Source of the DNA: a virus
Length of the DNA stretch: 64,000 nucleotides
Reading direction: 5' to 3' (one strand)
IMG/VR virus record: IMGVR_UViG_3300036766_000678
Coordinates: 116,417-180,416 of that record
Position 1 is the stretch's first letter. Every line of letters begins with the position of its first letter. The notes under the pieces are model-generated. The model saw only the letters and a program-made list of their open reading frames with translations. It was not told where the DNA came from and did not search any database. This document shows positions 1 through 64,000 of this stretch, one piece after another. Made by a program: the position numbers and the translations under genes.

Positions 1-341
1 GGAGCATTAACTGCATACGTTGTGGCTGCGTAAGGTGATCCACGACCATCATCAAACAGGACGAAATCTCCACCGTTTAAATAAACGGATTCGAGACCTC
101 CCCTATTAAAATTCGTGTAATCAAAACCTTGACCAGCTACTTCACCATTTGAGGGTTGGAGTGGGAAAAATACATTTGATTCAATTGCAAGACCATAGGG
201 CTTACCAGTTGTATTGGTTTTGACCCAAGGCTGAACTGTTCCATCTGCATTAATCTGTAATGCCATTCCACCAACAATATTCCCAGAGAGAATTTTGGCA
301 CCGCCGCTGCGGTTAACTTCCTTAATCTGACGTATTGCCAT
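1..341 (-). CDS. Probable head decoration/capsid-associated protein (3' end outside window)
   Basis: The gene opens at an ATG with a strong AAGGAG site 6 nt upstream and runs off the left edge, leaving 113 codons of its N-terminus. The visible protein is glycine-rich and beta-like (starts MAIRQIKEVNRSGG, then GNIVGGMALQINADGTV) with no cysteine or transmembrane segment. It follows the protease-scaffold gene (with one HNH gene between), which is where tailed phages commonly keep the decoration protein ahead of the major capsid protein. The role is inferred from position and composition; a capsid-fold or fibre protein is also possible. Confidence 0.6.
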   Translation of the reverse strand, partial: MAIRQIKEVNRSGGAKILSGNIVGGMALQINADGTVQPWVKTNTTGKPYGLAIESNVFFPLQPSNGEVAGQGFDYTNFNRGGLESVYLNGGDFVLFDDGRGSPYAATTYAVNA

Positions 342-422
342 AATAGACTCCTTGTTTTTTATTTTGTGTTTTGTAACAGGCGAGTCTAGTCTTTTCTTAG
401 TTGAGGGGTACTTATTTAAAGG

Positions 423-439
423 CCACACAACATGTGTGG
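423..439. other. 7-bp perfect inverted repeat in an intergenic gap
   Basis: CCACACA, a 3-nt loop and TGTGTGG form a 7-bp hairpin in the 203-nt gap between the HNH gene and the decoration-like gene. Neither strand has a clear U-run straight after the stem, so it is at best a weak terminator; it could also be an operator or an RNA processing site. The rest of the gap is AT-rich and I see no other signal beyond the ribosome site of the downstream gene. Confidence 0.3.
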
Positions 440-544
440 AAAATTGTTTATCTTTTATACTTTTAAACGAGGCTAAACATGAAACGAATAAGATGTTATA
501 AATTTTCCAATATAACAAATTTTGAACCTAGGTTTTATTCAAAT

Positions 545-1111
545 CTATTTTAATCCTGCTTCTTCTAACAACTTACCATACCATTCTGACACTTCAAGTA
601 AATTGCATTTATTATGCTTTCGGGCATTCTGGGTTTGTGTAAGACATTGTAAATTCCAAGAAACATGTAATCCAGATACTTTTTTACCTTGCAATGGAAT
701 ATAATGATCCCCAACCATATCATCTGGTTTATTTTTATAAAATTCAATTATATTATCCCAGTCTGTCCAAGCTACCTCTCTAAGATTTCTATTTGTCTGA
801 TTTTTGATATTGTATGCTAAACATTTTTCTCGATTATTTATAAAATATTGCCTATCAATTTCGGCCTTTTGTTCTCTATGATTATCCCACCATTCTTTTT
901 GTTTGAGTGCTAAAATAGGGCCATTTTCAGTACGATAATCTTTCATTTTAGCCAAAAGAATATCTCTATGTTCTTGAAAATATTCTTTATAATAATTAGA
1001 GTTTTCTAAACTCCATTGCCTTTTACAATCATTACAAGCATTTCTGGAATCTCTTCCATAAATATTTGTGTCATGACCATGTTTACAAAATTGAGATTTA
1101 GGTCTAGCCAT
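545..1111 (-). CDS. HNH homing endonuclease with CxxGH zinc module
   Basis: 188 aa. The N-terminus carries one zinc module (FCKHGHDTNIYGRD..ACNDC, about residues 8-30), followed by a basic, Tyr/Asn-rich linker and an HNH nuclease core near the C-terminus: DHYIPLQ, then GLHVSWNLQ and an Asn/His-rich tail. The core closely resembles that of the HNH gene at 31.7-32.6 kb (DHVIPLQ, GLHVIWNLQ), so the two are paralogues. Such free-standing HNH proteins usually act as homing endonucleases that cut intron/intein-less or element-less alleles. It sits 2 nt downstream of the protease-scaffold gene, inside the head operon. Confidence 0.85.
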   Translation of the reverse strand: MARPKSQFCKHGHDTNIYGRDSRNACNDCKRQWSLENSNYYKEYFQEHRDILLAKMKDYRTENGPILALKQKEWWDNHREQKAEIDRQYFINNREKCLAYNIKNQTNRNLREVAWTDWDNIIEFYKNKPDDMVGDHYIPLQGKKVSGLHVSWNLQCLTQTQNARKHNKCNLLEVSEWYGKLLEEAGLK

Positions 1112-1113
1112 GT

Positions 1114-4100
1114 TTATTTTTTAGGTACATCATTAATTGTCTTATGTTTTAATGTGCCCATACTTCTAAAAATATTTCCAACTTCGTCATGATCACTAGG
1201 ATCATAAGTCAAATAAGGGACACGAGTGGCTTTCTTCTCATTAACTGTAGAAGAGGGCATTGGAAGTTCTTCAATAGCTTTTTCCATGGCCTTTAACGCC
1301 ATATCATCGAAGGCAAGTAATTCTTTATGCTTGGCCTTAATTGCATGAGTCATAGCTTTATGACGAGCATCTAATAGATAAGTACCAGATTTAAGTTCAC
1401 TATCTAGTACATCTGGGCTCAATTGAAGAACATTTTTGTCAACCATATTAGCAACAATTTTCTGGCATCGTTCAGAACGTGCAGAAAGAATAGCAGCAAA
1501 TTTCTTTGCTTTCTCTTCCTCTTGAGCCTTAACTTCAATAGCTTTTAGTTCGGCCTCTTTCTTAGAAATAGCTTCCTCACGAGTTTTAAGAGCAGATTCT
1601 TTCATACCCATTTCATCTTCATGAGCTTCTTCAAGTGCGGGATGCTCTTCAACTTTAGGAGCCTCTTCCATCTTAGGAGCTTCTGGCATAGCGGGAGCCA
1701 TCTCAGGCTTTTTTTCCTCAACTGGAGGAAGACCAAGAACAGCTTTCATAAGCTTAAGCACTTCACCAACTTCTTTACCAAAACCATCTGGCAATCTTTT
1801 AACTTCCTTGCCATCTTTCTCAATAATAACTTCTTTAGATTCTTTGTCCTTATGAGCAGAGTATCCTTCACCAATATCAAGTTTATCTGCTTTATCAAAT
1901 GCAGAAACTTCTTCTTTAGGAGTATCACCAGGGAGAGCTAAATTCTCAGTTTCGTGCTCAGGAACTCCAGCAGGTTTCTCTTCAACCTTAACATCATCAA
2001 CTAAAGGATCTGCGTGTTCAGGTGTAGGAGGCATTTCAGTTGCAGCAGATTTATTAACAGCCACATCTGGCTCTTTTGTAAGATTAGGAGTAGTATGTTC
2101 TGTTTTACCTTTAACAGCTTCATCAGGCTTGCTAGAGGGATTAGAAGAAGGTTCCTTTTTATCCTTTACTGCTTGATCTGGTTCCTTAGTTAAATTAGGT
2201 GTCTTATTTACTTTATCCCCATCAACACTTGTTTCAGGAGTAGCAGATTTGCCTTCTTCTGGTAAAGTTGTACCCTTAACAGATTCATCTGGTTTTGCAT
2301 CAAATTTTTTCGTACCTTCTGGTAAAGTAGATCCATCAACTGCTTCTGTTGGTTTATCAGCTGCTTTCTTTTCCATAATAGTCTCCTGAGATGATTTCTT
2401 TGGAACATCCATACCCTTTTCTCTAGCTTCAGAATAGGCTGCTGCTACCGCTTGGGCTCGTTCCATTCCATCTTCTTTAATATGTTTTTCTACATGCTTC
2501 TTAATAAATTCTTGTGCTTCGGGTGTCATTGAAGACCACTTAATTTGTGCATTAGCTTCTTTATAATTAACAGAGGCTTTCTTTTCATCAACTAATTTGC
2601 AAGGTTTACCATTCATACTATGTCGTCCATATTCCAGCATCTCACCACATTCGGGACATTTTGTTGCTGCTTCTTTTTTAGAACCCTTCTCTTCAGCTTC
2701 CATTTCCTCAGTTCCCTTAGCTACATAAGAAGTTTCAACCTCTTTCTCTGATTTCTCCAGTTTCTTCTCTTCTGGATTCTTAGGAGTAGTGGTAACTTCT
2801 TTACCTTCAGCTTCAGGCTTAGGTTCTGAATAATCTGTTTTTACTTCTTTTGCTTTAGGGGCGGCAGGTCCTGTTTGACCCTTTTCCTGCCCTGGCATTT
2901 TAAATTGTGGATCAGTCTTAGCATCTGTACCTGCTGGTGCTGCTGGACCTTTTTGAGCTTGTTCCTGTCCTGGTTTTGTTACTGGGGAATTTTTAACATT
3001 GTGTTCTTTATTATTTGTGCCAGTAGAAGGTTTTGCATAACTACCATCAGGTCCTAGTTCTGGACCTTTTGCGGTTTTATTTAATTTATGTGTTACATCC
3101 CATAAATCAGCCAATTTCTCAATTCCTTCTTTAGTATAACGAGCAACAACCTCTTTACCATATGCTTCACTGGTTGCCCATTTCTGATCATCAAAAGAAA
3201 GTGTTTCAAATGTACTACCCCAAATATCTTTAAGAGAAGCATCTAATAGGCACTTAGCATCTTCATACACTGACCAAGTAGAAGCAAGTACATTATTTTT
3301 ATCTTCATTAAATTTGGCTGAGATGGAAGATTTCTTATCTTTTTTCTTCCCATAATCACATGTTACACACGTAACTTCATCCCCCACTTTACGGGCAGCA
3401 ACACTATCACAGTTTGGACATTTGACAAATTCTGTTTTAGCTGTTTCTTTTCCCAATTCCTCTTTAGCCACTGCTTCAACTTTCTTTTCCAATAATTGAG
3501 CAGCAAAGCTATCTTTTACTTTAGCCACAATTCTAGATAGAAATGTTTCTTCTTTCTTAGTGGCATCAGCAACCACTTCTTTATTAACTACTTCGTTAGC
3601 TTTCTTGGTTTTATGCTGAATATAGCTCTCAAGTTGCTCCATTTCTAGGGCGGAAATTTTTGATAAAATCTTTTTTTGATCTTCGGATACAATATTCTTA
3701 TCTGACATGGATGACTCCTTGGATGATTCTTGTGCTTCTTTATCAGTAGTTGGGCAAATTCCGCAGAACTCAGCCTTCAAATTTTTTGCTGTCTCTGAAT
3801 CTACTTTAGTTAAAAGACCTTCAAATTGTTTTACAAAATCTTGTTGCTCATCTTTAGAAAGAGCGGCGGTTTTCGAAAGTCTGCTTCTCATATTGCTTAA
3901 AATTGTTTTCACAATCGCTTTAGGGTCTGCGGGAATTCCAACCAAAGACAATTCATTGAATGCAATCCCACTATTTAAAGACATGGCTTTAACTTTTTGA
4001 CCTTTAGAAATGTTATACTTAAGATTATCAACTTCAGCATCAAACTCATGTCCCAAAGAAAATGCTTCAAGATGTTTACAACGTGGATCAGCATCTGAAT

Positions 4101-5820
4101 GAAGAACCAAACCACACACGCTACACGCACTTTCATCAACGGAACAATTGTGAACAGCAACACCATTAACAAGATAAGAATTTTTCTCTTTAACACTAAA
4201 ATTATAGACAAGTAATTTTTGATCTTCTACTTCAATACCACTAATTGGGATCATTAAATAATTATTTACTAAAAGTTTCTGTTGTTTATTACCACCTACA
4301 GGCAAACCAGTAGGAATCTTATCACAATATTTTGCCATTTCATGTAATGATTCCCCTGAAATACAAATTCTATATGTTCTAGAGGCAGCAATTGTTTTAG
4401 TGCCACTTTTAAAATTAGCTATTTTTTCTTTATAATGCTTTTCTTCTAATGCAAAAAGAAGAGAAGCACGACAAAATAACCATGCCATCTGATAAATAAA
4501 AGCTTGGGAAGCAGTTTCCAAATAGGCACGTCTAATATGGGGATGAGCATCTTTTCTATTTATCTCTTCATAATCGCTATAGCAGCCATCCCCGCAAAGA
4601 AATGCTCCTAGAAGTTCTTTTTGGAATTCAATATTCCATAAAAGAACAGAGGGATCAAGCTTTTTAGTTTTAGCTTTTTCTCCACCTAATTGCATTAATT
4701 TTTCTGCCAGTTCTTTATCATATATAAAAATACGGCAAGCATTTAATTTTGGATATTTCTTTATAGTTACTTTCTTTTTAGTAATAGAGCTAATAAGGGT
4801 TTTAATCTCTTTAGCATATTTGGCTTCTTTTATATGCAAAGTAAACATTGCTCCACCAACTAAATTGCAACGACAAATCTTATTTACTTTTCTACATGGG
4901 TAACATTTATAATAAATAATATTGCCCTCTGCAAGATACCAACCTAAAAGACGTGCAAACTCTTTAGTTATATTATCGGGGGTTTTTTCTTCTTTAGAAA
5001 AGGGAAAAGATACATAATCCCCTGGACGAAGATTCTCAGCAGATATCCACTCAAAATATTTAGCATTACTGGCTATTTTTTCTAGGGATTGCCCAGTAAT
5101 ACTATGCCCTGCCTCAACTAAAGAGACAGAATTTAAAATATTAATTATGTTCTCTTTTTTTATGCTCCAAAAAGGATGTTCATTTGTGGCAGTAATAGGA
5201 AGTTTTGTAAATCCTAAAAGTTTTAAAGTATACATTAACCCGTCATAAGGTCTAATCATTGTTTCAATTACTTCATCAGAAAGACCTAAATGATTTAAAA
5301 CTTTATCCCCTACTTTGATATCTTCGATATTTTTAAAGGTATGATCGGATAGTAAAATTTGGGTCCCTTCTTTAAAACAACCCATACTCACCGTGTTCAA
5401 AATACCAGTTTGAACTTGCCTCGCTAGTTCAGGAAATAAATATTTATCGAGCTTCGCTAATACTTCAATATATTTCTCACCAGTCTCTGGATCTTCAACA
5501 GGATATGAGTCGATGAGTCTGCCCACGGCTTTCAAAACCGAATCAGCCGAATGGTCTATGTACAATCCCTTTCCTTGAAAAGAAGCATAACTTTTTAAAA
5601 GATCATCCCAACCAAACGCATCCCAATTGCCGTTAGCTCCATTTGTTTCATAACTTGAAATTGCACGAGCCCTCAGATACAAAAACTGTTCGTTTTTAGG
5701 TTCAATGATATGTGAAGATCCTGGAACCTTTTCTTCCATAGGACGATCAATCAATAATTCTTCCACTGCTGCGGCAGTTTTTAAAATCTTCCATGAAGAA
5801 CCAATTTTTTGTAATGACAT
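1114..5820 (-). CDS. Prohead maturation protease fused to zinc-ribbon and scaffold regions, interrupted by an intein
   Basis: 1568 aa before splicing; removing the intein (residues 148-558) leaves about 1157 aa. Residues 1-147 plus the first ~100 after the intein look like a phage prohead protease: LYIDHSAD gives a candidate catalytic His, NTVSMG a candidate Ser, and FNELSLVGIPADP the usual third block. A CSVCG...CKHL zinc site follows the splice point directly. Next come two zinc ribbons (CPNCDS..CVTC; CPECGE..C), a MTPEAQEFIKKHVEKHI block of a type common in phage proteins (ends KGMDVP), degenerate repeats of the form KPDEAVKG, and a long Lys/Glu coiled coil near residues 1380-1520 that resembles a scaffold. 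Protease-scaffold fusions are known in tailed phages. Its N-terminus MSLQKIGSSWK is echoed by the small protein at 7.3-7.5 kb. Confidence 0.8.
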   Translation of the reverse strand: MSLQKIGSSWKILKTAAAVEELLIDRPMEEKVPGSSHIIEPKNEQFLYLRARAISSYETNGANGNWDAFGWDDLLKSYASFQGKGLYIDHSADSVLKAVGRLIDSYPVEDPETGEKYIEVLAKLDKYLFPELARQVQTGILNTVSMGCFKEGTQILLSDHTFKNIEDIKVGDKVLNHLGLSDEVIETMIRPYDGLMYTLKLLGFTKLPITATNEHPFWSIKKENIINILNSVSLVEAGHSITGQSLEKIASNAKYFEWISAENLRPGDYVSFPFSKEEKTPDNITKEFARLLGWYLAEGNIIYYKCYPCRKVNKICRCNLVGGAMFTLHIKEAKYAKEIKTLISSITKKKVTIKKYPKLNACRIFIYDKELAEKLMQLGGEKAKTKKLDPSVLLWNIEFQKELLGAFLCGDGCYSDYEEINRKDAHPHIRRAYLETASQAFIYQMAWLFCRASLLFALEEKHYKEKIANFKSGTKTIAASRTYRICISGESLHEMAKYCDKIPTGLPVGGNKQQKLLVNNYLMIPISGIEVEDQKLLVYNFSVKEKNSYLVNGVAVHNCSVDESACSVCGLVLHSDADPRCKHLEAFSLGHEFDAEVDNLKYNISKGQKVKAMSLNSGIAFNELSLVGIPADPKAIVKTILSNMRSRLSKTAALSKDEQQDFVKQFEGLLTKVDSETAKNLKAEFCGICPTTDKEAQESSKESSMSDKNIVSEDQKKILSKISALEMEQLESYIQHKTKKANEVVNKEVVADATKKEETFLSRIVAKVKDSFAAQLLEKKVEAVAKEELGKETAKTEFVKCPNCDSVAARKVGDEVTCVTCDYGKKKDKKSSISAKFNEDKNNVLASTWSVYEDAKCLLDASLKDIWGSTFETLSFDDQKWATSEAYGKEVVARYTKEGIEKLADLWDVTHKLNKTAKGPELGPDGSYAKPSTGTNNKEHNVKNSPVTKPGQEQAQKGPAAPAGTDAKTDPQFKMPGQEKGQTGPAAPKAKEVKTDYSEPKPEAEGKEVTTTPKNPEEKKLEKSEKEVETSYVAKGTEEMEAEEKGSKKEAATKCPECGEMLEYGRHSMNGKPCKLVDEKKASVNYKEANAQIKWSSMTPEAQEFIKKHVEKHIKEDGMERAQAVAAAYSEAREKGMDVPKKSSQETIMEKKAADKPTEAVDGSTLPEGTKKFDAKPDESVKGTTLPEEGKSATPETSVDGDKVNKTPNLTKEPDQAVKDKKEPSSNPSSKPDEAVKGKTEHTTPNLTKEPDVAVNKSAATEMPPTPEHADPLVDDVKVEEKPAGVPEHETENLALPGDTPKEEVSAFDKADKLDIGEGYSAHKDKESKEVIIEKDGKEVKRLPDGFGKEVGEVLKLMKAVLGLPPVEEKKPEMAPAMPEAPKMEEAPKVEEHPALEEAHEDEMGMKESALKTREEAISKKEAELKAIEVKAQEEEKAKKFAAILSARSERCQKIVANMVDKNVLQLSPDVLDSELKSGTYLLDARHKAMTHAIKAKHKELLAFDDMALKAMEKAIEELPMPSSTVNEKKATRVPYLTYDPSDHDEVGNIFRSMGTLKHKTINDVPKK
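4147..5379 (-). mobile_element. LAGLIDADG intein in the prohead protease
   Basis: 411 codons. It begins with Cys (CFKEGTQILLSDHT) and ends VNGVAVHN, followed by Cys as the first C-extein residue, so all class 1 splicing residues are present. Block B is visible (TNEHPF). Between the splicing blocks are two LAGLIDADG motifs (LLGWYLAEGN and LLGAFLCGDG), so it should encode an active-looking homing endonuclease. An unusual Cys-rich insert (CYPCRKVNKICRC) lies just after the first motif and could bind zinc. The insertion point falls right behind SMG, next to the likely catalytic serine. Confidence 0.93.
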
Positions 5821-5822
5821 AA

Positions 5823-6473
5823 TTATTCCTCAACAATTCCCTTAAGCAAATTTCGAGCCTTATTCAAACTTGTTTCAACATTAAAATTCTTGATTTCATC
5901 CCATTCTTCATCTGTCAATTCTTTCTTAGGAGGTATTGCTTCCTCAGTAACATCGTGTAAAGAAGGCTGCTCTGGGATTTGTTCCCATTCTTTTTTAGGA
6001 ACATATTGATATTTTTTCTTTGGTTCTAAAGGAACATTAACTTGTTTTGGTTTTTGAACAGGTGCTTGCCTAACTCGTTTAGGAGCAACAGGAGTCTTTG
6101 TTTTTGGTGCATATTGTGGTGTTGAAATACTTGTGTCGGTGTTTCCATATGAATCAACACGAACATCAGACAAGTTTGGGCCAGAGACAATCAATGTACA
6201 ATTAATATCGCCTGGATGCGATTTTTCGAATAAGGGGGCCGAAAAATTTAAACCCCCTACAAAATCTTCTATATTCCACTTTTGACGATTTAGATCGACG
6301 CAACGTGAGTGCCTAGACGCGCCTGAGTCCCATTCTACAATCTGATACCCCTGGGAAGCTAAATCTTCCAATACTGGTAAGGACATATCCTGACGAGTAT
6401 TTCCTACAGCCTGTTTATTTAGCCTGTTTATTTTTTGAGCTTTTTCGGCTAGTTTTTCTTCCCAATTGGTCAT
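5823..6473 (-). CDS. Putative head-associated protein with MuF-like C-terminal pattern
   Basis: 216 aa, starting 2 nt upstream of the protease-scaffold gene. Residues 35-100 contain WDSGASRHSRCVDLN, then GGLNFSAPLFEKSHPGDINC. The order Cys...His-Pro...Cys resembles the end of Mu gpF-type minor head proteins, though no full domain is present. The middle is Pro/Lys/Val-rich (APKTKTPVAPKR, QKPKQVNVPLEPKKK) and probably disordered; the end is acidic. Its 5' end lies within the 3' end of the zinc miniprotein gene upstream. The function is inferred and uncertain; it is most likely a minor head or head-joining component. Confidence 0.6.
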   Translation of the reverse strand: MTNWEEKLAEKAQKINRLNKQAVGNTRQDMSLPVLEDLASQGYQIVEWDSGASRHSRCVDLNRQKWNIEDFVGGLNFSAPLFEKSHPGDINCTLIVSGPNLSDVRVDSYGNTDTSISTPQYAPKTKTPVAPKRVRQAPVQKPKQVNVPLEPKKKYQYVPKKEWEQIPEQPSLHDVTEEAIPPKKELTDEEWDEIKNFNVETSLNKARNLLKGIVEE

Positions 6474-6669
6474 ATTTTAGTTCCAAATATTCGAGATTAT
6501 CACTTGTTAAAAAATTAGGGCATTTACAATCAAAATTTGGTCTTGGATTACTTAGAATTTTTATCCACAAGCAGGGCTTCTTCCCTTTTCGTGAACAGGT
6601 AGCGTGATCAAAACGTGAATGCTTGCATGTTCGGCACCTATCTCTATTTGTTTCTTCTACTATTTGCAT
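6415..6669 (-). CDS. Zinc miniprotein with NLEYLE tail
   Basis: 84 aa from the ATG chosen here (CAGGG ribosome site, no overlap with the upstream stop); an upstream ATG would add 11 residues and create a 20-nt overlap. Zinc ligands: CRTCKHSRFDH, two single Cys, then CKC. The tail SDNLEYLELKYDQ is followed by a basic extension (GRKTSRKSSKNKQ) not seen in the other members, which is encoded in the 59-nt overlap with the next gene. Function unknown. Confidence 0.75.
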   Translation of the reverse strand: MQIVEETNRDRCRTCKHSRFDHATCSRKGKKPCLWIKILSNPRPNFDCKCPNFLTSDNLEYLELKYDQLGRKTSRKSSKNKQAK

Positions 6670-6682
6670 GTACCCTGAAAAA

Positions 6683-6895
6683 TTATATGTTTTGCTTATC
6701 ATAAAGGTACTCTAAATACTTCAAGTTCTCTTTAGGTAAAAATTCTGCACATTTACAAGCTAGAGTAAAATTCTTAAAAGCCATATAAATACATTTACCT
6801 GGTTTTTTATCCACATCAGTATGACTTAAAAAATAATGTTCACAATTCCTGCACAATTCGAAATTAAAAATATTCTTAATTCGTCTAATTGGCAT
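6683..6895 (-). CDS. Zinc miniprotein with NLEYLE tail
   Basis: 70 aa. Ligands CRNCEHYFLSH, a lone Cys, then CKC leading into FLPKENLKYLEYLYDK. It starts in a TAATG overlap with the stop of the upstream gene, so it is probably translated by coupling. The N-terminal MPIRRIKNIFNFE stretch is basic and specific to this copy. Function unknown. Confidence 0.8.
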   Translation of the reverse strand: MPIRRIKNIFNFELCRNCEHYFLSHTDVDKKPGKCIYMAFKNFTLACKCAEFLPKENLKYLEYLYDKQNI

Positions 6896-7152
6896 TATCT
6901 TCCAGGCTCATTGTACCCATGTTCAGCCAAAATCTTAGAAGCCATTTTAATTAAATTATAATTTTTATCTTTAACACTACGTTCAAATTGTTTAAATGCT
7001 TGTTCATTTTGAACAGCCATACGAGCACAATCTATAGAAAATCCCATAAGCTGTGTAAGCAAAGAACCCATTAATATCGGGATATTAAGCTCTTCTTGCC
7101 CATCAGATCCTACGATTAAATATTCATCTTCTTTTTTTGGTTTCTCTTGCAT
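6895..7152 (-). CDS. Hypothetical protein downstream of a conserved 54-bp promoter-like element
   Basis: 85 aa from the ATG with an AAGGTGG ribosome site; an in-frame GTG nine bases earlier is less likely. Acidic N-terminus (EKPKKEDEYLIVG), then an amphipathic helical stretch (IPILMGSLLTQLMGFSID) and a charged C-terminus. No known domain. It is the first gene after one copy of the 54-bp element, so it may be the leader gene of a late transcript that continues into the protease-scaffold gene. Confidence 0.7.
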   Translation of the reverse strand: MQEKPKKEDEYLIVGSDGQEELNIPILMGSLLTQLMGFSIDCARMAVQNEQAFKQFERSVKDKNYNLIKMASKILAEHGYNEPGR

Positions 7153-7199
7153 AATACCCACCTTATCTTATCCTTTTAATTAAGTTAAATGACTAAAAA

Positions 7200-7253
7200 A
7201 TCGTATATAAACAATATTCCCTATATACACCACTTTTAGTTATATTTTTACAT
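7200..7253 (-). promoter_or_regulatory. 54-bp conserved intergenic element, copy 1 (putative phage promoter)
   Basis: Read on the minus strand it begins ATGTAAAAATATAACTAAAA, identical in all three copies in the window, followed by an ungapped, less conserved half with TATATAGGG, AATATTGTTT and ATATACGAT. It ends about 47 nt before the ATG of the next gene. No TTGACA box lies at a proper distance, so recognition by a phage factor is more likely than by sigma70 alone. A second AGGTAATATTGTTT lies just upstream of this copy. Confidence 0.6.
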
Positions 7254-7276
7254 CAAAAACAATATTACCTACTACG

Positions 7277-7513
7277 TTACTTTGTAACTGAAAAACCTAC
7301 TGCTTCCAACCTTCCAATTAATACAGACAAATCATCTGGCCCGTAATCCACGACCCCAATTTGCTTGATAGCAGTATGAAGATCGTCAATTGTCAGTTGT
7401 TTTTTGGGCCATTGTTTCAATAAAATCTCTGAAATATAATTAGGGTCTATAGTGAAACCACCATATTTAATTACTTTCAATTTATAGGAACTTCCAATCT
7501 TATTTAATGCCAT
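7277..7513 (-). CDS. Small protein sharing the protease-scaffold N-terminus
   Basis: 78 aa. It begins MALNKIGSSYKLKV, nearly the same as the first dozen residues of the prohead protease-scaffold (MSLQKIGSSWKIL). The rest looks like a small helical domain (SEILLKQWPKKQLTIDDLHTAI, VLIGRLEAVGF), possibly winged-helix or EF-hand-like in layout, but I cannot assign a family. It lies between the secreted protease gene and promoter-like copy 1. A shared N-terminal peptide could be a scaffold- or capsid-targeting signal. Confidence 0.65.
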   Translation of the reverse strand: MALNKIGSSYKLKVIKYGGFTIDPNYISEILLKQWPKKQLTIDDLHTAIKQIGVVDYGPDDLSVLIGRLEAVGFSVTK

Positions 7514-7514
7514 A

Positions 7515-8180
7515 TTATTTACCTAGAAAATGTCGGACATCTTGAATAGAAACCGCTAAAGTTATTCCTGACCAACTAAAAGAACTGCCTTCAGTCATTG
7601 CATTAACTCCCACTAATTCTCCTCTATAATTAAAAACACCTCCACCAGAAGAACCTGAATTAATGGCAGCATCTGTTACTATGTATAAACTTTTATATAA
7701 TTCTATTTCAACATTTAAAGCAGATACAATACCATGAGAAACTAAAAATTCCATATTAAATGGGCTTCCAACATTTATAATCTCTTCTCCAACTTTTAAA
7801 TGTTTACCTAATTTGACATATTTATGACGTAATCCTTTTACACGAAGAAGACTTAAATCGTGGAGGGCATCTAACTTAATTACTTCTGCTGTATATGATT
7901 TTCCATTTATATCCCTAATCCAAATTTGTGAGGGAACAGTGGGTTGAAAACAATGCCCAGCAGACAGTATTTCATCCTTAGAAATAAATGTGCCAGAACA
8001 TCCGCCACGTAAAATTTGTTCTTTACCTTCTTTATTTTTAATTTTAGCTTTTATATGAATAAGTACAGAAGCTTTAAGTGCTCGATTAGTGGCTCTTTCG
8101 TAATTCATTTTTGCATTGGCACAACTAGAAGAACTTAAAACTATCGTGCTAGTTAGCAACATAGCTAGTAATTTTCTCAT
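7515..8180 (-). CDS. Secreted trypsin-like (HtrA/DegP-type) serine protease
   Basis: 221 aa. A hydrophobic signal (LLAMLLTSTIVLSSSSC) ends in a lipobox-like Cys20, so it may be a lipoprotein. The chymotrypsin-fold triad is complete: His76 in SAGHCF, Asp108 in ALHDLSLL and Ser178 in INSGSSGGGVFN. There is no PDZ domain, so it is about the size of the protease half of HtrA. An exported trypsin-like protease inside a head gene cluster is unusual: it could modify envelope proteins late in infection, mature a virion protein, or be host-derived cargo. The family call is firm; the role is inferred. Confidence 0.88.
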   Translation of the reverse strand: MRKLLAMLLTSTIVLSSSSCANAKMNYERATNRALKASVLIHIKAKIKNKEGKEQILRGGCSGTFISKDEILSAGHCFQPTVPSQIWIRDINGKSYTAEVIKLDALHDLSLLRVKGLRHKYVKLGKHLKVGEEIINVGSPFNMEFLVSHGIVSALNVEIELYKSLYIVTDAAINSGSSGGGVFNYRGELVGVNAMTEGSSFSWSGITLAVSIQDVRHFLGK

Positions 8181-8188
8181 AAAATTCC

Positions 8189-8410
8189 TTATAAATTTTT
8201 ATTATACAAATATTCGAAATACTCAAGATTGGACATTGGAGTATAGAAATCACAAGGGCATTTCCCCGTTTGTGACCAGATACACCAAGATATAGCAGGT
8301 TTATCTTCTATAAGAATTCCTTGTTGGTAAGTTTCAATACTACCTAAATCTTTATGGTCTTCATAAGAATGATAACAATTACAAAGAAGATGTACTTTCT
8401 TTTCTTTCAT
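8189..8410 (-). CDS. Zinc miniprotein with NLEYLE tail
   Basis: 73 aa. Ligands LCNCYHSYEDH, a lone Cys, then CPCDFY. Tail MSNLEYFEYLYNK (Phe replaces the usual Leu of YLE). The middle is longer than usual and acidic (DLGSIETYQQG). First of four consecutive tail genes that overlap one another by 8-41 nt, downstream of the portal. Function unknown. Confidence 0.8.
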   Translation of the reverse strand: MKEKKVHLLCNCYHSYEDHKDLGSIETYQQGILIEDKPAISWCIWSQTGKCPCDFYTPMSNLEYFEYLYNKNL

Positions 8411-8624
8411 AACACCATTCCAAATACTCTAAATTATCTGATGGGATATATCTCAAACAAATACATCTATTAGTTCGACAAATTCTCCCCAAATATTCAC
8501 TATCTCTATGTTGATAATTTAGACAAGAAGTATTTTTAGAAGTATGCCAACTAGGAGAACATTTGCACGTCTTGCAAACACTATTAAAACGCTGATGGAT
8601 CTTTACTTCTTTCTTTTTTATCAT
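8379..8624 (-). CDS. Zinc miniprotein with NLEYLE tail
   Basis: 81 aa. Ligands CKTCKCSPSWH, a lone Cys, then CRTNRCICLRY. Tail SDNLEYLEWCYER, with extra KESTSSL. Its 3' end overlaps the next gene by 32 nt, so the tail codons and the downstream start are partly the same DNA. Function unknown. Confidence 0.8.
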   Translation of the reverse strand: MIKKKEVKIHQRFNSVCKTCKCSPSWHTSKNTSCLNYQHRDSEYLGRICRTNRCICLRYIPSDNLEYLEWCYERKESTSSL

Positions 8625-8928
8625 ATAAATGTTCTAAATATTCTAGGTTATCTTTTGGTGTATATTCTTTGCATTGGCAATTTACAAACGTAACTGCCCC
8701 CCAATCGGAAAATTCAACACACTGATCATTAAGGTGGGCATGATTACAATCTCTACATCTTTTGGTAGTAGGTATAATTGTGCTAGGGCTAGTTGTAGTA
8801 GTCGTATAAGTATAAGGATAAGGATTTGTATTGGGAGAATACGAAGGATCTATTCCAGTAGTTGTATTATAATTCCAAATAGGATTATTTGTTGCTAACA
8901 CATTAGCCGTTGTAACACTATTAAACAT
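8584..8928 (-). CDS. Zinc miniprotein with Thr/Pro/Tyr-rich N-terminus and NLEYLE tail
   Basis: 114 aa, the longest of the four-gene block. The first 55 residues are low-complexity (NPYPYTYTTTTTSPST) and probably disordered. The zinc module follows (CRDCNHAH, Cys, CQC), then KDNLEYLEHLYDK and a short polar end. The N-terminal spacer attached to an otherwise standard zinc-plus-tail unit suggests the unit is modular. Confidence 0.8.
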   Translation of the reverse strand: MFNSVTTANVLATNNPIWNYNTTTGIDPSYSPNTNPYPYTYTTTTTSPSTIIPTTKRCRDCNHAHLNDQCVEFSDWGAVTFVNCQCKEYTPKDNLEYLEHLYDKKERSKDPSAF

Positions 8929-9118
8929 TTATCTCTCCTTTTCGTTTCTTATCATATAAGTATTCTAGGTATTCTAAGTTATTTCTAGGTTCATAACCTA
9001 AACACTCAGAAGCACCATTTAAAAGTTTTGGGCAATAACAATGTATTGGAACATACTCACTCTCAGAATTTCCATAATAATGTAAACAATTACAATTTCT
9101 ACATGTACTTAAAAACAT
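8921..9118 (-). CDS. Zinc miniprotein with NLEYLE tail
   Basis: 65 aa. Ligands CRNCNCLHYY, HCYCP and a further Cys before the tail RNNLEYLEYLYDKKRKG. It starts in a TAATG overlap with the portal stop codon, so it is probably translated together with the portal. Function unknown. Confidence 0.8.
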   Translation of the reverse strand: MFLSTCRNCNCLHYYGNSESEYVPIHCYCPKLLNGASECLGYEPRNNLEYLEYLYDKKRKGEINV

Positions 9119-12100
9119 TATCTTTCAGGTGCGGCCAACTCAACAGCTCCGCCTTCGGGAGCTTCTACCATTTCTGGTGTTGCTCCAACTTCTCCTGGTA
9201 CTTCTTCACCTACTCCTTCTGCACCTTCTTCTCCAGGTTCAATTGGTTCTATAGGTTCTACTGGTTCGGGCATTTCCCCACCCATTCCACCCCCACCGGC
9301 ACCTACTTCTCCACCGCCAGAAGGTTTACTAATTTTTGCGGGTATACGATCTTTCCCACCACCCTTATCAAAAATAGTACCTCTTTCTTGTTCAAGATTT
9401 TGTCTTTCAGTTTCAAAATCAAGCTCAGGAAATTTAGCGAAAAGAGTCTTTGTAGAAATAAGGCCCTTATCATGAAGATCCATCATTCTGTCTTTTTCCG
9501 CATCTTCATCTTCAATATCCAAAGATTTATACCAAGAGATCTGTGGGAGAATTAATTCTTTTTTACCAGTAGCAGGATCAACAGTATAAAAATTATTCTT
9601 TTCTGCAATAGGTCTAAAGAAATGGTTTATCATCCAATCTTCAAATTTATCTCTTACGGTTTTATATTGCATAACAAGGGCATGTAATGCCATTGTTTTG
9701 CTATTACCAAAATTGGGGCCTTCTCCTAAGATAACGTTCTTGTTCACACCCATACCAACAAGCAATTGATCTTGAATGTAATCATATTCAGCATTAAGAG
9801 GAAATTGTTTTCCCATAACACTTAATGGTTCATATTTAACAATGGGGGGAGCAAAAATACTAAATGGGGGATTCTGAATAGATTGATTAATTAAATTTTT
9901 CCAGTTACTAATATCCTGCTCACTTGGCATAGTATTGGAAGCTAAATCTCCAATAGTCCACAACTCTTTTGGGAACACATAATTTTGTGCGTAAGCGGAT
10001 TGAGCGAGACGTATCCAGTCCTGAAGTATGAGGGCCTTAAATAAACAGTTGTGAACGAACACACCACAATCCAAAGCAAAGTTGTGAAAATTTCCAACAG
10101 ATTTAATATCATATAATTCTTCTGCTGGTAAAATTTCTATGGATAAAACCTTATGGTTAAGTCTTTTTTTCTCTGCTACTTGTTTTTGTTTTTCAGCAGC
10201 ATTTTTTCTAAATTCAGGAGAACGACGAATAGCTAATATTTTTGCAACATATTCTGGATCTTGCCAACGACGTTTCATTGACTCACCTTGTACAAGAAAA
10301 GAGCCATTCTCATTCTTTGTTTGTGCTATTTTAGCTTTTACTTCAGGACGTTGCTGCACAATTTTTTGAGTTTCAGAAGTTTTCTTTCTATATTCAGGAT
10401 CTGCTTTGCTTATACGCATGGCAGTAACAGCATTATTCCTATATTCTTCAGTTTCCCAAAGTTCTTTTAATCTTTCTGATTGAATTTCATGCCGTTCTTC
10501 TTTTTCCCACGACCTAATTACCCCAGCAGTTAGATTTTTTATAAAATCTGGATTCTGTCTAGCTTTTTCAACTAATGCTTTGTGTAATTTTATATGATCC
10601 TTTCTGGATAAGACCAATAAATTTTCAGGTGTATTATCTGTTTTATGAAAATTTTGATGATGAACAATATCCTTTTTACTAACTGCCCCATTAATAAAAT
10701 CGGCTACCACACGATGAGTATATTTCCAAGCATCATCGGCTGGATTATAGATAAGTTCATAGCCAGTAATAGTTCTGCTTTCTTCCCCAAGTTTACTAAT
10801 TTTGGAATATAAAGGCATCAAACTTTCACCCACAGAAAGAAATTCAGCATTTTTATAAGATCCATCTCTAAGCACAATAGGGTGTTCCTTAGAACATTTA
10901 ATATAATTCCCACTATCTAAAGTTATCTTATAAACTATATCTTTTTTGGTGAAAACAACTTCGTCTGCACGTCCTGGAACAATACTATTATTTTTATCAA
11001 TACTATAAACCCAAAAATTCTTTCTTTTTAGGTCAAAAAGTTCTTTCAAAGTTGGGGAAGTCCCATCCAACAAACGAATCTTTGTATCTCCCGTTAAACA
11101 CTGTATGGGACTTGTCCCCCTCGTAGCAGAGGGGTCTGTAAGATCGGCAATCATCGACGTACAATTCTCATCTAGCTTAATATTTCGATGATCATTAATT
11201 GCATTAACAAGTTCTGGAGAAGACTCTTTTAATTTTTCTACTCTCTCCTGATCTTCGGGACGAGTGGAAGATACTAATGCTTTAAGTTCTTCCGTTGGAA
11301 TTAATTCAAAAGTTTGAGTACCCGTAAGCATATCTGTTTTAATTTCAACAAGTTCTGGTTCCAATAACACAAAATTTGCCCAGCGATACAGTTTCTCTTC
11401 ACCTTTTGGATTTTCAACATCCTGAGTCATATTTCCAAAACAAATAGCTTCACCAAATTTGTTATAAGAGATACTAGCTCTTAAAATATAGGAGAGAAGA
11501 TTGAAATGCTGATTTGAACACATCTCTTCATAAAATTTCTTTACAGAAACATCTTGGACAACTAAATCAAATTTGGAAAATGGATAGGCTGCATGTAAAT
11601 TTGTAATACGTTTTACATACGGTTCCAAATTATAGAATATACGACAGTTATGAGTGGTAAATGGAACATTAATTGTATGATCTTCTGTAGTTACACAACA
11701 AAAATCTTTATCCGTATCAAATACTTCTACCCCAGTAACAGGAAAATAGAAGTATTGGTCATCTTCAAAATACATAACTTCTGTATTTTCATTTGAATAA
11801 CTCCCAGGATAAATTTTATTAACATTTTCCCCAGAAATACCTAATGTATATGCAAAAGGTGCCACAGATTTCATCTGGATTTTAGATTTCTTATTTATAT
11901 AAGCTAAATCTTGTTCTCTTTGTCTAAACCAGACAGGTACTCCAACTTGATTAAAAAGAAGATGACCTTTATAGGCTAAAGATTGAGAAACAGTACATAC
12001 GGACATAGCAGGTCGTGAAGGAGTAATATTTTTAACTGTTCCATCTCCCCTTACCCATCCTCGTAAAAAAGAAAGAACTAAATTGTTTTCTAACTCAAAC

Positions 12101-13107
12101 AACCACATAGGAATATCTTTAATATTTGATCCGGTATTAAAATACTGCACAACAAATTCAGCTAACACAGAACTATTAACAAATAAACGAATACTTCCAT
12201 TGTGTGGGCCAATATGAATTTTATGTTCTGGTATATGAAATTCTGTAATTAAAGTTTCTTTTAAAGCTTTTGCTATATTTTCCTCGTCATGAGATAGAGT
12301 TAAAGTAATAGCATTTTTATGTCCTTCGCTATCAGCAACATGACCTTCTGCAATATACCAACCCAAAAATTCTAATACCTTATTTGTAAGTGGTAAAAAT
12401 CTTGGCATACTATATGCTACATCTCTACTTACAACTTCTAAAGAATTCTCAGAAGGCGTAACAATTTTAACTCGTCCTTTATGTAACTTATAAATTGAAC
12501 GTTCTTTTAAAGTAGGAACATACAAATCAATTTTAGGTGCTTCAGTAGAAGAAAATTTAATTTTTGGACAAGCTACTAAATCCCCCTCTTGAAGAAGATT
12601 TGCATCAATCCAAGTTAATTTTTCTTTCGGAGTAACAAAACCAAAGCGTATAGCATCTCGTAACGTTCTATGTTGACCTTTAGCTTGAATCCCAAGTACA
12701 GGATGATAGGAAGCCATTTCTACAGGAGGACAATATTTAATTGTAAGTTTAACTGCGCTGGAGTCTGCTTTCTTACGTTGAATATCTAAAACTTTTTGCC
12801 AAATACCTTTTCTTGATAAAACTAAATCTCCTATCTTTACATCAGAAATTTTCTTGTATACACCATTACACAAAATTTCTTGATCTTCGAGAATGGGCCA
12901 TTTAAGGATTTCTTGACGTGATTTGGGAAGAAGCCACGATTCACTCGTCAGCTCAGGTGAATAGAAAAAACTATTTGTTTGTGTGACTTGATACTCTCCC
13001 TCTTTCAAAAGAGAAGCTTCTTTCTTCACTCCAGTTAAACTCTGAGGTGCTGTGAAATTTGCTTGTGGAGTTCCTTTCTTTGGTATGCCTTTTCCTTTTC
13101 GTGCCAT
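9118..13107 (-). CDS. Portal protein interrupted by two inteins
   Basis: 1329 aa as translated; removing inteins of 417 and 351 residues leaves about 561 aa, a normal portal length. Extein order: residues 1-70 (ending SRQEILKW), then CRIFYNLEPYVKRITNLHAA, then CLFKALILQDWIRLAQSAYA through a C-terminal domain with LPQISWYKSLDIEDE. The end is Gly/Pro/Glu-rich (GGGEVGAGGGGMGGEMPEP) and probably disordered. Portals form the dodecameric DNA gate at one capsid vertex and dock TerL, encoded two genes upstream. The YNLEP..ITNLHA and QDWIRLAQSAYAQN blocks fit large-phage portals. Both inteins must be removed for a working ring. Confidence 0.9.
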   Translation of the reverse strand: MARKGKGIPKKGTPQANFTAPQSLTGVKKEASLLKEGEYQVTQTNSFFYSPELTSESWLLPKSRQEILKWPILEDQEILCNGVYKKISDVKIGDLVLSRKGIWQKVLDIQRKKADSSAVKLTIKYCPPVEMASYHPVLGIQAKGQHRTLRDAIRFGFVTPKEKLTWIDANLLQEGDLVACPKIKFSSTEAPKIDLYVPTLKERSIYKLHKGRVKIVTPSENSLEVVSRDVAYSMPRFLPLTNKVLEFLGWYIAEGHVADSEGHKNAITLTLSHDEENIAKALKETLITEFHIPEHKIHIGPHNGSIRLFVNSSVLAEFVVQYFNTGSNIKDIPMWLFELENNLVLSFLRGWVRGDGTVKNITPSRPAMSVCTVSQSLAYKGHLLFNQVGVPVWFRQREQDLAYINKKSKIQMKSVAPFAYTLGISGENVNKIYPGSYSNENTEVMYFEDDQYFYFPVTGVEVFDTDKDFCCVTTEDHTINVPFTTHNCRIFYNLEPYVKRITNLHAAYPFSKFDLVVQDVSVKKFYEEMCSNQHFNLLSYILRASISYNKFGEAICFGNMTQDVENPKGEEKLYRWANFVLLEPELVEIKTDMLTGTQTFELIPTEELKALVSSTRPEDQERVEKLKESSPELVNAINDHRNIKLDENCTSMIADLTDPSATRGTSPIQCLTGDTKIRLLDGTSPTLKELFDLKRKNFWVYSIDKNNSIVPGRADEVVFTKKDIVYKITLDSGNYIKCSKEHPIVLRDGSYKNAEFLSVGESLMPLYSKISKLGEESRTITGYELIYNPADDAWKYTHRVVADFINGAVSKKDIVHHQNFHKTDNTPENLLVLSRKDHIKLHKALVEKARQNPDFIKNLTAGVIRSWEKEERHEIQSERLKELWETEEYRNNAVTAMRISKADPEYRKKTSETQKIVQQRPEVKAKIAQTKNENGSFLVQGESMKRRWQDPEYVAKILAIRRSPEFRKNAAEKQKQVAEKKRLNHKVLSIEILPAEELYDIKSVGNFHNFALDCGVFVHNCLFKALILQDWIRLAQSAYAQNYVFPKELWTIGDLASNTMPSEQDISNWKNLINQSIQNPPFSIFAPPIVKYEPLSVMGKQFPLNAEYDYIQDQLLVGMGVNKNVILGEGPNFGNSKTMALHALVMQYKTVRDKFEDWMINHFFRPIAEKNNFYTVDPATGKKELILPQISWYKSLDIEDEDAEKDRMMDLHDKGLISTKTLFAKFPELDFETERQNLEQERGTIFDKGGGKDRIPAKISKPSGGGEVGAGGGGMGGEMPEPVEPIEPIEPGEEGAEGVGEEVPGEVGATPEMVEAPEGGAVELAAPER
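10048..11100 (-). mobile_element. Portal intein 2 (class 1 splicing residues, HNH endonuclease)
   Basis: 351 codons. Starts Cys-Leu-Thr-Gly-Asp-Thr, ends CGVFVHN, and is followed by Cys. Block B is present (CSKEHPIVL). Instead of LAGLIDADG it carries an HNH-type centre (IVHHQNFHKTDNTPENLLVL, then DHIKLH) followed by repeated helical units (SWEKEERHEI, LWETEEYR, RWQDPEYV) like NUMOD DNA-binding repeats. The two portal inteins therefore belong to different endonuclease families and were probably acquired separately. Confidence 0.92.
11647..12897 (-). mobile_element. Portal intein 1 (Pro at position 1, class 3-like, LAGLIDADG)
   Basis: 417 codons. The extein boundary W|P is placed so that flanking portal sequence rejoins as EILKW-CRIFYN; the intein then starts PILEDQEILCNG, aligned with the usual CLxGDTxI block but lacking its Cys/Ser/Ala. 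It ends FTTHN followed by Cys. An internal Cys in FCCVTTEDHTIN (block F), Trp in LTWIDANLLQEGD and Thr before HN resemble the WCT residues of class 3 inteins, where that Cys replaces residue 1. Two LAGLIDADG motifs (LGWYIAEGH; LRGWVRGDG) mark the endonuclease. The exact first residue is inferred. Confidence 0.85.
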
Positions 13108-13358
13108 TAGATCTTCTCCTTAATCTCTTCTTCTAACTCTTCTTTCTCTAACTCTTTCTTTTCCAACTCTTGTTTTGCAATCCAATTATCCTTCATACCT
13201 TCTAATTTCTTTTGAATATCCATAAGTGAATCGGCATAATGTCCAAGCATATCTCTATCTTTTTTATCAATAGAATACTTATTACTAAGCCGATAAATTT
13301 CATCTGCTACTGAAACTAAATAATCGTTCGATTCTTCTATCACTTTGGTTGGTTTCAT
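13107..13358 (-). CDS. Small acidic coiled-coil protein between TerL and portal
   Basis: 83 aa, mostly helical, with a Glu/Lys heptad C-terminus (ELEKKELEKEELEEEIKEK). Its stop overlaps the portal start (TAATG). A small coiled-coil gene between the terminase and portal genes could be an assembly chaperone or a portal-terminase adaptor; no family is recognised. An extended -10 promoter lies in the gap upstream. Confidence 0.65.
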   Translation of the reverse strand: MKPTKVIEESNDYLVSVADEIYRLSNKYSIDKKDRDMLGHYADSLMDIQKKLEGMKDNWIAKQELEKKELEKEELEEEIKEKI

Positions 13359-13406
13359 ATTAATCGTTGTTAACTCTTTCCTTTTAACAATATTCTACCT
13401 TCTATT

Positions 13407-13415
13407 ACTATATCA
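13407..13415 (-). promoter_or_regulatory. Extended -10 promoter-like site (TGATATAGT)
   Basis: TCTGATATAGTAA in the 72-nt gap before the portal operon. It has the TGn extension and a 5/6 TATAAT match but no TTGACA-like box at 16-18 bp. The same TCTGATATA(C/G)T string occurs at three other gaps in the window (27.8, 41.0 and 63.5 kb), which supports function. A short AGAATATTGTT nearby resembles part of the 54-bp element. Confidence 0.35.
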
Positions 13416-13430
13416 GAAAATTTCAAATTT

Positions 13431-15074
13431 TTATGGCCTATCCTTAAGGTACTTGCTCTGGAGAGGGTTCTGTTGCCCAGGCATTGGAATATGCCGCCCA
13501 TGTAAATTAGAAATCCCCGCTTGAGGGGAAGCCATAGAACTAATAGACTTAGAAATCTTATCAGAGTGTGCTTTCATTTGGTCGGCGGCCCAGATTCCTA
13601 GCACGTTGGACATCGTGAAATCGTCGTGTCCCATAGAAGTATCTACAAAAATTTGGTCATTAATTCCAGCTCTACTCTTGTGCCGTTCCAATAAGCACCA
13701 TTGAGAAAATCCTTCTCGAAATAGTTTATTATTCTCAATTTTATCCATTGTCGGATATTGAACTCTACCACTATCAAGCTCAAATATAAACTGATCTACC
13801 ATGGCATTTTTATAATTTTTCTTCGTAATAGGTTCAGAAGCATTAAAAGTTATTCCAGCTATTGGAATCTTTTCTTTCTGGAACATTTCAACAATACTTA
13901 TTGCAATATTACTATAATCAGCAAGACCAAAAACACACTTAAAAACACCTGTTTCTGGATGAATAATCTGTTTTATTTCTTCCATCTGTTCTACCACATT
14001 TCCCTGCCAAGAAAATTGAGCCACACATTGTTTAATGTTATCATGTGTCTTACGCCAAATTGAAAGAACAGTGAAGTCTAAATCTTTTTTACCAGGAAGA
14101 AGAGTACCACTAGCCGTATCCAATCCGAAATAATATTTTTCAGTAAGTTGGGGACGGCCTTCTTCAAGGACATCAAAATCGCCAGATATTAAAAGTTTTT
14201 GCTGTTCAGCAGAAAGTACAAGATTGATATCTTCCATCCATATCATCTCGTACTGAGTATTCCATTCAACTTCTGAATAACCTTCTACGCTGTCATAGTG
14301 CAGTAATGGATCGTTGGGGAAATATTTCTGTTTGACAGTACGAGGCATCAAATCTACAATACGTTTGGGGTATTCGTTACCTTCGTATAATATAGAACCC
14401 TGTTGCCAATAAATATCACATTCTCTCCAATTCTTTTTTAATACTTTATATTTTGTATTTGGGGAGTTACAACTTTGAAAAAAATTGTTCTTATAAAGAG
14501 AAATTCCAACCTTGATTGTTTTTGCAACAGAAAAACTACCAAGCATTGGAACAAGTTTCTCACGTACAACCCAGTCACTTACTCTCTGCGCTTCGTCGAT
14601 TAAAATTAGCATAAAATGCTCTGATTCCTGGGTTGCCGTTTCGGAAGCAGACAAAGCTTTTATCGTTGAACCATTCTTAAATGTGACTAGAGAATTGGAG
14701 GTTTTGTTCCAATCAATATCATTATAAACAGACGAAGAAGGAGTAAGAATACGCCCAATAATATCTTCTTTTACTAACCGTTTAGAGGTTTCACCTTTAG
14801 GACCAAAAATACCAATTCGGAAACCTGGGTTATCCAAACAAACTTTTACAAGAGCAATAGCGGCGGCATAAGTTTTTCCAGAGCCGCGAGAAGCTAAGAT
14901 AGCCAAATAGGGGAGACTTAAATTTGTTATATCATTAATAATGGAAATCTGATTGTCATACAAGTCAATATTAAGATTAGTAAGTGCCCAATAACTGGGG
15001 TCAACGGCAGCTTTATTAAGCGTAGGAAATCGGATAGAGAGTTCATTTTCTACAAGAGAGTCGAAGCGATTCAT
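13431..15074 (-). CDS. terL: Terminase large subunit
   Basis: 547 aa. ATPase domain first: Walker A ASRGSGKT at residues 61-68 and Walker B with catalytic Glu in LILIDEAQ near 156-163. The RNase H-like nuclease follows: FGLDTASG near 315, an internal Asp in GLADYSN, and GHDDF near 481. This is the full length expected for the DNA-packaging motor and headful/terminal nuclease that docks on the portal. The N-terminal IRFPTLNKAAVDPSYW resembles the NKxA strings seen in other proteins of this phage. It is upstream of the portal in the same direction. Confidence 0.96.
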   Translation of the reverse strand: MNRFDSLVENELSIRFPTLNKAAVDPSYWALTNLNIDLYDNQISIINDITNLSLPYLAILASRGSGKTYAAAIALVKVCLDNPGFRIGIFGPKGETSKRLVKEDIIGRILTPSSSVYNDIDWNKTSNSLVTFKNGSTIKALSASETATQESEHFMLILIDEAQRVSDWVVREKLVPMLGSFSVAKTIKVGISLYKNNFFQSCNSPNTKYKVLKKNWRECDIYWQQGSILYEGNEYPKRIVDLMPRTVKQKYFPNDPLLHYDSVEGYSEVEWNTQYEMIWMEDINLVLSAEQQKLLISGDFDVLEEGRPQLTEKYYFGLDTASGTLLPGKKDLDFTVLSIWRKTHDNIKQCVAQFSWQGNVVEQMEEIKQIIHPETGVFKCVFGLADYSNIAISIVEMFQKEKIPIAGITFNASEPITKKNYKNAMVDQFIFELDSGRVQYPTMDKIENNKLFREGFSQWCLLERHKSRAGINDQIFVDTSMGHDDFTMSNVLGIWAADQMKAHSDKISKSISSMASPQAGISNLHGRHIPMPGQQNPLQSKYLKDRP

Positions 15075-15086
15075 TTATCTTACCTT

Positions 15087-15242
15087 TTAATTCTTGTCTG
15101 TTATTAACTTAAAACTTCCACAGGCTTTGCATTTCAAAATTTTACAATACATATCTATAGAGAACATTGATCCACATTGAAAATTATACACTTCTCTAAA
15201 TTTATTTTCTGCACAATTAGTGCATACTAGGATTTTCTCCAT
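15087..15242 (-). CDS. Small zinc-ribbon protein upstream of TerL
   Basis: 51 aa with two CxxC pairs: CTNC near residue 7 and CKAC near residue 38, spaced like a zinc ribbon. No NLEYLE tail. It overlaps the 3' end of the upstream gene by 26 nt and stops 12 nt before the TerL start. Possibly a small terminase-region DNA-binding protein, but no family is recognised. Confidence 0.65.
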   Translation of the reverse strand: MEKILVCTNCAENKFREVYNFQCGSMFSIDMYCKILKCKACGSFKLITDKN

Positions 15243-15387
15243 TATCTTCATCTAACAACCCACTTTTCCAATCTTTGAGTTCGTTTTGTATCTCACGGAT
15301 ACGATCCCGAAGAACCAGACTGGATTTGACCATATTTGTATGAATATCATTAATCTCAATTTCAAGTTTTTTATTTTTACTTCCCAT
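15217..15387 (-). CDS. Small coiled-coil protein
   Basis: 56 aa from the ATG at the position given (MGSKNKKLEIEIND), which overlaps the upstream stop by 11 nt; in-frame upstream ATGs would give longer overlaps. It is highly charged and helical (LVLRDRIREIQNELKDWKSG). Function unknown; the position next to TerL leaves a small-terminase role possible but unsupported. Confidence 0.55.
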   Translation of the reverse strand: MGSKNKKLEIEINDIHTNMVKSSLVLRDRIREIQNELKDWKSGLLDEDNGENPSMH

Positions 15388-15643
15388 CGGAGCAGCCCCC
15401 ATTTCCATTTCTTTTATTACCAACAAGACGAACAACTAAATCAAGTGTTTTATTTACTTCGTTAGAAAGATTTATATAATCATCATTAATTTTTGTAACT
15501 TCAGTATGACGTTTTTCCTGTAAATCACTATACAATTTAAATAGTTTCCAAATTACATATGCTTCAACAACCATACATACAACGGGCAATGTAAGAATTC
15601 CAAGTACTTTAGGATCAGTCAAAAGTTGTAATAATATATCCAT
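15377..15643 (-). CDS. Membrane-anchored coiled-coil protein (holin/spanin-size)
   Basis: 88 aa. One strong N-terminal transmembrane segment (VLGILTLPVVCMVVEAYVIW) followed by a long charged helix (LYSDLQEKRHTEVTKINDD). This layout is seen in phage holin-like and Rz-like proteins, but also in unrelated anchors. It starts in a TAATG overlap with the HNH gene stop, which suggests the HNH gene was inserted into an existing translational cassette. Confidence 0.6.
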   Translation of the reverse strand: MDILLQLLTDPKVLGILTLPVVCMVVEAYVIWKLFKLYSDLQEKRHTEVTKINDDYINLSNEVNKTLDLVVRLVGNKRNGNGGCSDGK

Positions 15644-16500
15644 TATTTTAATCCTAATTTTGCTCTTTTTGTTATTCCTATAGCAGTTTTCTTTTTATGT
15701 TCCTCTATTGTTAGAGGCTGATAATTCTTATAATTAACAGCTTCTAAAAATTGTTTTCTATCAGTAAGATCAAAATCTGCTAATTCTTTTATGTGATCTA
15801 ATTCCCAATAACTTCCGTAGTTACCCCATGTCATACCATCATGAAACTTTGTAGCAATATAATCTTTAAAGAACTCTATAGGACATCCAAGATCTCTAAC
15901 GGCTGAACCCAATTTTGAGTTATTTTTTAAAGCAGAATTAAGTCTAGTCCTTAAATTACAAGCTAATCTAAAATTAATATCAATGGCTTTTCTATTTTTT
16001 ACATATTTTTTCTTTTGCAACAAAATTTGTTCTAAATTATCTAAATACCATTCTTTTACTTGTGTCAAAATTTTCTCTTTATTATTTTGATAATAAATCT
16101 TATTGTAGGCTAATATTTCATCTTTATTATTTTGATAACGTTCTTTATCACGAATTTTAACACATTCTATACATGAACCGTCTTTATAAAAGCCAGTAAC
16201 AAAAGTATCATGACCATGGATACAAAATTGTTTAGTATGTTTAATTTTTCTTTTCCCCTCTTTGACTTCTTTTTGTCTTTTACAACTATCTATATTTTTA
16301 CAATCTTTACAAGCCCCACTTTTATCTCTACCACAAACAGCCGTGTCGTGCCCATGCCTACATATTTGTTTTTTAGGATGCGGAGATTTTAATCCAAGTA
16401 AAACTGGTCTAGTACAACCCATGCAATTACCTTGTTTATCTCTACCAACTACAGCTATCTCATGGCCATGTATACAAAAAGGTTTTTTAGATTTAGACAT
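15643..16500 (-). CDS. HNH homing endonuclease with three CxxGH zinc modules
   Basis: 285 aa. Three consecutive zinc modules occupy residues 1-90 (FCIHGHEIAVVGRD..CMGC; ICRHGHDTAVCGRD..CKDC; FCIHGHDTFVTGFY..CIEC). A basic, Asn/Tyr/Lys-rich linker with repeated YQNNKDEIL units comes next. The nuclease core is WELDHIKELADFDL, then NYKNYQPLTIEEH. The modules probably recognise DNA; their triplication parallels the HNH gene at 31.7 kb. It lies between the 917-aa virion-region gene and the membrane-anchored protein gene. Confidence 0.88.
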   Translation of the reverse strand: MSKSKKPFCIHGHEIAVVGRDKQGNCMGCTRPVLLGLKSPHPKKQICRHGHDTAVCGRDKSGACKDCKNIDSCKRQKEVKEGKRKIKHTKQFCIHGHDTFVTGFYKDGSCIECVKIRDKERYQNNKDEILAYNKIYYQNNKEKILTQVKEWYLDNLEQILLQKKKYVKNRKAIDINFRLACNLRTRLNSALKNNSKLGSAVRDLGCPIEFFKDYIATKFHDGMTWGNYGSYWELDHIKELADFDLTDRKQFLEAVNYKNYQPLTIEEHKKKTAIGITKRAKLGLK

Positions 16501-16507
16501 AAATATT

Positions 16508-19261
16508 TTATGATAGTGCCTGAAGTGCCTTCAACATATCTTCATTTAACTGATTAAGATCGTCCATAACACTAGCTTCTTTCTGTACTGGTTCTAATGA
16601 GGATCTCTTAGGCCATTTAACAAGTGTTTGAGTTTGAACTTTCTTAGCTAAGGATTTAAAACCGTTAAGAACACGTTCTACGTACTCCTCGGCCCCAGCA
16701 AAGCGTTGATAGATCTTCTCAAGCAATTCTTTTGTTGAGGGCTTAGGCACGATCTCTTTTTCTTCATGTTGCATGGTATATAAATTTTCTGACCATTGCA
16801 CAATCTTACTTTCCGTTGCATCAATAAGAATACCTAATTTATCGTAAGAATCTTGTAATTCTTTCTCAAGTGCAGAACGTTCCCCACCAACATCAATTTT
16901 TTGTAGTTCAGCTAACGTTGTTGCCTTAATCTTCTCTTTGGCTTGGTCTAATACAGAAAGCTTGGATTGCAAAGACTCCATTTTTACTAGAATTTGCTCC
17001 ATATTTGGAGTGACAGGAACTGCTTTTTCTTTGTCAACAAATTTGGGGCTAATTTTGACTTCTTTATACTCTGTCTTAGGAGTTTCAGCAGGAACTGGGT
17101 CTGCTGCTTGTTTTTCAGTTCCTCTACATTCACTACACAGGCCATCTCTAACCCATTTAGACATCTCAATAAGACCTACTTCTTTACCACATTTAGAACA
17201 AACATCTTTTTCTTCTTCAGCAGTTTTTAATTGGGCTTCAAGCTTTTTTACTTCAGCTTTAATTGCTAAAAGATCTTTATATGGAGCTTCATTAGGGAAC
17301 ATTTGTTTCTTTAATGCTTCATAGGCAGCATCATATTCCTCTTGATGAATATTTCCACGCATAAGTTTCTTATCAAGCATATTTACTGCTCGTTCAAAAC
17401 GAAGTTCGTCAGAAGTCTCATCTGCCTGTTTAATAGTTCTAACTTCAGGATTTTTATCTAATTCCCATCCTGGACATTTACAAGATTCACATTTACCTTT
17501 CATGTCTTTATGATCTAACGTGCCATGACCACAAATACACTTAACTATTTTAGCTTTGATATCTTCTAAAGAAGATTCTTTCTCTGATTTCTCATATTTT
17601 TCATGTTTTTTTGTCTGTTTTTCAAAACATTTATCACACCATTTTCCAGTTCGTGGGTCATTACCACCTTGAAAGGAATGTGTAGAAGGCTTACCACAAG
17701 CATAGCAAGCATCATCTTTAGCCGCTTCTTTCAAACTAGCACTATGCAAATCTTCCATTTTAGGAGTTACTGCAATTTCAGGCTCTTCTGGTTGTGCAAG
17801 GGTAGGGGCTGATACTGGTTCTGTAGTTTGAGCACCCTCCGATTCCTTAGAAACACGGTGCATCTCTACTGTTAATAGCTCTCCATCTCTATCAACAATA
17901 CCCCACTTAGAACCATCCCCATGAGTTTCCTCACTAACAAATTTAGCTCTAAAAGAAGAAAGTTCATCATTTAAATCTGATTTAACAATAACCCAATCTT
18001 CTGGCTTTGGTGTTGGATGATCGACTCCCATTCCCATTGGAACAGTATCCTGTGTGGGAGTTTCTTGTGTTGGTTCTACTTTAATTGGTTCTTGAAGTGG
18101 ATTTAAAGCGGTTTTATCTTGGGAAGCGACCCGTCTTATTTCCGAATTGTCAGCCCTACTGATCTCATTTAAAGCAGACTCTTTTTCTTCAACTTCTTCC
18201 TCTTCAGGAATTTCCATAATATCTTTGGGCGTAAATTTAGGTTCTTTAACTTCTTTTACAAGAGGTTCAATTTTTTTTTCTTCAGTGGGTTCTTTATCAA
18301 GATCTTTGAGAAGCTTTTCATGAACTTCATCGGGAACTAGTTCTTTGGGGGGTTTTGGCATAGTAGGTAAAGACTTTTCCTTTACAACATTAATCTCTTC
18401 ACCTTGTTCATTGCCTCTAAATTGATCCAAATATGCAGCAACATCCTCTTTTTCATATTTTAGAGATTTGGTCATGAAATCACGAACTTCCTCCCACGAC
18501 CTACCAACTCCACGTAAAGCTTCTACAAGTTGTTTATCTTTATCAGTAAAAAGTGTTGCTTGTTTTTGTTCCAAACTACTCTCAATCTGTTCTTTAACTT
18601 CTGTTTCAATACGTTTTGTAATATTTTTCTCGGATTGAGCCTTTTCCTTTTCGAGCTGGTCATAACTAACCGATGGGGCTGCAAGCTCAGGAGTTTTCTC
18701 TTCTGGTTTTGCTTTGTTCATGTCCCATAAAGGTATGGAGTCTTGATCTGTTTTAGGTTGTAGTTCCTTCATCTTAGTTTGGAACTCTAAAAGTTCATCT
18801 GGATTACTAAACCACAAATTTTGCATGGTGATTTTGGCCCTCTTGAGAAGAGTCATCTCATCTTTAGCAGCCTGCGTGGTTGTTACCACTGGGACATTAG
18901 TCTCAATAGGGGTATCGGAAGTTTCTGCATATGTCTTTAAAACATTTTGCATAATACCTTTAGCTTCATCATATTTATCTTCACCAGTCAATTTTGCAAC
19001 TTGGGCTAAATCAGAACTGATAAGTTGGGCCATATGATTTGCTTCATCAGAAGAAGTTGTCTTTTCTAGAACCTTACCAGCAGAATCTTTCCAAGCAAGA
19101 CTAACAATAGAATTTCCATCATTTAAAGGAACAACATCTAACGATAATTCTTTTACTGGATTATCACCTATATGGGTTGGGTCAACAACTTTAAAAGAAG
19201 AATGTGTAGATTCTTCAGATTCTTTTATAAGACTAGCAATAAGATTGTAGAATGAATTCAT
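16508..19261 (-). CDS. Large virion-region protein with three zinc ribbons
   Basis: 917 aa, very Glu/Lys/Pro-rich and probably largely extended. N-terminal ~110 residues form a small globular part (PLNDGNSIVSLAWKDSAGKV). Three zinc sites follow: CYACGKPSTHSF..CDKC near 517, CICGHGTLDHKD..CESCKC near 577 and CSKCGKE..CSEC near 685. The middle one has the spacing of the zinc module in the NLEYLE-tail miniproteins. A helical C-terminus ends the protein (LDQAKEKIKATTLAELQKID). It is grouped with other long proteins between the fibre-like and terminase genes. A structural or internal virion role is inferred from position only. Confidence 0.6.
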   Translation of the reverse strand: MNSFYNLIASLIKESEESTHSSFKVVDPTHIGDNPVKELSLDVVPLNDGNSIVSLAWKDSAGKVLEKTTSSDEANHMAQLISSDLAQVAKLTGEDKYDEAKGIMQNVLKTYAETSDTPIETNVPVVTTTQAAKDEMTLLKRAKITMQNLWFSNPDELLEFQTKMKELQPKTDQDSIPLWDMNKAKPEEKTPELAAPSVSYDQLEKEKAQSEKNITKRIETEVKEQIESSLEQKQATLFTDKDKQLVEALRGVGRSWEEVRDFMTKSLKYEKEDVAAYLDQFRGNEQGEEINVVKEKSLPTMPKPPKELVPDEVHEKLLKDLDKEPTEEKKIEPLVKEVKEPKFTPKDIMEIPEEEEVEEKESALNEISRADNSEIRRVASQDKTALNPLQEPIKVEPTQETPTQDTVPMGMGVDHPTPKPEDWVIVKSDLNDELSSFRAKFVSEETHGDGSKWGIVDRDGELLTVEMHRVSKESEGAQTTEPVSAPTLAQPEEPEIAVTPKMEDLHSASLKEAAKDDACYACGKPSTHSFQGGNDPRTGKWCDKCFEKQTKKHEKYEKSEKESSLEDIKAKIVKCICGHGTLDHKDMKGKCESCKCPGWELDKNPEVRTIKQADETSDELRFERAVNMLDKKLMRGNIHQEEYDAAYEALKKQMFPNEAPYKDLLAIKAEVKKLEAQLKTAEEEKDVCSKCGKEVGLIEMSKWVRDGLCSECRGTEKQAADPVPAETPKTEYKEVKISPKFVDKEKAVPVTPNMEQILVKMESLQSKLSVLDQAKEKIKATTLAELQKIDVGGERSALEKELQDSYDKLGILIDATESKIVQWSENLYTMQHEEKEIVPKPSTKELLEKIYQRFAGAEEYVERVLNGFKSLAKKVQTQTLVKWPKRSSLEPVQKEASVMDDLNQLNEDMLKALQALS

Positions 19262-19287
19262 GTGTGACTCCTAAAATTTAAACTAAA

Positions 19288-20892
19288 TTACTGCGGAATA
19301 ACAGTGGTAGGTTCTTTGTCGCCTTTTGGAGCTTCACATTTAATAAACTTCCATAAACTTCCGTCGTTAGATCCCTTGGAGTTCTGCGAAGAATCTTTGC
19401 TTACAAGCTTCCAATATTGTCCATCAGCAAAAATTTCTTGCCCAATTTCCATCGACTCTGATAAATCACCTGGGAGCAAGTGTTTTTGAAGAGTCATAGT
19501 TTCAGACTCTGGCATAAATTGTGTGCCACTAGAAGCATTCTCTGTAGCTACTTTTTCAATTTTATCTTCAAGAATTGCCTTAACTTCATTGGCTTCATAG
19601 GTTACTTTCTCATCTACACTCGCAAGAGATAGCAATGCTTCTTTAGTTAATTGTTCAGTAAGTTTTTCATTTATATTTATTGCTTTCTCTACCAACTCTC
19701 GAAGTAATGGAAACTTGGGTAATTCAATTTGGGAAGATTTAATTTTAATTGGAAATGCTACAAGCTTAGTGCTAGTTTTATCTTCAAGGAAAGTCATTGC
19801 TGTAATTTCACCGTCAAATCCACTATCTGAATGAGAAAGGTTAGGTGTCACTTCTGATACTCTAGCAGAGCCAAATCCTAACGATTGAAGTGTTGGAATA
19901 AGCTGATTAACAGCTTGATTGGATAATTTATCTTTTTCAGCAGCAAGCTTCTGTTGCTCTGCTTGCATAGATTGCTGTAGTGTATCTGCCATACTAGCTC
20001 TTGGCATATTTTCAGAGATTGATACGGGATTAGATTCATTAGCAATTTCTTCTTCAGTTTTATCACATTCTACACAATGGGCTTTTCCTAATTCATCAAT
20101 GCGACCAAGATTATGCTGATGATCATTTTCCATTGGTGCCTCTAAATCACCAAGCCAAGATTTCTTTGCGGGAGAAGCTAAACCTTTATCTACACATTCT
20201 TTACAGTAAGTTTCTCCCCAAACTAGTGGAAGATCTTTTCCACATCCTTTGCATGGGCCACCAGGAAATTCTGCTGTCTTTGTAATTTTTTCTGTTGGCT
20301 TAATATCCGCATATTTTTCAATAACTGGATTTTTAAATTCCCCAGTAAACTGAATTGAATAATTATAGGACGCTGTACGAACAATAGAATCTGAAACAAT
20401 AGATTTAAGTAATTCGGCTTTATTAGGAGACGTTTCGTACTCATTACGTCCAACAATTCCAATCTCAGCATCTTCAAGAGCTGGATGAGCCACTTTAAGA
20501 TACTTATTATCTCCAGAATCAATCAGCCGAAAATCTTTTAAATTTGCTGTAACCACATCCTCACTGGGCAAATAGTCCTCTGAGGAATTTAGGGCCTTTA
20601 TAATGTTATCCCCAACGGTAGATTCACTTTCAACTGAAACATCATTATTATTCACAGTTAAATCCAAGCCTACATCAGAATACCCTTCAAGGACAGGAGT
20701 AGATGCAAAGCAACGAATCTTGCCTGTAAAGTCAAATGTGTTAGAAATAGGGCCATCTACGTGAGTTAACTCAACTTGGGACCCTTTTGTTAACTTAGCT
20801 ACTCCATACTTACTAGATAAGTATCCCATTGCTTGACGTTCAGCCTCACGAATAATTTTATTTTTTGCAGATTCAAAATTTTGATTATACAT
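19288..20892 (-). CDS. Large virion-region protein with two zinc sites
   Basis: 534 aa. N-terminal domain of about 200 residues resembling a beta-rich fold (GSQVELTHVDGPISNTFDF, SDVGLDLTVNNNDVSV), then CKGCGKDLPLVW..CKEC near residue 212 and HCVECDKTEEE near 272. The second half is helical with a C-terminal patch (GQEIFADGQYWKLVSKDSS). It contains TKTAEFPGG and VRTASYNYS strings similar to presumed linkers in its neighbours. First gene after the second copy of the 54-bp element, with an AGGAG ribosome site. Function unknown. Confidence 0.6.
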   Translation of the reverse strand: MYNQNFESAKNKIIREAERQAMGYLSSKYGVAKLTKGSQVELTHVDGPISNTFDFTGKIRCFASTPVLEGYSDVGLDLTVNNNDVSVESESTVGDNIIKALNSSEDYLPSEDVVTANLKDFRLIDSGDNKYLKVAHPALEDAEIGIVGRNEYETSPNKAELLKSIVSDSIVRTASYNYSIQFTGEFKNPVIEKYADIKPTEKITKTAEFPGGPCKGCGKDLPLVWGETYCKECVDKGLASPAKKSWLGDLEAPMENDHQHNLGRIDELGKAHCVECDKTEEEIANESNPVSISENMPRASMADTLQQSMQAEQQKLAAEKDKLSNQAVNQLIPTLQSLGFGSARVSEVTPNLSHSDSGFDGEITAMTFLEDKTSTKLVAFPIKIKSSQIELPKFPLLRELVEKAININEKLTEQLTKEALLSLASVDEKVTYEANEVKAILEDKIEKVATENASSGTQFMPESETMTLQKHLLPGDLSESMEIGQEIFADGQYWKLVSKDSSQNSKGSNDGSLWKFIKCEAPKGDKEPTTVIPQ

Positions 20893-20933
20893 TTGTAAGC
20901 TCCTAAAGCTTCAATAGTTATTTACTACATAAA

Positions 20934-20987
20934 ATCGTATATAAACAGTATTACCTATATAGACACTTTTTAGTTATATTTTTACAT
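20934..20987 (-). promoter_or_regulatory. 54-bp conserved intergenic element, copy 2 (putative phage promoter)
   Basis: Same ungapped layout as the copy at 7.2 kb: the 20-nt core ATGTAAAAATATAACTAAAA, then AGTGTCTATATAGGTAATAC and TGTTTATATACGAT. It sits about 42 nt before the ATG of the 534-aa virion-region gene and behind an HNH gene. Its position suggests it starts a transcript covering the terminase-portal block. Confidence 0.6.
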
Positions 20988-20999
20988 TAGTTCTTAATC

Positions 21000-21884
21000 T
21001 TATTTACTACTGGTAATCTTGTTTAAAAAAGAAGACGACTTAAGATAATGATCACTATTCCACAAAGGTTGCAAGTTAGAATAATGAAAACATTTTAATC
21101 TATCTTCTCCTTTTGACAGATCAAATTCTCTACATTCTTTAATATGATCCATTGACCAAGTGCCAAGATCATTCCCACGATTTTCCCAAGTCATATTTTC
21201 TTTCCACAAAGATTCAATATATTTTTTAAATTCAAAAAGAGTACATCCATATCTTTCTTTGAATAAAGGAGTATCACAGTTATCTCTTATATAAGCGTTT
21301 ATACCACTATGTAATAGATGCTTCCAATAATTATGTGATACAAAATCTTGTGATTTAGAACTTACCCTTGTATTTTGCATTTGCTCATTTAAAGTAGCCC
21401 ATCTACAATTAGAAGGTTCATAGTTGCCCATTACGTTTGGAAAACGATCTAATGTTGTGTTCTTTTCATCAAATTCCTTTACGTGCTTTAAATAAGAAAC
21501 ATACATATCTTCTTTGAAATTAAGGAACTGCAACCATCTTTCACAAACAGTAATACCTCTACCACCATAATGTTCATATCCTGCTATACTAGGTTTAGTA
21601 CATCTAGTAATCATATTTGTCCAAGATCTATAAAATCTTTTCTGTTCCCTAGTTCCACCAGCAAATCCATGAGTTTTATTGGCTTTTCTAACTCGTTCTT
21701 TTTGTAAACACCCACAAGATTTTGTATTTCCACTTCGTAAGTTAGATCCAACAACTATTGCAAAATTACCACAAAAACATTGGCAATTCCAAAGAGCTTT
21801 TCCTTTCTTATCTTTTCCATAATAAGAAATTACTATAAGATTAGAAAATTTATTTCCTATTTCATCTTTTAATACATTTTTCAT
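21000..21884 (-). CDS. HNH homing endonuclease (WNCQCFCG-type N-terminus)
   Basis: 294 aa. N-terminal zinc domain typical of phage HNH proteins: LWNCQCFCGNFAIV then SGNTKSCGCLQKE. A middle region with RFYRSWTNMITRCT, YGGRGITVCERW and DRFPNVMGNYEPSNCRWAT is usual for this HNH family. A second nuclease-like block lies at the end (WSMDHIKECREFDL, FHYSNLQPLWNSDH), related to the end of the HNH gene at 15.6 kb. Two HNH-like parts in one protein suggest a fusion. It separates the 1281-aa gene from the second promoter-like element. Confidence 0.88.
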   Translation of the reverse strand: MKNVLKDEIGNKFSNLIVISYYGKDKKGKALWNCQCFCGNFAIVVGSNLRSGNTKSCGCLQKERVRKANKTHGFAGGTREQKRFYRSWTNMITRCTKPSIAGYEHYGGRGITVCERWLQFLNFKEDMYVSYLKHVKEFDEKNTTLDRFPNVMGNYEPSNCRWATLNEQMQNTRVSSKSQDFVSHNYWKHLLHSGINAYIRDNCDTPLFKERYGCTLFEFKKYIESLWKENMTWENRGNDLGTWSMDHIKECREFDLSKGEDRLKCFHYSNLQPLWNSDHYLKSSSFLNKITSSK

Positions 21885-21892
21885 AAAGTACC

Positions 21893-24800
21893 TTAGTCTG
21901 GATTAACAGACTCGATTCCCCCATCTTGAGGAAGACTGTCAAAAAGTGTCACACTGTACCATGCCATTCCACCTGGGTAAGTTCTATTGAATGGTTTATT
22001 CAAAATATCCAAGAACACGGTTTGTGGTTGCATATCCTTTTGTTGAGGGAAATCATTAGTATTTTGATTAAAATCCCATACCCCATTTCCAATTGCATCC
22101 CAATTGGTATAAGCTGTTTCTCCCCCATTATCCATATGCTGCTCATTATAAAAACTTTCGCCCTGTTGGTCAGTGTAAGTACTTGAATAATTACCCGCTA
22201 TTTTCTCTAAAGGTCTGGTAATCCTCACTATACAAGCCTTTCTCTTTTCCTGCTCTTGAAGCATCTCTATAGTTTTTCCGTCGTCTGATTGATCCCCACG
22301 AGGTCTGGATGTGAACTTGTAGGGCCAACGCCAATTTTCGTTAGCTGGATTACTAACAGCATCGTAAGTTACAGGAAGAGGTGAATAAGGTTCTCCACTT
22401 TGGGGATTTGGGTTGCTCCAATCCGTTTTTGGCTTGTTAGAATCAAGCTTATTGAGATCACGAAATCCTTTGGAGTATTCTAAAAGAGTTTCATTCTCTC
22501 CAAGTTCCTTTTGCTCGATCTGTTCTTGCTCAGTATCAGAAGCCGACTCAACTTCTTTTTTACTAAAAGGTTTTCTTATCATGTTCCAAATTTGTTTCCA
22601 AAAATCGCTGCTTCTTGGTTTTCCAACCGTACATGGAGCATAATATGTTTGTTCATCAGAGACCGAATCGGGTTCCAGCGGAATTTCAAGATCTGAGTCT
22701 GGAGTCCATTTGTTATCTGGTGCATTGACAAGAGAGGGAAGAAAAGCAGCATTCTTATCTATCTTTTCCAAAACAAACCCACCATCTTTCTCATTGCCAA
22801 TAGAAAAATATGTTTTGTTACCCACCGCAGGAGAAAATACAACTGTATCAAGTTCTATCTCTCTACCCTCAAATTCAGTAGATCCTATAAAATCTTTACC
22901 TAAACCTTTCTTCACATAAGCCAAAGTGATATGTGGGTGGTATTCATCTGACACAAGCCCTTTAGCACATTCAAGCTTTTCACACACTTCTTTATTCATA
23001 TGTTCCAAATCTTCACTGACCACTTCAACCGTTACTACATCAAATTCTGCGTATTCAACATCAGGTTCGAAATGTTTTACTTTACCCAATTTCCCTTTAA
23101 ATGGTTTGTGATCATTAAAAATCCTACGAGCTGTTTTAGGGTTATCATCTACAAGACCATACTTGATGGTGATATGAACTTCGAGTTCCCTCCCGAATTT
23201 ATCCTCATCAATATACAAAGCATCATCTGGAATATTTTTTACTCCAAACTCAACAATCTCTTGAGCAAGTTCATGTGGAACTAAGGCCATTAAGCAGCCA
23301 TATTCCCCCATTTTTACTTTCTTAGTTTGTGCTGTAATTTCTTTTTTAGAAAAAACTTTAGCTATTACTGGTTGTCTTAAAGCTCTATTTACTTGTTTCT
23401 GAATGAAAGGAAAAGGATCATTCACTTTAATATAATTACCTTCTAAATCATCAATTTCAATTCCGTTACCTGTATAATGCTGTGCAATAAAATTATCAAG
23501 ATAATTTGGAAGTCTTTTTAAATCTTGAACTTCTATAGCGAAATCAGATCCTTCTGAAGTTTCTTGACCAGAAGTGATACGAGTCCAGCCATCAGCAATA
23601 AGTTGATCAGCCATAGATTGAATTTCATCTAATGATTTAATTTGAGGAAATTTTTGTTTTATAAATCCGTAATGCCCACCAGTCCCAGAAATATCATACT
23701 CTTTGCCACTAGGGTCAATCCAATATTTGATTCCCAATGCTGCTACAATTCTTAAAGAAGCTTTCTTTTCGGGCTTTCCAATTTCATTTACAATCTCTTT
23801 CCAGTTATTTTTAAATTGAATTGCTCTATCATCCACTAAGACCTGATACAAGGGTTTTCCTATAAAAATTGAATCATAGGTAAGATTATTCTTATCTAAA
23901 AATTCTTTAACATTATCTTCATCTACATTGGAACGATATGAATAAACAACAATATTCCATCCATTTTGTTTTAATGTATTAAGAGCTTCTTTAGCTCCTT
24001 CCATTAAATTTCCAATACTTCCATCTTCATTTTCAGTAGCAAGGGTGTCATCAAGATCAATATAACATTGTCCTAAAGCTGGATTATCTTGAGAAGTAGG
24101 TTTTACTTGGGCTTTCTTCATGAAAGAAGCAAATTTAGACATAGAAGAGGTTTTATTAAATCTTTCTACTAATTGTCTAGCTCGTAACCATCCAATAGAT
24201 GAGAGATTTATAACTCCTGCACCACCATAATTATCAGATGTAGTAGGAATACCGATAGCATCCATAACAGAATAATGATCTAAATCGTAAGCATCCCAAA
24301 TATACAAATCGCCTTCAGGCGAACCAAAATATCTCATTACCCCATTTTTTGCTTTCCGATATATGTCTTCAGCCAAATCTGGAGAAGGATTTTTATATAC
24401 TCGTACCTCTTCTCCTTTTGGGGTATGAAGACGAATCACATCACCAGCTATTTTACTAATAGAAGCTGTTTGAAGTCTTTTATGAGATAGAGCTTTATTA
24501 ACTGCCTTTTGAATACCTTCTTCTATAGCATCTTCATACTGAACTACGACTGAAGAATCGCCCCCATTCATAAATCTATAGGAACTAACCAAAATTTTCG
24601 GATGTCCACTACCAACAGCAATAATAAAATTATCTATGTATGATGGTAAAGCATGTAAATCTTCAACTTCCACATTAATGTAGCTTCCTTGTGTGCTTGC
24701 CCTGATCCAATCACTATCACCAGGAGGACCATCTGGAAATTTCTTAGTCATCCACTGCGAATGTTCCCCATGTGGCTCAAAAGGATAAATCTTCCCATCA

Positions 24801-25738
24801 GGTGAAATCCAATATTTCTTATCGGAAGCTAATTTATTTACACTACCTTCACTAATAATCTTTTCAATTAAAGGAAGTTCTTCTGTAGTAACTTCTCCTC
24901 CAGTAGATTCAAGAAGTTCTTTCAAATTTTGGAGAATTGCAAAGAATCCATGACGGGCGAGATATTTAAAAAGAATCTCGTTTTCTGAAGTTGGATCTTG
25001 ATTAGAATGGCGATAGTCAACGAGATCCTGTTTAATCTTGAGATCTTTCTTAATCTCTTCTTCAATATCATTAAGCTTCTTCTCAATTTTAGTATAAAAT
25101 AATTTTTGCTTATCCTTGCCCCACGCTTTAATAACATTCTCTAACTCATCTATTCTTTGTATATCTCTTTTTACTTTGCCTAAACTGCCATCAAGTTCTT
25201 GGGCTAAAGCTTCTGCCTCTTCAACTACTTGACGTTTACTTTCTTCAATATCTAATTCAGCAGGGAAAAATATAGGATCTTTTAACCATTCATCTTTATA
25301 GAGGGAATATACTCCAACAGCTTCAGTATTACTTGGATGAAGTTCAATACTCTCAATGTAAAATTCCGTTGGGTGCTGTGTCATAGGTGCAAGAATCTTT
25401 GCTCTATCGAATTCTTTTCTTGTTTCATCGAGTTTTGCAAAAGCTGCTTCTTTAGAAGCATTCGGCATATTTGTTTTTATAAATTCATCAAGATTAACTC
25501 GAACGTGAACGTCCATATCCGATGTTAAAAGCCACTTTGCCGTTGTGAGACTACCTAGAATAACTACATCATCTACCCATTTTTCATAATCTTTTAATGA
25601 ATAAGTTTCGTACATCTTGTCAAGTAAACGAAGAATAAAGTCTCGTTGATAAGCATAAAACCTCATGTCCTGATCCCATACGGCTGGATCGAGAAATGGA
25701 TAAGAAAAATCAAGGATTGAACTAGACTTAGTTAACAT
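21893..25738 (-). CDS. Giant multidomain protein: nucleotidyltransferase, HAD phosphatase and 2H phosphoesterase
   Basis: 1281 aa. In order: a nucleotidyltransferase-like domain at about 55-150 (DDVVILGSLTTAKWL, SDMDVHVRV), a coiled coil at about 165-245, a domain at about 305-420 (KYWISPDGKIYPFEPHGEHS), a HAD phosphatase at about 555-640 (CYIDLDDTLATEN, VVYSYRS, VDDRAIQF), a second copy of the 305-420 domain from about 674 (KYWIDPSGKEYD), and a 2H phosphoesterase at about 820-985 with both HxT motifs (VHITIKYG, HPHITLAYV). The last 280 residues are Pro/Glu/Asn-rich. Low-complexity junctions carry NKLASD, SKIAGD, SKFASF, VFSKKE and PFSKKE. These domains recur in RNA-repair systems. Whether it is a polyprotein, virion cargo or a structural scaffold is open. 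Confidence 0.72.
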   Translation of the reverse strand: MLTKSSSILDFSYPFLDPAVWDQDMRFYAYQRDFILRLLDKMYETYSLKDYEKWVDDVVILGSLTTAKWLLTSDMDVHVRVNLDEFIKTNMPNASKEAAFAKLDETRKEFDRAKILAPMTQHPTEFYIESIELHPSNTEAVGVYSLYKDEWLKDPIFFPAELDIEESKRQVVEEAEALAQELDGSLGKVKRDIQRIDELENVIKAWGKDKQKLFYTKIEKKLNDIEEEIKKDLKIKQDLVDYRHSNQDPTSENEILFKYLARHGFFAILQNLKELLESTGGEVTTEELPLIEKIISEGSVNKLASDKKYWISPDGKIYPFEPHGEHSQWMTKKFPDGPPGDSDWIRASTQGSYINVEVEDLHALPSYIDNFIIAVGSGHPKILVSSYRFMNGGDSSVVVQYEDAIEEGIQKAVNKALSHKRLQTASISKIAGDVIRLHTPKGEEVRVYKNPSPDLAEDIYRKAKNGVMRYFGSPEGDLYIWDAYDLDHYSVMDAIGIPTTSDNYGGAGVINLSSIGWLRARQLVERFNKTSSMSKFASFMKKAQVKPTSQDNPALGQCYIDLDDTLATENEDGSIGNLMEGAKEALNTLKQNGWNIVVYSYRSNVDEDNVKEFLDKNNLTYDSIFIGKPLYQVLVDDRAIQFKNNWKEIVNEIGKPEKKASLRIVAALGIKYWIDPSGKEYDISGTGGHYGFIKQKFPQIKSLDEIQSMADQLIADGWTRITSGQETSEGSDFAIEVQDLKRLPNYLDNFIAQHYTGNGIEIDDLEGNYIKVNDPFPFIQKQVNRALRQPVIAKVFSKKEITAQTKKVKMGEYGCLMALVPHELAQEIVEFGVKNIPDDALYIDEDKFGRELEVHITIKYGLVDDNPKTARRIFNDHKPFKGKLGKVKHFEPDVEYAEFDVVTVEVVSEDLEHMNKEVCEKLECAKGLVSDEYHPHITLAYVKKGLGKDFIGSTEFEGREIELDTVVFSPAVGNKTYFSIGNEKDGGFVLEKIDKNAAFLPSLVNAPDNKWTPDSDLEIPLEPDSVSDEQTYYAPCTVGKPRSSDFWKQIWNMIRKPFSKKEVESASDTEQEQIEQKELGENETLLEYSKGFRDLNKLDSNKPKTDWSNPNPQSGEPYSPLPVTYDAVSNPANENWRWPYKFTSRPRGDQSDDGKTIEMLQEQEKRKACIVRITRPLEKIAGNYSSTYTDQQGESFYNEQHMDNGGETAYTNWDAIGNGVWDFNQNTNDFPQQKDMQPQTVFLDILNKPFNRTYPGGMAWYSVTLFDSLPQDGGIESVNPD

Positions 25739-25762
25739 AGGTTTGTTTTTATTTGGTACTAC

Positions 25763-25978
25763 TTATTGCGCGAAGGGATCTTCGGTAGGTACGTCAATCC
25801 ACTTTTTGGCTTCTCTTCCATTGATCTCTTTGAACTCAATGGCATGATTACAACGCTCTCTTGGGCACTTCTCCATGTAATAATATGTACCTTTCTGTTC
25901 AACCACTTGAATAAGGAATTGATTAGAGAGTTTACATATATCACAAATAATAAAATTAGGAGTAAGTTTTGGGGCCAT
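25763..25978 (-). CDS. Small zinc-binding hypothetical protein
   Basis: 71 aa from the ATG behind GAGGTTCC (an earlier in-frame ATG would add 7 residues). Cysteines in IICDICKLSNQF and EKCPRERCNHAIEF are spaced as in a zinc ribbon. No NLEYLE tail; the end is IDVPTEDPFAQ. It lies between a tail-bearing miniprotein and the 1281-aa gene. Function unknown. Confidence 0.65.
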   Translation of the reverse strand: MAPKLTPNFIICDICKLSNQFLIQVVEQKGTYYYMEKCPRERCNHAIEFKEINGREAKKWIDVPTEDPFAQ

Positions 25979-25995
25979 TGGAACCTCTGTTGAGA

Positions 25996-26193
25996 TCATT
26001 TAGATGTAACCTCTTTACTTACCTTTTGATTATAAATCCATTCTAAATACTGAAGATTTGTCATGGGGATATAAAAATCCATTATTTCAGGTGGTTCATC
26101 ATGTTGTCCTGGGCAAAAGAAAAACTCAGTATCATAATAAGGTATATGTTCTTCAATGTTATGTTTGCACCATTTACAAGGTCTTTTCTTCAT
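25996..26193 (-). CDS. Zinc miniprotein with NLEYLE tail
   Basis: 65 aa. Ligands CKWCKHNIEEH and a single later Cys (FFFCPGQH), so the zinc module is shorter than in most members. The tail IPMTNLQYLEWIYNQ is followed by KVSKEVTSK. Directly downstream of deoC with a 2-nt gap. Function unknown. Confidence 0.8.
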   Translation of the reverse strand: MKKRPCKWCKHNIEEHIPYYDTEFFFCPGQHDEPPEIMDFYIPMTNLQYLEWIYNQKVSKEVTSK

Positions 26194-26195
26194 AT

Positions 26196-27290
26196 TTACT
26201 TATTTCCAACCTTATCAATTGCATCTTTAATTTTAGCGTCTGTTTCTGGATCTTGAATCAAGATAAATCTAGCACAGCTAGGACAAAAGATACTAAATCT
26301 TTTAGAGGTATTTAACAATGATCCATCCTCCGCCCTATCGAAACCCATTGGTCTTTTATCAGCTTTGTCCTCTAAGAAATTTTCTCTGCACGTACTACAG
26401 TAAAAAGATTTGGGTATTAGTTTCTTATCTTTCTTACCAGGAACTTTAACTTCGTTAGCCTCTTTAACTTCTTTAAGAATCTCTGGGCTAATGGCTAAAG
26501 GACCCACTACTTCTTTTGTAGTTTCCTCTTCAATCTTAGCCATTTCTTTAAATTGTTCATCACTCATCTTAGGTATTTCATCCATCTTAGCTCTCCTTTG
26601 AAATTCTTCCATTATCTTAATACTGTTGCTAGTGCCTACTCTTGACGCTCCTGCTTCTATCATCATTTCTAGATCAATCAACGAACGAATTCCTCCACTG
26701 GCCTTAACCAATACGCCTGATCCTTTTACTTGATCGGCCATTAGTTTGACATATCGTGCTGTTTCTTTTGGCTCTAATTTTGCTAGGAAGCCAGTAGATG
26801 TTTTCACATATGAAAGACCTGTCTCTATAGCTAAATCACAACAATGTTTAATCTCATCGTCGGAGAGCAAGCCACATTCTAGTATTACTTTTAAAATAGG
26901 TTGAAACGTTGGTGCAGTTGGAATAGTTTTTCGTAATGTTTCAAACTCATGCTTTATTCGCAACCAATCACCCGTTTTTACAGCCGATATATTTAAAACA
27001 AAATCAAATTCAGTAGCCCCATCATTAAATGCTCGTTGCATCTCAGTTACTTTGGAATCTATATTAGAGATTCCATGAGGAAATCCTATTACCGAACAAA
27101 TTTTTATATTGACACTCATATCTGTATGAACATATGAATGTAACAAATTAGACACTAATGGAACATGGAAACTTGAAACACAGACACTGTGAAAATTCCA
27201 TTTAACTGCTTGACGGCACAAATCTGTATAATTTCCCAGAGGTGCGGAGGGAATAAGAAGCGTATGATCTATCAGACGATTAATTTCCAT
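26196..27290 (-). CDS. deoC: Deoxyribose-phosphate aldolase with C-terminal zinc extension
   Basis: 364 aa; the first 220 are a complete class I DERA. Lys163 in YVKTSTGF is the Schiff-base residue, Lys196 in VKASGGIR the proton relay and Asp96 in EFDFVLN the third active-site residue. DERA splits 2-deoxyribose-5-phosphate into glyceraldehyde-3-phosphate and acetaldehyde, so it could recycle host deoxynucleosides. The extra 140 residues are not part of normal DERA: an acidic linker, then CSTCRENF..CPSC, a zinc-ribbon pattern. deoC is rare in phages. It lies among tail-bearing miniprotein genes; the deoxyribosyltransferase-like gene at 56.4 kb could supply related substrates. Confidence 0.92.
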   Translation of the reverse strand: MEINRLIDHTLLIPSAPLGNYTDLCRQAVKWNFHSVCVSSFHVPLVSNLLHSYVHTDMSVNIKICSVIGFPHGISNIDSKVTEMQRAFNDGATEFDFVLNISAVKTGDWLRIKHEFETLRKTIPTAPTFQPILKVILECGLLSDDEIKHCCDLAIETGLSYVKTSTGFLAKLEPKETARYVKLMADQVKGSGVLVKASGGIRSLIDLEMMIEAGASRVGTSNSIKIMEEFQRRAKMDEIPKMSDEQFKEMAKIEEETTKEVVGPLAISPEILKEVKEANEVKVPGKKDKKLIPKSFYCSTCRENFLEDKADKRPMGFDRAEDGSLLNTSKRFSIFCPSCARFILIQDPETDAKIKDAIDKVGNK

Positions 27291-27477
27291 TATTCTTTTT
27301 ATAAATTTCCTCTAAATATTTTAAATTATCTGGAACATATTTGGGACATCGACATATCTCATCATGATAAAGTTTCCCACCACACCAATTTTCCCAGATC
27401 GGGGAACCAACTGATTCATGAAGTTTGGCTTCATGACTACACTTACAGGGGAAGTTTCTTTTCTTGATTGAATTCAT
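27280..27477 (-). CDS. Zinc miniprotein with NLEYLE tail
   Basis: 65 aa. Ligands FPCKCSHEAKLH, a lone Cys and CRC. Tail VPDNLKYLEEIYKK. It overlaps deoC by 11 nt at its 3' end and its own start is inside the tail codons of the next gene upstream. FPCxCxH openings are shared with the members at 36.6-37.0 kb. Function unknown. Confidence 0.8.
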   Translation of the reverse strand: MNSIKKRNFPCKCSHEAKLHESVGSPIWENWCGGKLYHDEICRCPKYVPDNLKYLEEIYKKNNGN

Positions 27478-27649
27478 ATAATTGTTCTAAATACAATAAA
27501 TTATCACCAGACGCAAAATTATCACAATGACAATCTACTTTTACATTTTCTAAATCATAAGAAAAAGAACATTTAATATTAGATGCTCTATTGTTAATCA
27601 AATGAAAATGTTTGCAGTTTCTGCATCTCCACTTATTTAGGTCAACCAT
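27443..27649 (-). CDS. Zinc miniprotein with NLEYLE tail
   Basis: 68 aa. Ligands CRNCKHFH, a lone Cys and CHC. Tail SGDNLLYLEQLYEF. The 35-nt overlap with the following gene covers the tail and seven residues after it. It starts 8 nt inside the upstream 46-aa gene. Function unknown. Confidence 0.8.
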   Translation of the reverse strand: MVDLNKWRCRNCKHFHLINNRASNIKCSFSYDLENVKVDCHCDNFASGDNLLYLEQLYEFNQEKKLPL

Positions 27650-27782
27650 TATTTAATTGCATTGCTCTCATACGAGCTTTTCCAAGTGAATTAACACCAT
27701 AAAAAACATCATAAATAATTTGGCCATAGGACATTTGCTGATACACTTCCCAGCTATTTAGATACTGTTGCACTTTAACCAT
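27642..27782 (-). CDS. 46-aa hypothetical protein, first gene after a sigma70-type promoter
   Basis: A short ORF with an excellent ribosome site (AGGGGAGG, 4 nt spacing) directly downstream of a near-consensus promoter. The protein is Tyr/Gln-rich (QQYLNSWEVYQQMSYGQIIY) and ends KARMRAMQLNNG. No motif recognised. The strong signals make it credible despite its size. It probably leads the transcript into the two tail genes and deoC. Confidence 0.6.
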   Translation of the reverse strand: MVKVQQYLNSWEVYQQMSYGQIIYDVFYGVNSLGKARMRAMQLNNG

Positions 27783-27814
27783 AAATCCTCCCCTAATTTA
27801 AACCATCTAATTTA

Positions 27815-27843
27815 AGTATATCAGACAATGAGTTACTTGTCAA
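27815..27843 (-). promoter_or_regulatory. Sigma70-type promoter (TTGACA-17-TATACT)
   Basis: TTGACA, a 17-bp spacer ending CTGA (TGn extension) and TATACT, 32 nt upstream of the ATG of the 46-aa gene. This is nearly ideal for host RNA polymerase. It lies between two convergently unrelated blocks, behind the 682-aa gene, and would drive deoC and neighbouring miniproteins. Confidence 0.75.
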
Positions 27844-27849
27844 GAGGTA

Positions 27850-29898
27850 TTACAAAAGTCCTTTCAAATAGGTATTAGCTAATTCTACAAGCTTTTTAGG
27901 ATCAATTTTCTCAAGATTCTTCACACTATCTACTGCATAAGCCAAACTTCTATCTTTATCATGGCCTTTTTTAACAGCACTTGCAAAATTATTAAGGGCT
28001 ATGTTATAAGTTGGAGATCCTGTAGAAGCAGCAATTTGATCTTGTTGATCTTGTGTTAATAATTGTTCTTCTGCATTCTTAACAATATTTAATTCTTTCT
28101 TACTAAAAGCTGGCAAGCCTACTGTAATTTCTTCCATAGTTTGTAAATTAAAAATTGAACTTTGATTGTTTGCATTGGCCAACTGTAATGCTTCTTCTTT
28201 AGTTGGAACAGTATTTACAATATCTAAATAAATTTTATTTCCGTGCTTCCACGCAGCAAATGAATTATTTGGATCATTTAACAAATCTTGATTATTTATA
28301 ATATAACCCTCGATAACATCAAAATCCACACTATCTACAATTTGTTCTTTATCTTTATGTGTGCTAACTGCAAACATAGGTGTATTAATTAAATTTCCTT
28401 TTTGCAAATTATAAGTAACCCCACCAGTTTGTTCAATTAAATATAAGATATCGTTAACAACTTTACCAGAAACATCAGCTTTCTTTTTTAATTCTTTTTT
28501 AGATATCTTCTTTGATGCAGCAATATTATCCCAAGGTTCTGCATCTTTATCAGCTTGGCCACTAGGCATCCACGTATCAGAAGGCCACTGGCCATCTCTT
28601 TGTTTTCCTAAATCAGTTGGGCTATCATAAAACGAGTGGCCAGCATCGGAGTTCCGTTCTTGTTCTTCAGATTCAGCAGAACTGTATTTGCTTAAGTCTA
28701 AAGCCTTTCTTGTAGCCTCATCGAAAGATAATTTAGACTTATCCATAAACTCTATTATTTTACTTTTATAATCTACATGAACAGGTTTAAAACCTTTTTG
28801 CTCTAAAATTTGTAATACTTTATCTAGAGAAAGACCTTTCTTTTTAGAATCTATTTGTATTTTAAATTGTTCTAGTTTATATTTAGTGTCTGTCTTTAAA
28901 TTGACAATATCTTCATCAGTAAGTTGGGGGGCTTGATCTCTAATAAATTGAACAACTTGGCTCCAACGTATACCTTTTTGGAAAAAGTATTCTTGAATAA
29001 CATCTTCTCCAATAGATATTGCTAATGCATGATCTGTTTCGGGTGAAGCTTGTTTCTCTTCTGAAGCTTCAGTATTTTTCCATGATTCATAGGCTGTCTC
29101 ATTCCAAGGGCGCATACCAAAATAAGTTGTATTACGTTGGGCTGGCCATTTTTCATCTCTCAAATCCCCTTGAACTTTCTTTTCAGGTAATTTCTTAATA
29201 AGCCATTCTCGTGGGATATTATATTTTTCTGTGGCAAGAGTCCAAATCTTAGCTGCCAAATCTCCAATATCATCGACGGTAACGAAGGGGAAAGATTCTG
29301 CTAATTGCTTAATTTCGACGGGAGGCACACCAGCTTTGACCACCGTAGTTATCAATTTCATTAACCATTGGTATTCAGGTGAATATTTAGAAATCTCTTG
29401 CTGGCCTCTTCCTGGATCATAAGTAGAAATTGGCTCACCAAGCTCATCTGCTCTAAGAAGTTTCGCATTCTTAATTCGTGTAATATGCTGTTTAATTTGT
29501 TCTTTTTTGGTTGGGTCTATCTCTTTAGAAAGTTGATCTAAAAGTTCATCAAGCTTTTTCTTTTTATCTAAAATAGGCAATTGTTCTATAGAAAATTCTC
29601 CTGGAAGAGCTTCATCTCGTTTAACGGTATTAAACCAAGCATAGGCTAATTCTTTCCAATTAACAATATCATTCCCAGGAGCATCTAACCAAACTCTTCT
29701 AATATCTGGAGTATTTCTTTCTAATGTTTCTTGCATCCAAAAATAAAGCTCATCTTCATTTTTAAGAGAATTGGCAGCAAGAATTACTTCATGCATTACA
29801 TTGGGGTGAGAAACAATGTAATCATTAACTCGTTTGGTTACTTGATTTGAATATTCTTTCAAATCAGCTTTGATGTCTTTTTTGGAAAATTTATGCAT
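27850..29898 (-). CDS. Large virion-region protein of unknown function
   Basis: 682 aa, mostly helical, no zinc site. It begins MHKFSKKDIKADLK and has a second AFSKKELN near residue 590 and ISKKELKKKAD near 465; the same string recurs in the two large neighbours. The stretch NIAASKK..SGKVVNDILYLIEQTGGVTYNL seems to open a separate C-terminal domain. Acidic linker near 415-450 (AESEEQERNSDAGHSF). I cannot assign a family; position between fibre-like and terminase genes suggests a virion or assembly role. Confidence 0.55.
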   Translation of the reverse strand: MHKFSKKDIKADLKEYSNQVTKRVNDYIVSHPNVMHEVILAANSLKNEDELYFWMQETLERNTPDIRRVWLDAPGNDIVNWKELAYAWFNTVKRDEALPGEFSIEQLPILDKKKKLDELLDQLSKEIDPTKKEQIKQHITRIKNAKLLRADELGEPISTYDPGRGQQEISKYSPEYQWLMKLITTVVKAGVPPVEIKQLAESFPFVTVDDIGDLAAKIWTLATEKYNIPREWLIKKLPEKKVQGDLRDEKWPAQRNTTYFGMRPWNETAYESWKNTEASEEKQASPETDHALAISIGEDVIQEYFFQKGIRWSQVVQFIRDQAPQLTDEDIVNLKTDTKYKLEQFKIQIDSKKKGLSLDKVLQILEQKGFKPVHVDYKSKIIEFMDKSKLSFDEATRKALDLSKYSSAESEEQERNSDAGHSFYDSPTDLGKQRDGQWPSDTWMPSGQADKDAEPWDNIAASKKISKKELKKKADVSGKVVNDILYLIEQTGGVTYNLQKGNLINTPMFAVSTHKDKEQIVDSVDFDVIEGYIINNQDLLNDPNNSFAAWKHGNKIYLDIVNTVPTKEEALQLANANNQSSIFNLQTMEEITVGLPAFSKKELNIVKNAEEQLLTQDQQDQIAASTGSPTYNIALNNFASAVKKGHDKDRSLAYAVDSVKNLEKIDPKKLVELANTYLKGLL

Positions 29899-29903
29899 GG
29901 GAA

Positions 29904-31751
29904 TTACATCCCGTAGGAAGATCCACTACCTGGAGTTTTAGTTTTCTTTAGCCATCTTTTTTGTGTTTCATCCCAAAAAGATTCTATATTTGGGTCGGGA
30001 TCGGGAGGAGGGGGGGTTTGCAAACTATCTGCTTTAACTTCTTTTGTTGATTCTTTCTCTACTTCTTTTTCTTCTAATTCTTTAACTAAAGAAGAGTGTT
30101 CTGGTTCAACTTTCTCTTCTTCAGAAAGTTTAGGGGTAATATTAAGCTTTTCTTCTACAGACCAAAGAAGATTTTCCATTTCTTCAATTGCGGGATGAAC
30201 ATCTTGTTCAACATCGTTACCTTGAAGTTTTGTTTCCAAGAGGTCGATGCCCATTGTAAGATCACTAAGCAGTTCTGGTATATCTAGTTCTGAATTATCT
30301 TGTTCTCCATTACCAGCTTCTTTAGGTAAAGGATTAGATTGAAGTCTTTCTTGAACTTGAGTCATTCTATCTCGTAGTCCTTGAACTTGTGTATGTAATT
30401 CTTGATAAGGATCTACAAGGACTTCAGCTTTCAACCCTAATCCAGCATCACAAGCATGTGGATTTACAAGGGCTTCTTTCTTACTGAAAGGTCGTAATGA
30501 CCCTTTCATATGCTTTATTCGCTCCACTTCTGCCAATCTTTTTTCAGCAGCAGCTCTATTGGAAAAACATCCTCCACTCCAATTTTTATTTTTAGGAGAA
30601 CGAACACACCATTTGCCATTTTCTTCTACAATAATAGCTACTTTATTTAATGAACTTTCCATCTCCATATCTTCTTGCTCTCGTTCTTTACGAGCATTTG
30701 GGCAACCTGTTTCATGGCAGAATACACCGTTAATCATAGCTGCTTCACATTGGTCACAGCCACGAGCGTTCTTTTCAGTAGCAGCATTAACATCCATTCT
30801 TTGATTGGGAAGAACTGGAGGAAGCTTAGTTGGAAGTTGCGGAGTAATTTGTTGTTTAAGAGCTTCTACACTAAATCGTCCACATGTAGGACATTTCTCA
30901 TTTTCTTTTCCTGCAAAATTTCCATGACAATCTGGGCAATCTTTTTCTGCGGTTACATCTGGATTAAGCGATTCTGGTGTAGCAGGAGGTTGAGTAGTGG
31001 AATTATCATGAGTAGGTAATATTGCATTCTTTTTTTCCCAGTGGACACCAGCCATGGGGCACTCAATCAAAACTTCAGTCTCATGCATTGCCAATACCTT
31101 GTCCGTATGACCTTCATGGGGCACAGATTGGCCTTCCTGCCCTATAATATTCACTTTTGAAGCTGGAATCCATCCACGAACTCCGTTGCTTAATTCAGCA
31201 AATTTGACTTGTTTCCTATCTTTTGAAGTAGACAAGATAACAATCTTAGAACCCTTCTCTAAGAAGGCTACTTTCTCTGTTAATTTCCCCTGTTTAAATC
31301 CATGCGTTAATTCATTCTGAATTGCAAGCTTAAGCTCAGCTTCAGACCACTGTTTACCATTGGCTGGCTTAATGTGCATTACTTTCTTACCTGTATTATC
31401 TGACACATCGTAACCAATTGAGGAATCTTTTACGATGGGGGTTACATTCCACTCACGATTAAAAGCAGATACTTTTACAGGAGCACCACCAGGTTGTTTA
31501 ACTACATCCGGTTTGTGCGTAACTCTATGAGCATTATATTCATTCCAATCATCAAATTCTTGTTGGCAAATTGCACAGGTATTTTTTGCTTCTGTTTCTA
31601 ACTCTGCCTTATTTTTGATATATTCTTGTTTTAAATTCGTTATTTGTTTTAATTCCTCTGTTAAAGAAAGATCTTTGTTAGATGCAATCTTAAGTAGTTC
31701 TGAGGTCATCCAATCTAAATTTTTTAAATAAGCTTCTTTTTTATAACTCAT
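29904..31751 (-). CDS. Large virion-region protein with C2H2-like finger, SH3-like and zinc-ribbon segments
   Basis: 615 aa from MSYKKEAYL, chosen for its AAAGGA site and ATGA overlap with the HNH gene. In order: CAICQQEF..HRVTH (C2H2-like, near 60), an SH3-like stretch (EKGSKIVILSTSKDRKQVKF..GWIPASKVN), CPDCHGNF..CPTCG near 274, CDQCEAAM..CHETGC near 335, and GKWCVRSPKNKNWSGGCF with a following helix, a pattern seen in many phage proteins. PFSKKEALV marks a junction near 420. The C-terminus is acidic and Pro-rich, ending in a Gly/Ser patch. Role unknown. Confidence 0.58.
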   Translation of the reverse strand: MSYKKEAYLKNLDWMTSELLKIASNKDLSLTEELKQITNLKQEYIKNKAELETEAKNTCAICQQEFDDWNEYNAHRVTHKPDVVKQPGGAPVKVSAFNREWNVTPIVKDSSIGYDVSDNTGKKVMHIKPANGKQWSEAELKLAIQNELTHGFKQGKLTEKVAFLEKGSKIVILSTSKDRKQVKFAELSNGVRGWIPASKVNIIGQEGQSVPHEGHTDKVLAMHETEVLIECPMAGVHWEKKNAILPTHDNSTTQPPATPESLNPDVTAEKDCPDCHGNFAGKENEKCPTCGRFSVEALKQQITPQLPTKLPPVLPNQRMDVNAATEKNARGCDQCEAAMINGVFCHETGCPNARKEREQEDMEMESSLNKVAIIVEENGKWCVRSPKNKNWSGGCFSNRAAAEKRLAEVERIKHMKGSLRPFSKKEALVNPHACDAGLGLKAEVLVDPYQELHTQVQGLRDRMTQVQERLQSNPLPKEAGNGEQDNSELDIPELLSDLTMGIDLLETKLQGNDVEQDVHPAIEEMENLLWSVEEKLNITPKLSEEEKVEPEHSSLVKELEEKEVEKESTKEVKADSLQTPPPPDPDPNIESFWDETQKRWLKKTKTPGSGSSYGM

Positions 31752-32557
31752 TTTAATTGTTCCTTTAATCCTGCTTCGATCAATATTTTTTCGTAAAATT
31801 TGGTTGCTTCCATTGGTGTACATTTATTTTTCTTTGTACTATTGGCTAAATGAGTCATATACTGTAAATTCCAAATAACATGTAAACCAAATACCCCAGC
31901 AGCTTGAAGAGGAATAACATGGTCCCCAGTCATACCTTTAGGTTTATTTCTATAAAATTCCTGCATCCCTTCCTGACCCCAAGATACTTCTCTTAATTTG
32001 CGTTGTTCATCCTGTCTTAATTTAATTAAGGCTTCAATTTCGGGATGATCTTTTCTCCATTTCTTGTTTCTAATTTTAGATTCTTCTTTATGTTCTTGAT
32101 TATATTTTCTATGTTTAACTAAAAGCTCATCTCTATTATTTTCATAATGTTCTTTACTTCTTTCTTGCATTTTTTCTTTGTGTTCAATAACATAAATTTT
32201 TAAATATTCTTCTCTACAAATATTGCAACAACCATCCTTTCTTCCACAAATAAATGTGTCATGTCCATTAAGACAAATTTGTTTTAATCTAGAATCTTTA
32301 GAAGGATCTTTCCGCCTTTCAATTCCTTTTTCTTTTTTACATAGTATGCAACTACCATCACTATATGTACCGACTAGATCTTTATCATGTCCTTTAGGAC
32401 AAAATTGGACTTTAGATATTGGATGTGGAAGGTAGGTTCGTAAGTGATCTTCTAATTTACATTGTTTACAATTACCTGATTTAGTCCTACCTACTATAGA
32501 TATATCATGCCCACGAAGACAAAATTGTTTCTTAGAATGAACAATTGTTTTAGCCAT
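31748..32557 (-). CDS. HNH homing endonuclease with three CxxGH zinc modules
   Basis: 269 aa. Three zinc modules at the N-terminus (FCLRGHDISIVGRT..CKQC; FCPKGHDKDLVGTY..CILC; ICLNGHDTFICGRK..CNIC), a basic linker rich in EHYENNRDEL-like units, then the nuclease core DHVIPLQ, GLHVIWNLQ and KKNKC. The core matches the HNH gene at 0.5-1.1 kb and the modules match the one at 15.6 kb, so parts have been shuffled between copies. It is tightly packed between two virion-region genes with 1- and 4-nt overlaps. Confidence 0.88.
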   Translation of the reverse strand: MAKTIVHSKKQFCLRGHDISIVGRTKSGNCKQCKLEDHLRTYLPHPISKVQFCPKGHDKDLVGTYSDGSCILCKKEKGIERRKDPSKDSRLKQICLNGHDTFICGRKDGCCNICREEYLKIYVIEHKEKMQERSKEHYENNRDELLVKHRKYNQEHKEESKIRNKKWRKDHPEIEALIKLRQDEQRKLREVSWGQEGMQEFYRNKPKGMTGDHVIPLQAAGVFGLHVIWNLQYMTHLANSTKKNKCTPMEATKFYEKILIEAGLKEQLK

Positions 32558-33534
32558 TATTTGTTTAAATCCCTCTTATCTGGTTCACTCCATTGACTCA
32601 TATATTCACTATTTCCAGGTTTACCATCTGAACTATAAGAAGCCCTATCATTTGGTGGAGTAAAATCCAACGCCACAAGCCTTTCAGTTCCACTTGGATG
32701 ATCTATCATGTCTGCTTCTTTACCAAATTTCTCAGCAATAGATTGTTCAAGATCTTTAATCTTTTGTTCAAGACGTGCAACCTCAACATGGTTGTGCCTA
32801 TCAAGTGCTGCTTTATGATCGTCTTTTAAATCTTTTAACATATCTATATAATTAGACTTGAGATCAGATGTTTTTTGAGGTTTACACTCAGGGCAATAAA
32901 CAGATTTATCTTCCCAACAAGGGCAATGTTCTGGTTTAGATTCTTCAGCAGAATGCTTCACTAAATCTGCCTGATAATAACCACCCGCAACATCTCTGTC
33001 TTTGAGCATTCCACTATCCCAAAACACGTACACAAGTCCAGCGGGGTTCTCCTCACTTGCGTCACAACGAATAACACGCCCAAGAGATTCAGATCCTCTT
33101 GCTGGTTTAACAACATCATCTTGTTTGAAACTTATAATAGCTGGACCTAATTTCTTTTCTACATTTTTAACAACTTCTTTTTTCTTAGTGTGGTCCATTG
33201 GTTTATATTCTTTATCCTTAAGAACTTCAGGCCAATTAGTTCCTGTTTCGGGCAATAAATCGGCAGATTCTTTATTTACTTCAGTTTCAGAAGTTTCTTT
33301 ACTACTTTCCACAGTTTCTTTAGTTTCTTCAGGTGCTGTTTCATTTTTAATCTCCTGTTTTAATTTTTTACGATCTTCTTTCTTTTTCTTGGCTTTCTCA
33401 TAATGGGCTTCGGCAGTTTCAATAGCATCTAAAGTCTCTTTATAACCTTTAGGATCTTTAGAAGGAGTAAGCTTTTTCAAACTTTTTTTAAGTTCCTGTA
33501 ATTGCGTGTAGATTCCCGAAATTTTTTCAAGCAT
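32557..33534 (-). CDS. Large virion-region protein, coiled coil plus SH3-like domain
   Basis: 325 aa. Residues 1-60 form a charged coiled coil (LQELKKSLKKLTPSKD), then a Thr/Glu/Ser-rich linker, then a small domain with KQDDVVKPARGSESLGRVIR..GLVYVFWDSG, which looks like an SH3/KOW-type beta barrel. A CPCWED..CPEC zinc pair follows near residue 220, then a second coiled coil. The end is Ser/Gly/Pro-rich. No family assigned; similar piece-meal architecture to the neighbouring long proteins. Confidence 0.55.
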   Translation of the reverse strand: MLEKISGIYTQLQELKKSLKKLTPSKDPKGYKETLDAIETAEAHYEKAKKKKEDRKKLKQEIKNETAPEETKETVESSKETSETEVNKESADLLPETGTNWPEVLKDKEYKPMDHTKKKEVVKNVEKKLGPAIISFKQDDVVKPARGSESLGRVIRCDASEENPAGLVYVFWDSGMLKDRDVAGGYYQADLVKHSAEESKPEHCPCWEDKSVYCPECKPQKTSDLKSNYIDMLKDLKDDHKAALDRHNHVEVARLEQKIKDLEQSIAEKFGKEADMIDHPSGTERLVALDFTPPNDRASYSSDGKPGNSEYMSQWSEPDKRDLNK

Positions 33535-33549
33535 ATTTTTATCCTCTTA

Positions 33550-33750
33550 TTAAGAAAACTCTTTCTCCAAATCCAATATATTCACAAAAGCTGTACTACC
33601 ATCTATAAAATTTTGTAAAATAGCTTCTACTGCTACTCCATTATCTATCCAACCCATTACTATCCAATTAACTTTAATATCAAGTTCAGGATGCCCTGAT
33701 ACAGAGACCAATTCCCCTATACGAATTTCACGGCCCAAATGATCTTGCAT
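33550..33750 (-). CDS. Small SH3-like hypothetical protein
   Basis: 66 aa with the pattern of a compact beta barrel (REIRIGELVSVSGH, VNWIVMGWIDNGVAVEAIL). It lies between the fibre-like gene and the 325-aa gene with short gaps on both sides. Function unknown. Confidence 0.65.
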   Translation of the reverse strand: MQDHLGREIRIGELVSVSGHPELDIKVNWIVMGWIDNGVAVEAILQNFIDGSTAFVNILDLEKEFS

Positions 33751-33768
33751 GGGAATATACCTGCTATT

Positions 33769-35034
33769 TTATAGTTGTGTCCAAGCACCACTTACTCTAG
33801 CATAAATTCCAGGGGTATTGTCTGTTTGATAAATCATCAAACCATCAGCAGGAGTAGCTATTGCATTTCTTTCTGTCATTGTCATACGAGGCGGGAGAAA
33901 TCCCTGTGTAGTTGATGTTATATCAAGAATAGCTGAGGTATTTGGAGTACTTGTGTTAATACCGATATTCCCCGCTGCTTTCATATACAATAAACCATTT
34001 GGGCCACTTCCTGAAGTTAATTGTAAATCTACTATGGAAGTCAAAGTTCCAATACTTGTGCCAAAATTATAATTAAGAGAAAGTCCTTCAATAGTAACAT
34101 CATTATTAGCAAAGGTCAGAAAAGTATTTCCTGAAGCTACACCAGTTGAAATAATAGAAATTGCAGATAAGGCTTGTACTTTACTATTAATTAAACTAAA
34201 TGTTCCAGAAGGAATAGCACCAACACCTAATTTTGAATTAGCACTATCAAAAATAAAATTAGCGGAGGCACCAAATGCTCCAGAATTATTAAATTGAACT
34301 TGAGTATTAGCTCCAGCTGCATTTATTACTGGAGTAGTCATTGAAAGCCAATTTGTAGATATACCTGTTAATGTTGCATTTGAGAAAGTAACTTGTGGTA
34401 TACCAACATTTCCACCTTGTGTATTTATTGTAACTCGAATATTTGTTGCTGTTAGTGAAATTACTCCAGCAACAGGAGTAACAGGACCCCCATTAGAAGC
34501 ACCACCAGAATAAGTATTTGTCCCATCAAACATTGTTAAACCAATAGTTGGAATAGACCCACCTGGATAAGCAACGTTAACAGTAAAACTAACGGTTTGT
34601 CCTCTATATTGAGTAGCTGGAATATCTTGGTAAAAAGCACAATTATTAAGTACAAAGGCAGTACGAGCAACAGCAAAAACTGGATTAGGACCAGCTGATG
34701 GGTAACGTGCATATTCTGGAGCACCAAACTGAGTAGGACTTGCATACCAATGATCTGCTAATTGTGTATTTGGTGCTGGACTTTGAAAATCTGTTCCTTG
34801 ATTCCAGGCAGAAAAATCTCCATTAAGAAGTCCTGCTGGAGCACCAATATATACTTCTGGCTCACCTATAGTTGTATTATAAATCTGCATACCCGCTAAA
34901 GGACTACTAATTGCGTCTCTTTGAGTTGTATCTAATCTAGGAAAAAGTAATCCACTAGATGTGGAATTTGAAGTGATTGACCCTTCTGTGGTGATACTTC
35001 CATCTGTACTATTTACTGAATAAAGTGAGCCCAT
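33769..35034 (-). CDS. Tail-fibre-like or virion surface protein
   Basis: 421 aa, rich in Gly, Ser, Thr, Asn and almost free of Lys and Cys, unlike its neighbours. Two similar blocks frame it: [16 protein letters not shown] near residue 30 and [17 protein letters not shown] near 390, both typical of phage fibre repeats. Between them, [22 protein letters not shown] resembles a carbohydrate-binding jelly-roll start found in phage fibres. Probably a receptor-binding or fibre-tip component. The repeated TTQRDAI unit could also mark a chaperone-dependent trimer domain. Confidence 0.75.
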
Positions 35035-35065
35035 AATATTTTACCTTTTGATATATTTGATATGA

Positions 35066-36574
35066 TTATTTCTTTTGGAGTTCTTTTTCCAAATCTTCTT
35101 CGGACTCTTTCATGTTGGTGGGAATGTTATCTACTCTGGCGATACTTTCAATTCCTGTAGCTGGATCGGTTACAATTTTCCAGGGGCTCTGCACTTCCGC
35201 AGACTTATTTAGTTCAGCTACTTTAGCAATTACTTCTGCTTTAGAAGCATGAGATTGAATTTCTGGTTGTGCCTTTGCATAAGATATTCCACAAGCTTCA
35301 CAAGACATATTATCTTTGACTCCGTTAGAAAGATCCCGACCCTCTGATCCACATACGGGGCAACTACCACAATGAGATTCAGTTTTTAGAGAAGATTCTG
35401 CAAATTTAGAAGTAAAATGTTCAGCAATCTCAACCCAATCAACTTCTGCCAATGCCCAATTAATCATATCATCCCATAAAGATGCACCGAGATCTGGTTT
35501 AGCTTCCTCAACCAAATTCTTTAATGATTCTGCTAATTGATTTGGATCTTGAATTGTCTGGGCCATTTCAGCAGAAACTGCATTAAGTCCCTGATCATTA
35601 TCAAGCCACAATGCAACTTGCCATGTCTCAGAATTTTTCCAGCCCTGATAATCCGCTTTCTTATTTAAATTAGCATTTACGAACATTTTGGGTGTATCGA
35701 AACGACAAATTGTATAACTTTTGCCATTTGCGGTTATAATAAATCTTTCACCTTCTGTAGCAGTAATTTCATAATCTCCACCAGCACTTAAAATTGTGCC
35801 TTCTTTTGACATCACACTCCTGGCGAGAGTTATCTTGTTTCCTATTTTTAACTCGTCTGGATCTCTCACTAGAAAAGCATCTACTTTTAAAGAGGCTTTC
35901 TTATCCTGTGGTTCACCTGGTTGCTTTGTCACGTCTTGCCTTTCCTCAGCTTCACGACCATTACCTGCACCAGCTTGGGTTGTCTTCTCTTTGTCAGAGA
36001 TAACGAAATCTTTATCTTTGGCTTCTTTTCCTTCCCAATTCTGCTTACCTGTTTCTGGCTTAGCCCCAGAAAAAATATCCTTTTCTTTAGGTTCTTCTGG
36101 CTTAGCTTCTTTAGTGTACTTATCAAAAGATTTTTGCCAATCTAACTGGGCAGACATTCCAACGTGTTCGAGAACTTCCTTCTCGCACTTCTCACGACTA
36201 GAGGCCACATCACGCTTCGCCTTTTCTTTTAACTCGACAGCCATTTCTGGGAGGTTTTGAGCTTTCTCTCCCCTAATATTCATTAGCCATTCTGCGAGAG
36301 CATAATCACTCAAGATCTTAACACTTTTTTCATAATCTTTCTTAAGAGTATCTTCAACAGTATCAAAAGAGGAATATGCAGCCGTTTTCCCCAAAGCTTT
36401 TGCTTCTGCTTCTAGATTAGCATTGTATTCTTTGTCAACTTGATCTGCATCAATTTTCATTGATTCTTGAAGCCACGTACTGGCTTTAACCTTTTTATCA
36501 AATTCAGTCTGAGCATCAGTCTGCTCTGCTTCAATCTCAATCTTATTATTCAAAAATTTATTAAGCCATTCCAT
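35066..36574 (-). CDS. Large virion-region protein with a GWKNSETWQVALW domain and zinc ribbon
   Basis: 502 aa. A helical N-terminal half (AEQTDAQTEFDKKVKASTW) is followed by an acidic Lys/Glu/Gly linker, a small beta domain near 235-305 (DELKIGNKITLARSVMSKEG), then YQGWKNSETWQVALWLDN near 318, the hallmark of a phage family annotated DUF7249-like. A zinc ribbon CGSCPVCGSEG..CEACG comes near 410. Junction strings LGKTAAYS, LNKKADYQ and LNKSAEVQ separate the parts. Not previously assigned a function that I know; it heads the row of long virion-region proteins. Confidence 0.6.
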   Translation of the reverse strand: MEWLNKFLNNKIEIEAEQTDAQTEFDKKVKASTWLQESMKIDADQVDKEYNANLEAEAKALGKTAAYSSFDTVEDTLKKDYEKSVKILSDYALAEWLMNIRGEKAQNLPEMAVELKEKAKRDVASSREKCEKEVLEHVGMSAQLDWQKSFDKYTKEAKPEEPKEKDIFSGAKPETGKQNWEGKEAKDKDFVISDKEKTTQAGAGNGREAEERQDVTKQPGEPQDKKASLKVDAFLVRDPDELKIGNKITLARSVMSKEGTILSAGGDYEITATEGERFIITANGKSYTICRFDTPKMFVNANLNKKADYQGWKNSETWQVALWLDNDQGLNAVSAEMAQTIQDPNQLAESLKNLVEEAKPDLGASLWDDMINWALAEVDWVEIAEHFTSKFAESSLKTESHCGSCPVCGSEGRDLSNGVKDNMSCEACGISYAKAQPEIQSHASKAEVIAKVAELNKSAEVQSPWKIVTDPATGIESIARVDNIPTNMKESEEDLEKELQKK

Positions 36575-36584
36575 AGTAATCTCC

Positions 36585-36779
36585 TTAAATTTTACTTCTA
36601 TATTTGTCTAAAATCTGTTTATTGTATTTTTCTTCGAGATACTTCAAATTATCTGGAACAAATCCAGCATTACAATTTTCCCAAGTTCCTGCTACACCAC
36701 AATACCAACAATAAATATGTGGGTTATTTTGATGTACTCTTTTGTCATGCCCACATCTACAAGGAAAGTTTTCGTTCAT
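36585..36779 (-). CDS. Zinc miniprotein with NLEYLE tail
   Basis: 64 aa. Ligands FPCRCGHDKRVH and CWYC, plus one Cys (NCNAGF). Tail VPDNLKYLEEKYNKQ then ILDKYRSKI. Its start overlaps the tail codons of the gene upstream by 23 nt. Sequence closest by eye to the copies at 27.3 and 36.8 kb. Function unknown. Confidence 0.8.
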   Translation of the reverse strand: MNENFPCRCGHDKRVHQNNPHIYCWYCGVAGTWENCNAGFVPDNLKYLEEKYNKQILDKYRSKI

Positions 36780-36963
36780 ATATTTGTTTGAAAAAAGCTA
36801 AGTTATCACCTTTAAACTCAACACACAAACAAAAGTTACAAAAAACATCAGAGTCTAAAAATCGTCTCGCATGTTTTTTAAATTCCTTAGAGGAGTGAAC
36901 ATGCAAATATTTCTTATGCCCACAAATACAAGGGAAGTTAGTATCCAAAATCAAGATCCCCAT
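36757..36963 (-). CDS. Zinc miniprotein with divergent NLEYLE tail
   Basis: 68 aa from the ATG giving MGILILDTNFPCICGH; longer upstream reading is a shadow of the 58-aa gene in the other frame. Ligands FPCICGHKKYLH and CNFCLC. The tail FKGDNLAFFKQIYERK keeps the spacing but swaps Y-L-E for F-F-K, one of the most diverged clear copies. Function unknown. Confidence 0.72.
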   Translation of the reverse strand: MGILILDTNFPCICGHKKYLHVHSSKEFKKHARRFLDSDVFCNFCLCVEFKGDNLAFFKQIYERKLSL

Positions 36964-37114
36964 TTTCCTCTTCAGCTTCTTCAAGAGCTTTTTGGATCTC
37001 AGCCTTTGTACTAGATCTTTTATAAGTATTTTTCTTTGGAATTTCGATCTTTGTAGCAGGATTGAAGTCACCTTTATTAGGCCAACTTTTTCTTATTTTT
37101 ATTTCGTCGTTCAT
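36938..37114 (-). CDS. 58-aa basic/acidic phage protein (FNPATKIEIPKK type)
   Basis: 58 aa. Contains SWPNKGDFNPATKIEIPKKN, then TYKRSSTKAEIQKALEEAEEE. Short phage proteins of the pattern NPxTKxxxxKKxYxR are frequent in myovirus genomes, with no known function. It overlaps tail-bearing genes at both ends. The acidic end EEENGDLDFGY is peculiar to this copy. Confidence 0.65.
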   Translation of the reverse strand: MNDEIKIRKSWPNKGDFNPATKIEIPKKNTYKRSSTKAEIQKALEEAEEENGDLDFGY

Positions 37115-37322
37115 TTTCTAACTTTTCCTCATATTTCTTTTCTAAATATTTTAAATTATCTTTCGGTCTATATTTTTTGCACTTACAATCTCGATCAAAA
37201 TTATTCCCCGTTAAACCAGTACATTTATCATTGTGAGCTTGTTCTGAATGTAAACATTTACAAACATCTTCGCCCCAACAAAGAAGTTCTCTAAGATTAG
37301 AATTTAAAGCTCGTTCTTTCAT
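37077..37322 (-). CDS. Zinc miniprotein with NLEYLE tail, first gene after a 54-bp element
   Basis: 81 aa. Ligands VCKCLHSEQAH, a lone Cys, and CKCKKY. Tail PKDNLKYLEKKYEEK runs into a basic end (NERRNKNKKK). Copy 3 of the 54-bp element stops about 18 nt before its ATG, so it would be the leader gene of that transcript. Function unknown. Confidence 0.8.
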   Translation of the reverse strand: MKERALNSNLRELLCWGEDVCKCLHSEQAHNDKCTGLTGNNFDRDCKCKKYRPKDNLKYLEKKYEEKLENERRNKNKKKLA

Positions 37323-37340
37323 TATTATCTACTTATAAAT

Positions 37341-37394
37341 GCATTGCACAAACAATAATCCCTAATATAACTCATTTTAGTTATATTTTTACAT
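37341..37394 (-). promoter_or_regulatory. 54-bp conserved intergenic element, copy 3 (putative phage promoter)
   Basis: Core ATGTAAAAATATAACTAAAA identical to copies 1 and 2, then TGAGTTATATTAGGGATTAT and TGTTTGTGCAATGC; the last ten bases have diverged. It begins at the stop codon of the upstream tail-bearing gene. In all three copies the element is immediately upstream of a short leader gene and then long virion-region genes, consistent with a late promoter. Confidence 0.58.
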
Positions 37395-37573
37395 TAATAT
37401 TTAATCTTATCTACTTTACTATTATAAAGCCATTCAAGATATTCAAGGTTAGTCATGCTCTCATACCAAACACATTTACATTTTTTATCTTCACAACGAT
37501 ATTTGGGATCTTTAGGGAAATACAGCATATGGTATTGTTTATGGCCACAAGTTTTACAGGGCATTTTAAACAT
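37394..37573 (-). CDS. Zinc miniprotein with NLEYLE tail
   Basis: 59 aa. Ligands MPCKTCGHKQYH, a lone Cys and CKCVWY. Tail SMTNLEYLEWLYNSK then VDKIKY. It directly follows the ClpP-like gene and ends where the third 54-bp element begins. An in-frame ATG three codons later is a possible alternative start. Function unknown. Confidence 0.75.
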   Translation of the reverse strand: MFKMPCKTCGHKQYHMLYFPKDPKYRCEDKKCKCVWYESMTNLEYLEWLYNSKVDKIKY

Positions 37574-37582
37574 TGTTATTTA

Positions 37583-38212
37583 TTAGAAATTGCACTTAGA
37601 AAGATTTTTAAGATTCTTCTTAGGAATGTTAATTACTTCGTGGGCTATGCCAGTAGATAAGCACTCTTCTGGAAAGAAGTAACGATTCAAACCAGTATTT
37701 AATAATGATAGCCATTCATCTTGACTTATTTTAGTACGAGAAGCATACCAAGAACTCCACCTCTGAAAATACTGTTTGTGCAAATCTGCTTCGGCGTTAA
37801 TTTGAGGAAGTGTTTGGCGTTCTAACATAGCTGACCCCGAATGTGCCATACAAACTGTATTTGGGTATAAAATTCTATGGTCACATGAAAGATAAATATC
37901 AAATGCTGCTGACATTGCTTTCCCAAAAACAACCCCAATAACAGGGACAGGACAAGTTAAAATAGCATCAACAACAGCTTGACCAGCCTCAATAGAACCT
38001 CCCTCGCTATGAAGAAGAAGCTTAATGGGCTTATTATTCTTCTGAGCTAACGTAGTAAGAGGTAAAACAACTCTTTCAATAACATCGTCTTTAATTTCTC
38101 CTGTTAAAAGAATTGTGCGATCTTTTAAAAGAGCTTGATAACTCTCAAAACAAAATTGATCGAACGGAGAAAATTGTGGTTGTTGTTCATTATCATTATC
38201 TTGTGGTTTCAT
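37583..38212 (-). CDS. ClpP-like serine protease
   Basis: 209 aa from the ATG behind GGAGAAG (MKPQDNDNEQ); an upstream ATG is a shadow in the preceding gene. The ClpP/crotonase fold is clear: HSEGGSIEAGQAV (oxyanion loop near 71), GKAMSAAFD with nucleophile Ser101, and CMAHSGS with His124. ClpP-family proteins in phages may act in prohead maturation or general proteolysis; here a separate prohead protease exists, so a degradative or regulatory role, perhaps with a host unfoldase, is more likely. It sits among NLEYLE-tail genes, which is notable if the tail were a degradation signal. Confidence 0.85.
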   Translation of the reverse strand: MKPQDNDNEQQPQFSPFDQFCFESYQALLKDRTILLTGEIKDDVIERVVLPLTTLAQKNNKPIKLLLHSEGGSIEAGQAVVDAILTCPVPVIGVVFGKAMSAAFDIYLSCDHRILYPNTVCMAHSGSAMLERQTLPQINAEADLHKQYFQRWSSWYASRTKISQDEWLSLLNTGLNRYFFPEECLSTGIAHEVINIPKKNLKNLSKCNF

Positions 38213-38477
38213 TTTTCTTCTCCAATTTCCCATATTTCCATTCAAGGAATTCTAAATTGTCTGGGTACTTTGATAGTAATCTGACATATGCACATAATTC
38301 ATTAACTATTCTTAAAGCTTGGTCAGTATTAAAAGTACCTTTACCATTACGTTCCCAACATCTAGATGCGAATCCTACAGCCAAATGCATATTCTCTACA
38401 TAATTTTCAGCATTCAATATTTGTGGTTTATTTTTATCATGGTCGAAGACTTCTCTTTCTTTTCTTAAATCAAACAT
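38196..38477 (-). CDS. Non-zinc protein carrying an NLEYLE tail
   Basis: 93 aa with only two cysteines, far apart, so no zinc module. The body (NAENYVENMHLAVGFASRC, TDQALRIVNELCAYVRLLSKY) looks like a small all-helical domain. The tail YPDNLEFLEWKYGKLEKK is of full quality, showing that the tail occurs without the zinc unit. Overlaps ClpP-like gene by 17 nt. Function unknown. Confidence 0.75.
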   Translation of the reverse strand: MFDLRKEREVFDHDKNKPQILNAENYVENMHLAVGFASRCWERNGKGTFNTDQALRIVNELCAYVRLLSKYPDNLEFLEWKYGKLEKKNETTR

Positions 38478-38718
38478 TGTTATTCCTATTATATTTCCAT
38501 TCTAAATAATGCAATGAATCTAATTTAAAATTCTCACAATCACAAGATTTTCTAGGGAATCCACCCCTTACTGAACAAGGATGTTTCTGTTCCTTATGCC
38601 CATCTAACCAACATCCAATATTATTTTCATTTTCCCACGTATCTTTAGTTAAATAACAAACATGTTCCCAAAGTGGATGTTTACAAAGGCATAGTGGTTC
38701 ATACTCTTGCTCTATCAT
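38470..38718 (-). CDS. Zinc miniprotein with NLEYLE tail
   Basis: 82 aa. Ligands PLCLCKHPLWEH, Cys in IGCWLDGH, Cys in HPCSVRG, then CDC. Tail KLDSLHYLEWKYNRN. The region between the Cys groups is longer than usual and has several His, so it may bind a second zinc. Function unknown. Confidence 0.8.
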   Translation of the reverse strand: MIEQEYEPLCLCKHPLWEHVCYLTKDTWENENNIGCWLDGHKEQKHPCSVRGGFPRKSCDCENFKLDSLHYLEWKYNRNNNV

Positions 38719-39011
38719 TAAAATTCATTTTCAAGCTTTTTAGCAAGTTCTGGATTCTGCTTACCATAGTTCTTACCACAGTTCTGACATGCTTTATTAA
38801 CTTCATCCAATGTTATCTCTTTACCAAGAGCTTGAGAAAATTTTACTGCAATATCGTCTTTGAGGCAACTAATTTGGCAGCAATCTTTACATATAGGGTT
38901 ATTATCTAGTATGGGACAGGGATGAAATAGGATGTGATTACCTTTATCACAAACGCATAAAGTACAAACATTTTCAAAATCATACAAATCTTTATTCGTG
39001 TCTTGATTCAT
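38718..39011 (-). CDS. Cys-rich hypothetical protein without the tail
   Basis: 97 aa with about eleven Cys: VCTLCVCDKGNH, HPCP, CKDCCQISC and CQNCGKNYG, enough for two zinc sites. The end (PELAKKLENEF) is helical but does not match the tail pattern. It is flanked on both sides by tail-bearing genes with 1- and 20-nt overlaps. Function unknown. Confidence 0.72.
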   Translation of the reverse strand: MNQDTNKDLYDFENVCTLCVCDKGNHILFHPCPILDNNPICKDCCQISCLKDDIAVKFSQALGKEITLDEVNKACQNCGKNYGKQNPELAKKLENEF

Positions 39012-39168
39012 ATAATCGTTCTAAATATTGAAGATTATCTAATTTAAAATCATGATAAGCTACTTCTTCCCCTTTAGACTGATAACAGCCAGAACAATAC
39101 ACATATAAATATAAATTATTATGATTGTTATAGCCATGCCCACAAATACATGGAGCATTATTTCCCAT
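38992..39168 (-). CDS. Zinc miniprotein with NLEYLE tail
   Basis: 58 aa from ATG (an in-frame GTG three codons earlier is less likely). Ligands PCICGHGYNNH and CSGC. Tail KLDNLQYLERLYESRHE. The zinc module is compact with only two Cys pairs. Function unknown. Confidence 0.78.
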   Translation of the reverse strand: MGNNAPCICGHGYNNHNNLYLYVYCSGCYQSKGEEVAYHDFKLDNLQYLERLYESRHE

Positions 39169-39271
39169 CAAGTTCACACCACCTATAGCTACAATCTATA
39201 CAAAGATATTCTCCATGAGCTATATAAATAGCTATGCCTTTACAACTTAAACAACGAATGTTAGAGGTCAT
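39158..39271 (-). CDS. 37-aa zinc-ribbon miniprotein
   Basis: Two Cys pairs, CLSC and CIDC, 17 residues apart, as in a minimal zinc ribbon; ends YRWCELDGK. Overlaps its neighbours by about 11 nt on each side, which fits the packing of the cluster. No tail. Function unknown. Confidence 0.6.
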   Translation of the reverse strand: MTSNIRCLSCKGIAIYIAHGEYLCIDCSYRWCELDGK

Positions 39272-39440
39272 TTTGTTCTTTTAAAATGGCATCGTAGGTC
39301 TGCTTTCTATTTTGAAAAGAAGAATCCCCAATAATTCGAAGATCTGGATATTTATTAAATAACCAATGTGTTGCCTCTTTCCAACGAATGCTTGGTAAAA
39401 CTTCAAATTTAATTCCCTTGGTAGAAGTATAAATTTCCAT
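39261..39440 (-). CDS. 59-aa hypothetical protein
   Basis: Small alpha/beta-looking protein (EIYTSTKGIKFEVLPSIRW, HWLFNKYPDLRIIGDS). It starts in a TAATG overlap with the upstream winged-helix-like gene. No family recognised. Confidence 0.65.
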   Translation of the reverse strand: MEIYTSTKGIKFEVLPSIRWKEATHWLFNKYPDLRIIGDSSFQNRKQTYDAILKEQNDL

Positions 39441-39817
39441 TATTTCTCCTTTTTTGGTAATCGAATATTATCAGCATACTTATTATTTTTTGGGTTACGA
39501 TCAAAACCTTTATAATAAAAATTGTCTCCAGTCCTTATTGCTTGTTCATTTCTAAGACATTCATCTCCTTTAGATGTTATTTGATATAAAAACATATCTG
39601 GAGAAATTACATATTGCTTTTTTAAACGATCATTAATTACTTCTGGGTTATCTACTCTTTTAATTAAACCATCCTCAAGGAATTTCTTTATATATCCTTC
39701 AATAATTTTTTGATGCTTCTTCATAGCATGTACAGAGAGAAAGATAATATTATACCAATTATGTGGGCGATTATCACCAAACAAACACAAAAAATTATAC
39801 CTTTCTAATCTTGTCAT
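39440..39817 (-). CDS. Hypothetical protein, possible winged-helix
   Basis: 125 aa. Helices followed by a strand-like wing (FLEDGLIKRVDN, QYVISPDMFLYQITSKGDECL) resemble a PadR/MarR-like winged helix: KKFLEDGLI and YQITSKG are typical of such folds. Basic C-terminal tail (NPKNNKYADNIRLPKKEK). A DNA-binding regulator is plausible but not proven. Confidence 0.6.
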   Translation of the reverse strand: MTRLERYNFLCLFGDNRPHNWYNIIFLSVHAMKKHQKIIEGYIKKFLEDGLIKRVDNPEVINDRLKKQYVISPDMFLYQITSKGDECLRNEQAIRTGDNFYYKGFDRNPKNNKYADNIRLPKKEK

Positions 39818-39828
39818 AATTTGCTTTT

Positions 39829-40404
39829 TTAAAATACGGGTTCAATATTTGCTTCATCACACCATTGCTGAAGTTTCTTTGTGCTGTACCCACGTTCCAA
39901 TTTACCTGTTTTCTTATTCAAACGGCTAAATGGAATCTTTCCCGCTGGAAATTCTATATTATAAATAGATACACCACTATCACTAAGTTTCTGAATAACT
40001 GTACCTACTCTTCCTACCCAGTTGATCTTCCCTTTACCTGCATTGGGTTGCCACGTAACTCTTACCTTGCTACCAACTCTAATCGACGTTGAAAAAGTAT
40101 TTAGGGATTCAGCTTCTTCTAATTCTTCTTTACTAACTTGATCCAAAGGAACCTCTTCAGTAATTACTTCGTCTGGAACTACTTTCGGTTCTAGGGCCAT
40201 TGCTGGCGCATCAGCTTTAGGGGGCTCAGGACGAGCAGTTATTGGTTGGTTATTTAAGGGTTCCTGAAGAGCTTTTTTAAGGACAGCTTCTGCGGAAGTG
40301 GGTACTTCTACTTGTGTTACATTGAGAAACTTAAGTACCTCTTCTTCAGTTTTACCTGTCATCTTTGCTAACGTTTGTACCATAATCGGATTAATATCAT
40401 TCAT
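39829..40404 (-). CDS. Hypothetical protein with Pro-rich linker and SH3/KOW-like end
   Basis: 191 aa from MNDINPIMVQ, whose ATG overlaps the upstream stop (TAATG) and has a GGAG site. Helical N-terminus (TLAKMTGKTEEEVLKFLN), a Pro/Ala/Glu linker, then a beta barrel with RVGSKVRVTWQPNAGKGKINW and GRVGTVIQKLSDSG. This resembles a KOW/SH3 RNA- or protein-binding domain. Role unknown. Confidence 0.68.
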   Translation of the reverse strand: MNDINPIMVQTLAKMTGKTEEEVLKFLNVTQVEVPTSAEAVLKKALQEPLNNQPITARPEPPKADAPAMALEPKVVPDEVITEEVPLDQVSKEELEEAESLNTFSTSIRVGSKVRVTWQPNAGKGKINWVGRVGTVIQKLSDSGVSIYNIEFPAGKIPFSRLNKKTGKLERGYSTKKLQQWCDEANIEPVF

Positions 40405-40565
40405 TATTGTATCTCCAATACATAATCTACAAACTTTACCCAACTACCAGCTCCTGCCGTTTCATGTTTCCAATTTTCCAAGAGAAGATTCAATTCAACA
40501 ACGAGTTGAGTAGCTTGTTCTTTCTTTAATTTGATTTCACCTTTTTCTGTTTTTATCACTATCAT
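40404..40565 (-). CDS. 53-aa hypothetical protein
   Basis: Begins with a short beta hairpin (MIVIKTEKGEIKLKKE) then two helices (ATQLVVELNLLLENW). Its stop shares a base with the start of the next gene. No family recognised. Confidence 0.65.
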   Translation of the reverse strand: MIVIKTEKGEIKLKKEQATQLVVELNLLLENWKHETAGAGSWVKFVDYVLEIQ

Positions 40566-40577
40566 ATTCGGTCCCCA

Positions 40578-40739
40578 TTAAATATTCTTAGAGGCATAAT
40601 CTAATATATCTTCTTCTAATTTATTAATAAGTCTTATAAGTTCAATATTTTCTTCTAATGTAATCCTTCCAGACTTTTCTAACCAATTAACATAATCATA
40701 TACATTAGTAACTTTTTCTTTAGATTTTTTATTTTTCAT
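40578..40739 (-). CDS. 53-aa charged helical protein
   Basis: Starts at MKNKKSKEKV, with GGAG 9 nt upstream and an 11-nt overlap with the preceding gene. Helical and charged (YDYVNWLEKSGRITLEENIE, INKLEEDILDYAS). The string VNWLEKSG is only superficially like the NLEYLE tail and is internal. Function unknown. Confidence 0.65.
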   Translation of the reverse strand: MKNKKSKEKVTNVYDYVNWLEKSGRITLEENIELIRLINKLEEDILDYASKNI

Positions 40740-40893
40740 TTTCTTTCTCCAATGCTTCAACATGAGAATCAAATTCTTTTTTAGAGACAAGCTTGATGAG
40801 AAGATTATTTTTCATAATTTCTTTAGCTAAATATTTGACAGCATATAACCCGTCTTTTGTATTTGGAACAACAAATACTGCATTAGTTTCCAT
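40729..40893 (-). CDS. 54-aa hypothetical protein
   Basis: Good ribosome site (AGGAGATAAAA). Contains a hydrophobic beginning (METNAVFVVPNTKDG) and a charged helix (KKEFDSHVEALEKENEK). Overlaps the next gene by 11 nt. No family recognised. Confidence 0.65.
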   Translation of the reverse strand: METNAVFVVPNTKDGLYAVKYLAKEIMKNNLLIKLVSKKEFDSHVEALEKENEK

Positions 40894-40902
40894 TTTTATC
40901 TC

Positions 40903-41022
40903 CTATAATAACTCAATTGTAATAGCGGCAGTAAGTAGGATAGCTCCACCAAGAAGCAATCCAAAATACTTAACTATTCCAATTGCTACACAAACCATTC
41001 CCATTAACATTAGCCAATTCAC
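40903..41022 (-). CDS. 39-aa membrane miniprotein with GTG start
   Basis: Starts at GTG with AAAGGAG 5 nt upstream; later in-frame ATGs are possible. Nearly all residues are hydrophobic (LMLMGMVCVAIGIVKYF, GLLLGGAILLTAAI), predicting one or two transmembrane helices. Located right after an extended -10 site. Could be a small holin-like or membrane-perturbing peptide; no evidence beyond hydrophobicity. Confidence 0.6.
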   Translation of the reverse strand: MNWLMLMGMVCVAIGIVKYFGLLLGGAILLTAAITIELL

Positions 41023-41039
41023 AATAACTCCTTTACACT

Positions 41040-41048
41040 ACTATATCA
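41040..41048 (-). promoter_or_regulatory. Extended -10 promoter-like site (TGATATAGT)
   Basis: ATCTGATATAGTAGTG lies inside the first codons downstream of the preceding gene's end and 18 nt before the GTG start of the 39-aa membrane protein. TGn plus TATAGT, no clear -35. Identical in its central nine bases to the site before the portal operon. Confidence 0.35.
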
Positions 41049-41055
41049 GATATTT

Positions 41056-41388
41056 CTAAGCCTGCGGTGGAATAACCTCTGGTATTACCAGAACTTCTAC
41101 TTGAACTGGAGTATTAGTTACTTGTTGTACCTGCTCTGTTGTTGGTTTAATAATCTCTGTTTGGGCTTTCTTTTGGGCATCTTCGGCTTGAGCTTGCATT
41201 TTAGTGATTGTAGCTCCAATCTCCGCTGTAAGTTCTTCTTGGGTAAATGTACCTTTAGTAATTAACAGAGCTTGAATAGCTGCTCCACGGATTTCTTGCC
41301 CAGTAAAAGCTAAGCGTACTGAGTTCTCTAACATTTGAATGTATTGCTTCATTTGATTCATTTCACGAATGATAGTTTCGTCACGCAT
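41056..41388 (-). CDS. Hypothetical helical protein with Pro/Val-rich end
   Basis: 110 aa. Coiled-coil start (REMNQMKQYIQMLENSVRLA), then a helical middle and a Val/Pro/Gln-rich tail (QVQQVTNTPVQVEVLVIPEV). Resembles small phage proteins of unknown role. It starts 1 nt after the preceding tail-bearing gene's stop. Confidence 0.65.
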   Translation of the reverse strand: MRDETIIREMNQMKQYIQMLENSVRLAFTGQEIRGAAIQALLITKGTFTQEELTAEIGATITKMQAQAEDAQKKAQTEIIKPTTEQVQQVTNTPVQVEVLVIPEVIPPQA

Positions 41389-41389
41389 T

Positions 41390-41863
41390 TTATTTTATCC
41401 TTTTATTCTTTTTATGTTTCTTATCATATTCATTTTCTAAATATTCGAGGTTATCACGATCTTCTGGTTTGGCACATACATTACAGCTACAGTAATACCA
41501 ACCCTGTCCACGAATTTTACCTGGGGTTCCACATGTCTCGCAAGTTGTTATTGATTTCTTTTCTGCGTCTCTTTCAATTTTGTCAAACCCTGGGGGATAC
41601 GTGGTAAAATATAAGCGGAGCCCACCAAATTTTTCCTTTATCTGTGAAAATCGTGGCATCCAATCTCTATCTGCATTTGGATTGTCTTTAAGCCATTTTT
41701 TAATCAAAGGTTCAGCTTTTTGACAGGCATCATGGATAATTTGGTACCAACCATCATTACATTCGCAACCAAATCCCATAAGAGATTGTGTTAATGGTTT
41801 ATTAACATCCCCAAAACATAGAGGAAAATCTTTAACTAATTGTTTTTCTAATTCATTCCTCAT
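41390..41863 (-). CDS. KEKFGGLR-family phage protein with an appended NLEYLE tail
   Basis: 157 aa. The first 130 residues belong to a common phage family of unknown function: FGCECNDGWYQIIHDAC, then IKEKFGGLRLYF, then CETCGTPGKIRG..WYYCSC. Members usually end soon after the last Cys group. Here the sequence continues with KPEDRDNLEYLENEYDKKHKKNK, a full-quality tail. This is the clearest case of the tail being attached to an unrelated domain. Its start overlaps the upstream zinc protein gene by 4 nt. Confidence 0.8.
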   Translation of the reverse strand: MRNELEKQLVKDFPLCFGDVNKPLTQSLMGFGCECNDGWYQIIHDACQKAEPLIKKWLKDNPNADRDWMPRFSQIKEKFGGLRLYFTTYPPGFDKIERDAEKKSITTCETCGTPGKIRGQGWYYCSCNVCAKPEDRDNLEYLENEYDKKHKKNKRIK

Positions 41864-42051
41864 TTTGGTATCTTTATACAGTCAACAAGTCTTCGACCAT
41901 TTAATCCATTATATTCTGCTGAACATTCACACTCAGGACAAGATTGATACCCTGAAGGCATTTTACTTGCTTCGATTTCAAATTCTTCAAAGAAGTGCTT
42001 ACATGTAAGCTGGGTACAAAGATATAACCAGCCTTTCTTTTTCTTTTTCAT
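41860..42051 (-). CDS. Small zinc-binding protein
   Basis: 63 aa. Cys in LYLCTQLTCKHFFEEFE and CPECECSAEYN; basic N-terminus MKKKKKGWLYL. Pattern like a one-zinc ribbon. It follows the deformylase gene and overlaps the next start by ATGA. No tail. Function unknown. Confidence 0.68.
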   Translation of the reverse strand: MKKKKKGWLYLCTQLTCKHFFEEFEIEASKMPSGYQSCPECECSAEYNGLNGRRLVDCIKIPK

Positions 42052-42052
42052 A

Positions 42053-42517
42053 TTATCTCCTCACAATATTCTTTACATTATCTACTATAAGTTTGCCGAG
42101 GCAGTGATCTATTTCATGTTGTACTATACGACTATCGAAGCCATCAAATCGAAATTGAACTTTTTCTCCATTAAGTAATTGACCTTCAACTTCTACAATT
42201 TTATATCTTTTCACTCTAACAGAAATACCAGGACTGCTCAAGCAGCCTTCTACTTGAGTATCCTTATCCTTCTTACTATATCTGATAATCCTTAAATTTG
42301 CAAGTATCATTTGTTTAGTTTTATTCTCAACACTAAGAATACAAAGATTCTTATTTACTCCAATCTGTGGTGCGGCCAATCCTACGCCATGATTAATTAT
42401 CATTGTTTCTAACATGTCTTGAACTAACTGATTTAGCTCTTCACTATTAAAATTAGTAACCAGTTCTGTTGGTTTATGCAATACTGGATCTGTAAAGAGC
42501 CTAATGGGTCTCAGCAT
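42053..42517 (-). CDS. def: Peptide deformylase
   Basis: 154 aa with all three catalytic motifs: GVGLAAPQIG at 44-53, EGCLSS at 90-95 (Cys ligand) and QHEIDH at 133-138 (two His ligands and the catalytic Glu). It removes formyl groups from new proteins using a bound metal. Length is close to bacterial Def and to phage-encoded deformylases of marine viruses. In phages it is thought to help processing of viral or host proteins. Its start lies inside the tail codons of the upstream miniprotein gene. Confidence 0.95.
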   Translation of the reverse strand: MLRPIRLFTDPVLHKPTELVTNFNSEELNQLVQDMLETMIINHGVGLAAPQIGVNKNLCILSVENKTKQMILANLRIIRYSKKDKDTQVEGCLSSPGISVRVKRYKIVEVEGQLLNGEKVQFRFDGFDSRIVQHEIDHCLGKLIVDNVKNIVRR

Positions 42518-42671
42518 ATAAATATTCTAAATAAGCTAAATTTCCGCAGGGACGGTAGTTATAGCAACAGCTAATGCCATCTGTTGGGCAACTTGTACAA
42601 TACATAGAAAAAGAATCATACTTTTCATGTTCTTCAAACTTACAGCCACATTCACACGGTCTTTTTATCAT
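42501..42671 (-). CDS. Zinc miniprotein with NLEYLE tail
   Basis: 56 aa. Ligands CECGCKFEEH, CTSC, CC and a further Cys. Tail CGNLAYLEYLYAETH, where the tail ends only three residues after the LY. Stop codon is 17 nt inside the deformylase gene. Its start codons overlap the tail of the gene upstream (RPCECG follows directly). Function unknown. Confidence 0.75.
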   Translation of the reverse strand: MIKRPCECGCKFEEHEKYDSFSMYCTSCPTDGISCCYNYRPCGNLAYLEYLYAETH

Positions 42672-42840
42672 ATAGATATTCTAGATATTCTAAATTAGAT
42701 AGTGGAATATAAAACATACTATCTTTTTCACAATTTGTTCCAGTGTCTGGAAAACACCAGTTTGCGGCATTGAAACTGGGACCTCCGATTAGACAGTGCT
42801 TCTTTAATAATTGGTTACAATTTTTACAAGGTCTTTCCAT
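42652..42840 (-). CDS. Zinc miniprotein with NLEYLE tail
   Basis: 62 aa. Ligands RPCKNCNQLLKKH, then Cys in WCFPDTG and NCEKDS. Tail IPLSNLEYLEYLYDKKTV, close to the most typical form. Shares one base with the upstream gene's stop. Function unknown. Confidence 0.8.
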   Translation of the reverse strand: MERPCKNCNQLLKKHCLIGGPSFNAANWCFPDTGTNCEKDSMFYIPLSNLEYLEYLYDKKTV

Positions 42841-43250
42841 TATAATAGATTCTGGTCCTTGAAATCAGTTATGGACTCAAGGTAGTTGAGATTGTCCAAA
42901 AATTCGAATTCAACATTAGTTAATATGATCTCTGGTAATTCTGTTGTAAGCCATTTCCCTATATTTGTTATTTTAATAAATCTCATACCATCTTTAAAAT
43001 CCACACTCAATGGATGATTTTGAATAAGCAAGGGTGTTTTAACTAAAGCATCGTAAAGTGGATTAGTATTATTTCCATCAATTGTAATTTGCCCTACTGC
43101 GCTCAATATATCTTTCTCCCCTTCTATACCGTTATGCCGCCAACCACCTACAACAAATGCCCAATCAATTGTGAAATGCCCCTGAGTAATGGGATCATGT
43201 CCTTGAACGGGTTGCTTGAAATACTTATTATCTATGTCTCTTTTGATCAT
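42840..43250 (-). CDS. Non-zinc hypothetical protein with a tail-like C-terminus
   Basis: 136 aa, no cysteine. The body looks beta-rich (HFTIDWAFVVGGWRHNGIEG, ILSAVGQITIDGNNT). The end FEFLDNLNYLESITDFKDQ keeps DNLxYLE but replaces the usual LY with IT. This suggests a tail attached to a different fold, or an independent resemblance. Function unknown. Confidence 0.68.
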   Translation of the reverse strand: MIKRDIDNKYFKQPVQGHDPITQGHFTIDWAFVVGGWRHNGIEGEKDILSAVGQITIDGNNTNPLYDALVKTPLLIQNHPLSVDFKDGMRFIKITNIGKWLTTELPEIILTNVEFEFLDNLNYLESITDFKDQNLL

Positions 43251-43369
43251 ACAATTCTTGCGGGAACAGTAAATTTTGGATGAAACCCAAAAGGTAATAA
43301 ATCAAAAGATATCCCACACTTACAAGGAAATCTTCCAATTAGATTATCGGTTTGTTTAGTTGTATCCAT
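43247..43369 (-). CDS. Short zinc-like ORF, possibly a truncated miniprotein
   Basis: 40 aa. It has FPCKCGISFDLLPFGFH, similar to the FPCxCGH start of tail-family members, but lacks the second Cys group and the tail. It overlaps the ThyX-like gene by 31 nt and has no good ribosome site. It may be a degraded family member rather than a functional gene. Confidence 0.4.
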   Translation of the reverse strand: MDTTKQTDNLIGRFPCKCGISFDLLPFGFHPKFTVPARIV

Positions 43370-43941
43370 TTTGTTATTTCAGGAAGCTGCTCACTTAAGT
43401 ATACATGAAGAACTTCACAATAACCATAGGTTTCTGGTGAGTCATCTTTATTTTGTTCAATAAAAGCTATTAGATCTTGAGCATTAATTGTCAATAAAAA
43501 AGTAGTAAGTAAACCTTGTGGAAGAATTAACTGGGCTTCGCTTGAACATACGCCTTTTTCAAGTAATTTGTGGTAGAAATTAACTACACTGCGATAAAAG
43601 TTACTATACTTAGAAAATAGGTCATTGCAATCCTTATCCCCCATAGACTTAAAGCCAGAGGGGTCAAATTTGTAAAAGAAGGGGGGTATGTATGCTTCAG
43701 AGACATCTGAGGTTAAGAAAGTCTCTAAGGTGCCCAAATGAGCCTTTTGGAAGGTTTGAAGTAAAAGAAGAACTGGTGCTTTAATTTCAAAAACAAATAC
43801 AATATTAGATAATAACCCACTTTCAAATACAAGTTTTGATGGGTCATCCATCTTATATACTTCAATCTGTTCATAAAGCTTTTTCTCTGACCCAATAATA
43901 TTATTTAATTTAATATAACCTGAATTTAGCACCCTCTTCAT
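43339..43941 (-). CDS. ThyX-like protein with lost catalytic motif
   Basis: 200 aa. The layout matches flavin-dependent thymidylate synthase: FEIKAPVLLLLQTFQKAHLG in place of the block with the RHRxxS signature, then YHKLLEKGVCSSEAQLILPQ, LLTTFLLTINAQDLIAFI and a C-terminal block with CEVLHVYLSEQLPEITKW. The signature arginines (RHR, and NAR seen here as NAQ) are replaced, and no FAD-binding His/Arg cluster is visible. If the alignment is right the protein cannot act as ThyX; it might bind dUMP or act as an inhibitor or structural partner. The family call rests on order of motifs only. Confidence 0.6.
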   Translation of the reverse strand: MKRVLNSGYIKLNNIIGSEKKLYEQIEVYKMDDPSKLVFESGLLSNIVFVFEIKAPVLLLLQTFQKAHLGTLETFLTSDVSEAYIPPFFYKFDPSGFKSMGDKDCNDLFSKYSNFYRSVVNFYHKLLEKGVCSSEAQLILPQGLLTTFLLTINAQDLIAFIEQNKDDSPETYGYCEVLHVYLSEQLPEITKWIQLNKPII

Positions 43942-44087
43942 TGTATTTGTTTATCCTCTTTTACAATAGTTTTTGTTTCAAGTAATTCGTAGCATCTGGC
44001 ACATCTTGCCACTATAAATATAAAATGTTCTAAATCAAATTGTTTCGCTTGCCCTATGTGTGATCCTGTTTGATTACAAATTAGCAT
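43938..44087 (-). CDS. 49-aa hypothetical protein
   Basis: Contains a hydrophobic core (EHFIFIVARCARCYELLE) with CARC, possibly half of a zinc site. Starts 7 nt inside the upstream gene and ends in ATGA with the ThyX-like gene. Function unknown. Confidence 0.6.
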   Translation of the reverse strand: MLICNQTGSHIGQAKQFDLEHFIFIVARCARCYELLETKTIVKEDKQIQ

Positions 44088-44467
44088 TTAAATTTTTTCT
44101 TAATTTTATGTAGAACGGCTTTTACTGCTTTTAAATATTCTTCTTTAGAAATTTCTATAAAATTTGGATGACAAAATGTCGAGGCATATTCTTTTTTATC
44201 AAAATTTATAAGTACTTTTGCATTGTAATAATTCTCTTCTTCAAAAGAATCAGCAATCAAAGATTCTTTTTCGTATTCTTTTATATAATAATAAATCCAC
44301 CGTAAAGAAGATGCGGCGGCATTTGAATTTTTGCATTTATAATATTTCCCAACACAAGCTTTTATTTTAGGGATCTCTTCTATATCCCTAATTAACTTAG
44401 ATAGTCTATATCTTTCACTATCATATTTACTGAGAACATCTTTAAGACTTTCAATATCTGGTTTCAT
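44081..44467 (-). CDS. Hypothetical helical protein
   Basis: 128 aa from MKPDIESLKD; the ATG forms a 4-nt overlap with the cREC stop and has GGGGAGAAG upstream. Charged helices (KYDSERYRLSKLIRDIEEI, KEYEKESLIADSFEEE) and a Lys-rich end (HKIKKKFKC). No family recognised. Confidence 0.68.
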   Translation of the reverse strand: MKPDIESLKDVLSKYDSERYRLSKLIRDIEEIPKIKACVGKYYKCKNSNAAASSLRWIYYYIKEYEKESLIADSFEEENYYNAKVLINFDKKEYASTFCHPNFIEISKEEYLKAVKAVLHKIKKKFKC

Positions 44468-44820
44468 TTTACATCTTCTCCCCATTCAAAAGTTCCACTA
44501 CCTTCATTATAAGTAGAATCAATTCCAGCATCTTTAAGAATTCCCTGCATCCTCATAGCACCTGCGGGATTCGCGGTGTGGAAATTTATAATTGTTGGTC
44601 TAAGTTCTTTTGGCATACAGGCAAGATAGTAAGCAACTGGTTGGTAAGTTTCTTCACCCATTCGTTGTGAACAACAAACTTTTGGGCAGGCAATTATATC
44701 GTGATCACAACTCACTTCAGTAACGTAACCACTGGCAAGCAAACGAATAGCTTCAGTAATAGTACGAGCTAAAGTCCATCCTTCGGGGCATTTTCTAAGA
44801 TCATCAATATATAAACGCAT
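44464..44820 (-). CDS. Cyclic-phosphate processing receiver (cREC) domain protein
   Basis: 118 aa. MRLYIDDLRKCPEGWTLART is the typical opening of the cREC family, with Asp pair YIDD; the later CDHD and HTANPAGAMRM block also fit. The fold resembles a response-regulator receiver domain, and the family was proposed to process cyclic phosphate ends in RNA repair. The window also holds an RNA ligase, an HD-kinase and a HAD phosphatase, so a role in mending cleaved RNA is a reasonable inference. A double-Cys insert (CCSQ) is unusual. Between an HNH gene and the helical protein. Confidence 0.78.
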   Translation of the reverse strand: MRLYIDDLRKCPEGWTLARTITEAIRLLASGYVTEVSCDHDIIACPKVCCSQRMGEETYQPVAYYLACMPKELRPTIINFHTANPAGAMRMQGILKDAGIDSTYNEGSGTFEWGEDVK

Positions 44821-45422
44821 TAATCTCTTACCCCGTTTCTGTAGGAAATTAATTTTATCATTACAAATTTCATTTCCTCAACAGTAAGTCTGTCTCCTCT
44901 AGTTCTATTACAAGAGCCACAACAAGGAAGGACATTATCAACAGCATAACCTTTTGAATTATCAATTCTATCTAAACCATAACCATAACCAGATTCATTT
45001 TCTAAAGACTTATTACAATAATAACATGGATTTTTTAAAATACATCCAAATTCTTCTTTTGTTAATAACATATCAAAATGTCTAAGTTTTGAGTGATATT
45101 TTAATAGAGAATATCTAGCTCCAATTGTAAAATGAGATTTTCTTGAATATTCTTTATATTGTTCTGGATGAGCCTTTCGATATTTAGCTGTTGCTCTAAC
45201 ATGTCCTTGACGTTTTTGTTTTAGAGTTAAAATACTCTCATTTAAACAACCACAAGATTTTGTTCCATCTGTTTTAATAGATTGAAGTCTAAGAACTTTA
45301 AGTTTACCACAATCACATTTACAACGAACCCATCTTTCTTTATGCCCCATTCTATTAGGTTTTGTACCCAAATCAGTCATAATAGTTAATAAATTAAATT
45401 TTAATACTATAAAAGTTTTCAT
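44820..45422 (-). CDS. HNH endonuclease (CKCDCG type)
   Basis: 200 aa. N-terminal zinc domain: WVRCKCDCGKLKVLRLQ, then SCGCLNES. The second half holds a classical HNH core: NPCYYCNKSLENESGYG, GLDRIDNSKGYAVDNVLPCC and CNRTRGD, so Cys pairs, His-like position and Asn are in place. Probably a free-standing homing endonuclease inserted ahead of the cREC gene, with which it shares one base. Confidence 0.88.
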   Translation of the reverse strand: MKTFIVLKFNLLTIMTDLGTKPNRMGHKERWVRCKCDCGKLKVLRLQSIKTDGTKSCGCLNESILTLKQKRQGHVRATAKYRKAHPEQYKEYSRKSHFTIGARYSLLKYHSKLRHFDMLLTKEEFGCILKNPCYYCNKSLENESGYGYGLDRIDNSKGYAVDNVLPCCGSCNRTRGDRLTVEEMKFVMIKLISYRNGVRD

Positions 45423-45527
45423 TTATCCCTCAAAAATCATACCACAATATTTACATTTATATTCTATCAGATCTTCATCTGAAACCCACTCAATTACATT
45501 TTCTGATCCACATTCAGGACAAATCAT
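45423..45527 (-). CDS. 34-aa zinc-ribbon miniprotein
   Basis: Two CxxC pairs (CPEC, CKYC) 20 residues apart, an acidic middle (VSDEDLIEY). Almost nothing but a rubredoxin-like knuckle pair. It overlaps the DnaC-like gene by 4 nt. May be a loader partner or independent DNA-binding peptide; no direct evidence. Confidence 0.6.
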   Translation of the reverse strand: MICPECGSENVIEWVSDEDLIEYKCKYCGMIFEG

Positions 45528-46162
45528 TTATCTTCCCCAAGCATCTGATTAAATAACAAAGGTCTCACATCTCCACCTCTCACTTCAATAAAACTAAAAT
45601 TCTCAAATATCTTAGAGGTAGCAGTAGCCCCAAAGGTTTGCTCAAACGCTTCTGGTGTCAGGTTACTTGTATAAATAGTAGGTAACATTTCCTCTCTGCG
45701 ATACATCATAAGGGCAATAAGCTCTGCCTTGTCCCTGTGAGGGCTAGAAGAGAGTGCCCAGGGTGAAACATCATCCAATAGGAGAAATGGGGCTGTTTCG
45801 ACCATTTCCTTCGCTTTCTTGGCATCCTGAGCAAAGGTATCAACACAAAACTTGAGGTAATTGAAAAAAGAAGTAGAAACGATTTGAGTTATTTTAACCT
45901 GTTCAGTATTACCTTCTCTAGTATAAGTCAGCCTGGGTCCTTTTACTTGCTTTAAAATATAGTATCCAAGGGCTGTTTTTCCTGTTCCATTCTCTTTAGA
46001 ATAAATATAAAGGTTATGGCCTTCTCTTTCTACTTTGGGAAGATTGTTAACATAAAGATTTACTTTGTCTTTAATCTCTTGAAGATTATCTGCTCCAACC
46101 ATTTCTTCAAGTTCAAAGTGCTCATACAAGGGTCTAATATTTGTTTTAACGAGATTAAGCAT
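45524..46162 (-). CDS. DnaC-like AAA+ helicase loader
   Basis: 212 aa. Walker A YSKENGTGKTA at about 54-64, Walker B PFLLLDDVS at 125-133, and a sensor-1 TSN at 165-167. The combination is typical of DnaC/DnaI-type ATPases that place the replicative helicase on DNA; phage versions are of this size. No helicase is in the window. The preceding 90-aa gene overlaps it by 8 nt and may be a co-loader. Confidence 0.85.
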   Translation of the reverse strand: MLNLVKTNIRPLYEHFELEEMVGADNLQEIKDKVNLYVNNLPKVEREGHNLYIYSKENGTGKTALGYYILKQVKGPRLTYTREGNTEQVKITQIVSTSFFNYLKFCVDTFAQDAKKAKEMVETAPFLLLDDVSPWALSSSPHRDKAELIALMMYRREEMLPTIYTSNLTPEAFEQTFGATATSKIFENFSFIEVRGGDVRPLLFNQMLGEDK

Positions 46163-46427
46163 TAGCAGATCCTATCTCTTTCAAATGTTCCAAATAAGTA
46201 AGATTGTCAATAATTCCTTCCATCAAAACAAATTCTAGATAAGTTCTTATATATTTGTCTGTATACTTACCCAATTTAAATTGTTCTATTTTATCTTTTA
46301 TCATAGATTTACTAAAAGTTTTTCTATATTCTTTTTCATATGTAACTTCTGGAGGATACCCAGGATGCCCTTTCATGTTATCCGGCAGTGGTATATTTAC
46401 TGAAGTAGCCGCACCACTATTATCCAT
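46155..46427 (-). CDS. Possible helicase-loader partner with a tail-like end
   Basis: 90 aa, no Cys. A polar start (GAATSVNIPLPDNMKGHPGYP) then a basic helical body (FSKSMIKDKIEQFKLGKYTD). Ends IIDNLTYLEHLKEIGSANA: the DNLxYLE core is kept and LY is replaced by LK. Overlaps the DnaC-like gene by 8 nt. Function inferred only from the neighbour. Confidence 0.65.
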   Translation of the reverse strand: MDNSGAATSVNIPLPDNMKGHPGYPPEVTYEKEYRKTFSKSMIKDKIEQFKLGKYTDKYIRTYLEFVLMEGIIDNLTYLEHLKEIGSANA

Positions 46428-46753
46428 TAAAATTTTCCTTTAGGAAACATTTGATTAACTATTTTCATACATTCTGGATGTTGAGACATTTCTGTTGCAA
46501 ATATGGTAAATGAATTAATATCTCCCATTTCAGCAGAAGCAATAAGCTGCTCTAAAATCTTTATACAAAACCTATGATCCTGTACAAATTTTTCAGAAGT
46601 GACTCTTAAAATATCTTCTGAAACTTCTTGTCCTATCTTATTATACACCCCCCAAGCAACAAATGCAACCCCATAATCTGTAATAGGCAATTTTTCTAAT
46701 AAAAGAATGGGAGTAATAATTACTTCGAGCTTTTGTTTTAATTCATTATTCAT
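46427..46753 (-). CDS. Hypothetical helical protein
   Basis: 108 aa from MNNELKQKLE, which starts 1 nt after the upstream stop; longer versions read through the preceding gene. Helical (IITPILLLEKLPITDYGVAF, CIKILEQLIASAEMGDIN). No domain recognised. Confidence 0.65.
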   Translation of the reverse strand: MNNELKQKLEVIITPILLLEKLPITDYGVAFVAWGVYNKIGQEVSEDILRVTSEKFVQDHRFCIKILEQLIASAEMGDINSFTIFATEMSQHPECMKIVNQMFPKGKF

Positions 46754-46754
46754 T

Positions 46755-47066
46755 TTACCATTCAATAAATAAGTATTTAACAAGGTGAGCACCCCGATCA
46801 GAAGAAACATGATATCCCCCCTCATTAAGAATATCTACCACTTTACTAATAACTGAAGAATTATATTCATCAATACTTATATAAATACGATAAAACCCCT
46901 GTCTGGATTGCTGATTAATATCCGCTTCTATTTCATTTAGTAGGTTAGGTAACTGATTTTTAACTGCTTCTTTATGAATTTTATCAGCAATGCCTCTAAC
47001 TTTTTTAGCTGACGTAATGGCCAATAATGGTTGGGCAAGTAACACTACAAGAATTAAATATTTCAT
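46755..47066 (-). CDS. Exported hypothetical protein
   Basis: 103 aa with a short signal peptide (MKYLILVVLLAQPLLAITSA). The mature part is alpha/beta-like (GFYRIYISIDEYNSSVI, SKVVDILNEGGYHVSSDRG). A periplasmic or secreted role is likely if the host has an outer membrane. No family recognised. Confidence 0.68.
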   Translation of the reverse strand: MKYLILVVLLAQPLLAITSAKKVRGIADKIHKEAVKNQLPNLLNEIEADINQQSRQGFYRIYISIDEYNSSVISKVVDILNEGGYHVSSDRGAHLVKYLFIEW

Positions 47067-47423
47067 TTAGCACCCACATCCTTCAGAACAATTATAGATA
47101 TCTTCTTCTCCATCGTTATTAATATATTCTACTTTAGGTGTTTCCCCCTCCAAAAAATACTCATAGGTATCACAACCCCAATTGCCATTAGCTGTTTCGC
47201 TTCGAACCAATTTGGGAACAAACACACGCCCGTCAGTTAAAGTAATCTTCGTGCCTTTAACATCTTGGTACATACCATCATCAAGAATAATCTCTTCTGA
47301 GTGTTGTATAAAAATACCTCGTTGTTCTGCTGCTATTTTTAACAACTCAAGAGAAGTCTTACCAGTAAGTTGCTCTAACAACTCATTTACAGATGGTACA
47401 GAATAGTTTTGATCCCAGCTCAT
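47067..47423 (-). CDS. Hypothetical protein
   Basis: 118 aa with a Cys cluster at the very end (CSEGCGC) and another Cys in NWGCDTYEYF. The body resembles a small beta sandwich (DDGMYQDVKGTKITLTDGRV). No family recognised; it lies 2 nt from the HNH-like gene. Confidence 0.66.
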   Translation of the reverse strand: MSWDQNYSVPSVNELLEQLTGKTSLELLKIAAEQRGIFIQHSEEIILDDGMYQDVKGTKITLTDGRVFVPKLVRSETANGNWGCDTYEYFLEGETPKVEYINNDGEEDIYNCSEGCGC

Positions 47424-47425
47424 AG

Positions 47426-47989
47426 TTATCTCCTTTTCTTTCTTAAATTCTTAATCTGTTCTTTTGTTTTCTCTTGCCAATCTTTATCTCGTTTATTTAA
47501 AACTTTTTGTTCTTCATTAAGATTCTTTTCTATTTGTTGGATAAGAATCCTATCCTCAGACCACCAACTATATTTACTCTTAACACTCCAAGTAAGATTA
47601 CCTACAACAAAGCCATTCTTTTTTACTCCACGCATAGCAACAGGAGAAAGGGATTTATCATATCCAGATTCTTTCCATTGCTTGAACAGGTCTTCATAGG
47701 TAGGATCATCTACAGTCCACTCTTTAAAATCATTCCATTCAGAATAAGGAATTTTCCATTCTTTGGCATACTTCACTACTGCCTTATGAATAGCATGGGC
47801 ATGACCAACAAACTCTGTGGAATTCTTTTTAGCTTTAGCCAAGATCATTTCTCTTAATAGTATATATCTTTTTTTAGCATATTGCAACCGTTCTTTTTTA
47901 TTATCTTGATATTTCTCACGAAAATAGATTAGTTGCTTTGTTCTACGTTTCTTGTTATACTCTTTAAAGTAATCTTTTCTATCTAACAA
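47426..47989 (-). CDS. Basic hypothetical protein with an HNH-edge-like segment
   Basis: 187 aa, strongly basic at both ends (KEYNKKRRTKQLIYFREKY; EQIKNLRKKRR). The stretch GVKKNGFVVGNLTWSVKSKY resembles the DxxxxYxxxNxxW part of HNH nucleases, but no HNH His, Asp or Cys residues are seen. It may be a decayed or divergent homing-type protein or a DNA-binding protein. Confidence 0.6.
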   Translation of the reverse strand: MLDRKDYFKEYNKKRRTKQLIYFREKYQDNKKERLQYAKKRYILLREMILAKAKKNSTEFVGHAHAIHKAVVKYAKEWKIPYSEWNDFKEWTVDDPTYEDLFKQWKESGYDKSLSPVAMRGVKKNGFVVGNLTWSVKSKYSWWSEDRILIQQIEKNLNEEQKVLNKRDKDWQEKTKEQIKNLRKKRR

Positions 47990-48003
47990 CTTAAATCCTT
48001 ATA

Positions 48004-48089
48004 TGTGCTGCAAGAAATTGAACTGTATTATAGATATGAATATATACTATATATTAATAAAAGTAAAGAAGATGCTTTATTGCAGCACA
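48004..48089. repeat. 10-bp perfect inverted repeat with a 66-nt AT-rich loop
   Basis: TGTGCTGCAA and TTGCAGCACA pair exactly across an AT-rich loop containing the 3' end of a small gene. Without the arms the gap holds little else. A long-range RNA hairpin or protein-binding site are possible; no U-run follows, so it is not a normal terminator. Confidence 0.4.
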
Positions 48090-48150
48090 CTATTGTTTCT
48101 TTCCCCATGCTTACTCCAATTAACATACCTCGTAAGAATTTCTTTATCAT
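48028..48150 (-). CDS. 40-aa hydrophobic miniprotein
   Basis: Strong ribosome site (AAAAGGAGTTTAAC). The first half is basic/hydrophobic (MIKKFLRGMLIGVSMG), the second half a hydrophobic run (SSLLLLIYSIYSYL) likely to enter membrane. One arm of the inverted repeat lies inside it, the other just beyond its stop. Reality as a gene is uncertain; the initiation signals are the main support. Confidence 0.5.
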   Translation of the reverse strand: MIKKFLRGMLIGVSMGKETIVCCNKASSLLLLIYSIYSYL

Positions 48151-48163
48151 GTTAAACTCCTTT

Positions 48164-48418
48164 TTATAAAGCTCTTATTCTTTCTGGTTCCCTTTCAAAA
48201 AGCTCATTTAATACATCATTGCATCTTTTACAAACATCAGCCCATTCATAATAATTTGTGTCTTTGTAATATCTCCAACACCTAGAACATTTTGTTCCAA
48301 CAGCTTTTGTAATACAAATATAAAAATCTGGCTTAATTCCGTGAATCTTATCCCAAGCAACCATACGTTCTATATTGTCTCCTTCATCGAAAGATAATGA
48401 GGTTAATTTATTAATCAT
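48164..48418 (-). CDS. Zinc protein resembling the IleRS/FPG zinc finger
   Basis: 84 aa from MINKLTSLSF (GAGAGGT site, TAATATG junction). The Cys pattern TKCSRCWRYYKD..DVCKRCNDVL matches the zinc finger at the end of isoleucyl-tRNA synthetases and Fpg glycosylases (CxRCWxx..CxRC). The rest of IleRS is absent. It might bind tRNA or DNA; alternatively it is a stand-alone zinc knuckle from a larger enzyme. Confidence 0.68.
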   Translation of the reverse strand: MINKLTSLSFDEGDNIERMVAWDKIHGIKPDFYICITKAVGTKCSRCWRYYKDTNYYEWADVCKRCNDVLNELFEREPERIRAL

Positions 48419-48419
48419 A

Positions 48420-49124
48420 TTAATACCTCTCATTATAACATTTCTCTAAATACTCAAGTTTACTAATCTTATTTTCTTTCATTAATTTTTCTTTATCTTT
48501 AAATTCTTCCTGTGTAACTTCTTGTCCGTGAAGAACATAAATACCTGTGCTATCTCTAAATTTGATTGCATAATCTGAAGCATTGTGAGTATAACCTTCA
48601 TTATCTATATGAAATTCTAATGGATGATCTATTAAAATAACTAATCCTTTAAGGATAACAAAATAAGAACATTCAAGCATATCTATCCACAAATTTAATT
48701 TATGATTATCTTCTGCTGAATACTTAAGATATAATACTTTCCTTCCATATTCATAAAACCCAACCCAAGAAGAATAAAATTGCCCTGGCCAAAGATTGTT
48801 CCAAAGATTGTTCTCAAGATTGTTCTCAAGATTGTTCCAAAGATTGTTCCAAAGATTGTTCCTAAGATTGTTCTCAAGATTGTTCCTAAGATTGTTCCAA
48901 AGATTGTTCTCAAGATTGTCCTTTTTAATTAAATTAATTAATTCGATGGGGCTATTAACCCAAACACACTTAGGTTCATTTTCATTAATTAACTTGTACA
49001 TTTCTTTGACAGCTTTTTCTGCAATAAGCCGGTTAGCGGGTTGGGTAGATAAGCCTTTCTTTAAATAAAACTGATAATATTCTTTTACTTGTTGTTCTTG
49101 TTCGATAGTTAATTTATTAATCAT
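48420..49124 (-). CDS. DUF6745-like protein with NNL(W/E/R) repeats and a tail-like end
   Basis: 234 aa. Helical start, then eleven tetrapeptide units of the type NNLW/NNLE/NNLR at about residues 70-113, then a globular part: YSSWVGFYEYGRKV, CSYFVILKGLVILIDHPLEF, HIDNEGYTHN and GIYVLHGQEVTQEEF. The order repeat, aromatic block, xHxDxxGxxHN, IYxxHGxxV is that of DUF6745 proteins found in bacteria and phages; function unknown. The end KISKLEYLEKCYNERY matches the tail pattern and is not a normal part of the family. Its start is overlapped by the next upstream gene. Confidence 0.75.
   Translation of the reverse strand: MINKLTIEQEQQVKEYYQFYLKKGLSTQPANRLIAEKAVKEMYKLINENEPKCVWVNSPIELINLIKKDNLENNLWNNLRNNLENNLRNNLWNNLWNNLENNLENNLWNNLWPGQFYSSWVGFYEYGRKVLYLKYSAEDNHKLNLWIDMLECSYFVILKGLVILIDHPLEFHIDNEGYTHNASDYAIKFRDSTGIYVLHGQEVTQEEFKDKEKLMKENKISKLEYLEKCYNERY
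48793..48924 (-). repeat. Eleven 12-bp tandem repeats inside the DUF6745-like gene
   Basis: A 12-bp unit, read as AACAATCTT plus TGG, GAG or AGG, occurs eleven times in a row with almost no third-position change. Coding is kept in frame (12 is divisible by 3), so copy number can vary without breaking the protein. The near identity suggests recent slippage. Confidence 0.85.
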
Positions 49125-49251
49125 TACTATTCACCCAATGAAGATATTGCTGCTGACTCATTTGCACATATGCAGAACAAAAGCACCCATCAACAGCGCA
49201 TTGCCCAAATTGCCCATGTAAATTAAAATGATGCCTACATTGACAAAACAT
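49117..49251 (-). CDS. Short zinc miniprotein with a degenerate tail
   Basis: 44 aa. Ligands FCQCRHHFNLHGQ, then Cys in QCAVDGCFCSAY, ending QMSQQQYLHWVNSND, where QQYLHWV lines up with NLEYLEW of the normal tail. It probably represents an eroded member. Overlaps the DUF6745-like start by 8 nt. Confidence 0.6.
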   Translation of the reverse strand: MFCQCRHHFNLHGQFGQCAVDGCFCSAYVQMSQQQYLHWVNSND

Positions 49252-49254
49252 TAT

Positions 49255-49323
49255 TTATCCCCTAAATAAGAAAAGAATACCCTTTTCCACAATGACATCA
49301 AATAAGTTCTCTAAATATTTCAT
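49255..49323 (-). CDS. 22-aa mini-ORF resembling a detached tail
   Basis: Reads MKYLENLFDVIVEKGILFLF plus RG, with ATG forming a 4-nt overlap with the upstream stop and GGAGAG 10 nt before it. The first nine residues resemble NLKYLENLYD of the tail family. It could be a translated remnant of a lost tail gene, or chance. Low confidence as a gene. Confidence 0.3.
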   Translation of the reverse strand: MKYLENLFDVIVEKGILFLFRG

Positions 49324-49454
49324 TTGTATCTATCTCTCCATATCAGAATAGAAATGCCAAACCACATAACTCCTATCAACATAAGGATACCACCATAAAT
49401 TATAAAGTATTCCTCTATAGTAAGTCCCGTCAATTCCATATTAAGTAAATTCAT
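49320..49454 (-). CDS. 44-aa single-span membrane protein
   Basis: One transmembrane segment (FIIYGGILMLIGVMWFGISI) with an acidic N-terminal part and a basic end (WRDRYK), so probably N-out, C-in. Chained by ATGA to the mini-ORF downstream. No family; phage small membrane proteins of this type often affect the envelope. Confidence 0.6.
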   Translation of the reverse strand: MNLLNMELTGLTIEEYFIIYGGILMLIGVMWFGISILIWRDRYK

Positions 49455-49455
49455 A

Positions 49456-49554
49456 TTAGTATTTACACACTTTACAATGACCATTTTTATATCTGCCTAC
49501 AATAGCTATTTCATACCCTTGAATACAAAACTGCTTTCTTTCATCCTTTTTCAT
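49456..49554 (-). CDS. Stand-alone CxxGH zinc module (32 aa)
   Basis: Consists only of the module seen in the HNH genes: FCIQGYEIAIVGRYKNGHCKVC. The second His is replaced by Tyr. ATGA overlap with the metallophosphoesterase gene shows it is positioned as a gene. Either a degraded HNH gene or a free DNA-binding module. Confidence 0.6.
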   Translation of the reverse strand: MKKDERKQFCIQGYEIAIVGRYKNGHCKVCKY

Positions 49555-50129
49555 TCTTGTTTTGTAAATCCACTGGGATGTTTATTAATAATATCAATTA
49601 TAACATTCTCTGAAACTGGACGGAAATTCCATTTGTCCACACCCACATTTATCATACCATTTTTATATAAAGCAGGTCGAAATACCCAACTCGTATGCAC
49701 ATGCCCATTTAATAACCATCGTCCATCATCTTTCAAGTTCTTAGTTTCAAATTTAGCTTTTCCATGTGGATCTGGAGTACCTTTATAAGGATAGTGAGAA
49801 AGATTTGCTTTAATCCCATTTTCAAGGTCAATCTGCAAAGATTGATGGACTTCCTCAAATCCCCATTCCTTCATCTTTGCTCCACTTCGATCATGATTTC
49901 CTAGGATTAGTATCTTGTGGCCATTAAGACAACTCAGGATATGTTTAGCCCTATCAGGCGAAGCAAAAGCAAAATCCCCAAGATGATACACTGTATCCGT
50001 TGGTTGAACCAGCTCATTCCAATTTTGTATCAGAACAGCATCCATCTCCCCAGCAGATAGGAAGGGACGGGTGCAGTATTTTATTATATTAAAATGCGAG
50101 AAATGAGTATCTGCTGTTAGCCATCTCAT
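49551..50129 (-). CDS. Calcineurin-like metallophosphoesterase
   Basis: 192 aa with all five metal-binding motifs: TADTHFSH (DxH), YHLGDFAF (GD), LGNHDRSG (GNHD), and GHVHTS (GHxH), plus an internal His in NLSHYPYKG. Size and order match small phosphodiesterases widespread in large phages. Substrate unknown; cyclic nucleotides, RNA ends or phosphoproteins are possible. It overlaps the genes on each side by 4 nt. Confidence 0.92.
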   Translation of the reverse strand: MRWLTADTHFSHFNIIKYCTRPFLSAGEMDAVLIQNWNELVQPTDTVYHLGDFAFASPDRAKHILSCLNGHKILILGNHDRSGAKMKEWGFEEVHQSLQIDLENGIKANLSHYPYKGTPDPHGKAKFETKNLKDDGRWLLNGHVHTSWVFRPALYKNGMINVGVDKWNFRPVSENVIIDIINKHPSGFTKQE

Positions 50130-50314
50130 TTAGGCATCTTTTGAAACCAATTCACAGGCCCCCACCATTTCACGAGATTTTCATCTGCATTAACATCTTT
50201 AATTGATTTAACCCATACTTCAGTTGCACCACGCACATCAATGACTACTACAATAGGTTTATCTTTATAGTGTGTACAAACAATCTTTTGCCCCTTCTTA
50301 AAAGTAGTTTTCAT
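50126..50314 (-). CDS. Small beta-barrel-like hypothetical protein
   Basis: 62 aa with a compact beta pattern (KGQKIVCTHYKDKPIVVVI, GATEVWVKSIKDVN). Ends WWGPVNWFQKMPK. Function unknown; shares ATGA with the metallophosphoesterase gene. Confidence 0.65.
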   Translation of the reverse strand: MKTTFKKGQKIVCTHYKDKPIVVVIDVRGATEVWVKSIKDVNADENLVKWWGPVNWFQKMPK

Positions 50315-50324
50315 AAATTCCCCT

Positions 50325-50492
50325 TTAAACTATTCTTGCATTCACAGGTAGATTAGTTAAATAACTATACTCGATCTCAAAGATTTCTCCACTCCTATTA
50401 GGATGGTATGCCATAGAACCTATAGCTTCTTTAAGCGTCTTCACGATCCGACAAATCCTACCATTTAAAGCTACTGCGTATCTTGTTCTCAT
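50325..50492 (-). CDS. Hypothetical protein, possibly leaderless
   Basis: 55 aa from MRTRYAVALN, whose ATG lies 5 nt after a -10 box, so the first transcribed base would be at or next to the A of ATG. A start five codons earlier has a weak AGG site but lies inside the -10. Small alpha/beta pattern (GRICRIVKTLKEAIGSMAY). Function unknown. Confidence 0.62.
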   Translation of the reverse strand: MRTRYAVALNGRICRIVKTLKEAIGSMAYHPNRSGEIFEIEYSYLTNLPVNARIV

Positions 50493-50497
50493 GCTTA

Positions 50498-50526
50498 AGT
50501 ATGACATACTTATCTACCTTTGTCAA
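50498..50526 (-). promoter_or_regulatory. Sigma70-type promoter (TTGACA-17-CATACT), likely leaderless
   Basis: TTGACA, 17 bp, CATACT and then only 5 nt to an ATG. The TTGACA overlaps the stop codon of the previous gene. The geometry equals that of the promoter before the HD-kinase gene. A leaderless transcript is inferred. Confidence 0.6.
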
Positions 50527-50660
50527 GGGCTATTTTTCACTTGCATTATATTATTTAATGCTGTTTTTAGATCTATTTCAGATACACCTAAATAAGCAGC
50601 TAAACGCTTTAATATCTCGTCCCCTTCGAGCTTTCTTGTTCCACAAGGATCATAAGCCAT
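50523..50660 (-). CDS. 45-aa HTH-like hypothetical protein
   Basis: Helix-turn-helix-like spacing in EILKRLAAYLGVSEIDLKTA, where LGVS is a typical turn. Its ATG shares bases with the upstream stop (TAATG) behind GGAGGTAA. Could be a small DNA-binding regulator. Confidence 0.6.
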   Translation of the reverse strand: MAYDPCGTRKLEGDEILKRLAAYLGVSEIDLKTALNNIMQVKNSP

Positions 50661-50770
50661 TAATGTTTACCTCCGTAGTAATGATCAATCAGTGCATAAA
50701 TCCCTACATAAATTAGCATCAAAATGAATGCACAAATACCTAAAATCTCAACAGGTGCAAAGCTGCTCAT
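50660..50770 (-). CDS. 36-aa membrane miniprotein
   Basis: Single transmembrane segment (VEILGICAFILMLIYVGIYA) and a short polar end (IDHYYGGKH). Overlaps both neighbours by 1-4 nt, indicating genuine packing. Function unknown. Confidence 0.6.
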   Translation of the reverse strand: MSSFAPVEILGICAFILMLIYVGIYALIDHYYGGKH

Positions 50771-50958
50771 CCAAAATTGTTAAAGGGTTTACGACACTCT
50801 CGTAAAAATTCTTCTGGTAGATACACATATTCTTTGGTCAGAGTATCTTGGCATTCCCACTGTTTCTGGCCATAAAATTTATAAGGCCACATTATCATAA
50901 ATACTCTATCATGGTAAGAGTAGCACTGCCCTATCTCAATCTTATTTTTCTTTGCCAT
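50767..50958 (-). CDS. Small hypothetical protein
   Basis: 63 aa with an SH3-like aromatic pattern (QCYSYHDRVFMIMWPYKFYG, YVYLPEEFLRECRKP). No metal site. It overlaps the upstream gene by 17 nt. Function unknown. Confidence 0.65.
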   Translation of the reverse strand: MAKKNKIEIGQCYSYHDRVFMIMWPYKFYGQKQWECQDTLTKEYVYLPEEFLRECRKPFNNFG

Positions 50959-51133
50959 GCCAGATTCCCTTTCTATAAGAATTCATACTAGAGGTATCTA
51001 TCCTTTCCTCACTTCCAAAATTAAATAACCCATTGATATTCAAGCTGTTTAAATAATCCCAAGAAATCTTATGTATCTTCTTTATTTGGCCCTTTTGTTT
51101 AAACTTATCTACATGAAGATGTTTATTGTTCAT
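50942..51133 (-). CDS. Small hypothetical protein
   Basis: 63 aa, basic and polar (KFKQKGQIKKIHKISWDYLN), with a C-terminal part SSMNSYRKGIWHGKEK. ATGA overlap with the upstream gene. No family recognised. Confidence 0.62.
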   Translation of the reverse strand: MNNKHLHVDKFKQKGQIKKIHKISWDYLNSLNINGLFNFGSEERIDTSSMNSYRKGIWHGKEK

Positions 51134-51279
51134 TTCTTTTCCTCGTTGCGTCCAAGTTCAAAAGCAGCTTGTACAAGAGGACTGATTTGATTCCTATACC
51201 AAGGATTATTTGGGGTTTCCCCAGACCACGATTGCCCCTCTTTAACAATTGCTTCAACTATTGCTTCAAGCTCTTTCAT
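51130..51279 (-). CDS. 49-aa hypothetical protein
   Basis: Start chosen at MKELEAIVEA behind GGGAG (6 nt); a TTG further upstream is part of a promoter-like TTGACA. One helix and a polar end (QISPLVQAAFELGRNEEK). No family recognised. Confidence 0.6.
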   Translation of the reverse strand: MKELEAIVEAIVKEGQSWSGETPNNPWYRNQISPLVQAAFELGRNEEKK

Positions 51280-51293
51280 AGCATCTCCCAAAA

Positions 51294-51321
51294 ATAATGA
51301 TTGTAATGATCTTTTTGTCAA
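51294..51321 (-). promoter_or_regulatory. Weak sigma70-like promoter (TTGACA-16-CATTAT)
   Basis: Perfect TTGACA with a 16-bp spacer to CATTAT (4/6). It lies 15 nt before the ATG of the 49-aa gene. The 103-nt gap upstream (up to the HAD gene) holds no ORF and no clear hairpin. Confidence 0.35.
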
Positions 51322-51424
51322 ATACCTTGTCTATTTACCTATCTGTTACTTACCTGTCCTAATACAATACTTCGTTAAATCGTTACTTATTCAGTATTAT
51401 ATTGTAGCGGCCTTTACTTCTTTC

Positions 51425-51949
51425 TTATATCAGTATAACTGGTTCTTTGAAATCTTTATTAAAATGTTTTATAATTTTAAAGGAATCTAATATTGTTAAT
51501 CCTACCCAGGAATCTGTAAGGTATTCATTCTGTTTATCTCTATATTCTAGCTGAAAAATAGGATGGTCATCTAGTGCTACCCAAGTATCGGGACTATGTA
51601 GTTGATCATCTAGCCACATATGAATCTCATGCACTCTTTCAGAAGAGAATTTCTTTGGGGTTTTGCCTATAATTCTTTCTGCATCTAATCCATAGAATTG
51701 AAACAATTCTTTAAATAAATTTATTTCAAAATGGTTTCTCCAGGAAGTAGATAAAACAATCTTAAGATTTGGTACATTATCTAAAATATATTTAAGACAC
51801 CACATATTGTTTGGATTGGTGTTGGATTTCATAAATTCCAAATCAGCTTCTTTAGGGGTATCTTTTCCCTTTACTTCTTTTTCTTTCACCATAAGAAAAT
51901 GTTGTTTACTATTTAAAACACCATCGAAATCGACAAAGATAACATTCAT
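51425..51949 (-). CDS. HAD-superfamily phosphatase of RNA-repair type
   Basis: 174 aa. FVDFDGVLNS supplies the two catalytic Asp (residues 7 and 9); LSTSWR is motif II and ALDDHP motif IV. The VLNS..STSWR combination is characteristic of the HAD group associated with Swiss-army-knife RNA-repair proteins. Likely removes phosphate from a nucleic acid end or nucleotide. Same neighbourhood as HD-kinase and, further on, the RNA ligase. Confidence 0.82.
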   Translation of the reverse strand: MNVIFVDFDGVLNSKQHFLMVKEKEVKGKDTPKEADLEFMKSNTNPNNMWCLKYILDNVPNLKIVLSTSWRNHFEINLFKELFQFYGLDAERIIGKTPKKFSSERVHEIHMWLDDQLHSPDTWVALDDHPIFQLEYRDKQNEYLTDSWVGLTILDSFKIIKHFNKDFKEPVILI

Positions 51950-52116
51950 TATTTATTTTCCAACCTAATGTATTTCTTATAAAGCTTTTCCCACTTAAGA
52001 TGATACTTATGAGCTACTTTAACAAAAGGTTTTGCTGCCTGAAAAGCTTTGCTTCTCCACTTTGTTTCTTCTTTAACAAGCTTATCTAATTCTTTTTGAA
52101 CTTGTTGTCTTGTCAT
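51949..52116 (-). CDS. Basic helical hypothetical protein
   Basis: 55 aa from MTRQQVQKEL, with GGGAGG 7 nt upstream. Lys/Glu-rich helix (KLVKEETKWRSKAFQAAKPF). Shares a base with the HAD gene start. Function unknown. Confidence 0.62.
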   Translation of the reverse strand: MTRQQVQKELDKLVKEETKWRSKAFQAAKPFVKVAHKYHLKWEKLYKKYIRLENK

Positions 52117-52232
52117 TTCCATACCTCCCATTTTTTACCAAAAACAAAGACATAAAGAATCCTGTCATCATTATAATAATATGACCACACACCTGGAAGT
52201 TTACTTAATAAGTTAAATATCTTATCTTTCAT
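52113..52232 (-). CDS. 39-aa hypothetical protein
   Basis: Aromatic and mixed (SKLPGVWSYYYNDDRILYVF, VFGKKWEVWK). It ends in ATGA with the next gene and starts 2 nt after the one before. No family recognised. Confidence 0.6.
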   Translation of the reverse strand: MKDKIFNLLSKLPGVWSYYYNDDRILYVFVFGKKWEVWK

Positions 52233-52234
52233 TA

Positions 52235-52693
52235 TTATTTCCTGTACAATTTCCCTTTGCCATCTCTTTCATAATAAGACGAACATTCTTTACCCAAAGT
52301 AGATGTTACTCCATCAGTTACATAAACAGCATTTTGAATTTGGGGATTGTTTTCATTTGAAAATCTTGCATCCATTTCTCTTAAAACATATAATTTGGCT
52401 TTAAGATGCAATGCTATCTTCTTTATTTTTTCTTCATCTCTTGTAAGGTTAATATCTCCAAACCATATTTTGTTATATCCTTCTACAATAAGATTAGCAT
52501 TCCAAACACACAAATGTTCTCCTTTACCTTTTGTTTCGGGGGCTCGTTTAGAACCTGATAACATTGTTCCTGGATAACCCATTAGTTCTTGAATGAATTT
52601 TTGGTCTTCAATGGCTAATATATTATCTTTTTTGGTAGTAGTTTTTTCTATCCACGCTTGGAAAGCTTTTTTAAATTCATTTGGATTTATCAT
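52235..52693 (-). CDS. Hypothetical protein
   Basis: 152 aa. Helical start (EFKKAFQAWIEKTTTKKDN), then a beta part with CVWNANLIVEGYNKIWFGDI and LYVLREMDARFSN. No metal or nucleotide motif that I recognise. Phage proteins with similar VWNANxxxxxxxxIWxGD strings exist but lack annotation. Confidence 0.66.
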   Translation of the reverse strand: MINPNEFKKAFQAWIEKTTTKKDNILAIEDQKFIQELMGYPGTMLSGSKRAPETKGKGEHLCVWNANLIVEGYNKIWFGDINLTRDEEKIKKIALHLKAKLYVLREMDARFSNENNPQIQNAVYVTDGVTSTLGKECSSYYERDGKGKLYRK

Positions 52694-52893
52694 TATTTAA
52701 TTCCTTTTTCAAACCATTTCTTCGCTTCAGCTAATGTCTTAAATGAAATCTTTGGGGGTACAGGATCTTGTTTATCTTTTAATACATAACAATGCCATTT
52801 ACCAGTGCTCTCCTTACAAATACCACCAAGAGGACTAAAATACCATCCAGGTTCAACCACTATCCAATTAACCATATTTTTAAGTATTCTCAT
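52693..52893 (-). CDS. Small hypothetical protein
   Basis: 66 aa from MRILKNMVNW; an alternative start six codons later (MVNWIVVEPG) would remove the overlap with the upstream stop. Contains WYFSPLGGICKESTGKWHCY and a C-terminal helix AEAKKWFEKG. No family recognised. Confidence 0.6.
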   Translation of the reverse strand: MRILKNMVNWIVVEPGWYFSPLGGICKESTGKWHCYVLKDKQDPVPPKISFKTLAEAKKWFEKGIK

Positions 52894-53206
52894 TAAGTAT
52901 TTGACCAGTACGGTCAATTGTTAAAGCATAAACTCGTGCTGGACCATCATATTTATTGGTCTTTGTAGGACCATCATCCCCAACAGTTTGCCAATACAAA
53001 GTTTCTTGTTCCTTAACTGAATCACAAACTATAACAGCAGACCCATCTAAAATTGCTTGGGAATGATCACAAACTGTAAGATAAGGTGCAGCTTTCAAAA
53101 CTTCTGCATAATTATTATCTGGCACAAAGAAACTCACAAAAAGAACGGGTTTTTTTAAAGCCTTTGCAACTGTTTGGGCAAGTTCAATTCCACTTAACAC
53201 TCTCAT
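52880..53206 (-). CDS. Hypothetical protein
   Basis: 108 aa from MRVLSGIELA (AAGGGGGATTAAA site). Rossmann-like alternation (KPVLFVSFFVPDNNYAEVL, DGSAVIVCDSVKEQETLYW). No known motif. Overlaps the next gene slightly. Confidence 0.65.
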   Translation of the reverse strand: MRVLSGIELAQTVAKALKKPVLFVSFFVPDNNYAEVLKAAPYLTVCDHSQAILDGSAVIVCDSVKEQETLYWQTVGDDGPTKTNKYDGPARVYALTIDRTGQILNENT

Positions 53207-53207
53207 T

Positions 53208-53393
53208 TTAATCCCCCTTATTCTTTTCTTCTTCATCTAGTAATTCTTGTGCCATTTCCCCAGTTATTTTTAATGCTGCACTTAGTTCGCCCATAATTGT
53301 AAATATACCAATAATACCTTCATGATTATAGGCCGCACGAAGAGATCTTCTCAAATCCACCTCATCCTCAATTCCGATGAATTTATTTCCCAT
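53208..53393 (-). CDS. Small hypothetical protein
   Basis: 61 aa from MGNKFIGIED, overlapping the upstream gene by 11 nt. Acidic and helical (RRSLRAAYNHEGIIGIFTIM, AQELLDEEEKNKG). No family recognised. Confidence 0.63.
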   Translation of the reverse strand: MGNKFIGIEDEVDLRRSLRAAYNHEGIIGIFTIMGELSAALKITGEMAQELLDEEEKNKGD

Positions 53394-53571
53394 TATATAA
53401 TTCCGCTGCCTTATCATAATATTTATCACTCACCATTGTTCCAAGCTTCTCCAAAGGATGCAATTCTTTAATATGCTTAACATATAAAGCAACACAATCA
53501 TCCATAGGTAATTCAACGGGTAATTCAATATCTTTCAAGGTGCCACATTTATTGCATTGAAGCCAAACCAT
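53383..53571 (-). CDS. Small zinc-like protein
   Basis: 62 aa. Starts MVWLQCNKCGTLKDIEL, then a lone Cys in DDCVALYVKHIKELH with two His, giving a possible C2-C-H site. Helical end (SDKYYDKAAELYNGK). Function unknown. Confidence 0.66.
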   Translation of the reverse strand: MVWLQCNKCGTLKDIELPVELPMDDCVALYVKHIKELHPLEKLGTMVSDKYYDKAAELYNGK

Positions 53572-53747
53572 TAATGCATCTCCGTTTCAGTAATTTTAGC
53601 TCTTCGATAATATTTATTTTTCTTTTGGTATTCTTTGGCTGCCTTTTCTGTTTTAAATACACCATACACTTCAGATGTGAAGAAATCTCCCCCATCTGCT
53701 TGACAGCAACCTTGGTTCTCACATTCATGAAGAACAAATACTTTCAT
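53571..53747 (-). CDS. Small hypothetical protein
   Basis: 58 aa from MKVFVLHECE (TAATG junction with the KTSC gene). Cys in HECENQGCCQADGG and helix EVYGVFKTEKAAKEYQKKNK, as in many phage proteins that respond or bind small ligands. Function unknown. Confidence 0.62.
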   Translation of the reverse strand: MKVFVLHECENQGCCQADGGDFFTSEVYGVFKTEKAAKEYQKKNKYYRRAKITETEMH

Positions 53748-53956
53748 TAGCTTACTTTCTCCCATTTATAAGCATTCTTTAGCTTAGTGGCAAAGTGGCT
53801 ACCCTTGCTCTTAGAGGCTACAAATTCATCATAAGCTGCTTTGGTCATACCCTTCGCTTGATAGGTAGCACCTGATTTAAATGAAACTTCGCAGGTATCA
53901 TTCTCAAATCCGATACTGACAATGTTACTGGAAATCACTGCAATTTTATTGATCAT
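53747..53956 (-). CDS. KTSC-domain protein
   Basis: 69 aa. SNIVSIGFENDTCEVSFKSG then AYDEFVASKSKGSHFATKLK follow the KTSC domain pattern (SxxIxxxGYD...FxxGxxYxYxxVPxxxY..SxGxxFxxxIK). KTSC proteins are small, widespread in phages and bacteria, and possibly RNA-binding. The full domain fits. Confidence 0.82.
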   Translation of the reverse strand: MINKIAVISSNIVSIGFENDTCEVSFKSGATYQAKGMTKAAYDEFVASKSKGSHFATKLKNAYKWEKVS

Positions 53957-53970
53957 TTAATGATCCTTTT

Positions 53971-54318
53971 CTAGTTATAAAATTCATCTTTGTAATCTTT
54001 ATCAATATCGTGATTAAGCAAACCAAAAATTTTATTAAGTAATTGTTGTTCTTTTTGGGGTGTTACTTCAGTAGTAAAGAGTTCTTTCAATGTGTTTTTA
54101 ATAGTCTTCACTCGTTTCTTTTCTCGCCCACTCCCATTTTTTTCTCTTAACTTCTTTTGGATCTCATAAACTCTTGAATGCAAATCTTTATATCTAAAAT
54201 CTCCCAACAAAGCTGCAGTTTTAACTGGAGTTGCAGAGACCGCAGCTAAAAAGTCATTATCATTTTTTATCGCCAACAACTGATTATATATTCCATCCAA
54301 CCTATCTCGTCTTTTCAT
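53971..54318 (-). CDS. Hypothetical basic protein behind a strong promoter
   Basis: 115 aa. GGGAGG site 11 nt before ATG. Basic start (MKRRDRLDGIYNQLLAIKN) and charged helices (REKKRVKTIKNTLKELF). Part of the block with the HD-kinase. No family recognised. Confidence 0.68.
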   Translation of the reverse strand: MKRRDRLDGIYNQLLAIKNDNDFLAAVSATPVKTAALLGDFRYKDLHSRVYEIQKKLREKNGSGREKKRVKTIKNTLKELFTTEVTPQKEQQLLNKIFGLLNHDIDKDYKDEFYN

Positions 54319-54323
54319 GTTTG

Positions 54324-54506
54324 CTACCTCCCTTTCCCTATAAGTATAACAGGAGAAGATAAGATTGTCAAGGGGTAATTTTTAACCTGCCTTATGGTAC
54401 AATTACCACTCCCAGGGCCTTCAATAGTTAAACTTGTTATAGTACCATCACTTGTTGCCAAGAAATAAAAGTTAACATCCTTTGGGCATAAAAGTTTTTC
54501 ATTCAT
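54324..54506 (-). CDS. Hypothetical protein containing a promoter in its 3' end
   Basis: 60 aa, starts with ATGA next to the HD-kinase stop. Beta-like (VNFYFLATSDGTITSLTIEG). Its last codons overlap the sigma70 promoter described separately, so coding and regulatory information share DNA. Function unknown. Confidence 0.6.
   Translation of the reverse strand: MNEKLLCPKDVNFYFLATSDGTITSLTIEGPGSGNCTIRQVKNYPLTILSSPVILIGKGR
54343..54371 (-). promoter_or_regulatory. Sigma70-type promoter (TTGACA-17-TATACT)
   Basis: TTGACA, 17 bp, TATACT, followed by TATAGGGAAAGGGAGG and the ATG of the 115-aa gene 24 nt beyond the -10. Located inside the end of the preceding 60-aa gene. Confidence 0.75.
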
Positions 54507-55696
54507 TTGTCAATTATCCTTAAGCCGTCACATTCCTCTGGTGTAACATTTTGTAAGGCTTTATAAAATCTCTCTACAACTGTAACAGGTACTTCCTTTT
54601 CTCTTTGAACATTTCGTTCAAGAAGAGTTTGCAAGGAAATATCAAAAAAAACTGCCCCAACAACTGCTCCATATTGTCTACCAAGCTGCCAAAGAATTTT
54701 ACGAAGTTTACGAGTTGGATTAGTAGCATCTACAATTGTACTTTGCCTATTTTTCATTGCTTCACGAAGTTCTCTTTCCTGCCAACCAAATATTTCTGAA
54801 TTTTTACTTTGGTCATTCTCATCTCCGCACAATTCTTTTCGACGTTGATCCATAGAAATAACTTTTACATCAGGAAATTGTTTTTGCAGTTGCTTACAAT
54901 AAGTTGATTTACCACTTGCTGGAGGTCCTATAAGAAGTAACAACTGAAAAATTGGCATTTTATTCATAAGTTCTTGGGCATCTTCTAAAGTTTCATTAGT
55001 TTCTGGTGCATCATTCATTAGAATATTCCATCTAGCTAGAGAATAAGCTTGATTATTTAAAGAAATTGCAAGTGGAACCCGATAAGATCTATTCCAAATT
55101 CCAATATCTTCACAATTCTGTTTAAATTGTTCTAGTAATGACATACCAGAAGACATATCATCAGCTTTACGGCCCAATGTATCAGCTTGAGATAGGAGAT
55201 AAAGCATTTTAGTATTTGTAGCCAAAGAGAGAAGTTTAAGTTTATTGACAGTAGTACCATCCTTCGCCCACATTCTTGGTTTCATATGGTTCTCTACTAG
55301 CCTAAGAATTTGTTCTCTTTTCTTATATAGAAATTCTGGGAAGTATTTTTTAAGAAATTCATTGATAACAGGAAGTCCAGCAGTTTCATGCCCATATGCT
55401 GTTATTGTACCTTTTTTAGGATGAATGGCATAAGCAGCTTTCTTTCCAAAATCATGGCACATAGCAGCAATATAAAGAGCTACTTTATCTTCTTGTTTCT
55501 CTATTTGATCTAACAGTGGAAATATCTCTTTCATGGTTAAATTGGCATGGGTAAGCACATTTCCCTCCAAATGGTGGGGGGCACTTTGATCACACGAAGA
55601 CATTAGCTGTAATTCAGGGATAACCTCTTGATATTCTAAGAGATCAATAGGTTGAATATTGATTACTGCATCATGGAATGATTGTATTGTAGGCAT
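54503..55696 (-). CDS. HD-domain phosphohydrolase fused to polynucleotide-kinase-like P-loop
   Basis: 397 aa. HD half: HLEGNVLTHANLTM near 42-55 and CHDFGKKAAY near 80, with His in HETAG and NHMKPR, matching a metal-dependent HD phosphohydrolase. Kinase half: GPPASGKST at about 258-266, then DQRR and a lid with RKLRKILW, related to T4 Pnk-type 5'-kinases and the AAA_33 group. Such HD plus kinase fusions occur in RNA-repair and tRNA-end processing. With the RNA ligase at 60 kb a heal-and-seal pathway is plausible. The ATG is 5 nt from a -10 box, so the messenger may be leaderless. Confidence 0.88.
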   Translation of the reverse strand: MPTIQSFHDAVINIQPIDLLEYQEVIPELQLMSSCDQSAPHHLEGNVLTHANLTMKEIFPLLDQIEKQEDKVALYIAAMCHDFGKKAAYAIHPKKGTITAYGHETAGLPVINEFLKKYFPEFLYKKREQILRLVENHMKPRMWAKDGTTVNKLKLLSLATNTKMLYLLSQADTLGRKADDMSSGMSLLEQFKQNCEDIGIWNRSYRVPLAISLNNQAYSLARWNILMNDAPETNETLEDAQELMNKMPIFQLLLLIGPPASGKSTYCKQLQKQFPDVKVISMDQRRKELCGDENDQSKNSEIFGWQERELREAMKNRQSTIVDATNPTRKLRKILWQLGRQYGAVVGAVFFDISLQTLLERNVQREKEVPVTVVERFYKALQNVTPEECDGLRIIDK

Positions 55697-55701
55697 ATTT
55701 A

Positions 55702-55730
55702 AATGTATCAGGAAAAGGCAGCTTTGTCAA
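55702..55730 (-). promoter_or_regulatory. Sigma70-type promoter (TTGACA-17-TACATT), likely leaderless
   Basis: TTGACA, 17 bp ending TGA, TACATT, then TAAAT and ATG. There is no room for a ribosome site: transcription should begin at or within the first codon. Same 5-nt distance as the promoter at 50.5 kb. Confidence 0.6.
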
Positions 55731-55744
55731 TGGTTAATTTGATG

Positions 55745-55933
55745 CTAATTATCCTGCAATAATACAAATTCAGTTTCATCATGATCTTTGCCATCTGTAG
55801 TAGGCTGCGTTAAAGTAATGTTATAAATATTCCCAGACTTTACTCCTCTAGCCTTCATATGAATCTGGACTCTTGACTGTTCATTAGTACAACCAACAAA
55901 AAACAAAGGTAACAACAATAATAACTTTCTCAT
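55745..55933 (-). CDS. Small lipoprotein
   Basis: 62 aa. Signal MRKLLLLLPLFFVGC with a lipobox ending at Cys15; mature part polar (TNEQSRVQIHMKARG, LTQPTTDGKDHDE). In phages small lipoproteins may be outer spanin subunits or superinfection exclusion proteins. The upstream gene has two transmembrane helices and overlaps by 4 nt. Confidence 0.75.
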   Translation of the reverse strand: MRKLLLLLPLFFVGCTNEQSRVQIHMKARGVKSGNIYNITLTQPTTDGKDHDETEFVLLQDN

Positions 55934-56397
55934 TTTCCGTCTCCTATTCTCTTTACTTCATTTGACAATTTCTTGATCTGGTCATTAATCACTTTGTATT
56001 CTTTTCTAAATCCTCGCATACTCCACCAACATGCAATTAAACGGTAAGTATGTCTTATTCCGTTTGCTAAGAATAATAACGAAGGGAGAAACCAAAAAAA
56101 CCACATAAAAGAATTCTTTGGGTATATGCCATGAACGCCAGCAAGTAGTAATCCTAATGAAACGCCCATACCAAAATTCACTAGAATATCAATGATCTCT
56201 TGTTTAATTTTAAACTTATATTCATCAAAAACAAAGTTCACGACATCAGGAGGAACCACGTTAGAAAGGTATCCAATTTCACTTAGCTTTGAAGCCATTA
56301 AGAAAGTTTGTCGCTCGACAGAGCCTTCAGGATAGCTGTTATACAATTTTCTTTTGAGCCTCAGCAAGTCTATCCTCACCAGATCCGAATCCAACAT
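55930..56397 (-). CDS. Two-helix membrane protein
   Basis: 155 aa. Cytoplasmic-looking start (SDLVRIDLLRLKRKLYNSY), two hydrophobic spans (GMGVSLGLLLAGVHGIY, FMWFFWFLPSLLFLANGI) and a basic helical end (SMRGFRKEYKVINDQIKKL). Paired with the small lipoprotein. Could be an inner-membrane partner of it; no family recognised. Confidence 0.7.
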   Translation of the reverse strand: MLDSDLVRIDLLRLKRKLYNSYPEGSVERQTFLMASKLSEIGYLSNVVPPDVVNFVFDEYKFKIKQEIIDILVNFGMGVSLGLLLAGVHGIYPKNSFMWFFWFLPSLLFLANGIRHTYRLIACWWSMRGFRKEYKVINDQIKKLSNEVKRIGDGK

Positions 56398-56400
56398 AAC

Positions 56401-56910
56401 CTATTTTTCCTTTGGAGCTTTTCTTACAGCTAGATTAAAATATTTTTTCTGAGCATCATATTCTTTTACATATTTCCTTTTTATGAAAGAAACTGCTTTT
56501 TCAATTGTTGGAAATGTATGGGATTTAGGAAATAATATATTTGTCCATCCCATTAATTCCTCTGAATAACGTTTTGGACCAACTAAAACCACAGGTATTT
56601 CGCATCGTTGAGCAAAGTCCATCTCGCGGTAAGTTCCGTCAGAAATTATGTCAGAGGTAAGCACTAATAAAATATCAGATTTTCTCACCAATGTTTTATC
56701 TCTTTTTACCATCGTTTCCATAACTTTACGTTTCATACTTTTAGAAACCTTGGCTTTTTTTCCAGACCCCCATAAAGCTGACTGAGCCTCTGCGGGGTCA
56801 ATTCCCCTCAACCCATGCTTGGCTAATATTCTGTTTGCTTCTGCACGTTCAGCAGTTACCTCTGCTGCATAACGTCCAGCTAGACACCCAGACATGTATA
56901 CTCTTAGCAT
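56401..56910 (-). CDS. Nucleoside 2-deoxyribosyltransferase-like protein
   Basis: 169 aa. Rossmann-like start VYMSGCLAGRYAAEV, a central KRDKTLVRKSDILLVLTSD and the SDGTYREMDFAQRCEIPVVL block typical of the family (GTxxExxxA). These enzymes exchange bases on deoxyribose or hydrolyse nucleotides; phage members may also be involved in NAD or nucleotide defence. The catalytic Glu lies in REMDFA. Good ribosome site AGGAGG. Directly downstream of the DUF4326 gene. Confidence 0.78.
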   Translation of the reverse strand: MLRVYMSGCLAGRYAAEVTAERAEANRILAKHGLRGIDPAEAQSALWGSGKKAKVSKSMKRKVMETMVKRDKTLVRKSDILLVLTSDIISDGTYREMDFAQRCEIPVVLVGPKRYSEELMGWTNILFPKSHTFPTIEKAVSFIKRKYVKEYDAQKKYFNLAVRKAPKEK

Positions 56911-56923
56911 ACTTATCTACCTC

Positions 56924-57181
56924 CTATACTTTTCCTTCTACTATTTCTATCCACACATTTCCATGACATGCTAATGGAAAACAATAGCAACCCAGTGTTT
57001 TATCTTTTAATTCCATTTTAGCTTTTTCTATTAAGTCTGGTTGTGTTTGTACCCAATCTTTAAACTTCTGTACCACTTCTTCACGAGTACCATCTGGCCC
57101 AATAATGAACCTATTACCCCAAATAGAAGGTCTACCAATATATACATCGTATGGTTCTTTGCGAATATTTACTACCCGCAT
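56924..57181 (-). CDS. DUF4326 protein
   Basis: 85 aa. RVVNIRKEPYDVYIGRPSIW, GNRFIIGPDGTREEVVQKF and KTLGCYCFPLACHGNVW show the full DUF4326 signature, including the CxCxPxxCHGxxL-like end. Function unproven; often next to nucleotide-metabolism genes in phages, as here. Confidence 0.85.
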   Translation of the reverse strand: MRVVNIRKEPYDVYIGRPSIWGNRFIIGPDGTREEVVQKFKDWVQTQPDLIEKAKMELKDKTLGCYCFPLACHGNVWIEIVEGKV

Positions 57182-57195
57182 AAACTCCTCCCTTA

Positions 57196-57513
57196 CTACT
57201 TTGCGGGAGAGAGTGGAACAGTTGGAGCTACAACCACTGGTGCCTCTGTTGTTACAGGAGCAGTTGCAGCCAGTGCTGGTGTTTCAACTGGAACAGGGGC
57301 TTTATCCAATGACGGGGGAAGCTCCGTATCAATAGCCTTCTCATCAATATTCGAGATCTCTTTTTTGAGATCAGGAACAACTGGAGGTGCTACTGGTGCT
57401 ACTGGAACCTTTACTTCAGGTACTACAGGGGCTGCTGGGGCAACTACAGGTCTATCTCTAACTAGGTCTTGCAACCAAGGGGCTGGCTTTAACGGATTTG
57501 GATTTTCGGGCAT
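57196..57513 (-). CDS. Pro/Ala/Val-rich low-complexity protein
   Basis: 105 aa, more than half Pro, Ala and Val (VVAPAAPVVPEVKVPVAPV). Probably disordered. No domain. It follows the AP2/HNH gene with a 1-nt gap. Could be a linker-like or decorating peptide. Confidence 0.65.
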   Translation of the reverse strand: MPENPNPLKPAPWLQDLVRDRPVVAPAAPVVPEVKVPVAPVAPPVVPDLKKEISNIDEKAIDTELPPSLDKAPVPVETPALAATAPVTTEAPVVVAPTVPLSPAK

Positions 57514-57514
57514 T

Positions 57515-57988
57515 TTAATTCTCCTTTAAGTTTGTATTGTTAACTAGCTCATTACAGGCATTTTCATATACCTTTGATGCTTCAATTTCTGTATCAAAAT
57601 AACCTAGGCTTTGTTGTCTACCATTAATTACAATTCTAGCTTGCCATCTATTAACACGCTTATGAAAGTAACATCCAACTAACCTACCATTTCGATGATT
57701 ATTTGTATTTTGTTGATTTTTTCTATTTGTTACTATTCGTAAGTTGTTTCTCTGATTATTTAATCCATCTCCATCAATATGATCGACTTCTTGATTATCT
57801 AGAGGGTACCCTATAACAATATGATGAAGATATATTGCTCCTCTTTGACCTTTACTTTTTTGAAAATTTCTTACAGCATAGTATCTATTCTTATCTTTTC
57901 TGGCATACCACTTTAAATGCCCAATAGCTTCGTAGATATCATCATCTACTAAAGCTATTTTACCTTGTGTTAATGTTATTTGTTTCAA
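57515..57988 (-). CDS. HNH homing endonuclease with AP2 DNA-binding domain
   Basis: 157 aa. HNH core at 55-90: LHHIVIGYPLDNQEVDHIDG, then LNNQRNNLRIVT. The AP2 domain follows: GCYFHKRVNRWQARIVINGR and GYFDTEIEASKVYENAC. This order is typical of phage AP2/HNH homing endonucleases. An unrelated lineage to the CxxGH and CKCDCG HNH genes elsewhere in the window. Confidence 0.95.
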   Translation of the reverse strand: MKQITLTQGKIALVDDDIYEAIGHLKWYARKDKNRYYAVRNFQKSKGQRGAIYLHHIVIGYPLDNQEVDHIDGDGLNNQRNNLRIVTNRKNQQNTNNHRNGRLVGCYFHKRVNRWQARIVINGRQQSLGYFDTEIEASKVYENACNELVNNTNLKEN

Positions 57989-57998
57989 TTATGTACTT

Positions 57999-58175
57999 TT
58001 ATGCCTGTGCTGTTTCTACAGGTGCAACAGTTACATTAGCAACTTTGCGCCAGTTATACAAAGTTGGAAGTGACAAGGAATATTGCTTTGCCAACTCAAC
58101 CTTGTTTACATCTGGATTTTGTAACGCTTCTAGTACTGCTCTTTTTACTTCTGGGTCTATCTTTTTTCGTGCCAT
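57999..58175 (-). CDS. Helix-turn-helix protein
   Basis: 58 aa. RAVLEALQNPDVNKVELAKQ followed by YSLSLPTLYNWRK is a helix-turn-helix of the transposase/Cro type, with SLPTLYNWR the recognition helix. Stops within a short Val/Ala/Pro tail. Probably a small DNA-binding regulator. GGAG site upstream. Confidence 0.75.
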   Translation of the reverse strand: MARKKIDPEVKRAVLEALQNPDVNKVELAKQYSLSLPTLYNWRKVANVTVAPVETAQA

Positions 58176-58187
58176 TTTGTTTCTCCT

Positions 58188-58682
58188 TTATTTATTATTT
58201 AGTTCGTTAAAAATAACAGCTTCTTCTTCCGAAAATGCCCCGTCAACAGCAGTTTGTATTTCAATTTCCCCATTTCGTTGTTTTGCCCATACGTCTATAA
58301 GACGTTTAATATGATCTGGGGTAAATAGAAAGCCTTCTAACATAACAGAGGCACAACGCACAAGATGCTGTGATTCTACTTCTCCCAAATTCATAGAATA
58401 ATCTACAATTAATTTATTAGCAATATCATGTCGTACTGTATAATCAGAACTCGCTAATGCCTCATCTAGTGATATATTACCAAGTCTAGATACGGAAGGA
58501 GAAGCAACCACTTCCCCTCTATATAAAGGTCGTTTAATATAAGTTTCAATACTTGATCTAAATGTGTAATCACTTACATTTAAGTGCTTTCCAATCTTAT
58601 AAGCTGTTTTAAAACATAAATCAAATAGAACATATTCTAAGGATTCAATTTTATTTCTTACTAAACGTTTAAGATATGCCAT
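58188..58682 (-). CDS. Hypothetical protein
   Basis: 164 aa, mostly helical (RNKIESLEYVLFDLCFKTAY, YSMNLGEVESQHLVRCASVM). Contains an acidic end (DGAFSEEEAVIFNELNNK). No family recognised. Adjacent to the HTH gene and perhaps co-regulated. Confidence 0.68.
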   Translation of the reverse strand: MAYLKRLVRNKIESLEYVLFDLCFKTAYKIGKHLNVSDYTFRSSIETYIKRPLYRGEVVASPSVSRLGNISLDEALASSDYTVRHDIANKLIVDYSMNLGEVESQHLVRCASVMLEGFLFTPDHIKRLIDVWAKQRNGEIEIQTAVDGAFSEEEAVIFNELNNK

Positions 58683-58693
58683 TTAATTCTCCT

Positions 58694-58909
58694 TTATCTA
58701 ATTGCAACTTGTTTGAAATTTCCATCTATGAATCTACCATGAGCATCTAGAAGCGTCCAGTATCCTCGCATAGCCTTAGCTTCGGTAGATCCTTGGAGCC
58801 AAACCTGATCATAATTATTCCCAGTAAAAATTCTTTGAATCTTTCCCCCCTCATCCTGAATTGCAAGAACAAAAAGCTTATTATTTACTTGCTTCGTTGT
58901 CTTTGCCAT
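58694..58909 (-). CDS. Small hypothetical protein
   Basis: 71 aa from MAKTTKQVNN (GGAAC site), overlapping the upstream membrane gene by 29 nt. Beta-like (LFVLAIQDEGGKIQRIFTGN, DQVWLQGSTEAKAMRG). Function unknown. Confidence 0.66.
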   Translation of the reverse strand: MAKTTKQVNNKLFVLAIQDEGGKIQRIFTGNNYDQVWLQGSTEAKAMRGYWTLLDAHGRFIDGNFKQVAIR

Positions 58910-59069
58910 TTTCTTGTTCCTCCGTCTTTCGCTTATATTCCGCTGCATACCAATTCCAAATAGCAAATACTACTCCCATGCCTAAAAGCAAAAGACTATG
59001 CGCTAAAGCTCCTACAAATGCAAAAGTAATGTTAACCCCACATACTAGATAAGAATACTTACTATTCAA
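58881..59069 (-). CDS. Small two-span membrane protein
   Basis: 62 aa. Two hydrophobic spans (YLVCGVNITFAFVGALAHSL, LLGMGVVFAIWNWYAAEY) with a charged end (KRKTEEQENGKDNE). Holin-sized but without other evidence. Confidence 0.65.
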   Translation of the reverse strand: MNSKYSYLVCGVNITFAFVGALAHSLLLLGMGVVFAIWNWYAAEYKRKTEEQENGKDNEASK

Positions 59070-59070
59070 G

Positions 59071-59214
59071 TTATTTTGCCCCCTTTAAGTTTTCAATTTT
59101 ATCTTCATCAAGCCTACCTGTAGTAGTATCAAAACACCTTTTCAAAAGAACTCCAACAAAAATTACTAAAACAACAAAAAATAAAATAAAGACAAAATGA
59201 ACTAAATATTTCAT
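59071..59214 (-). CDS. Small single-span membrane protein
   Basis: 47 aa from MKYLVHFVF; longer reading extends into the upstream gene. One long hydrophobic span (FVFILFFVVLVIFVGVLLK) then a polar acidic end (DEDKIENLKG). Pairs with the two-span membrane protein next door. Confidence 0.6.
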   Translation of the reverse strand: MKYLVHFVFILFFVVLVIFVGVLLKRCFDTTTGRLDEDKIENLKGAK

Positions 59215-59221
59215 AATTTTA

Positions 59222-59434
59222 TTATAACAAATGCAATTTACGAACTTCTTCTCCCAATGATGAAGTAACAACAAAACGTTTTGCTTCTAATTGATTTCCT
59301 TTAATCCACCCTACTATATAGTATACATCCTTTTGTACATCATATATCCATTCAATTTTCTTGCCACTCAATTTGAATATTCTAGAAATTTCATTAAGTT
59401 CTTCTAATGTACTTATTAAGAGATCTTGTGTCAT
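59222..59434 (-). CDS. Small hypothetical protein
   Basis: 70 aa. Helix then beta strands (LEELNEISRIFKLSGKKIEW, VYYIVGWIKGNQLEAKRFVV). ATGA overlap with the ABA-sandwich gene. No family recognised. Confidence 0.66.
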   Translation of the reverse strand: MTQDLLISTLEELNEISRIFKLSGKKIEWIYDVQKDVYYIVGWIKGNQLEAKRFVVTSSLGEEVRKLHLL

Positions 59435-59829
59435 TGTCTACTTCTCTCCTTTTCTTTCATCTCTAGATAGGCTCTAGAAATGGCCTCTGAAGCTGTTTTT
59501 CCATATTCACTACAATCCCCCATCATGCAACACCATCCCCCTTCAGGATAAGCAATCAAACTCCAATTGCTAAATCCCATATCTCTGCCTATATAATTTG
59601 ACATGTGGGTATGAGCATATTTTCTAACAATCCTCCAAGCATCATTCATATCTTCAACAAAATTAGGTATTGGCCGCTTTGTAGGCTGAGATGTATTAGA
59701 CGTTTTAAAATATTCCTGATAATCACACTCAGGAGGTATGCCAATTGTTTGGCCATTAAAAGACATAATCTCAGTCCAACCCCATTCTTTTGCTACTTGA
59801 ATATTAAGCTCTTCCAGTTCGAGATTCAT
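59431..59829 (-). CDS. Phage ABA-sandwich domain protein
   Basis: 132 aa. LNIQVAKEWGWTEI, DMNDAWRIVRKYA, and TASEAISRAYLEMKEKE fit the phage ABA sandwich family (helix with GW, then AWxVVxK, then a C-terminal AIxxAxL helix). Family members are common in phages with no known role. Internal NWSLIAYPEGGWCCMMGD is the central sheet. Confidence 0.72.
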   Translation of the reverse strand: MNLELEELNIQVAKEWGWTEIMSFNGQTIGIPPECDYQEYFKTSNTSQPTKRPIPNFVEDMNDAWRIVRKYAHTHMSNYIGRDMGFSNWSLIAYPEGGWCCMMGDCSEYGKTASEAISRAYLEMKEKERSRQ

Positions 59830-59977
59830 ATAATTGTTCTAAATATTTAAGATTATCTGATTTAAATACCATACAATCACAGTCAAAACAATAGTATAAT
59901 TTATTTGTACTAAAATTTTCTGATTTTTGATGTCTAAATCTCAAATGATTACATTTACATGGGTCAAGATGAATCAA
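59804..59977 (-). CDS. Zinc miniprotein with NLEYLE tail, TTG start
   Basis: 57 aa. The only in-frame start in reach is TTG, overlapping the RNA-ligase stop as TTGA. Ligands PCKCNHLRFRH and CFDCDC. Tail KSDNLKYLEQLYESR then TGRA. Codons overlap the ABA-sandwich gene by 26 nt. The unusual start suggests translation depends on ligase translation. Function unknown. Confidence 0.7.
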   Translation of the reverse strand: MIHLDPCKCNHLRFRHQKSENFSTNKLYYCFDCDCMVFKSDNLKYLEQLYESRTGRA

Positions 59978-61122
59978 ATTTTTGTTACACCAGTTACATG
60001 TTCAATTTCTTCTATCACTTTACAAATATGTTTTCTATTTAAATCTTTCTTATCAAACAATTGAAAAAGAAATCCTCTTAAATACTTTTCCACATTTTTA
60101 TTCGTCCACATAGCGAATTCTTTTCTAGAATCCTTTGGAGCGTCTGCATATCTACTATAGCACTCTTCCTGTAAATTTACAACCCTCTTTTCAAAATAAT
60201 CAATTTTAGCCAAAACTTCATCTTTGTATTCTTCTGGGCAAACAGATTTAAGATCATTAAAAGTATTGTTACCTACTGCTTGAAGAATGTTTCTATCCGA
60301 TAAATTAGAAATAAACCTATGCAATTCTAAATATTTTGGCCCTTTAATTTTAATAAGCAGTTCTGGTTCCCATCTCAGTACGAATCCTTCATCTAGAATA
60401 CCCAAATTCTTGCTTGTTTCTATCAAATGATCCAAGGACTCAAACTGATAGGTTTTAACGCAAGGAAGGCCCAGTTCCATGGCAAGAGAAGCCACTTCTG
60501 CGTAGGTTAACAATTTTCCTTCCCATGTTCGATAACCGATTAAATATAACCCCTCAGCGTAATTTTTTTTCTTGTAATCAATAACAATACGAAATCTAGA
60601 GTCAATTAGTTCAAATATCAATGTGCCTTTGCTTGCATATTCTAGTATCTTATCAGCTTGAACTTGGTTTCTGCTCATTCCAACTGTCAACTTTTTAAAT
60701 AAAAATGTGCCTTCTTTTCCATGTTCACTGTCAAAAGAGCCTGTAGTAGTAAGATAAAACTGGTTGTCGTTTGGATTCAAAAACGATATCAGACAAGATC
60801 CATCAAGTTTCTCAGATATCTCAAATTCCTTCTGATCCTTTAGGATTGCATAATTCGTCTCAGGCATCTGTCCAAGATTGAAGAACTTGTCAAATCCATG
60901 TGATAATATAACTTGATTCTTCACATCTACAACGAGCCCACGACTGAAACGAGAGAATGTTGTCCACAAATTATCATATTGGCATTCGTCTTTGTATTTT
61001 AAAAGAACTAATCCAGGAAAACGTTCAGATTCCGAAACCCAAACAGCATTATGCTCACAATGCTGCTTAAGCTTATCTATATTCCAAAGCTCGTTGATCT
61101 TAAAATAGGATTCAGGAGTCAT
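59974..61122 (-). CDS. T4 Rnl1-like RNA ligase
   Basis: 382 aa. The adenylated lysine is Lys105 in SEKLDGSCLISF (motif I KxDGS). Preceding it are SRFSRGLVVD and FDKFFNLGQ, hallmarks of the Rnl1 group; later blocks include TLIFELID (motif IIIa), EGFVLRWEP (motif IV) and IKIKGPKYLELH (motif V). It joins 3'-OH to 5'-phosphate RNA ends using ATP, and in T4 rescues tRNAs cut by host anticodon nucleases. An HD-kinase in this window could prepare those ends. It begins in an ATGA overlap with a tail-bearing gene. Confidence 0.93.
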   Translation of the reverse strand: MTPESYFKINELWNIDKLKQHCEHNAVWVSESERFPGLVLLKYKDECQYDNLWTTFSRFSRGLVVDVKNQVILSHGFDKFFNLGQMPETNYAILKDQKEFEISEKLDGSCLISFLNPNDNQFYLTTTGSFDSEHGKEGTFLFKKLTVGMSRNQVQADKILEYASKGTLIFELIDSRFRIVIDYKKKNYAEGLYLIGYRTWEGKLLTYAEVASLAMELGLPCVKTYQFESLDHLIETSKNLGILDEGFVLRWEPELLIKIKGPKYLELHRFISNLSDRNILQAVGNNTFNDLKSVCPEEYKDEVLAKIDYFEKRVVNLQEECYSRYADAPKDSRKEFAMWTNKNVEKYLRGFLFQLFDKKDLNRKHICKVIEEIEHVTGVTKI

Positions 61123-61310
61123 TTATGTTTGGCCTCATACAATTGTTCTAAGTATTTAAGATTATCTAATTTAAATTTGTAACATAAACATAAATTAATC
61201 AGAAGTGGGTATCTGCAATCATTATCTACTATACTTTCTAATAGGGGATATTTTTTATTTCGATGCTCTAAATCTCTATGACCACATACACAAAACAAAT
61301 CATTCATCAT
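61119..61310 (-). CDS. Zinc miniprotein with NLEYLE tail
   Basis: 63 aa starting at one of two adjacent ATGs (MMNDLFCVCGH). Ligands FCVCGHRDLEH, Cys in NDCRY and CLCYKF. Tail KLDNLKYLEQLYEAKHK, nearly identical to the copy downstream of the ligase; together they bracket the ligase gene. Function unknown. Confidence 0.8.
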   Translation of the reverse strand: MMNDLFCVCGHRDLEHRNKKYPLLESIVDNDCRYPLLINLCLCYKFKLDNLKYLEQLYEAKHK

Positions 61311-61857
61311 CAAAATTAAACCTTCTTTTCTTTCTCTTTGCTTTCTTTTTAGCTTTAATGGGATGTTTTTCAATCCAATCTTTCATCAGTTTCTTTTTTT
61401 GGTTGACAATACTCAGGTAGTCGATGTTGTCAGCAGTTACGAGAAAAATGGAACACATAACCTTATTTTTTGTGGCAATGCGTTCCCCAACATGCGAAAT
61501 GAGATATGGGAATTGGGCATCTCCAACGCGCACTATGATGGGGAAATTCTCCCATTCAACCGTTGTGAAATTAGACCAACTTGCATGAGGCTTCAATACC
61601 ATATCCTCAAATTGGGCTCTGATATTTCGAACACGCAGCCATTTTTTAAGTGCCCGTTTTGAATCTTCCGCAGCATAAGCTGTTGTTTTTTCCCCTGTCA
61701 CAGCATTGATAATCTCTACTTTGACACGATTAGGTACAGGAAACACTTTGCCCCAAGAACGTCTTCGCCGCCTGGAACCAGGCATACGCATCCAACGTTT
61801 ACGCTGATTCGTAGAAAGACGAAGAAACAGCTTCTGAGCCCGAATTGATTTAGTCAT
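61300..61857 (-). CDS. Basic hypothetical protein
   Basis: 185 aa, strongly basic at both ends (GSRRRRRSWGKVF; KKAKRKKRRFNFDDE). Middle seems globular with GEKTTAYAAEDSKRALKKW and ENFPIIVRVGDAQFPYLISH. It includes TADNIDYLSIVNQ, which loosely resembles the tail but lies inside the protein. Likely a nucleic-acid binder. No family recognised. Confidence 0.68.
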   Translation of the reverse strand: MTKSIRAQKLFLRLSTNQRKRWMRMPGSRRRRRSWGKVFPVPNRVKVEIINAVTGEKTTAYAAEDSKRALKKWLRVRNIRAQFEDMVLKPHASWSNFTTVEWENFPIIVRVGDAQFPYLISHVGERIATKNKVMCSIFLVTADNIDYLSIVNQKKKLMKDWIEKHPIKAKKKAKRKKRRFNFDDE

Positions 61858-61987
61858 TAGTGTCCTCTTTTCTCAATTTACGCAAAATTTTATCAAGCTC
61901 TTTATGAAGAGCATCCCGAAGGTATCTCTTATGCAAAGCAGATACTTTAGCTTGAAGTTTGATTATTATGATTTTCTTTGTTGGCAT
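61850..61987 (-). CDS. 45-aa basic helical protein
   Basis: MPTKKIIIIKLQAKVSAL then ALHKELDKILRKLRKED, a charged amphipathic helix. It overlaps genes on both sides (41 nt upstream, 8 nt downstream). A GGAG lies about 10 nt before ATG. Small size makes it uncertain. Confidence 0.52.
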   Translation of the reverse strand: MPTKKIIIIKLQAKVSALHKRYLRDALHKELDKILRKLRKEDTND

Positions 61988-62534
61988 CTTCTGGTTCTCC
62001 ATTTACATTGCCTAAAGCAGCATCAATTTTATCCGAGATCTGTTGAGCCGTATTCTCAATTACTTGTGCTTTAATTTCAGCTTTTAAATCTTCTGTTTCA
62101 ATAGTATCAAATAATGGCTCATCTTCAGTTACTTCCACAGTAGATGAAATATCTTTGTTGATTGCCCGAAGCTTTTTTTGTTTTTGTCTACCCTTTTCCA
62201 ACCATTTAAGAGATTTTTCCCTATCTCGTTTCTTTTTGTTTCTGGCATAAAGCCAAGTAGAAAATCCTGTTCCTGCAATCTTTCCCAAAGTATATAACAC
62301 ATAAGGTATCAATTTAAAATAATTATGGATTCCAGAATGCCAAGTTTCCCAAAATTGAATAAGTACACCGAAAAGAAATACGTACATAAAAAAATCAATA
62401 ACCTGATTGAGCGTACTATATAAAATTGTACTCCACAGCTTTAGCCTCACGGAAACCAATTTTTCCCAGGTATCCAAATGCCATTCCGCAGCCCCAACAA
62501 GAAAAAATATAATTGAAAGTTCAAATGTTGTCAT
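61947..62534 (-). CDS. Membrane protein with coiled cytoplasmic tail
   Basis: 195 aa. Three or four hydrophobic spans in the first 95 residues (SIIFFLVGAAEW, NQVIDFFMYVFLFGVLIQFW, YFKLIPYVLYTLGKIAG), then a basic region (ARNKKKRDREKSLKWLEK) and an acidic tail with a helical run (ETEDLKAEIKAQVIENTAQ). Phage-encoded membrane protein of unknown role; the lysis gene upstream makes a lysis or envelope role possible. Confidence 0.68.
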   Translation of the reverse strand: MTTFELSIIFFLVGAAEWHLDTWEKLVSVRLKLWSTILYSTLNQVIDFFMYVFLFGVLIQFWETWHSGIHNYFKLIPYVLYTLGKIAGTGFSTWLYARNKKKRDREKSLKWLEKGRQKQKKLRAINKDISSTVEVTEDEPLFDTIETEDLKAEIKAQVIENTAQQISDKIDAALGNVNGEPEDANKENHNNQTSS

Positions 62535-62752
62535 TTTACCTTTTGCTTCTGTTCATACAGTTTTTGCAAGTATTCTAAATTTCCAAACTTAAAATAATGA
62601 TAACTATCTAAATTAATACTCTTACTAAAAGATGATAATTTCTCAGCACATGCCCAACAAATAGATTTAAAATTCTTACTTACATTATTTCTAACTTCAT
62701 GATCTGCTTTCCAATGCCCACATCTGCACTTGTCTGTACTTAAAGCCTCCAT
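62531..62752 (-). CDS. Zinc miniprotein with NLEYLE tail
   Basis: 73 aa from the ATG in the TAATG overlap with the transglycosylase stop. Ligands KCRCGHWKADH and CWAC. A longer polar spacer (SSFSKSINLDSYHYFK) separates zinc site and tail FGNLEYLQKLYEQKQ. It has Gln in place of the YLE glutamate. Function unknown. Confidence 0.78.
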   Translation of the reverse strand: MEALSTDKCRCGHWKADHEVRNNVSKNFKSICWACAEKLSSFSKSINLDSYHYFKFGNLEYLQKLYEQKQKVK

Positions 62753-63336
62753 TATTTTAAAGGCAACACTGAATCCACTTTCTCTTTTCTCTTCAAAAAA
62801 GCTTTCCAATACTTTTCACTCCATTTACCATTCTTTAAGCGAACAACACCATTGTATGCTATAATAGCTTTCTTATAATCTTTCCATCGTTGATATTTCC
62901 CACTCAAAACTCTAAAAGCCATTTTAGTATTAGTATTAACCCCATAAAAGTATTTTTTAACTCCATATGCTTCAAATTCATCTGGCATAATTTGAAAAAT
63001 ACCTTTTTCTCCAGAAGTTCCTTCCTCGAATTGTCTAAATTCTGATTCAAGCCAAGCCATGGCGATAAAATCATTTCTAGTAAAGGGTCCATTGGGGAAA
63101 AACTTTGGCATATTCAAATCAATAGCTTTGAGCATTTGTATAACAACTTCTTTGTTTACTTTAGTTTTTTCTTTCAAAAGAAGTTGGCTTAAAACAATAG
63201 CTTGTCCTTCATAAGTAAGATTTTCATGCAATTCCGTCGCTTCAGAATAAGACCGCACTCTAATAGATGCATCTTCCCCAATAATAAGAGAAGGAGTAAA
63301 CAAAATAAGACTAAGAAAAGCTAATTTAAATTTCAT
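62752..63336 (-). CDS. Secreted SLT lytic transglycosylase (endolysin-like)
   Basis: 194 aa from MKFKLAFLSL, giving a signal peptide ending near IIGEDA. The lysozyme-like fold is recognised by AMAWLESEF with catalytic Glu97, the EKGIFQIMP strand and KKAIIAYNGVV. Soluble lytic transglycosylases cleave peptidoglycan; with an export signal it could act as a lysis enzyme or a virion-entry factor. It is far from the virion cluster, so lysis is favoured. Confidence 0.85.
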   Translation of the reverse strand: MKFKLAFLSLILFTPSLIIGEDASIRVRSYSEATELHENLTYEGQAIVLSQLLLKEKTKVNKEVVIQMLKAIDLNMPKFFPNGPFTRNDFIAMAWLESEFRQFEEGTSGEKGIFQIMPDEFEAYGVKKYFYGVNTNTKMAFRVLSGKYQRWKDYKKAIIAYNGVVRLKNGKWSEKYWKAFLKRKEKVDSVLPLK

Positions 63337-63524
63337 TTTATTATCCCAGTTGGATAGCATTTTTTATGTCTAATATAATCTCCTATACGAATATAGTCGA
63401 TACCAGAAATTGTTTTAAAAAAATTAACCTGCTTACCACAATAGAGACAATTCTGGCACCAAGGCTTGCCGTCTACTGTGAAAACTGGTTTCTTTTGACC
63501 TTCTGTCAAATTATTCAAATCCAT
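63333..63524 (-). CDS. Small zinc-binding protein after a strong promoter
   Basis: 63 aa. WCQNCLYCGKQVNFFK and a later HKKCYP give a C-C-C-H/C zinc site, like a rubredoxin-type knuckle. GGGAGG site 6 nt before ATG. ATGA overlap with the transglycosylase gene. No tail. Function unknown. Confidence 0.72.
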   Translation of the reverse strand: MDLNNLTEGQKKPVFTVDGKPWCQNCLYCGKQVNFFKTISGIDYIRIGDYIRHKKCYPTGIIK

Positions 63525-63545
63525 TTTATCCTCCCTCTTTGTATA

Positions 63546-63574
63546 AGTATATCAGAAGTTGAATAAAAAGTCAA
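63546..63574 (-). promoter_or_regulatory. Sigma70-type promoter (TTGACT-17-TATACT)
   Basis: TTGACT, 17 bp ending CTGA, TATACT, then TATACAAAGAGGGAGG and ATG of the zinc protein gene. The -10 region TCTGATATACTT is identical to that at 27.8 kb. It would drive the zinc protein and transglycosylase genes. Confidence 0.75.
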
Positions 63575-63615
63575 GGGCTATTTTTCTAAAATCGCATCTA
63601 TTTTACGCACTGCTT

Positions 63616-64000
63616 TTACCTCTTTTTCTTTAGTTTATTCTTTAATTCATCCATAGCGGATAAAAACTCTAAATTATTTAATACTTCAATATCAAGGGAA
63701 ACAACAAAATAAGGCCCCTTCACCCCATCCCAATATTCTTGTTCAGTAATTTCAAATATTTTAAAATAACACTTAGCTTTGTTCTTCTTAATAATCCGCC
63801 TAAAGTAGCTTGATTTTAATTTCGCAGTTTGATCAAAAAGAATAATATCTCCTATTTGAAATTTATTTTTGTATCGCACAGGAACAACAATACATTCTCT
63901 TGATTTATGCCCAAAATAAAAAGGGCTTGGAGGAACAAATCGAACAGAGAAATAACATCCTTTTACTCGTGTATTATTTCGAAAATTCAAAAGAGTATTT
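63616..64000 (-). CDS. Hypothetical protein with tail-like end (5' end outside window)
   Basis: The frame is open to the right edge and shows no ATG, so the start lies beyond it; a TTG ten bases from the edge is a less likely start. The body has beta-barrel character (GCYFSVRFVPPSPFYFGHKS, FQIGDIILFDQTAKLKSSYF). The end EVLNNLEFLSAMDELKNK keeps NNLEFL but not LY, so it is a weak tail match. Function unknown. Confidence 0.65.
   Translation of the reverse strand, partial: NTLLNFRNNTRVKGCYFSVRFVPPSPFYFGHKSRECIVVPVRYKNKFQIGDIILFDQTAKLKSSYFRRIIKKNKAKCYFKIFEITEQEYWDGVKGPYFVVSLDIEVLNNLEFLSAMDELKNKLKKKR

Follow-up and report, generated by a model that had tools for sequence, protein, structure and literature searches.

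The window analysed here is a stretch of 64,000 nucleotides covering positions 116,417-180,416 of a 180,416-base IMG/VR virus record. The record belongs to a tailed phage whose TerL has its best cultured match in Bacillus phage G (30% identity), and its genes include a terminase, a portal, a prohead-protease homologue, DnaB, a DNA polymerase, a UvsX/RecA-like recombinase and a DnaC-like loader. Nearly all genes of the phage lie on one strand. Under a position-specific scoring matrix (PSSM) for a shared C-terminal peptide, the tail, 25 ORFs in the window scored above 12 bits: 20 zinc (Zn) miniproteins of 56-114 aa and five other proteins, all on the minus strand within 6415..62809. About 46 tail ORFs were counted in the whole 180-kb contig. 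An earlier note on this DNA had described a family of at least 24 such genes in the window, about twenty of them zinc miniproteins; the family is real and larger than was stated there.

The zinc carrier at 6415..6702 (tail SDNLEYLELKYDQ) lies in the portal-p216 part of the head module. The one at 6683..6895 (ENLKYLEYLYDK) is the most widely conserved carrier, with its group present in 12 records, and it is followed by the miniproteins at 8189..8410 (SNLEYFEYLYNK) and 8379..8624 (DNLEYLEWCYER), the latter containing the first ATG of the next gene in its tail. The Ser/Thr-rich zinc protein at 8584..8928 (DNLEYLEHLYDKK) belongs to a group found in 7 records, and the miniprotein at 8921..9118 (NNLEYLEYLYDKK) adjoins the portal gene. 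A Cys-poor protein of the zinc type is encoded at 25996..26193 (TNLQYLEWIYNQK). The other zinc miniproteins lie at 27280..27477 (DNLKYLEEIYKK), 27443..27649 (DNLLYLEQLYEF), 36585..36779 (DNLKYLEEKYNK), 36757..37071 (diverged tail DNLAFFKQIYER), 37077..37322 (DNLKYLEKKYEEK), 37394..37573 (TNLEYLEWLYNSK), 38470..38718 (DSLHYLEWKYNR), 38992..39177 (DNLQYLERLYESR), 42501..42671 (GNLAYLEYLYAE), 42652..42840 (SNLEYLEYLYDKK), 59804..59977 (DNLKYLEQLYESR), 61119..61373 (DNLKYLEQLYEAK) and 62531..62809 (GNLEYLQKLYEQK).

The five non-zinc carriers are a 93-aa protein at 38196..38477 (DNLEFLEWKYGK), the 157-aa 'IKEKFGGLRLYF' protein at 41390..41863 (DNLEYLENEYDKK), a 136-aa beta-fold protein at 42840..43250 whose tail DNLNYLESITDFK is its final helix, a 90-aa protein at 46155..46427 that adjoins the DnaC-like helicase loader and has a weak tail (DNLTYLEHLKE, 13.9 bits), and a 234-aa protein with NNLE/NNLW repeats at 48420..49124 (SKLEYLEKCYNER). 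The minus-strand ORF at 63616..63990 (NNLEFLSAMDEL) reached only 10.4 bits; it is probably a chance resemblance and was left out of the counts.

Chance or composition as the source of the tail was rejected by strand, antisense, reversed, shuffled and internal controls. The DNA pattern for NLxx[YF]LE occurred 43 times on the coding strand of the 180,416-bp record versus once on the other strand (3 and 1 for the reversed pattern). Related contigs gave 49 versus 0 (G017), 27 (G005), 20 (G003), 18 (G004), 16 (G002) and 13 (G010). In the comparison set of 24 contigs or records, all of them metagenomic and some of them short, a 13-column tail profile run over all ORFs found 260 coding-strand ORFs above 12 bits, and no antisense or reversed decoy passed this score. 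Five or more carriers, the count that the earlier note had called for, were present in 10 of the 24 records examined. Carriers make up 37% of the ORFs of 60-79 aa, and the tagged share of non-overlapping ORFs was roughly 9-34% in seven contigs.

The conserved core is [DNTS]-N-L-x-[YF]-L-E, with a Lys-rich end after it. In the earlier motif, (D/S/T)NL.YLE.LY(D/N/E)(K/R), the L-Y-[DNE]-[KR] end is far more weakly conserved than the core, unless it supplies the start codon of the following gene. The core lay within 35 residues of the stop in 278 of 285 matches; two of the seven internal matches were on contigs outside the clade described below. A median of 9 residues follows the YLE core, and the distance from the motif to the C-terminus ranges from a few to about 28 residues.

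A tail profile trained on zinc carriers only was run over 1,178 ORFs other than four-Cys miniproteins and scored 58 of them as carriers above 14 bits, some of these 58 being Cys-poor zinc relatives; none of 3,534 shuffles and none of 2,781 internal segments reached that score. The tail is thus not merely the end of one zinc domain. Among carriers above 16 bits, 31 have at most two Cys before the tail and 11 have none. When the bodies were clustered without the tail, they fell into 118 clusters, 98 of which were singletons.

Homologues of some non-zinc carriers were found outside the clade. A 132-aa G017 protein with the tail is a member of phrog_3972 (E 3e-31) and matches 254 phage records; its homologues from Streptococcus phage Javan308, a Lactococcus phage and a T5-like phage have tail-less ends with other residues, and the homologue in viral contig L155 also lacks the tail. 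For phrog_28969, the coliphage slur01 protein stops short of the tail, whereas two clade orthologs have the tail or a diverged form of it. The homologue of the 157-aa protein in L132, another uncultured phage, likewise stops short of the tail, and the clade orthologs of this protein have C-terminal extensions ranging from the exact DNLEYLENEYDKK to the diverged DGLEIVEEAYNK. Protein-based scans found no relatives of two non-zinc carriers, probably because of their exact 8-mer requirement. Several zinc miniproteins in the clade are themselves tail-less. Since the tail occurs on non-zinc proteins and zinc domains occur without it, the comparison of sequences indicates that the two are separable in both directions. 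The proposal that the tail is a module rather than the end of one domain family thus survived, the tail having been found on other folds.

Structure prediction with AlphaFold2 placed the tail in a C-terminal helix in both proteins modelled. In the zinc carrier at 6683..6895 the helix spans residues 57-69 (block means 84-88, whole model 76), and in the beta-fold carrier at 42840..43250 it spans residues 120-133 (pTM 0.72, with three sequences only). The tail is therefore predicted as a confident terminal helix on two different folds. The hydrophobic moment of this helix was not higher than in shuffles (0.290 versus 0.287), so amphipathicity gave no signal that would prove a helix face. No significant match to the carriers was found in the PDB or among viral structures, and no solved peptide resembling the tail was found in the PDB. 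For the beta-fold carrier the top structure matches, with E about 0.02-0.1, were to tail tubes and baseplates of phages, which is not strong enough to name the protein. No Pfam or PHROGs zinc-family profile matched the zinc carriers above the cut-off. The small CxCGHxxxxH zinc proteins of actinophages have a similar Cys/His core (tblastn E 0.3-6; weak Foldseek matches), but these matches are not significant and the alignment ends before the tail.

The predicted helix could also belong to a single zinc miniprotein fold as its integral last helix, in which case the expansion would be ordinary paralogy, no shared receptor would exist, and the non-zinc carriers would be fusions or zinc proteins after Cys loss. 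Cys pairs are present in 226 of 269 carriers, the model shows a confident helix after the zinc core, and in 150 of about 220 zinc carriers the tail sits 7-8 residues past the final Cys, which would be expected of a plain part of that fold; this fixed spacing lends the explanation some weight for the zinc carriers. Against it, tail-less zinc domains occur in the clade, and the tail, including its polar N and E, is kept on PHROG families and on a beta fold that have no zinc domain for it to pack on. Non-zinc orthologs also keep the tail, as in the pair G005_13516/G010_14750, where pN was 0.04 in the tail versus 0.33 in the body. Taken as a whole, we consider this explanation unlikely.

Purifying selection, acting at the protein level, is stronger on the tail than on the bodies. 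Across 89 ortholog pairs, which are not independent and whose synonymous sites are saturated, pN/pS was 0.23 in the tail versus 0.40 in the bodies. The earlier view that selection is on the protein was borne out, the ratio for the tail not being near 1. Synonymous codons in the tail are diverse (pS about 0.79), with all six Leu codons in use while the peptide is kept. Because of this codon diversity, a mobile DNA repeat as the origin of the tail was not supported.

The 'Y[DE]' end of the tail is often the start codon of an overlapping downstream gene, a feature that the earlier note had missed. With gene starts taken as first start codons, so that individual assignments are uncertain, 68 of 253 carriers are followed by a gene whose first ATG is the one formed at Y9-[D/E/N/G] of the tail. 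A downstream start at least 10 nt inside the upstream gene was found for 45% of carriers versus 8% of other gene pairs. Position Y9 is Tyr in 90% of the tail-start class versus 36% elsewhere, where Ser and Ala are common. These observations would suit a motif kept at the DNA level to supply the overlapping next gene with its ribosome-binding site and start codon. However, the core N-L-x-[YF]-L-E is equally conserved whether or not the next gene starts in the tail, and the synonymous sites of the tail are saturated. A Shine-Dalgarno sequence lies within the tail for 6% of tail starts versus 63% of genes overall, and GGAG is less frequent in the tail (3% versus 12%), so the tail DNA does not serve as a ribosome-binding site. 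We therefore regard a DNA-level origin of the motif as very improbable: it is refuted for the core and explains only part of why Y[DE] is conserved, as Tyr at Y9 is tied to the tail-start class while the core is equally strict in both classes.

The distribution of the tail suggests that it is restricted to one phage clade. Tails were present in most of the TerL relatives at 62-72% identity that had enough sequence; in sister lineages (TerL 33-50%) the counts did not rise above background, also on contigs of 126, 100 and 62 kb. All contigs rich in tails fall within the clade or share its tagged families; unrelated contigs that matched the DNA pattern contain it once or twice. Bacterial genome contigs yielded no relatives by TerL or by the strict tail pattern. 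The interval between portal and p216 contains one to six carriers in all 12 contigs covering the region. TerL precedes portal in eleven contigs, and the prohead protease comes next in all ten that contain it. Head-module genes are among the members of the three carrier groups with the widest conservation. The widest group spans 12 records, most other groups no more than 5, and most carriers lie outside the head module. Neither the conserved head-gene synteny of the carriers nor their restriction to one clade had been noticed in the earlier note.

For a C-terminal peptide that is under selection and transferable among unrelated small proteins, the best reading is a putative docking or targeting helix recognised by a shared receptor, and we think this reading probably correct. 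One lineage of large phages would attach the tail helix C-terminally to its small accessory proteins, which turn over fast; a single receptor would read the tag, and the tag may spread by recombination within overlapping gene arrays. No match in Pfam, PHROGs or the PDB indicated a binding partner, and text searches of the literature for the tail peptide gave eight hits, all in papers unrelated by title and judged to contain chance strings.

Among known systems, the closest C-terminal analogue is that of T4 gp43, gp55 and gp33, whose interchangeable hydrophobic, acidic C-termini bind the sliding clamp (PMC2988020). The tail resembles them in its C-terminal position, in its hydrophobic and acidic make-up and in being transferable between unrelated proteins, and by analogy it could dock its carriers to the replication or transcription machinery. 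In T4, however, the motif is shared by three proteins including the polymerase and sits at the extreme end, whereas here it is found on dozens of small proteins with a median of 9 residues after the core. Neither of the two DNA polymerases read (G000 and G002) has the tail at its end, so a clamp motif shared with the polymerase was not found, and none of the 168 ORFs of at least 300 aa that were examined carries it. Docking to this machinery is thus quite improbable in our judgement. The least probable of the readings weighed is a degradation signal, for instance for the phage ClpP-like protease at 37583..38245. This ClpP/head-maturation-protease homologue sits directly between two carriers, but its best matches are head maturation proteases, and the motif lies at varying distances from the C-terminus.

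For the docking or targeting tag, the leading candidate receptor is the prohead or prohead core, because of the conserved head-module synteny and the analogy with the internal proteins of T4. These proteins are highly diverse and have only the capsid-targeting sequence (CTS) in common (PMC3012670), which takes the form of N-terminal propeptides of 10-20 residues (PMC5694885). Here too one short peptide is found on otherwise unrelated small phage proteins. The CTS is N-terminal and is cut off by the prohead protease, whereas the present peptide is C-terminal and, in the larger contigs, is shared by about 20 to 68 proteins each, mostly with zinc motifs. The tail is not a member of the T4 CTS family, its position being opposite and packaging being a conjecture here. 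Like the internal proteins of T4, the tagged miniproteins may be packaged and then delivered along with the DNA, which is possible but doubtful; packaging is a guess, since most carriers lie outside the head module. In its broadest form the docking reading would be a genome-wide C-terminal addressing system, in which dozens of interchangeable miniproteins and captured domains share one address peptide and one receptor, for example as injectable effectors loaded into the capsid. We hold this tentatively, as somewhat short of an even chance.

Large phages have many small genes of unknown function, and a shared tag gives a direct handle on them. Once found, the receptor would reveal a common destination for dozens of these genes. 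Should the tail prove to direct packaging, it would mirror the T4 CTS at the C-terminal end and may be of use for loading proteins into capsids.

In arrays of carriers, the ORFs ending with the C-terminal tail peptide (for example window 8379-8928), the start of the next gene often lies within the tail of the preceding gene, at the TATGA of Y-[D/E], and these starts have no Shine-Dalgarno sequence. Amid the carriers of the head module sits a trypsin-like protease (window 7515-8180, minus strand), whose start resembles a signal peptide/lipobox. A second head-maturation-protease homologue, this one ClpP-like, is located outside this module (window 37583-38245, minus strand), with one carrier on each side. 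A similar N-terminus, LxKIGSS[WY]K, opens the proteins of window 1114-5820 and 7277-7513 (both minus strand).

The product of the 1329-aa portal ORF (window 9118-13107, minus strand) is broken by two intein-like insertions at residues ~80-487 and ~670-1017, and HNH matches fall in the second. In the related contig G005, an intein-like insertion splits the ortholog (at 6363, L096) of the 157-aa tail protein, a non-zinc carrier. Another protein (window 48420-49124, minus strand) contains tandem NNLE/NNLW repeats upstream of its tail. For the protein of window 42840-43250 (minus strand), a beta fold was predicted; the similarity of this fold to tail-tube and baseplate proteins of phages is weak and not significant.

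FCxxGHDTxIxGR zinc motifs define a family of 10 ORFs in the 180,416-bp record (window 545-1111, 15643-16500, 31748-32557 and 7 further ORFs), with several copies of the motif within a single protein. This family is an expansion separate from the tail carriers.
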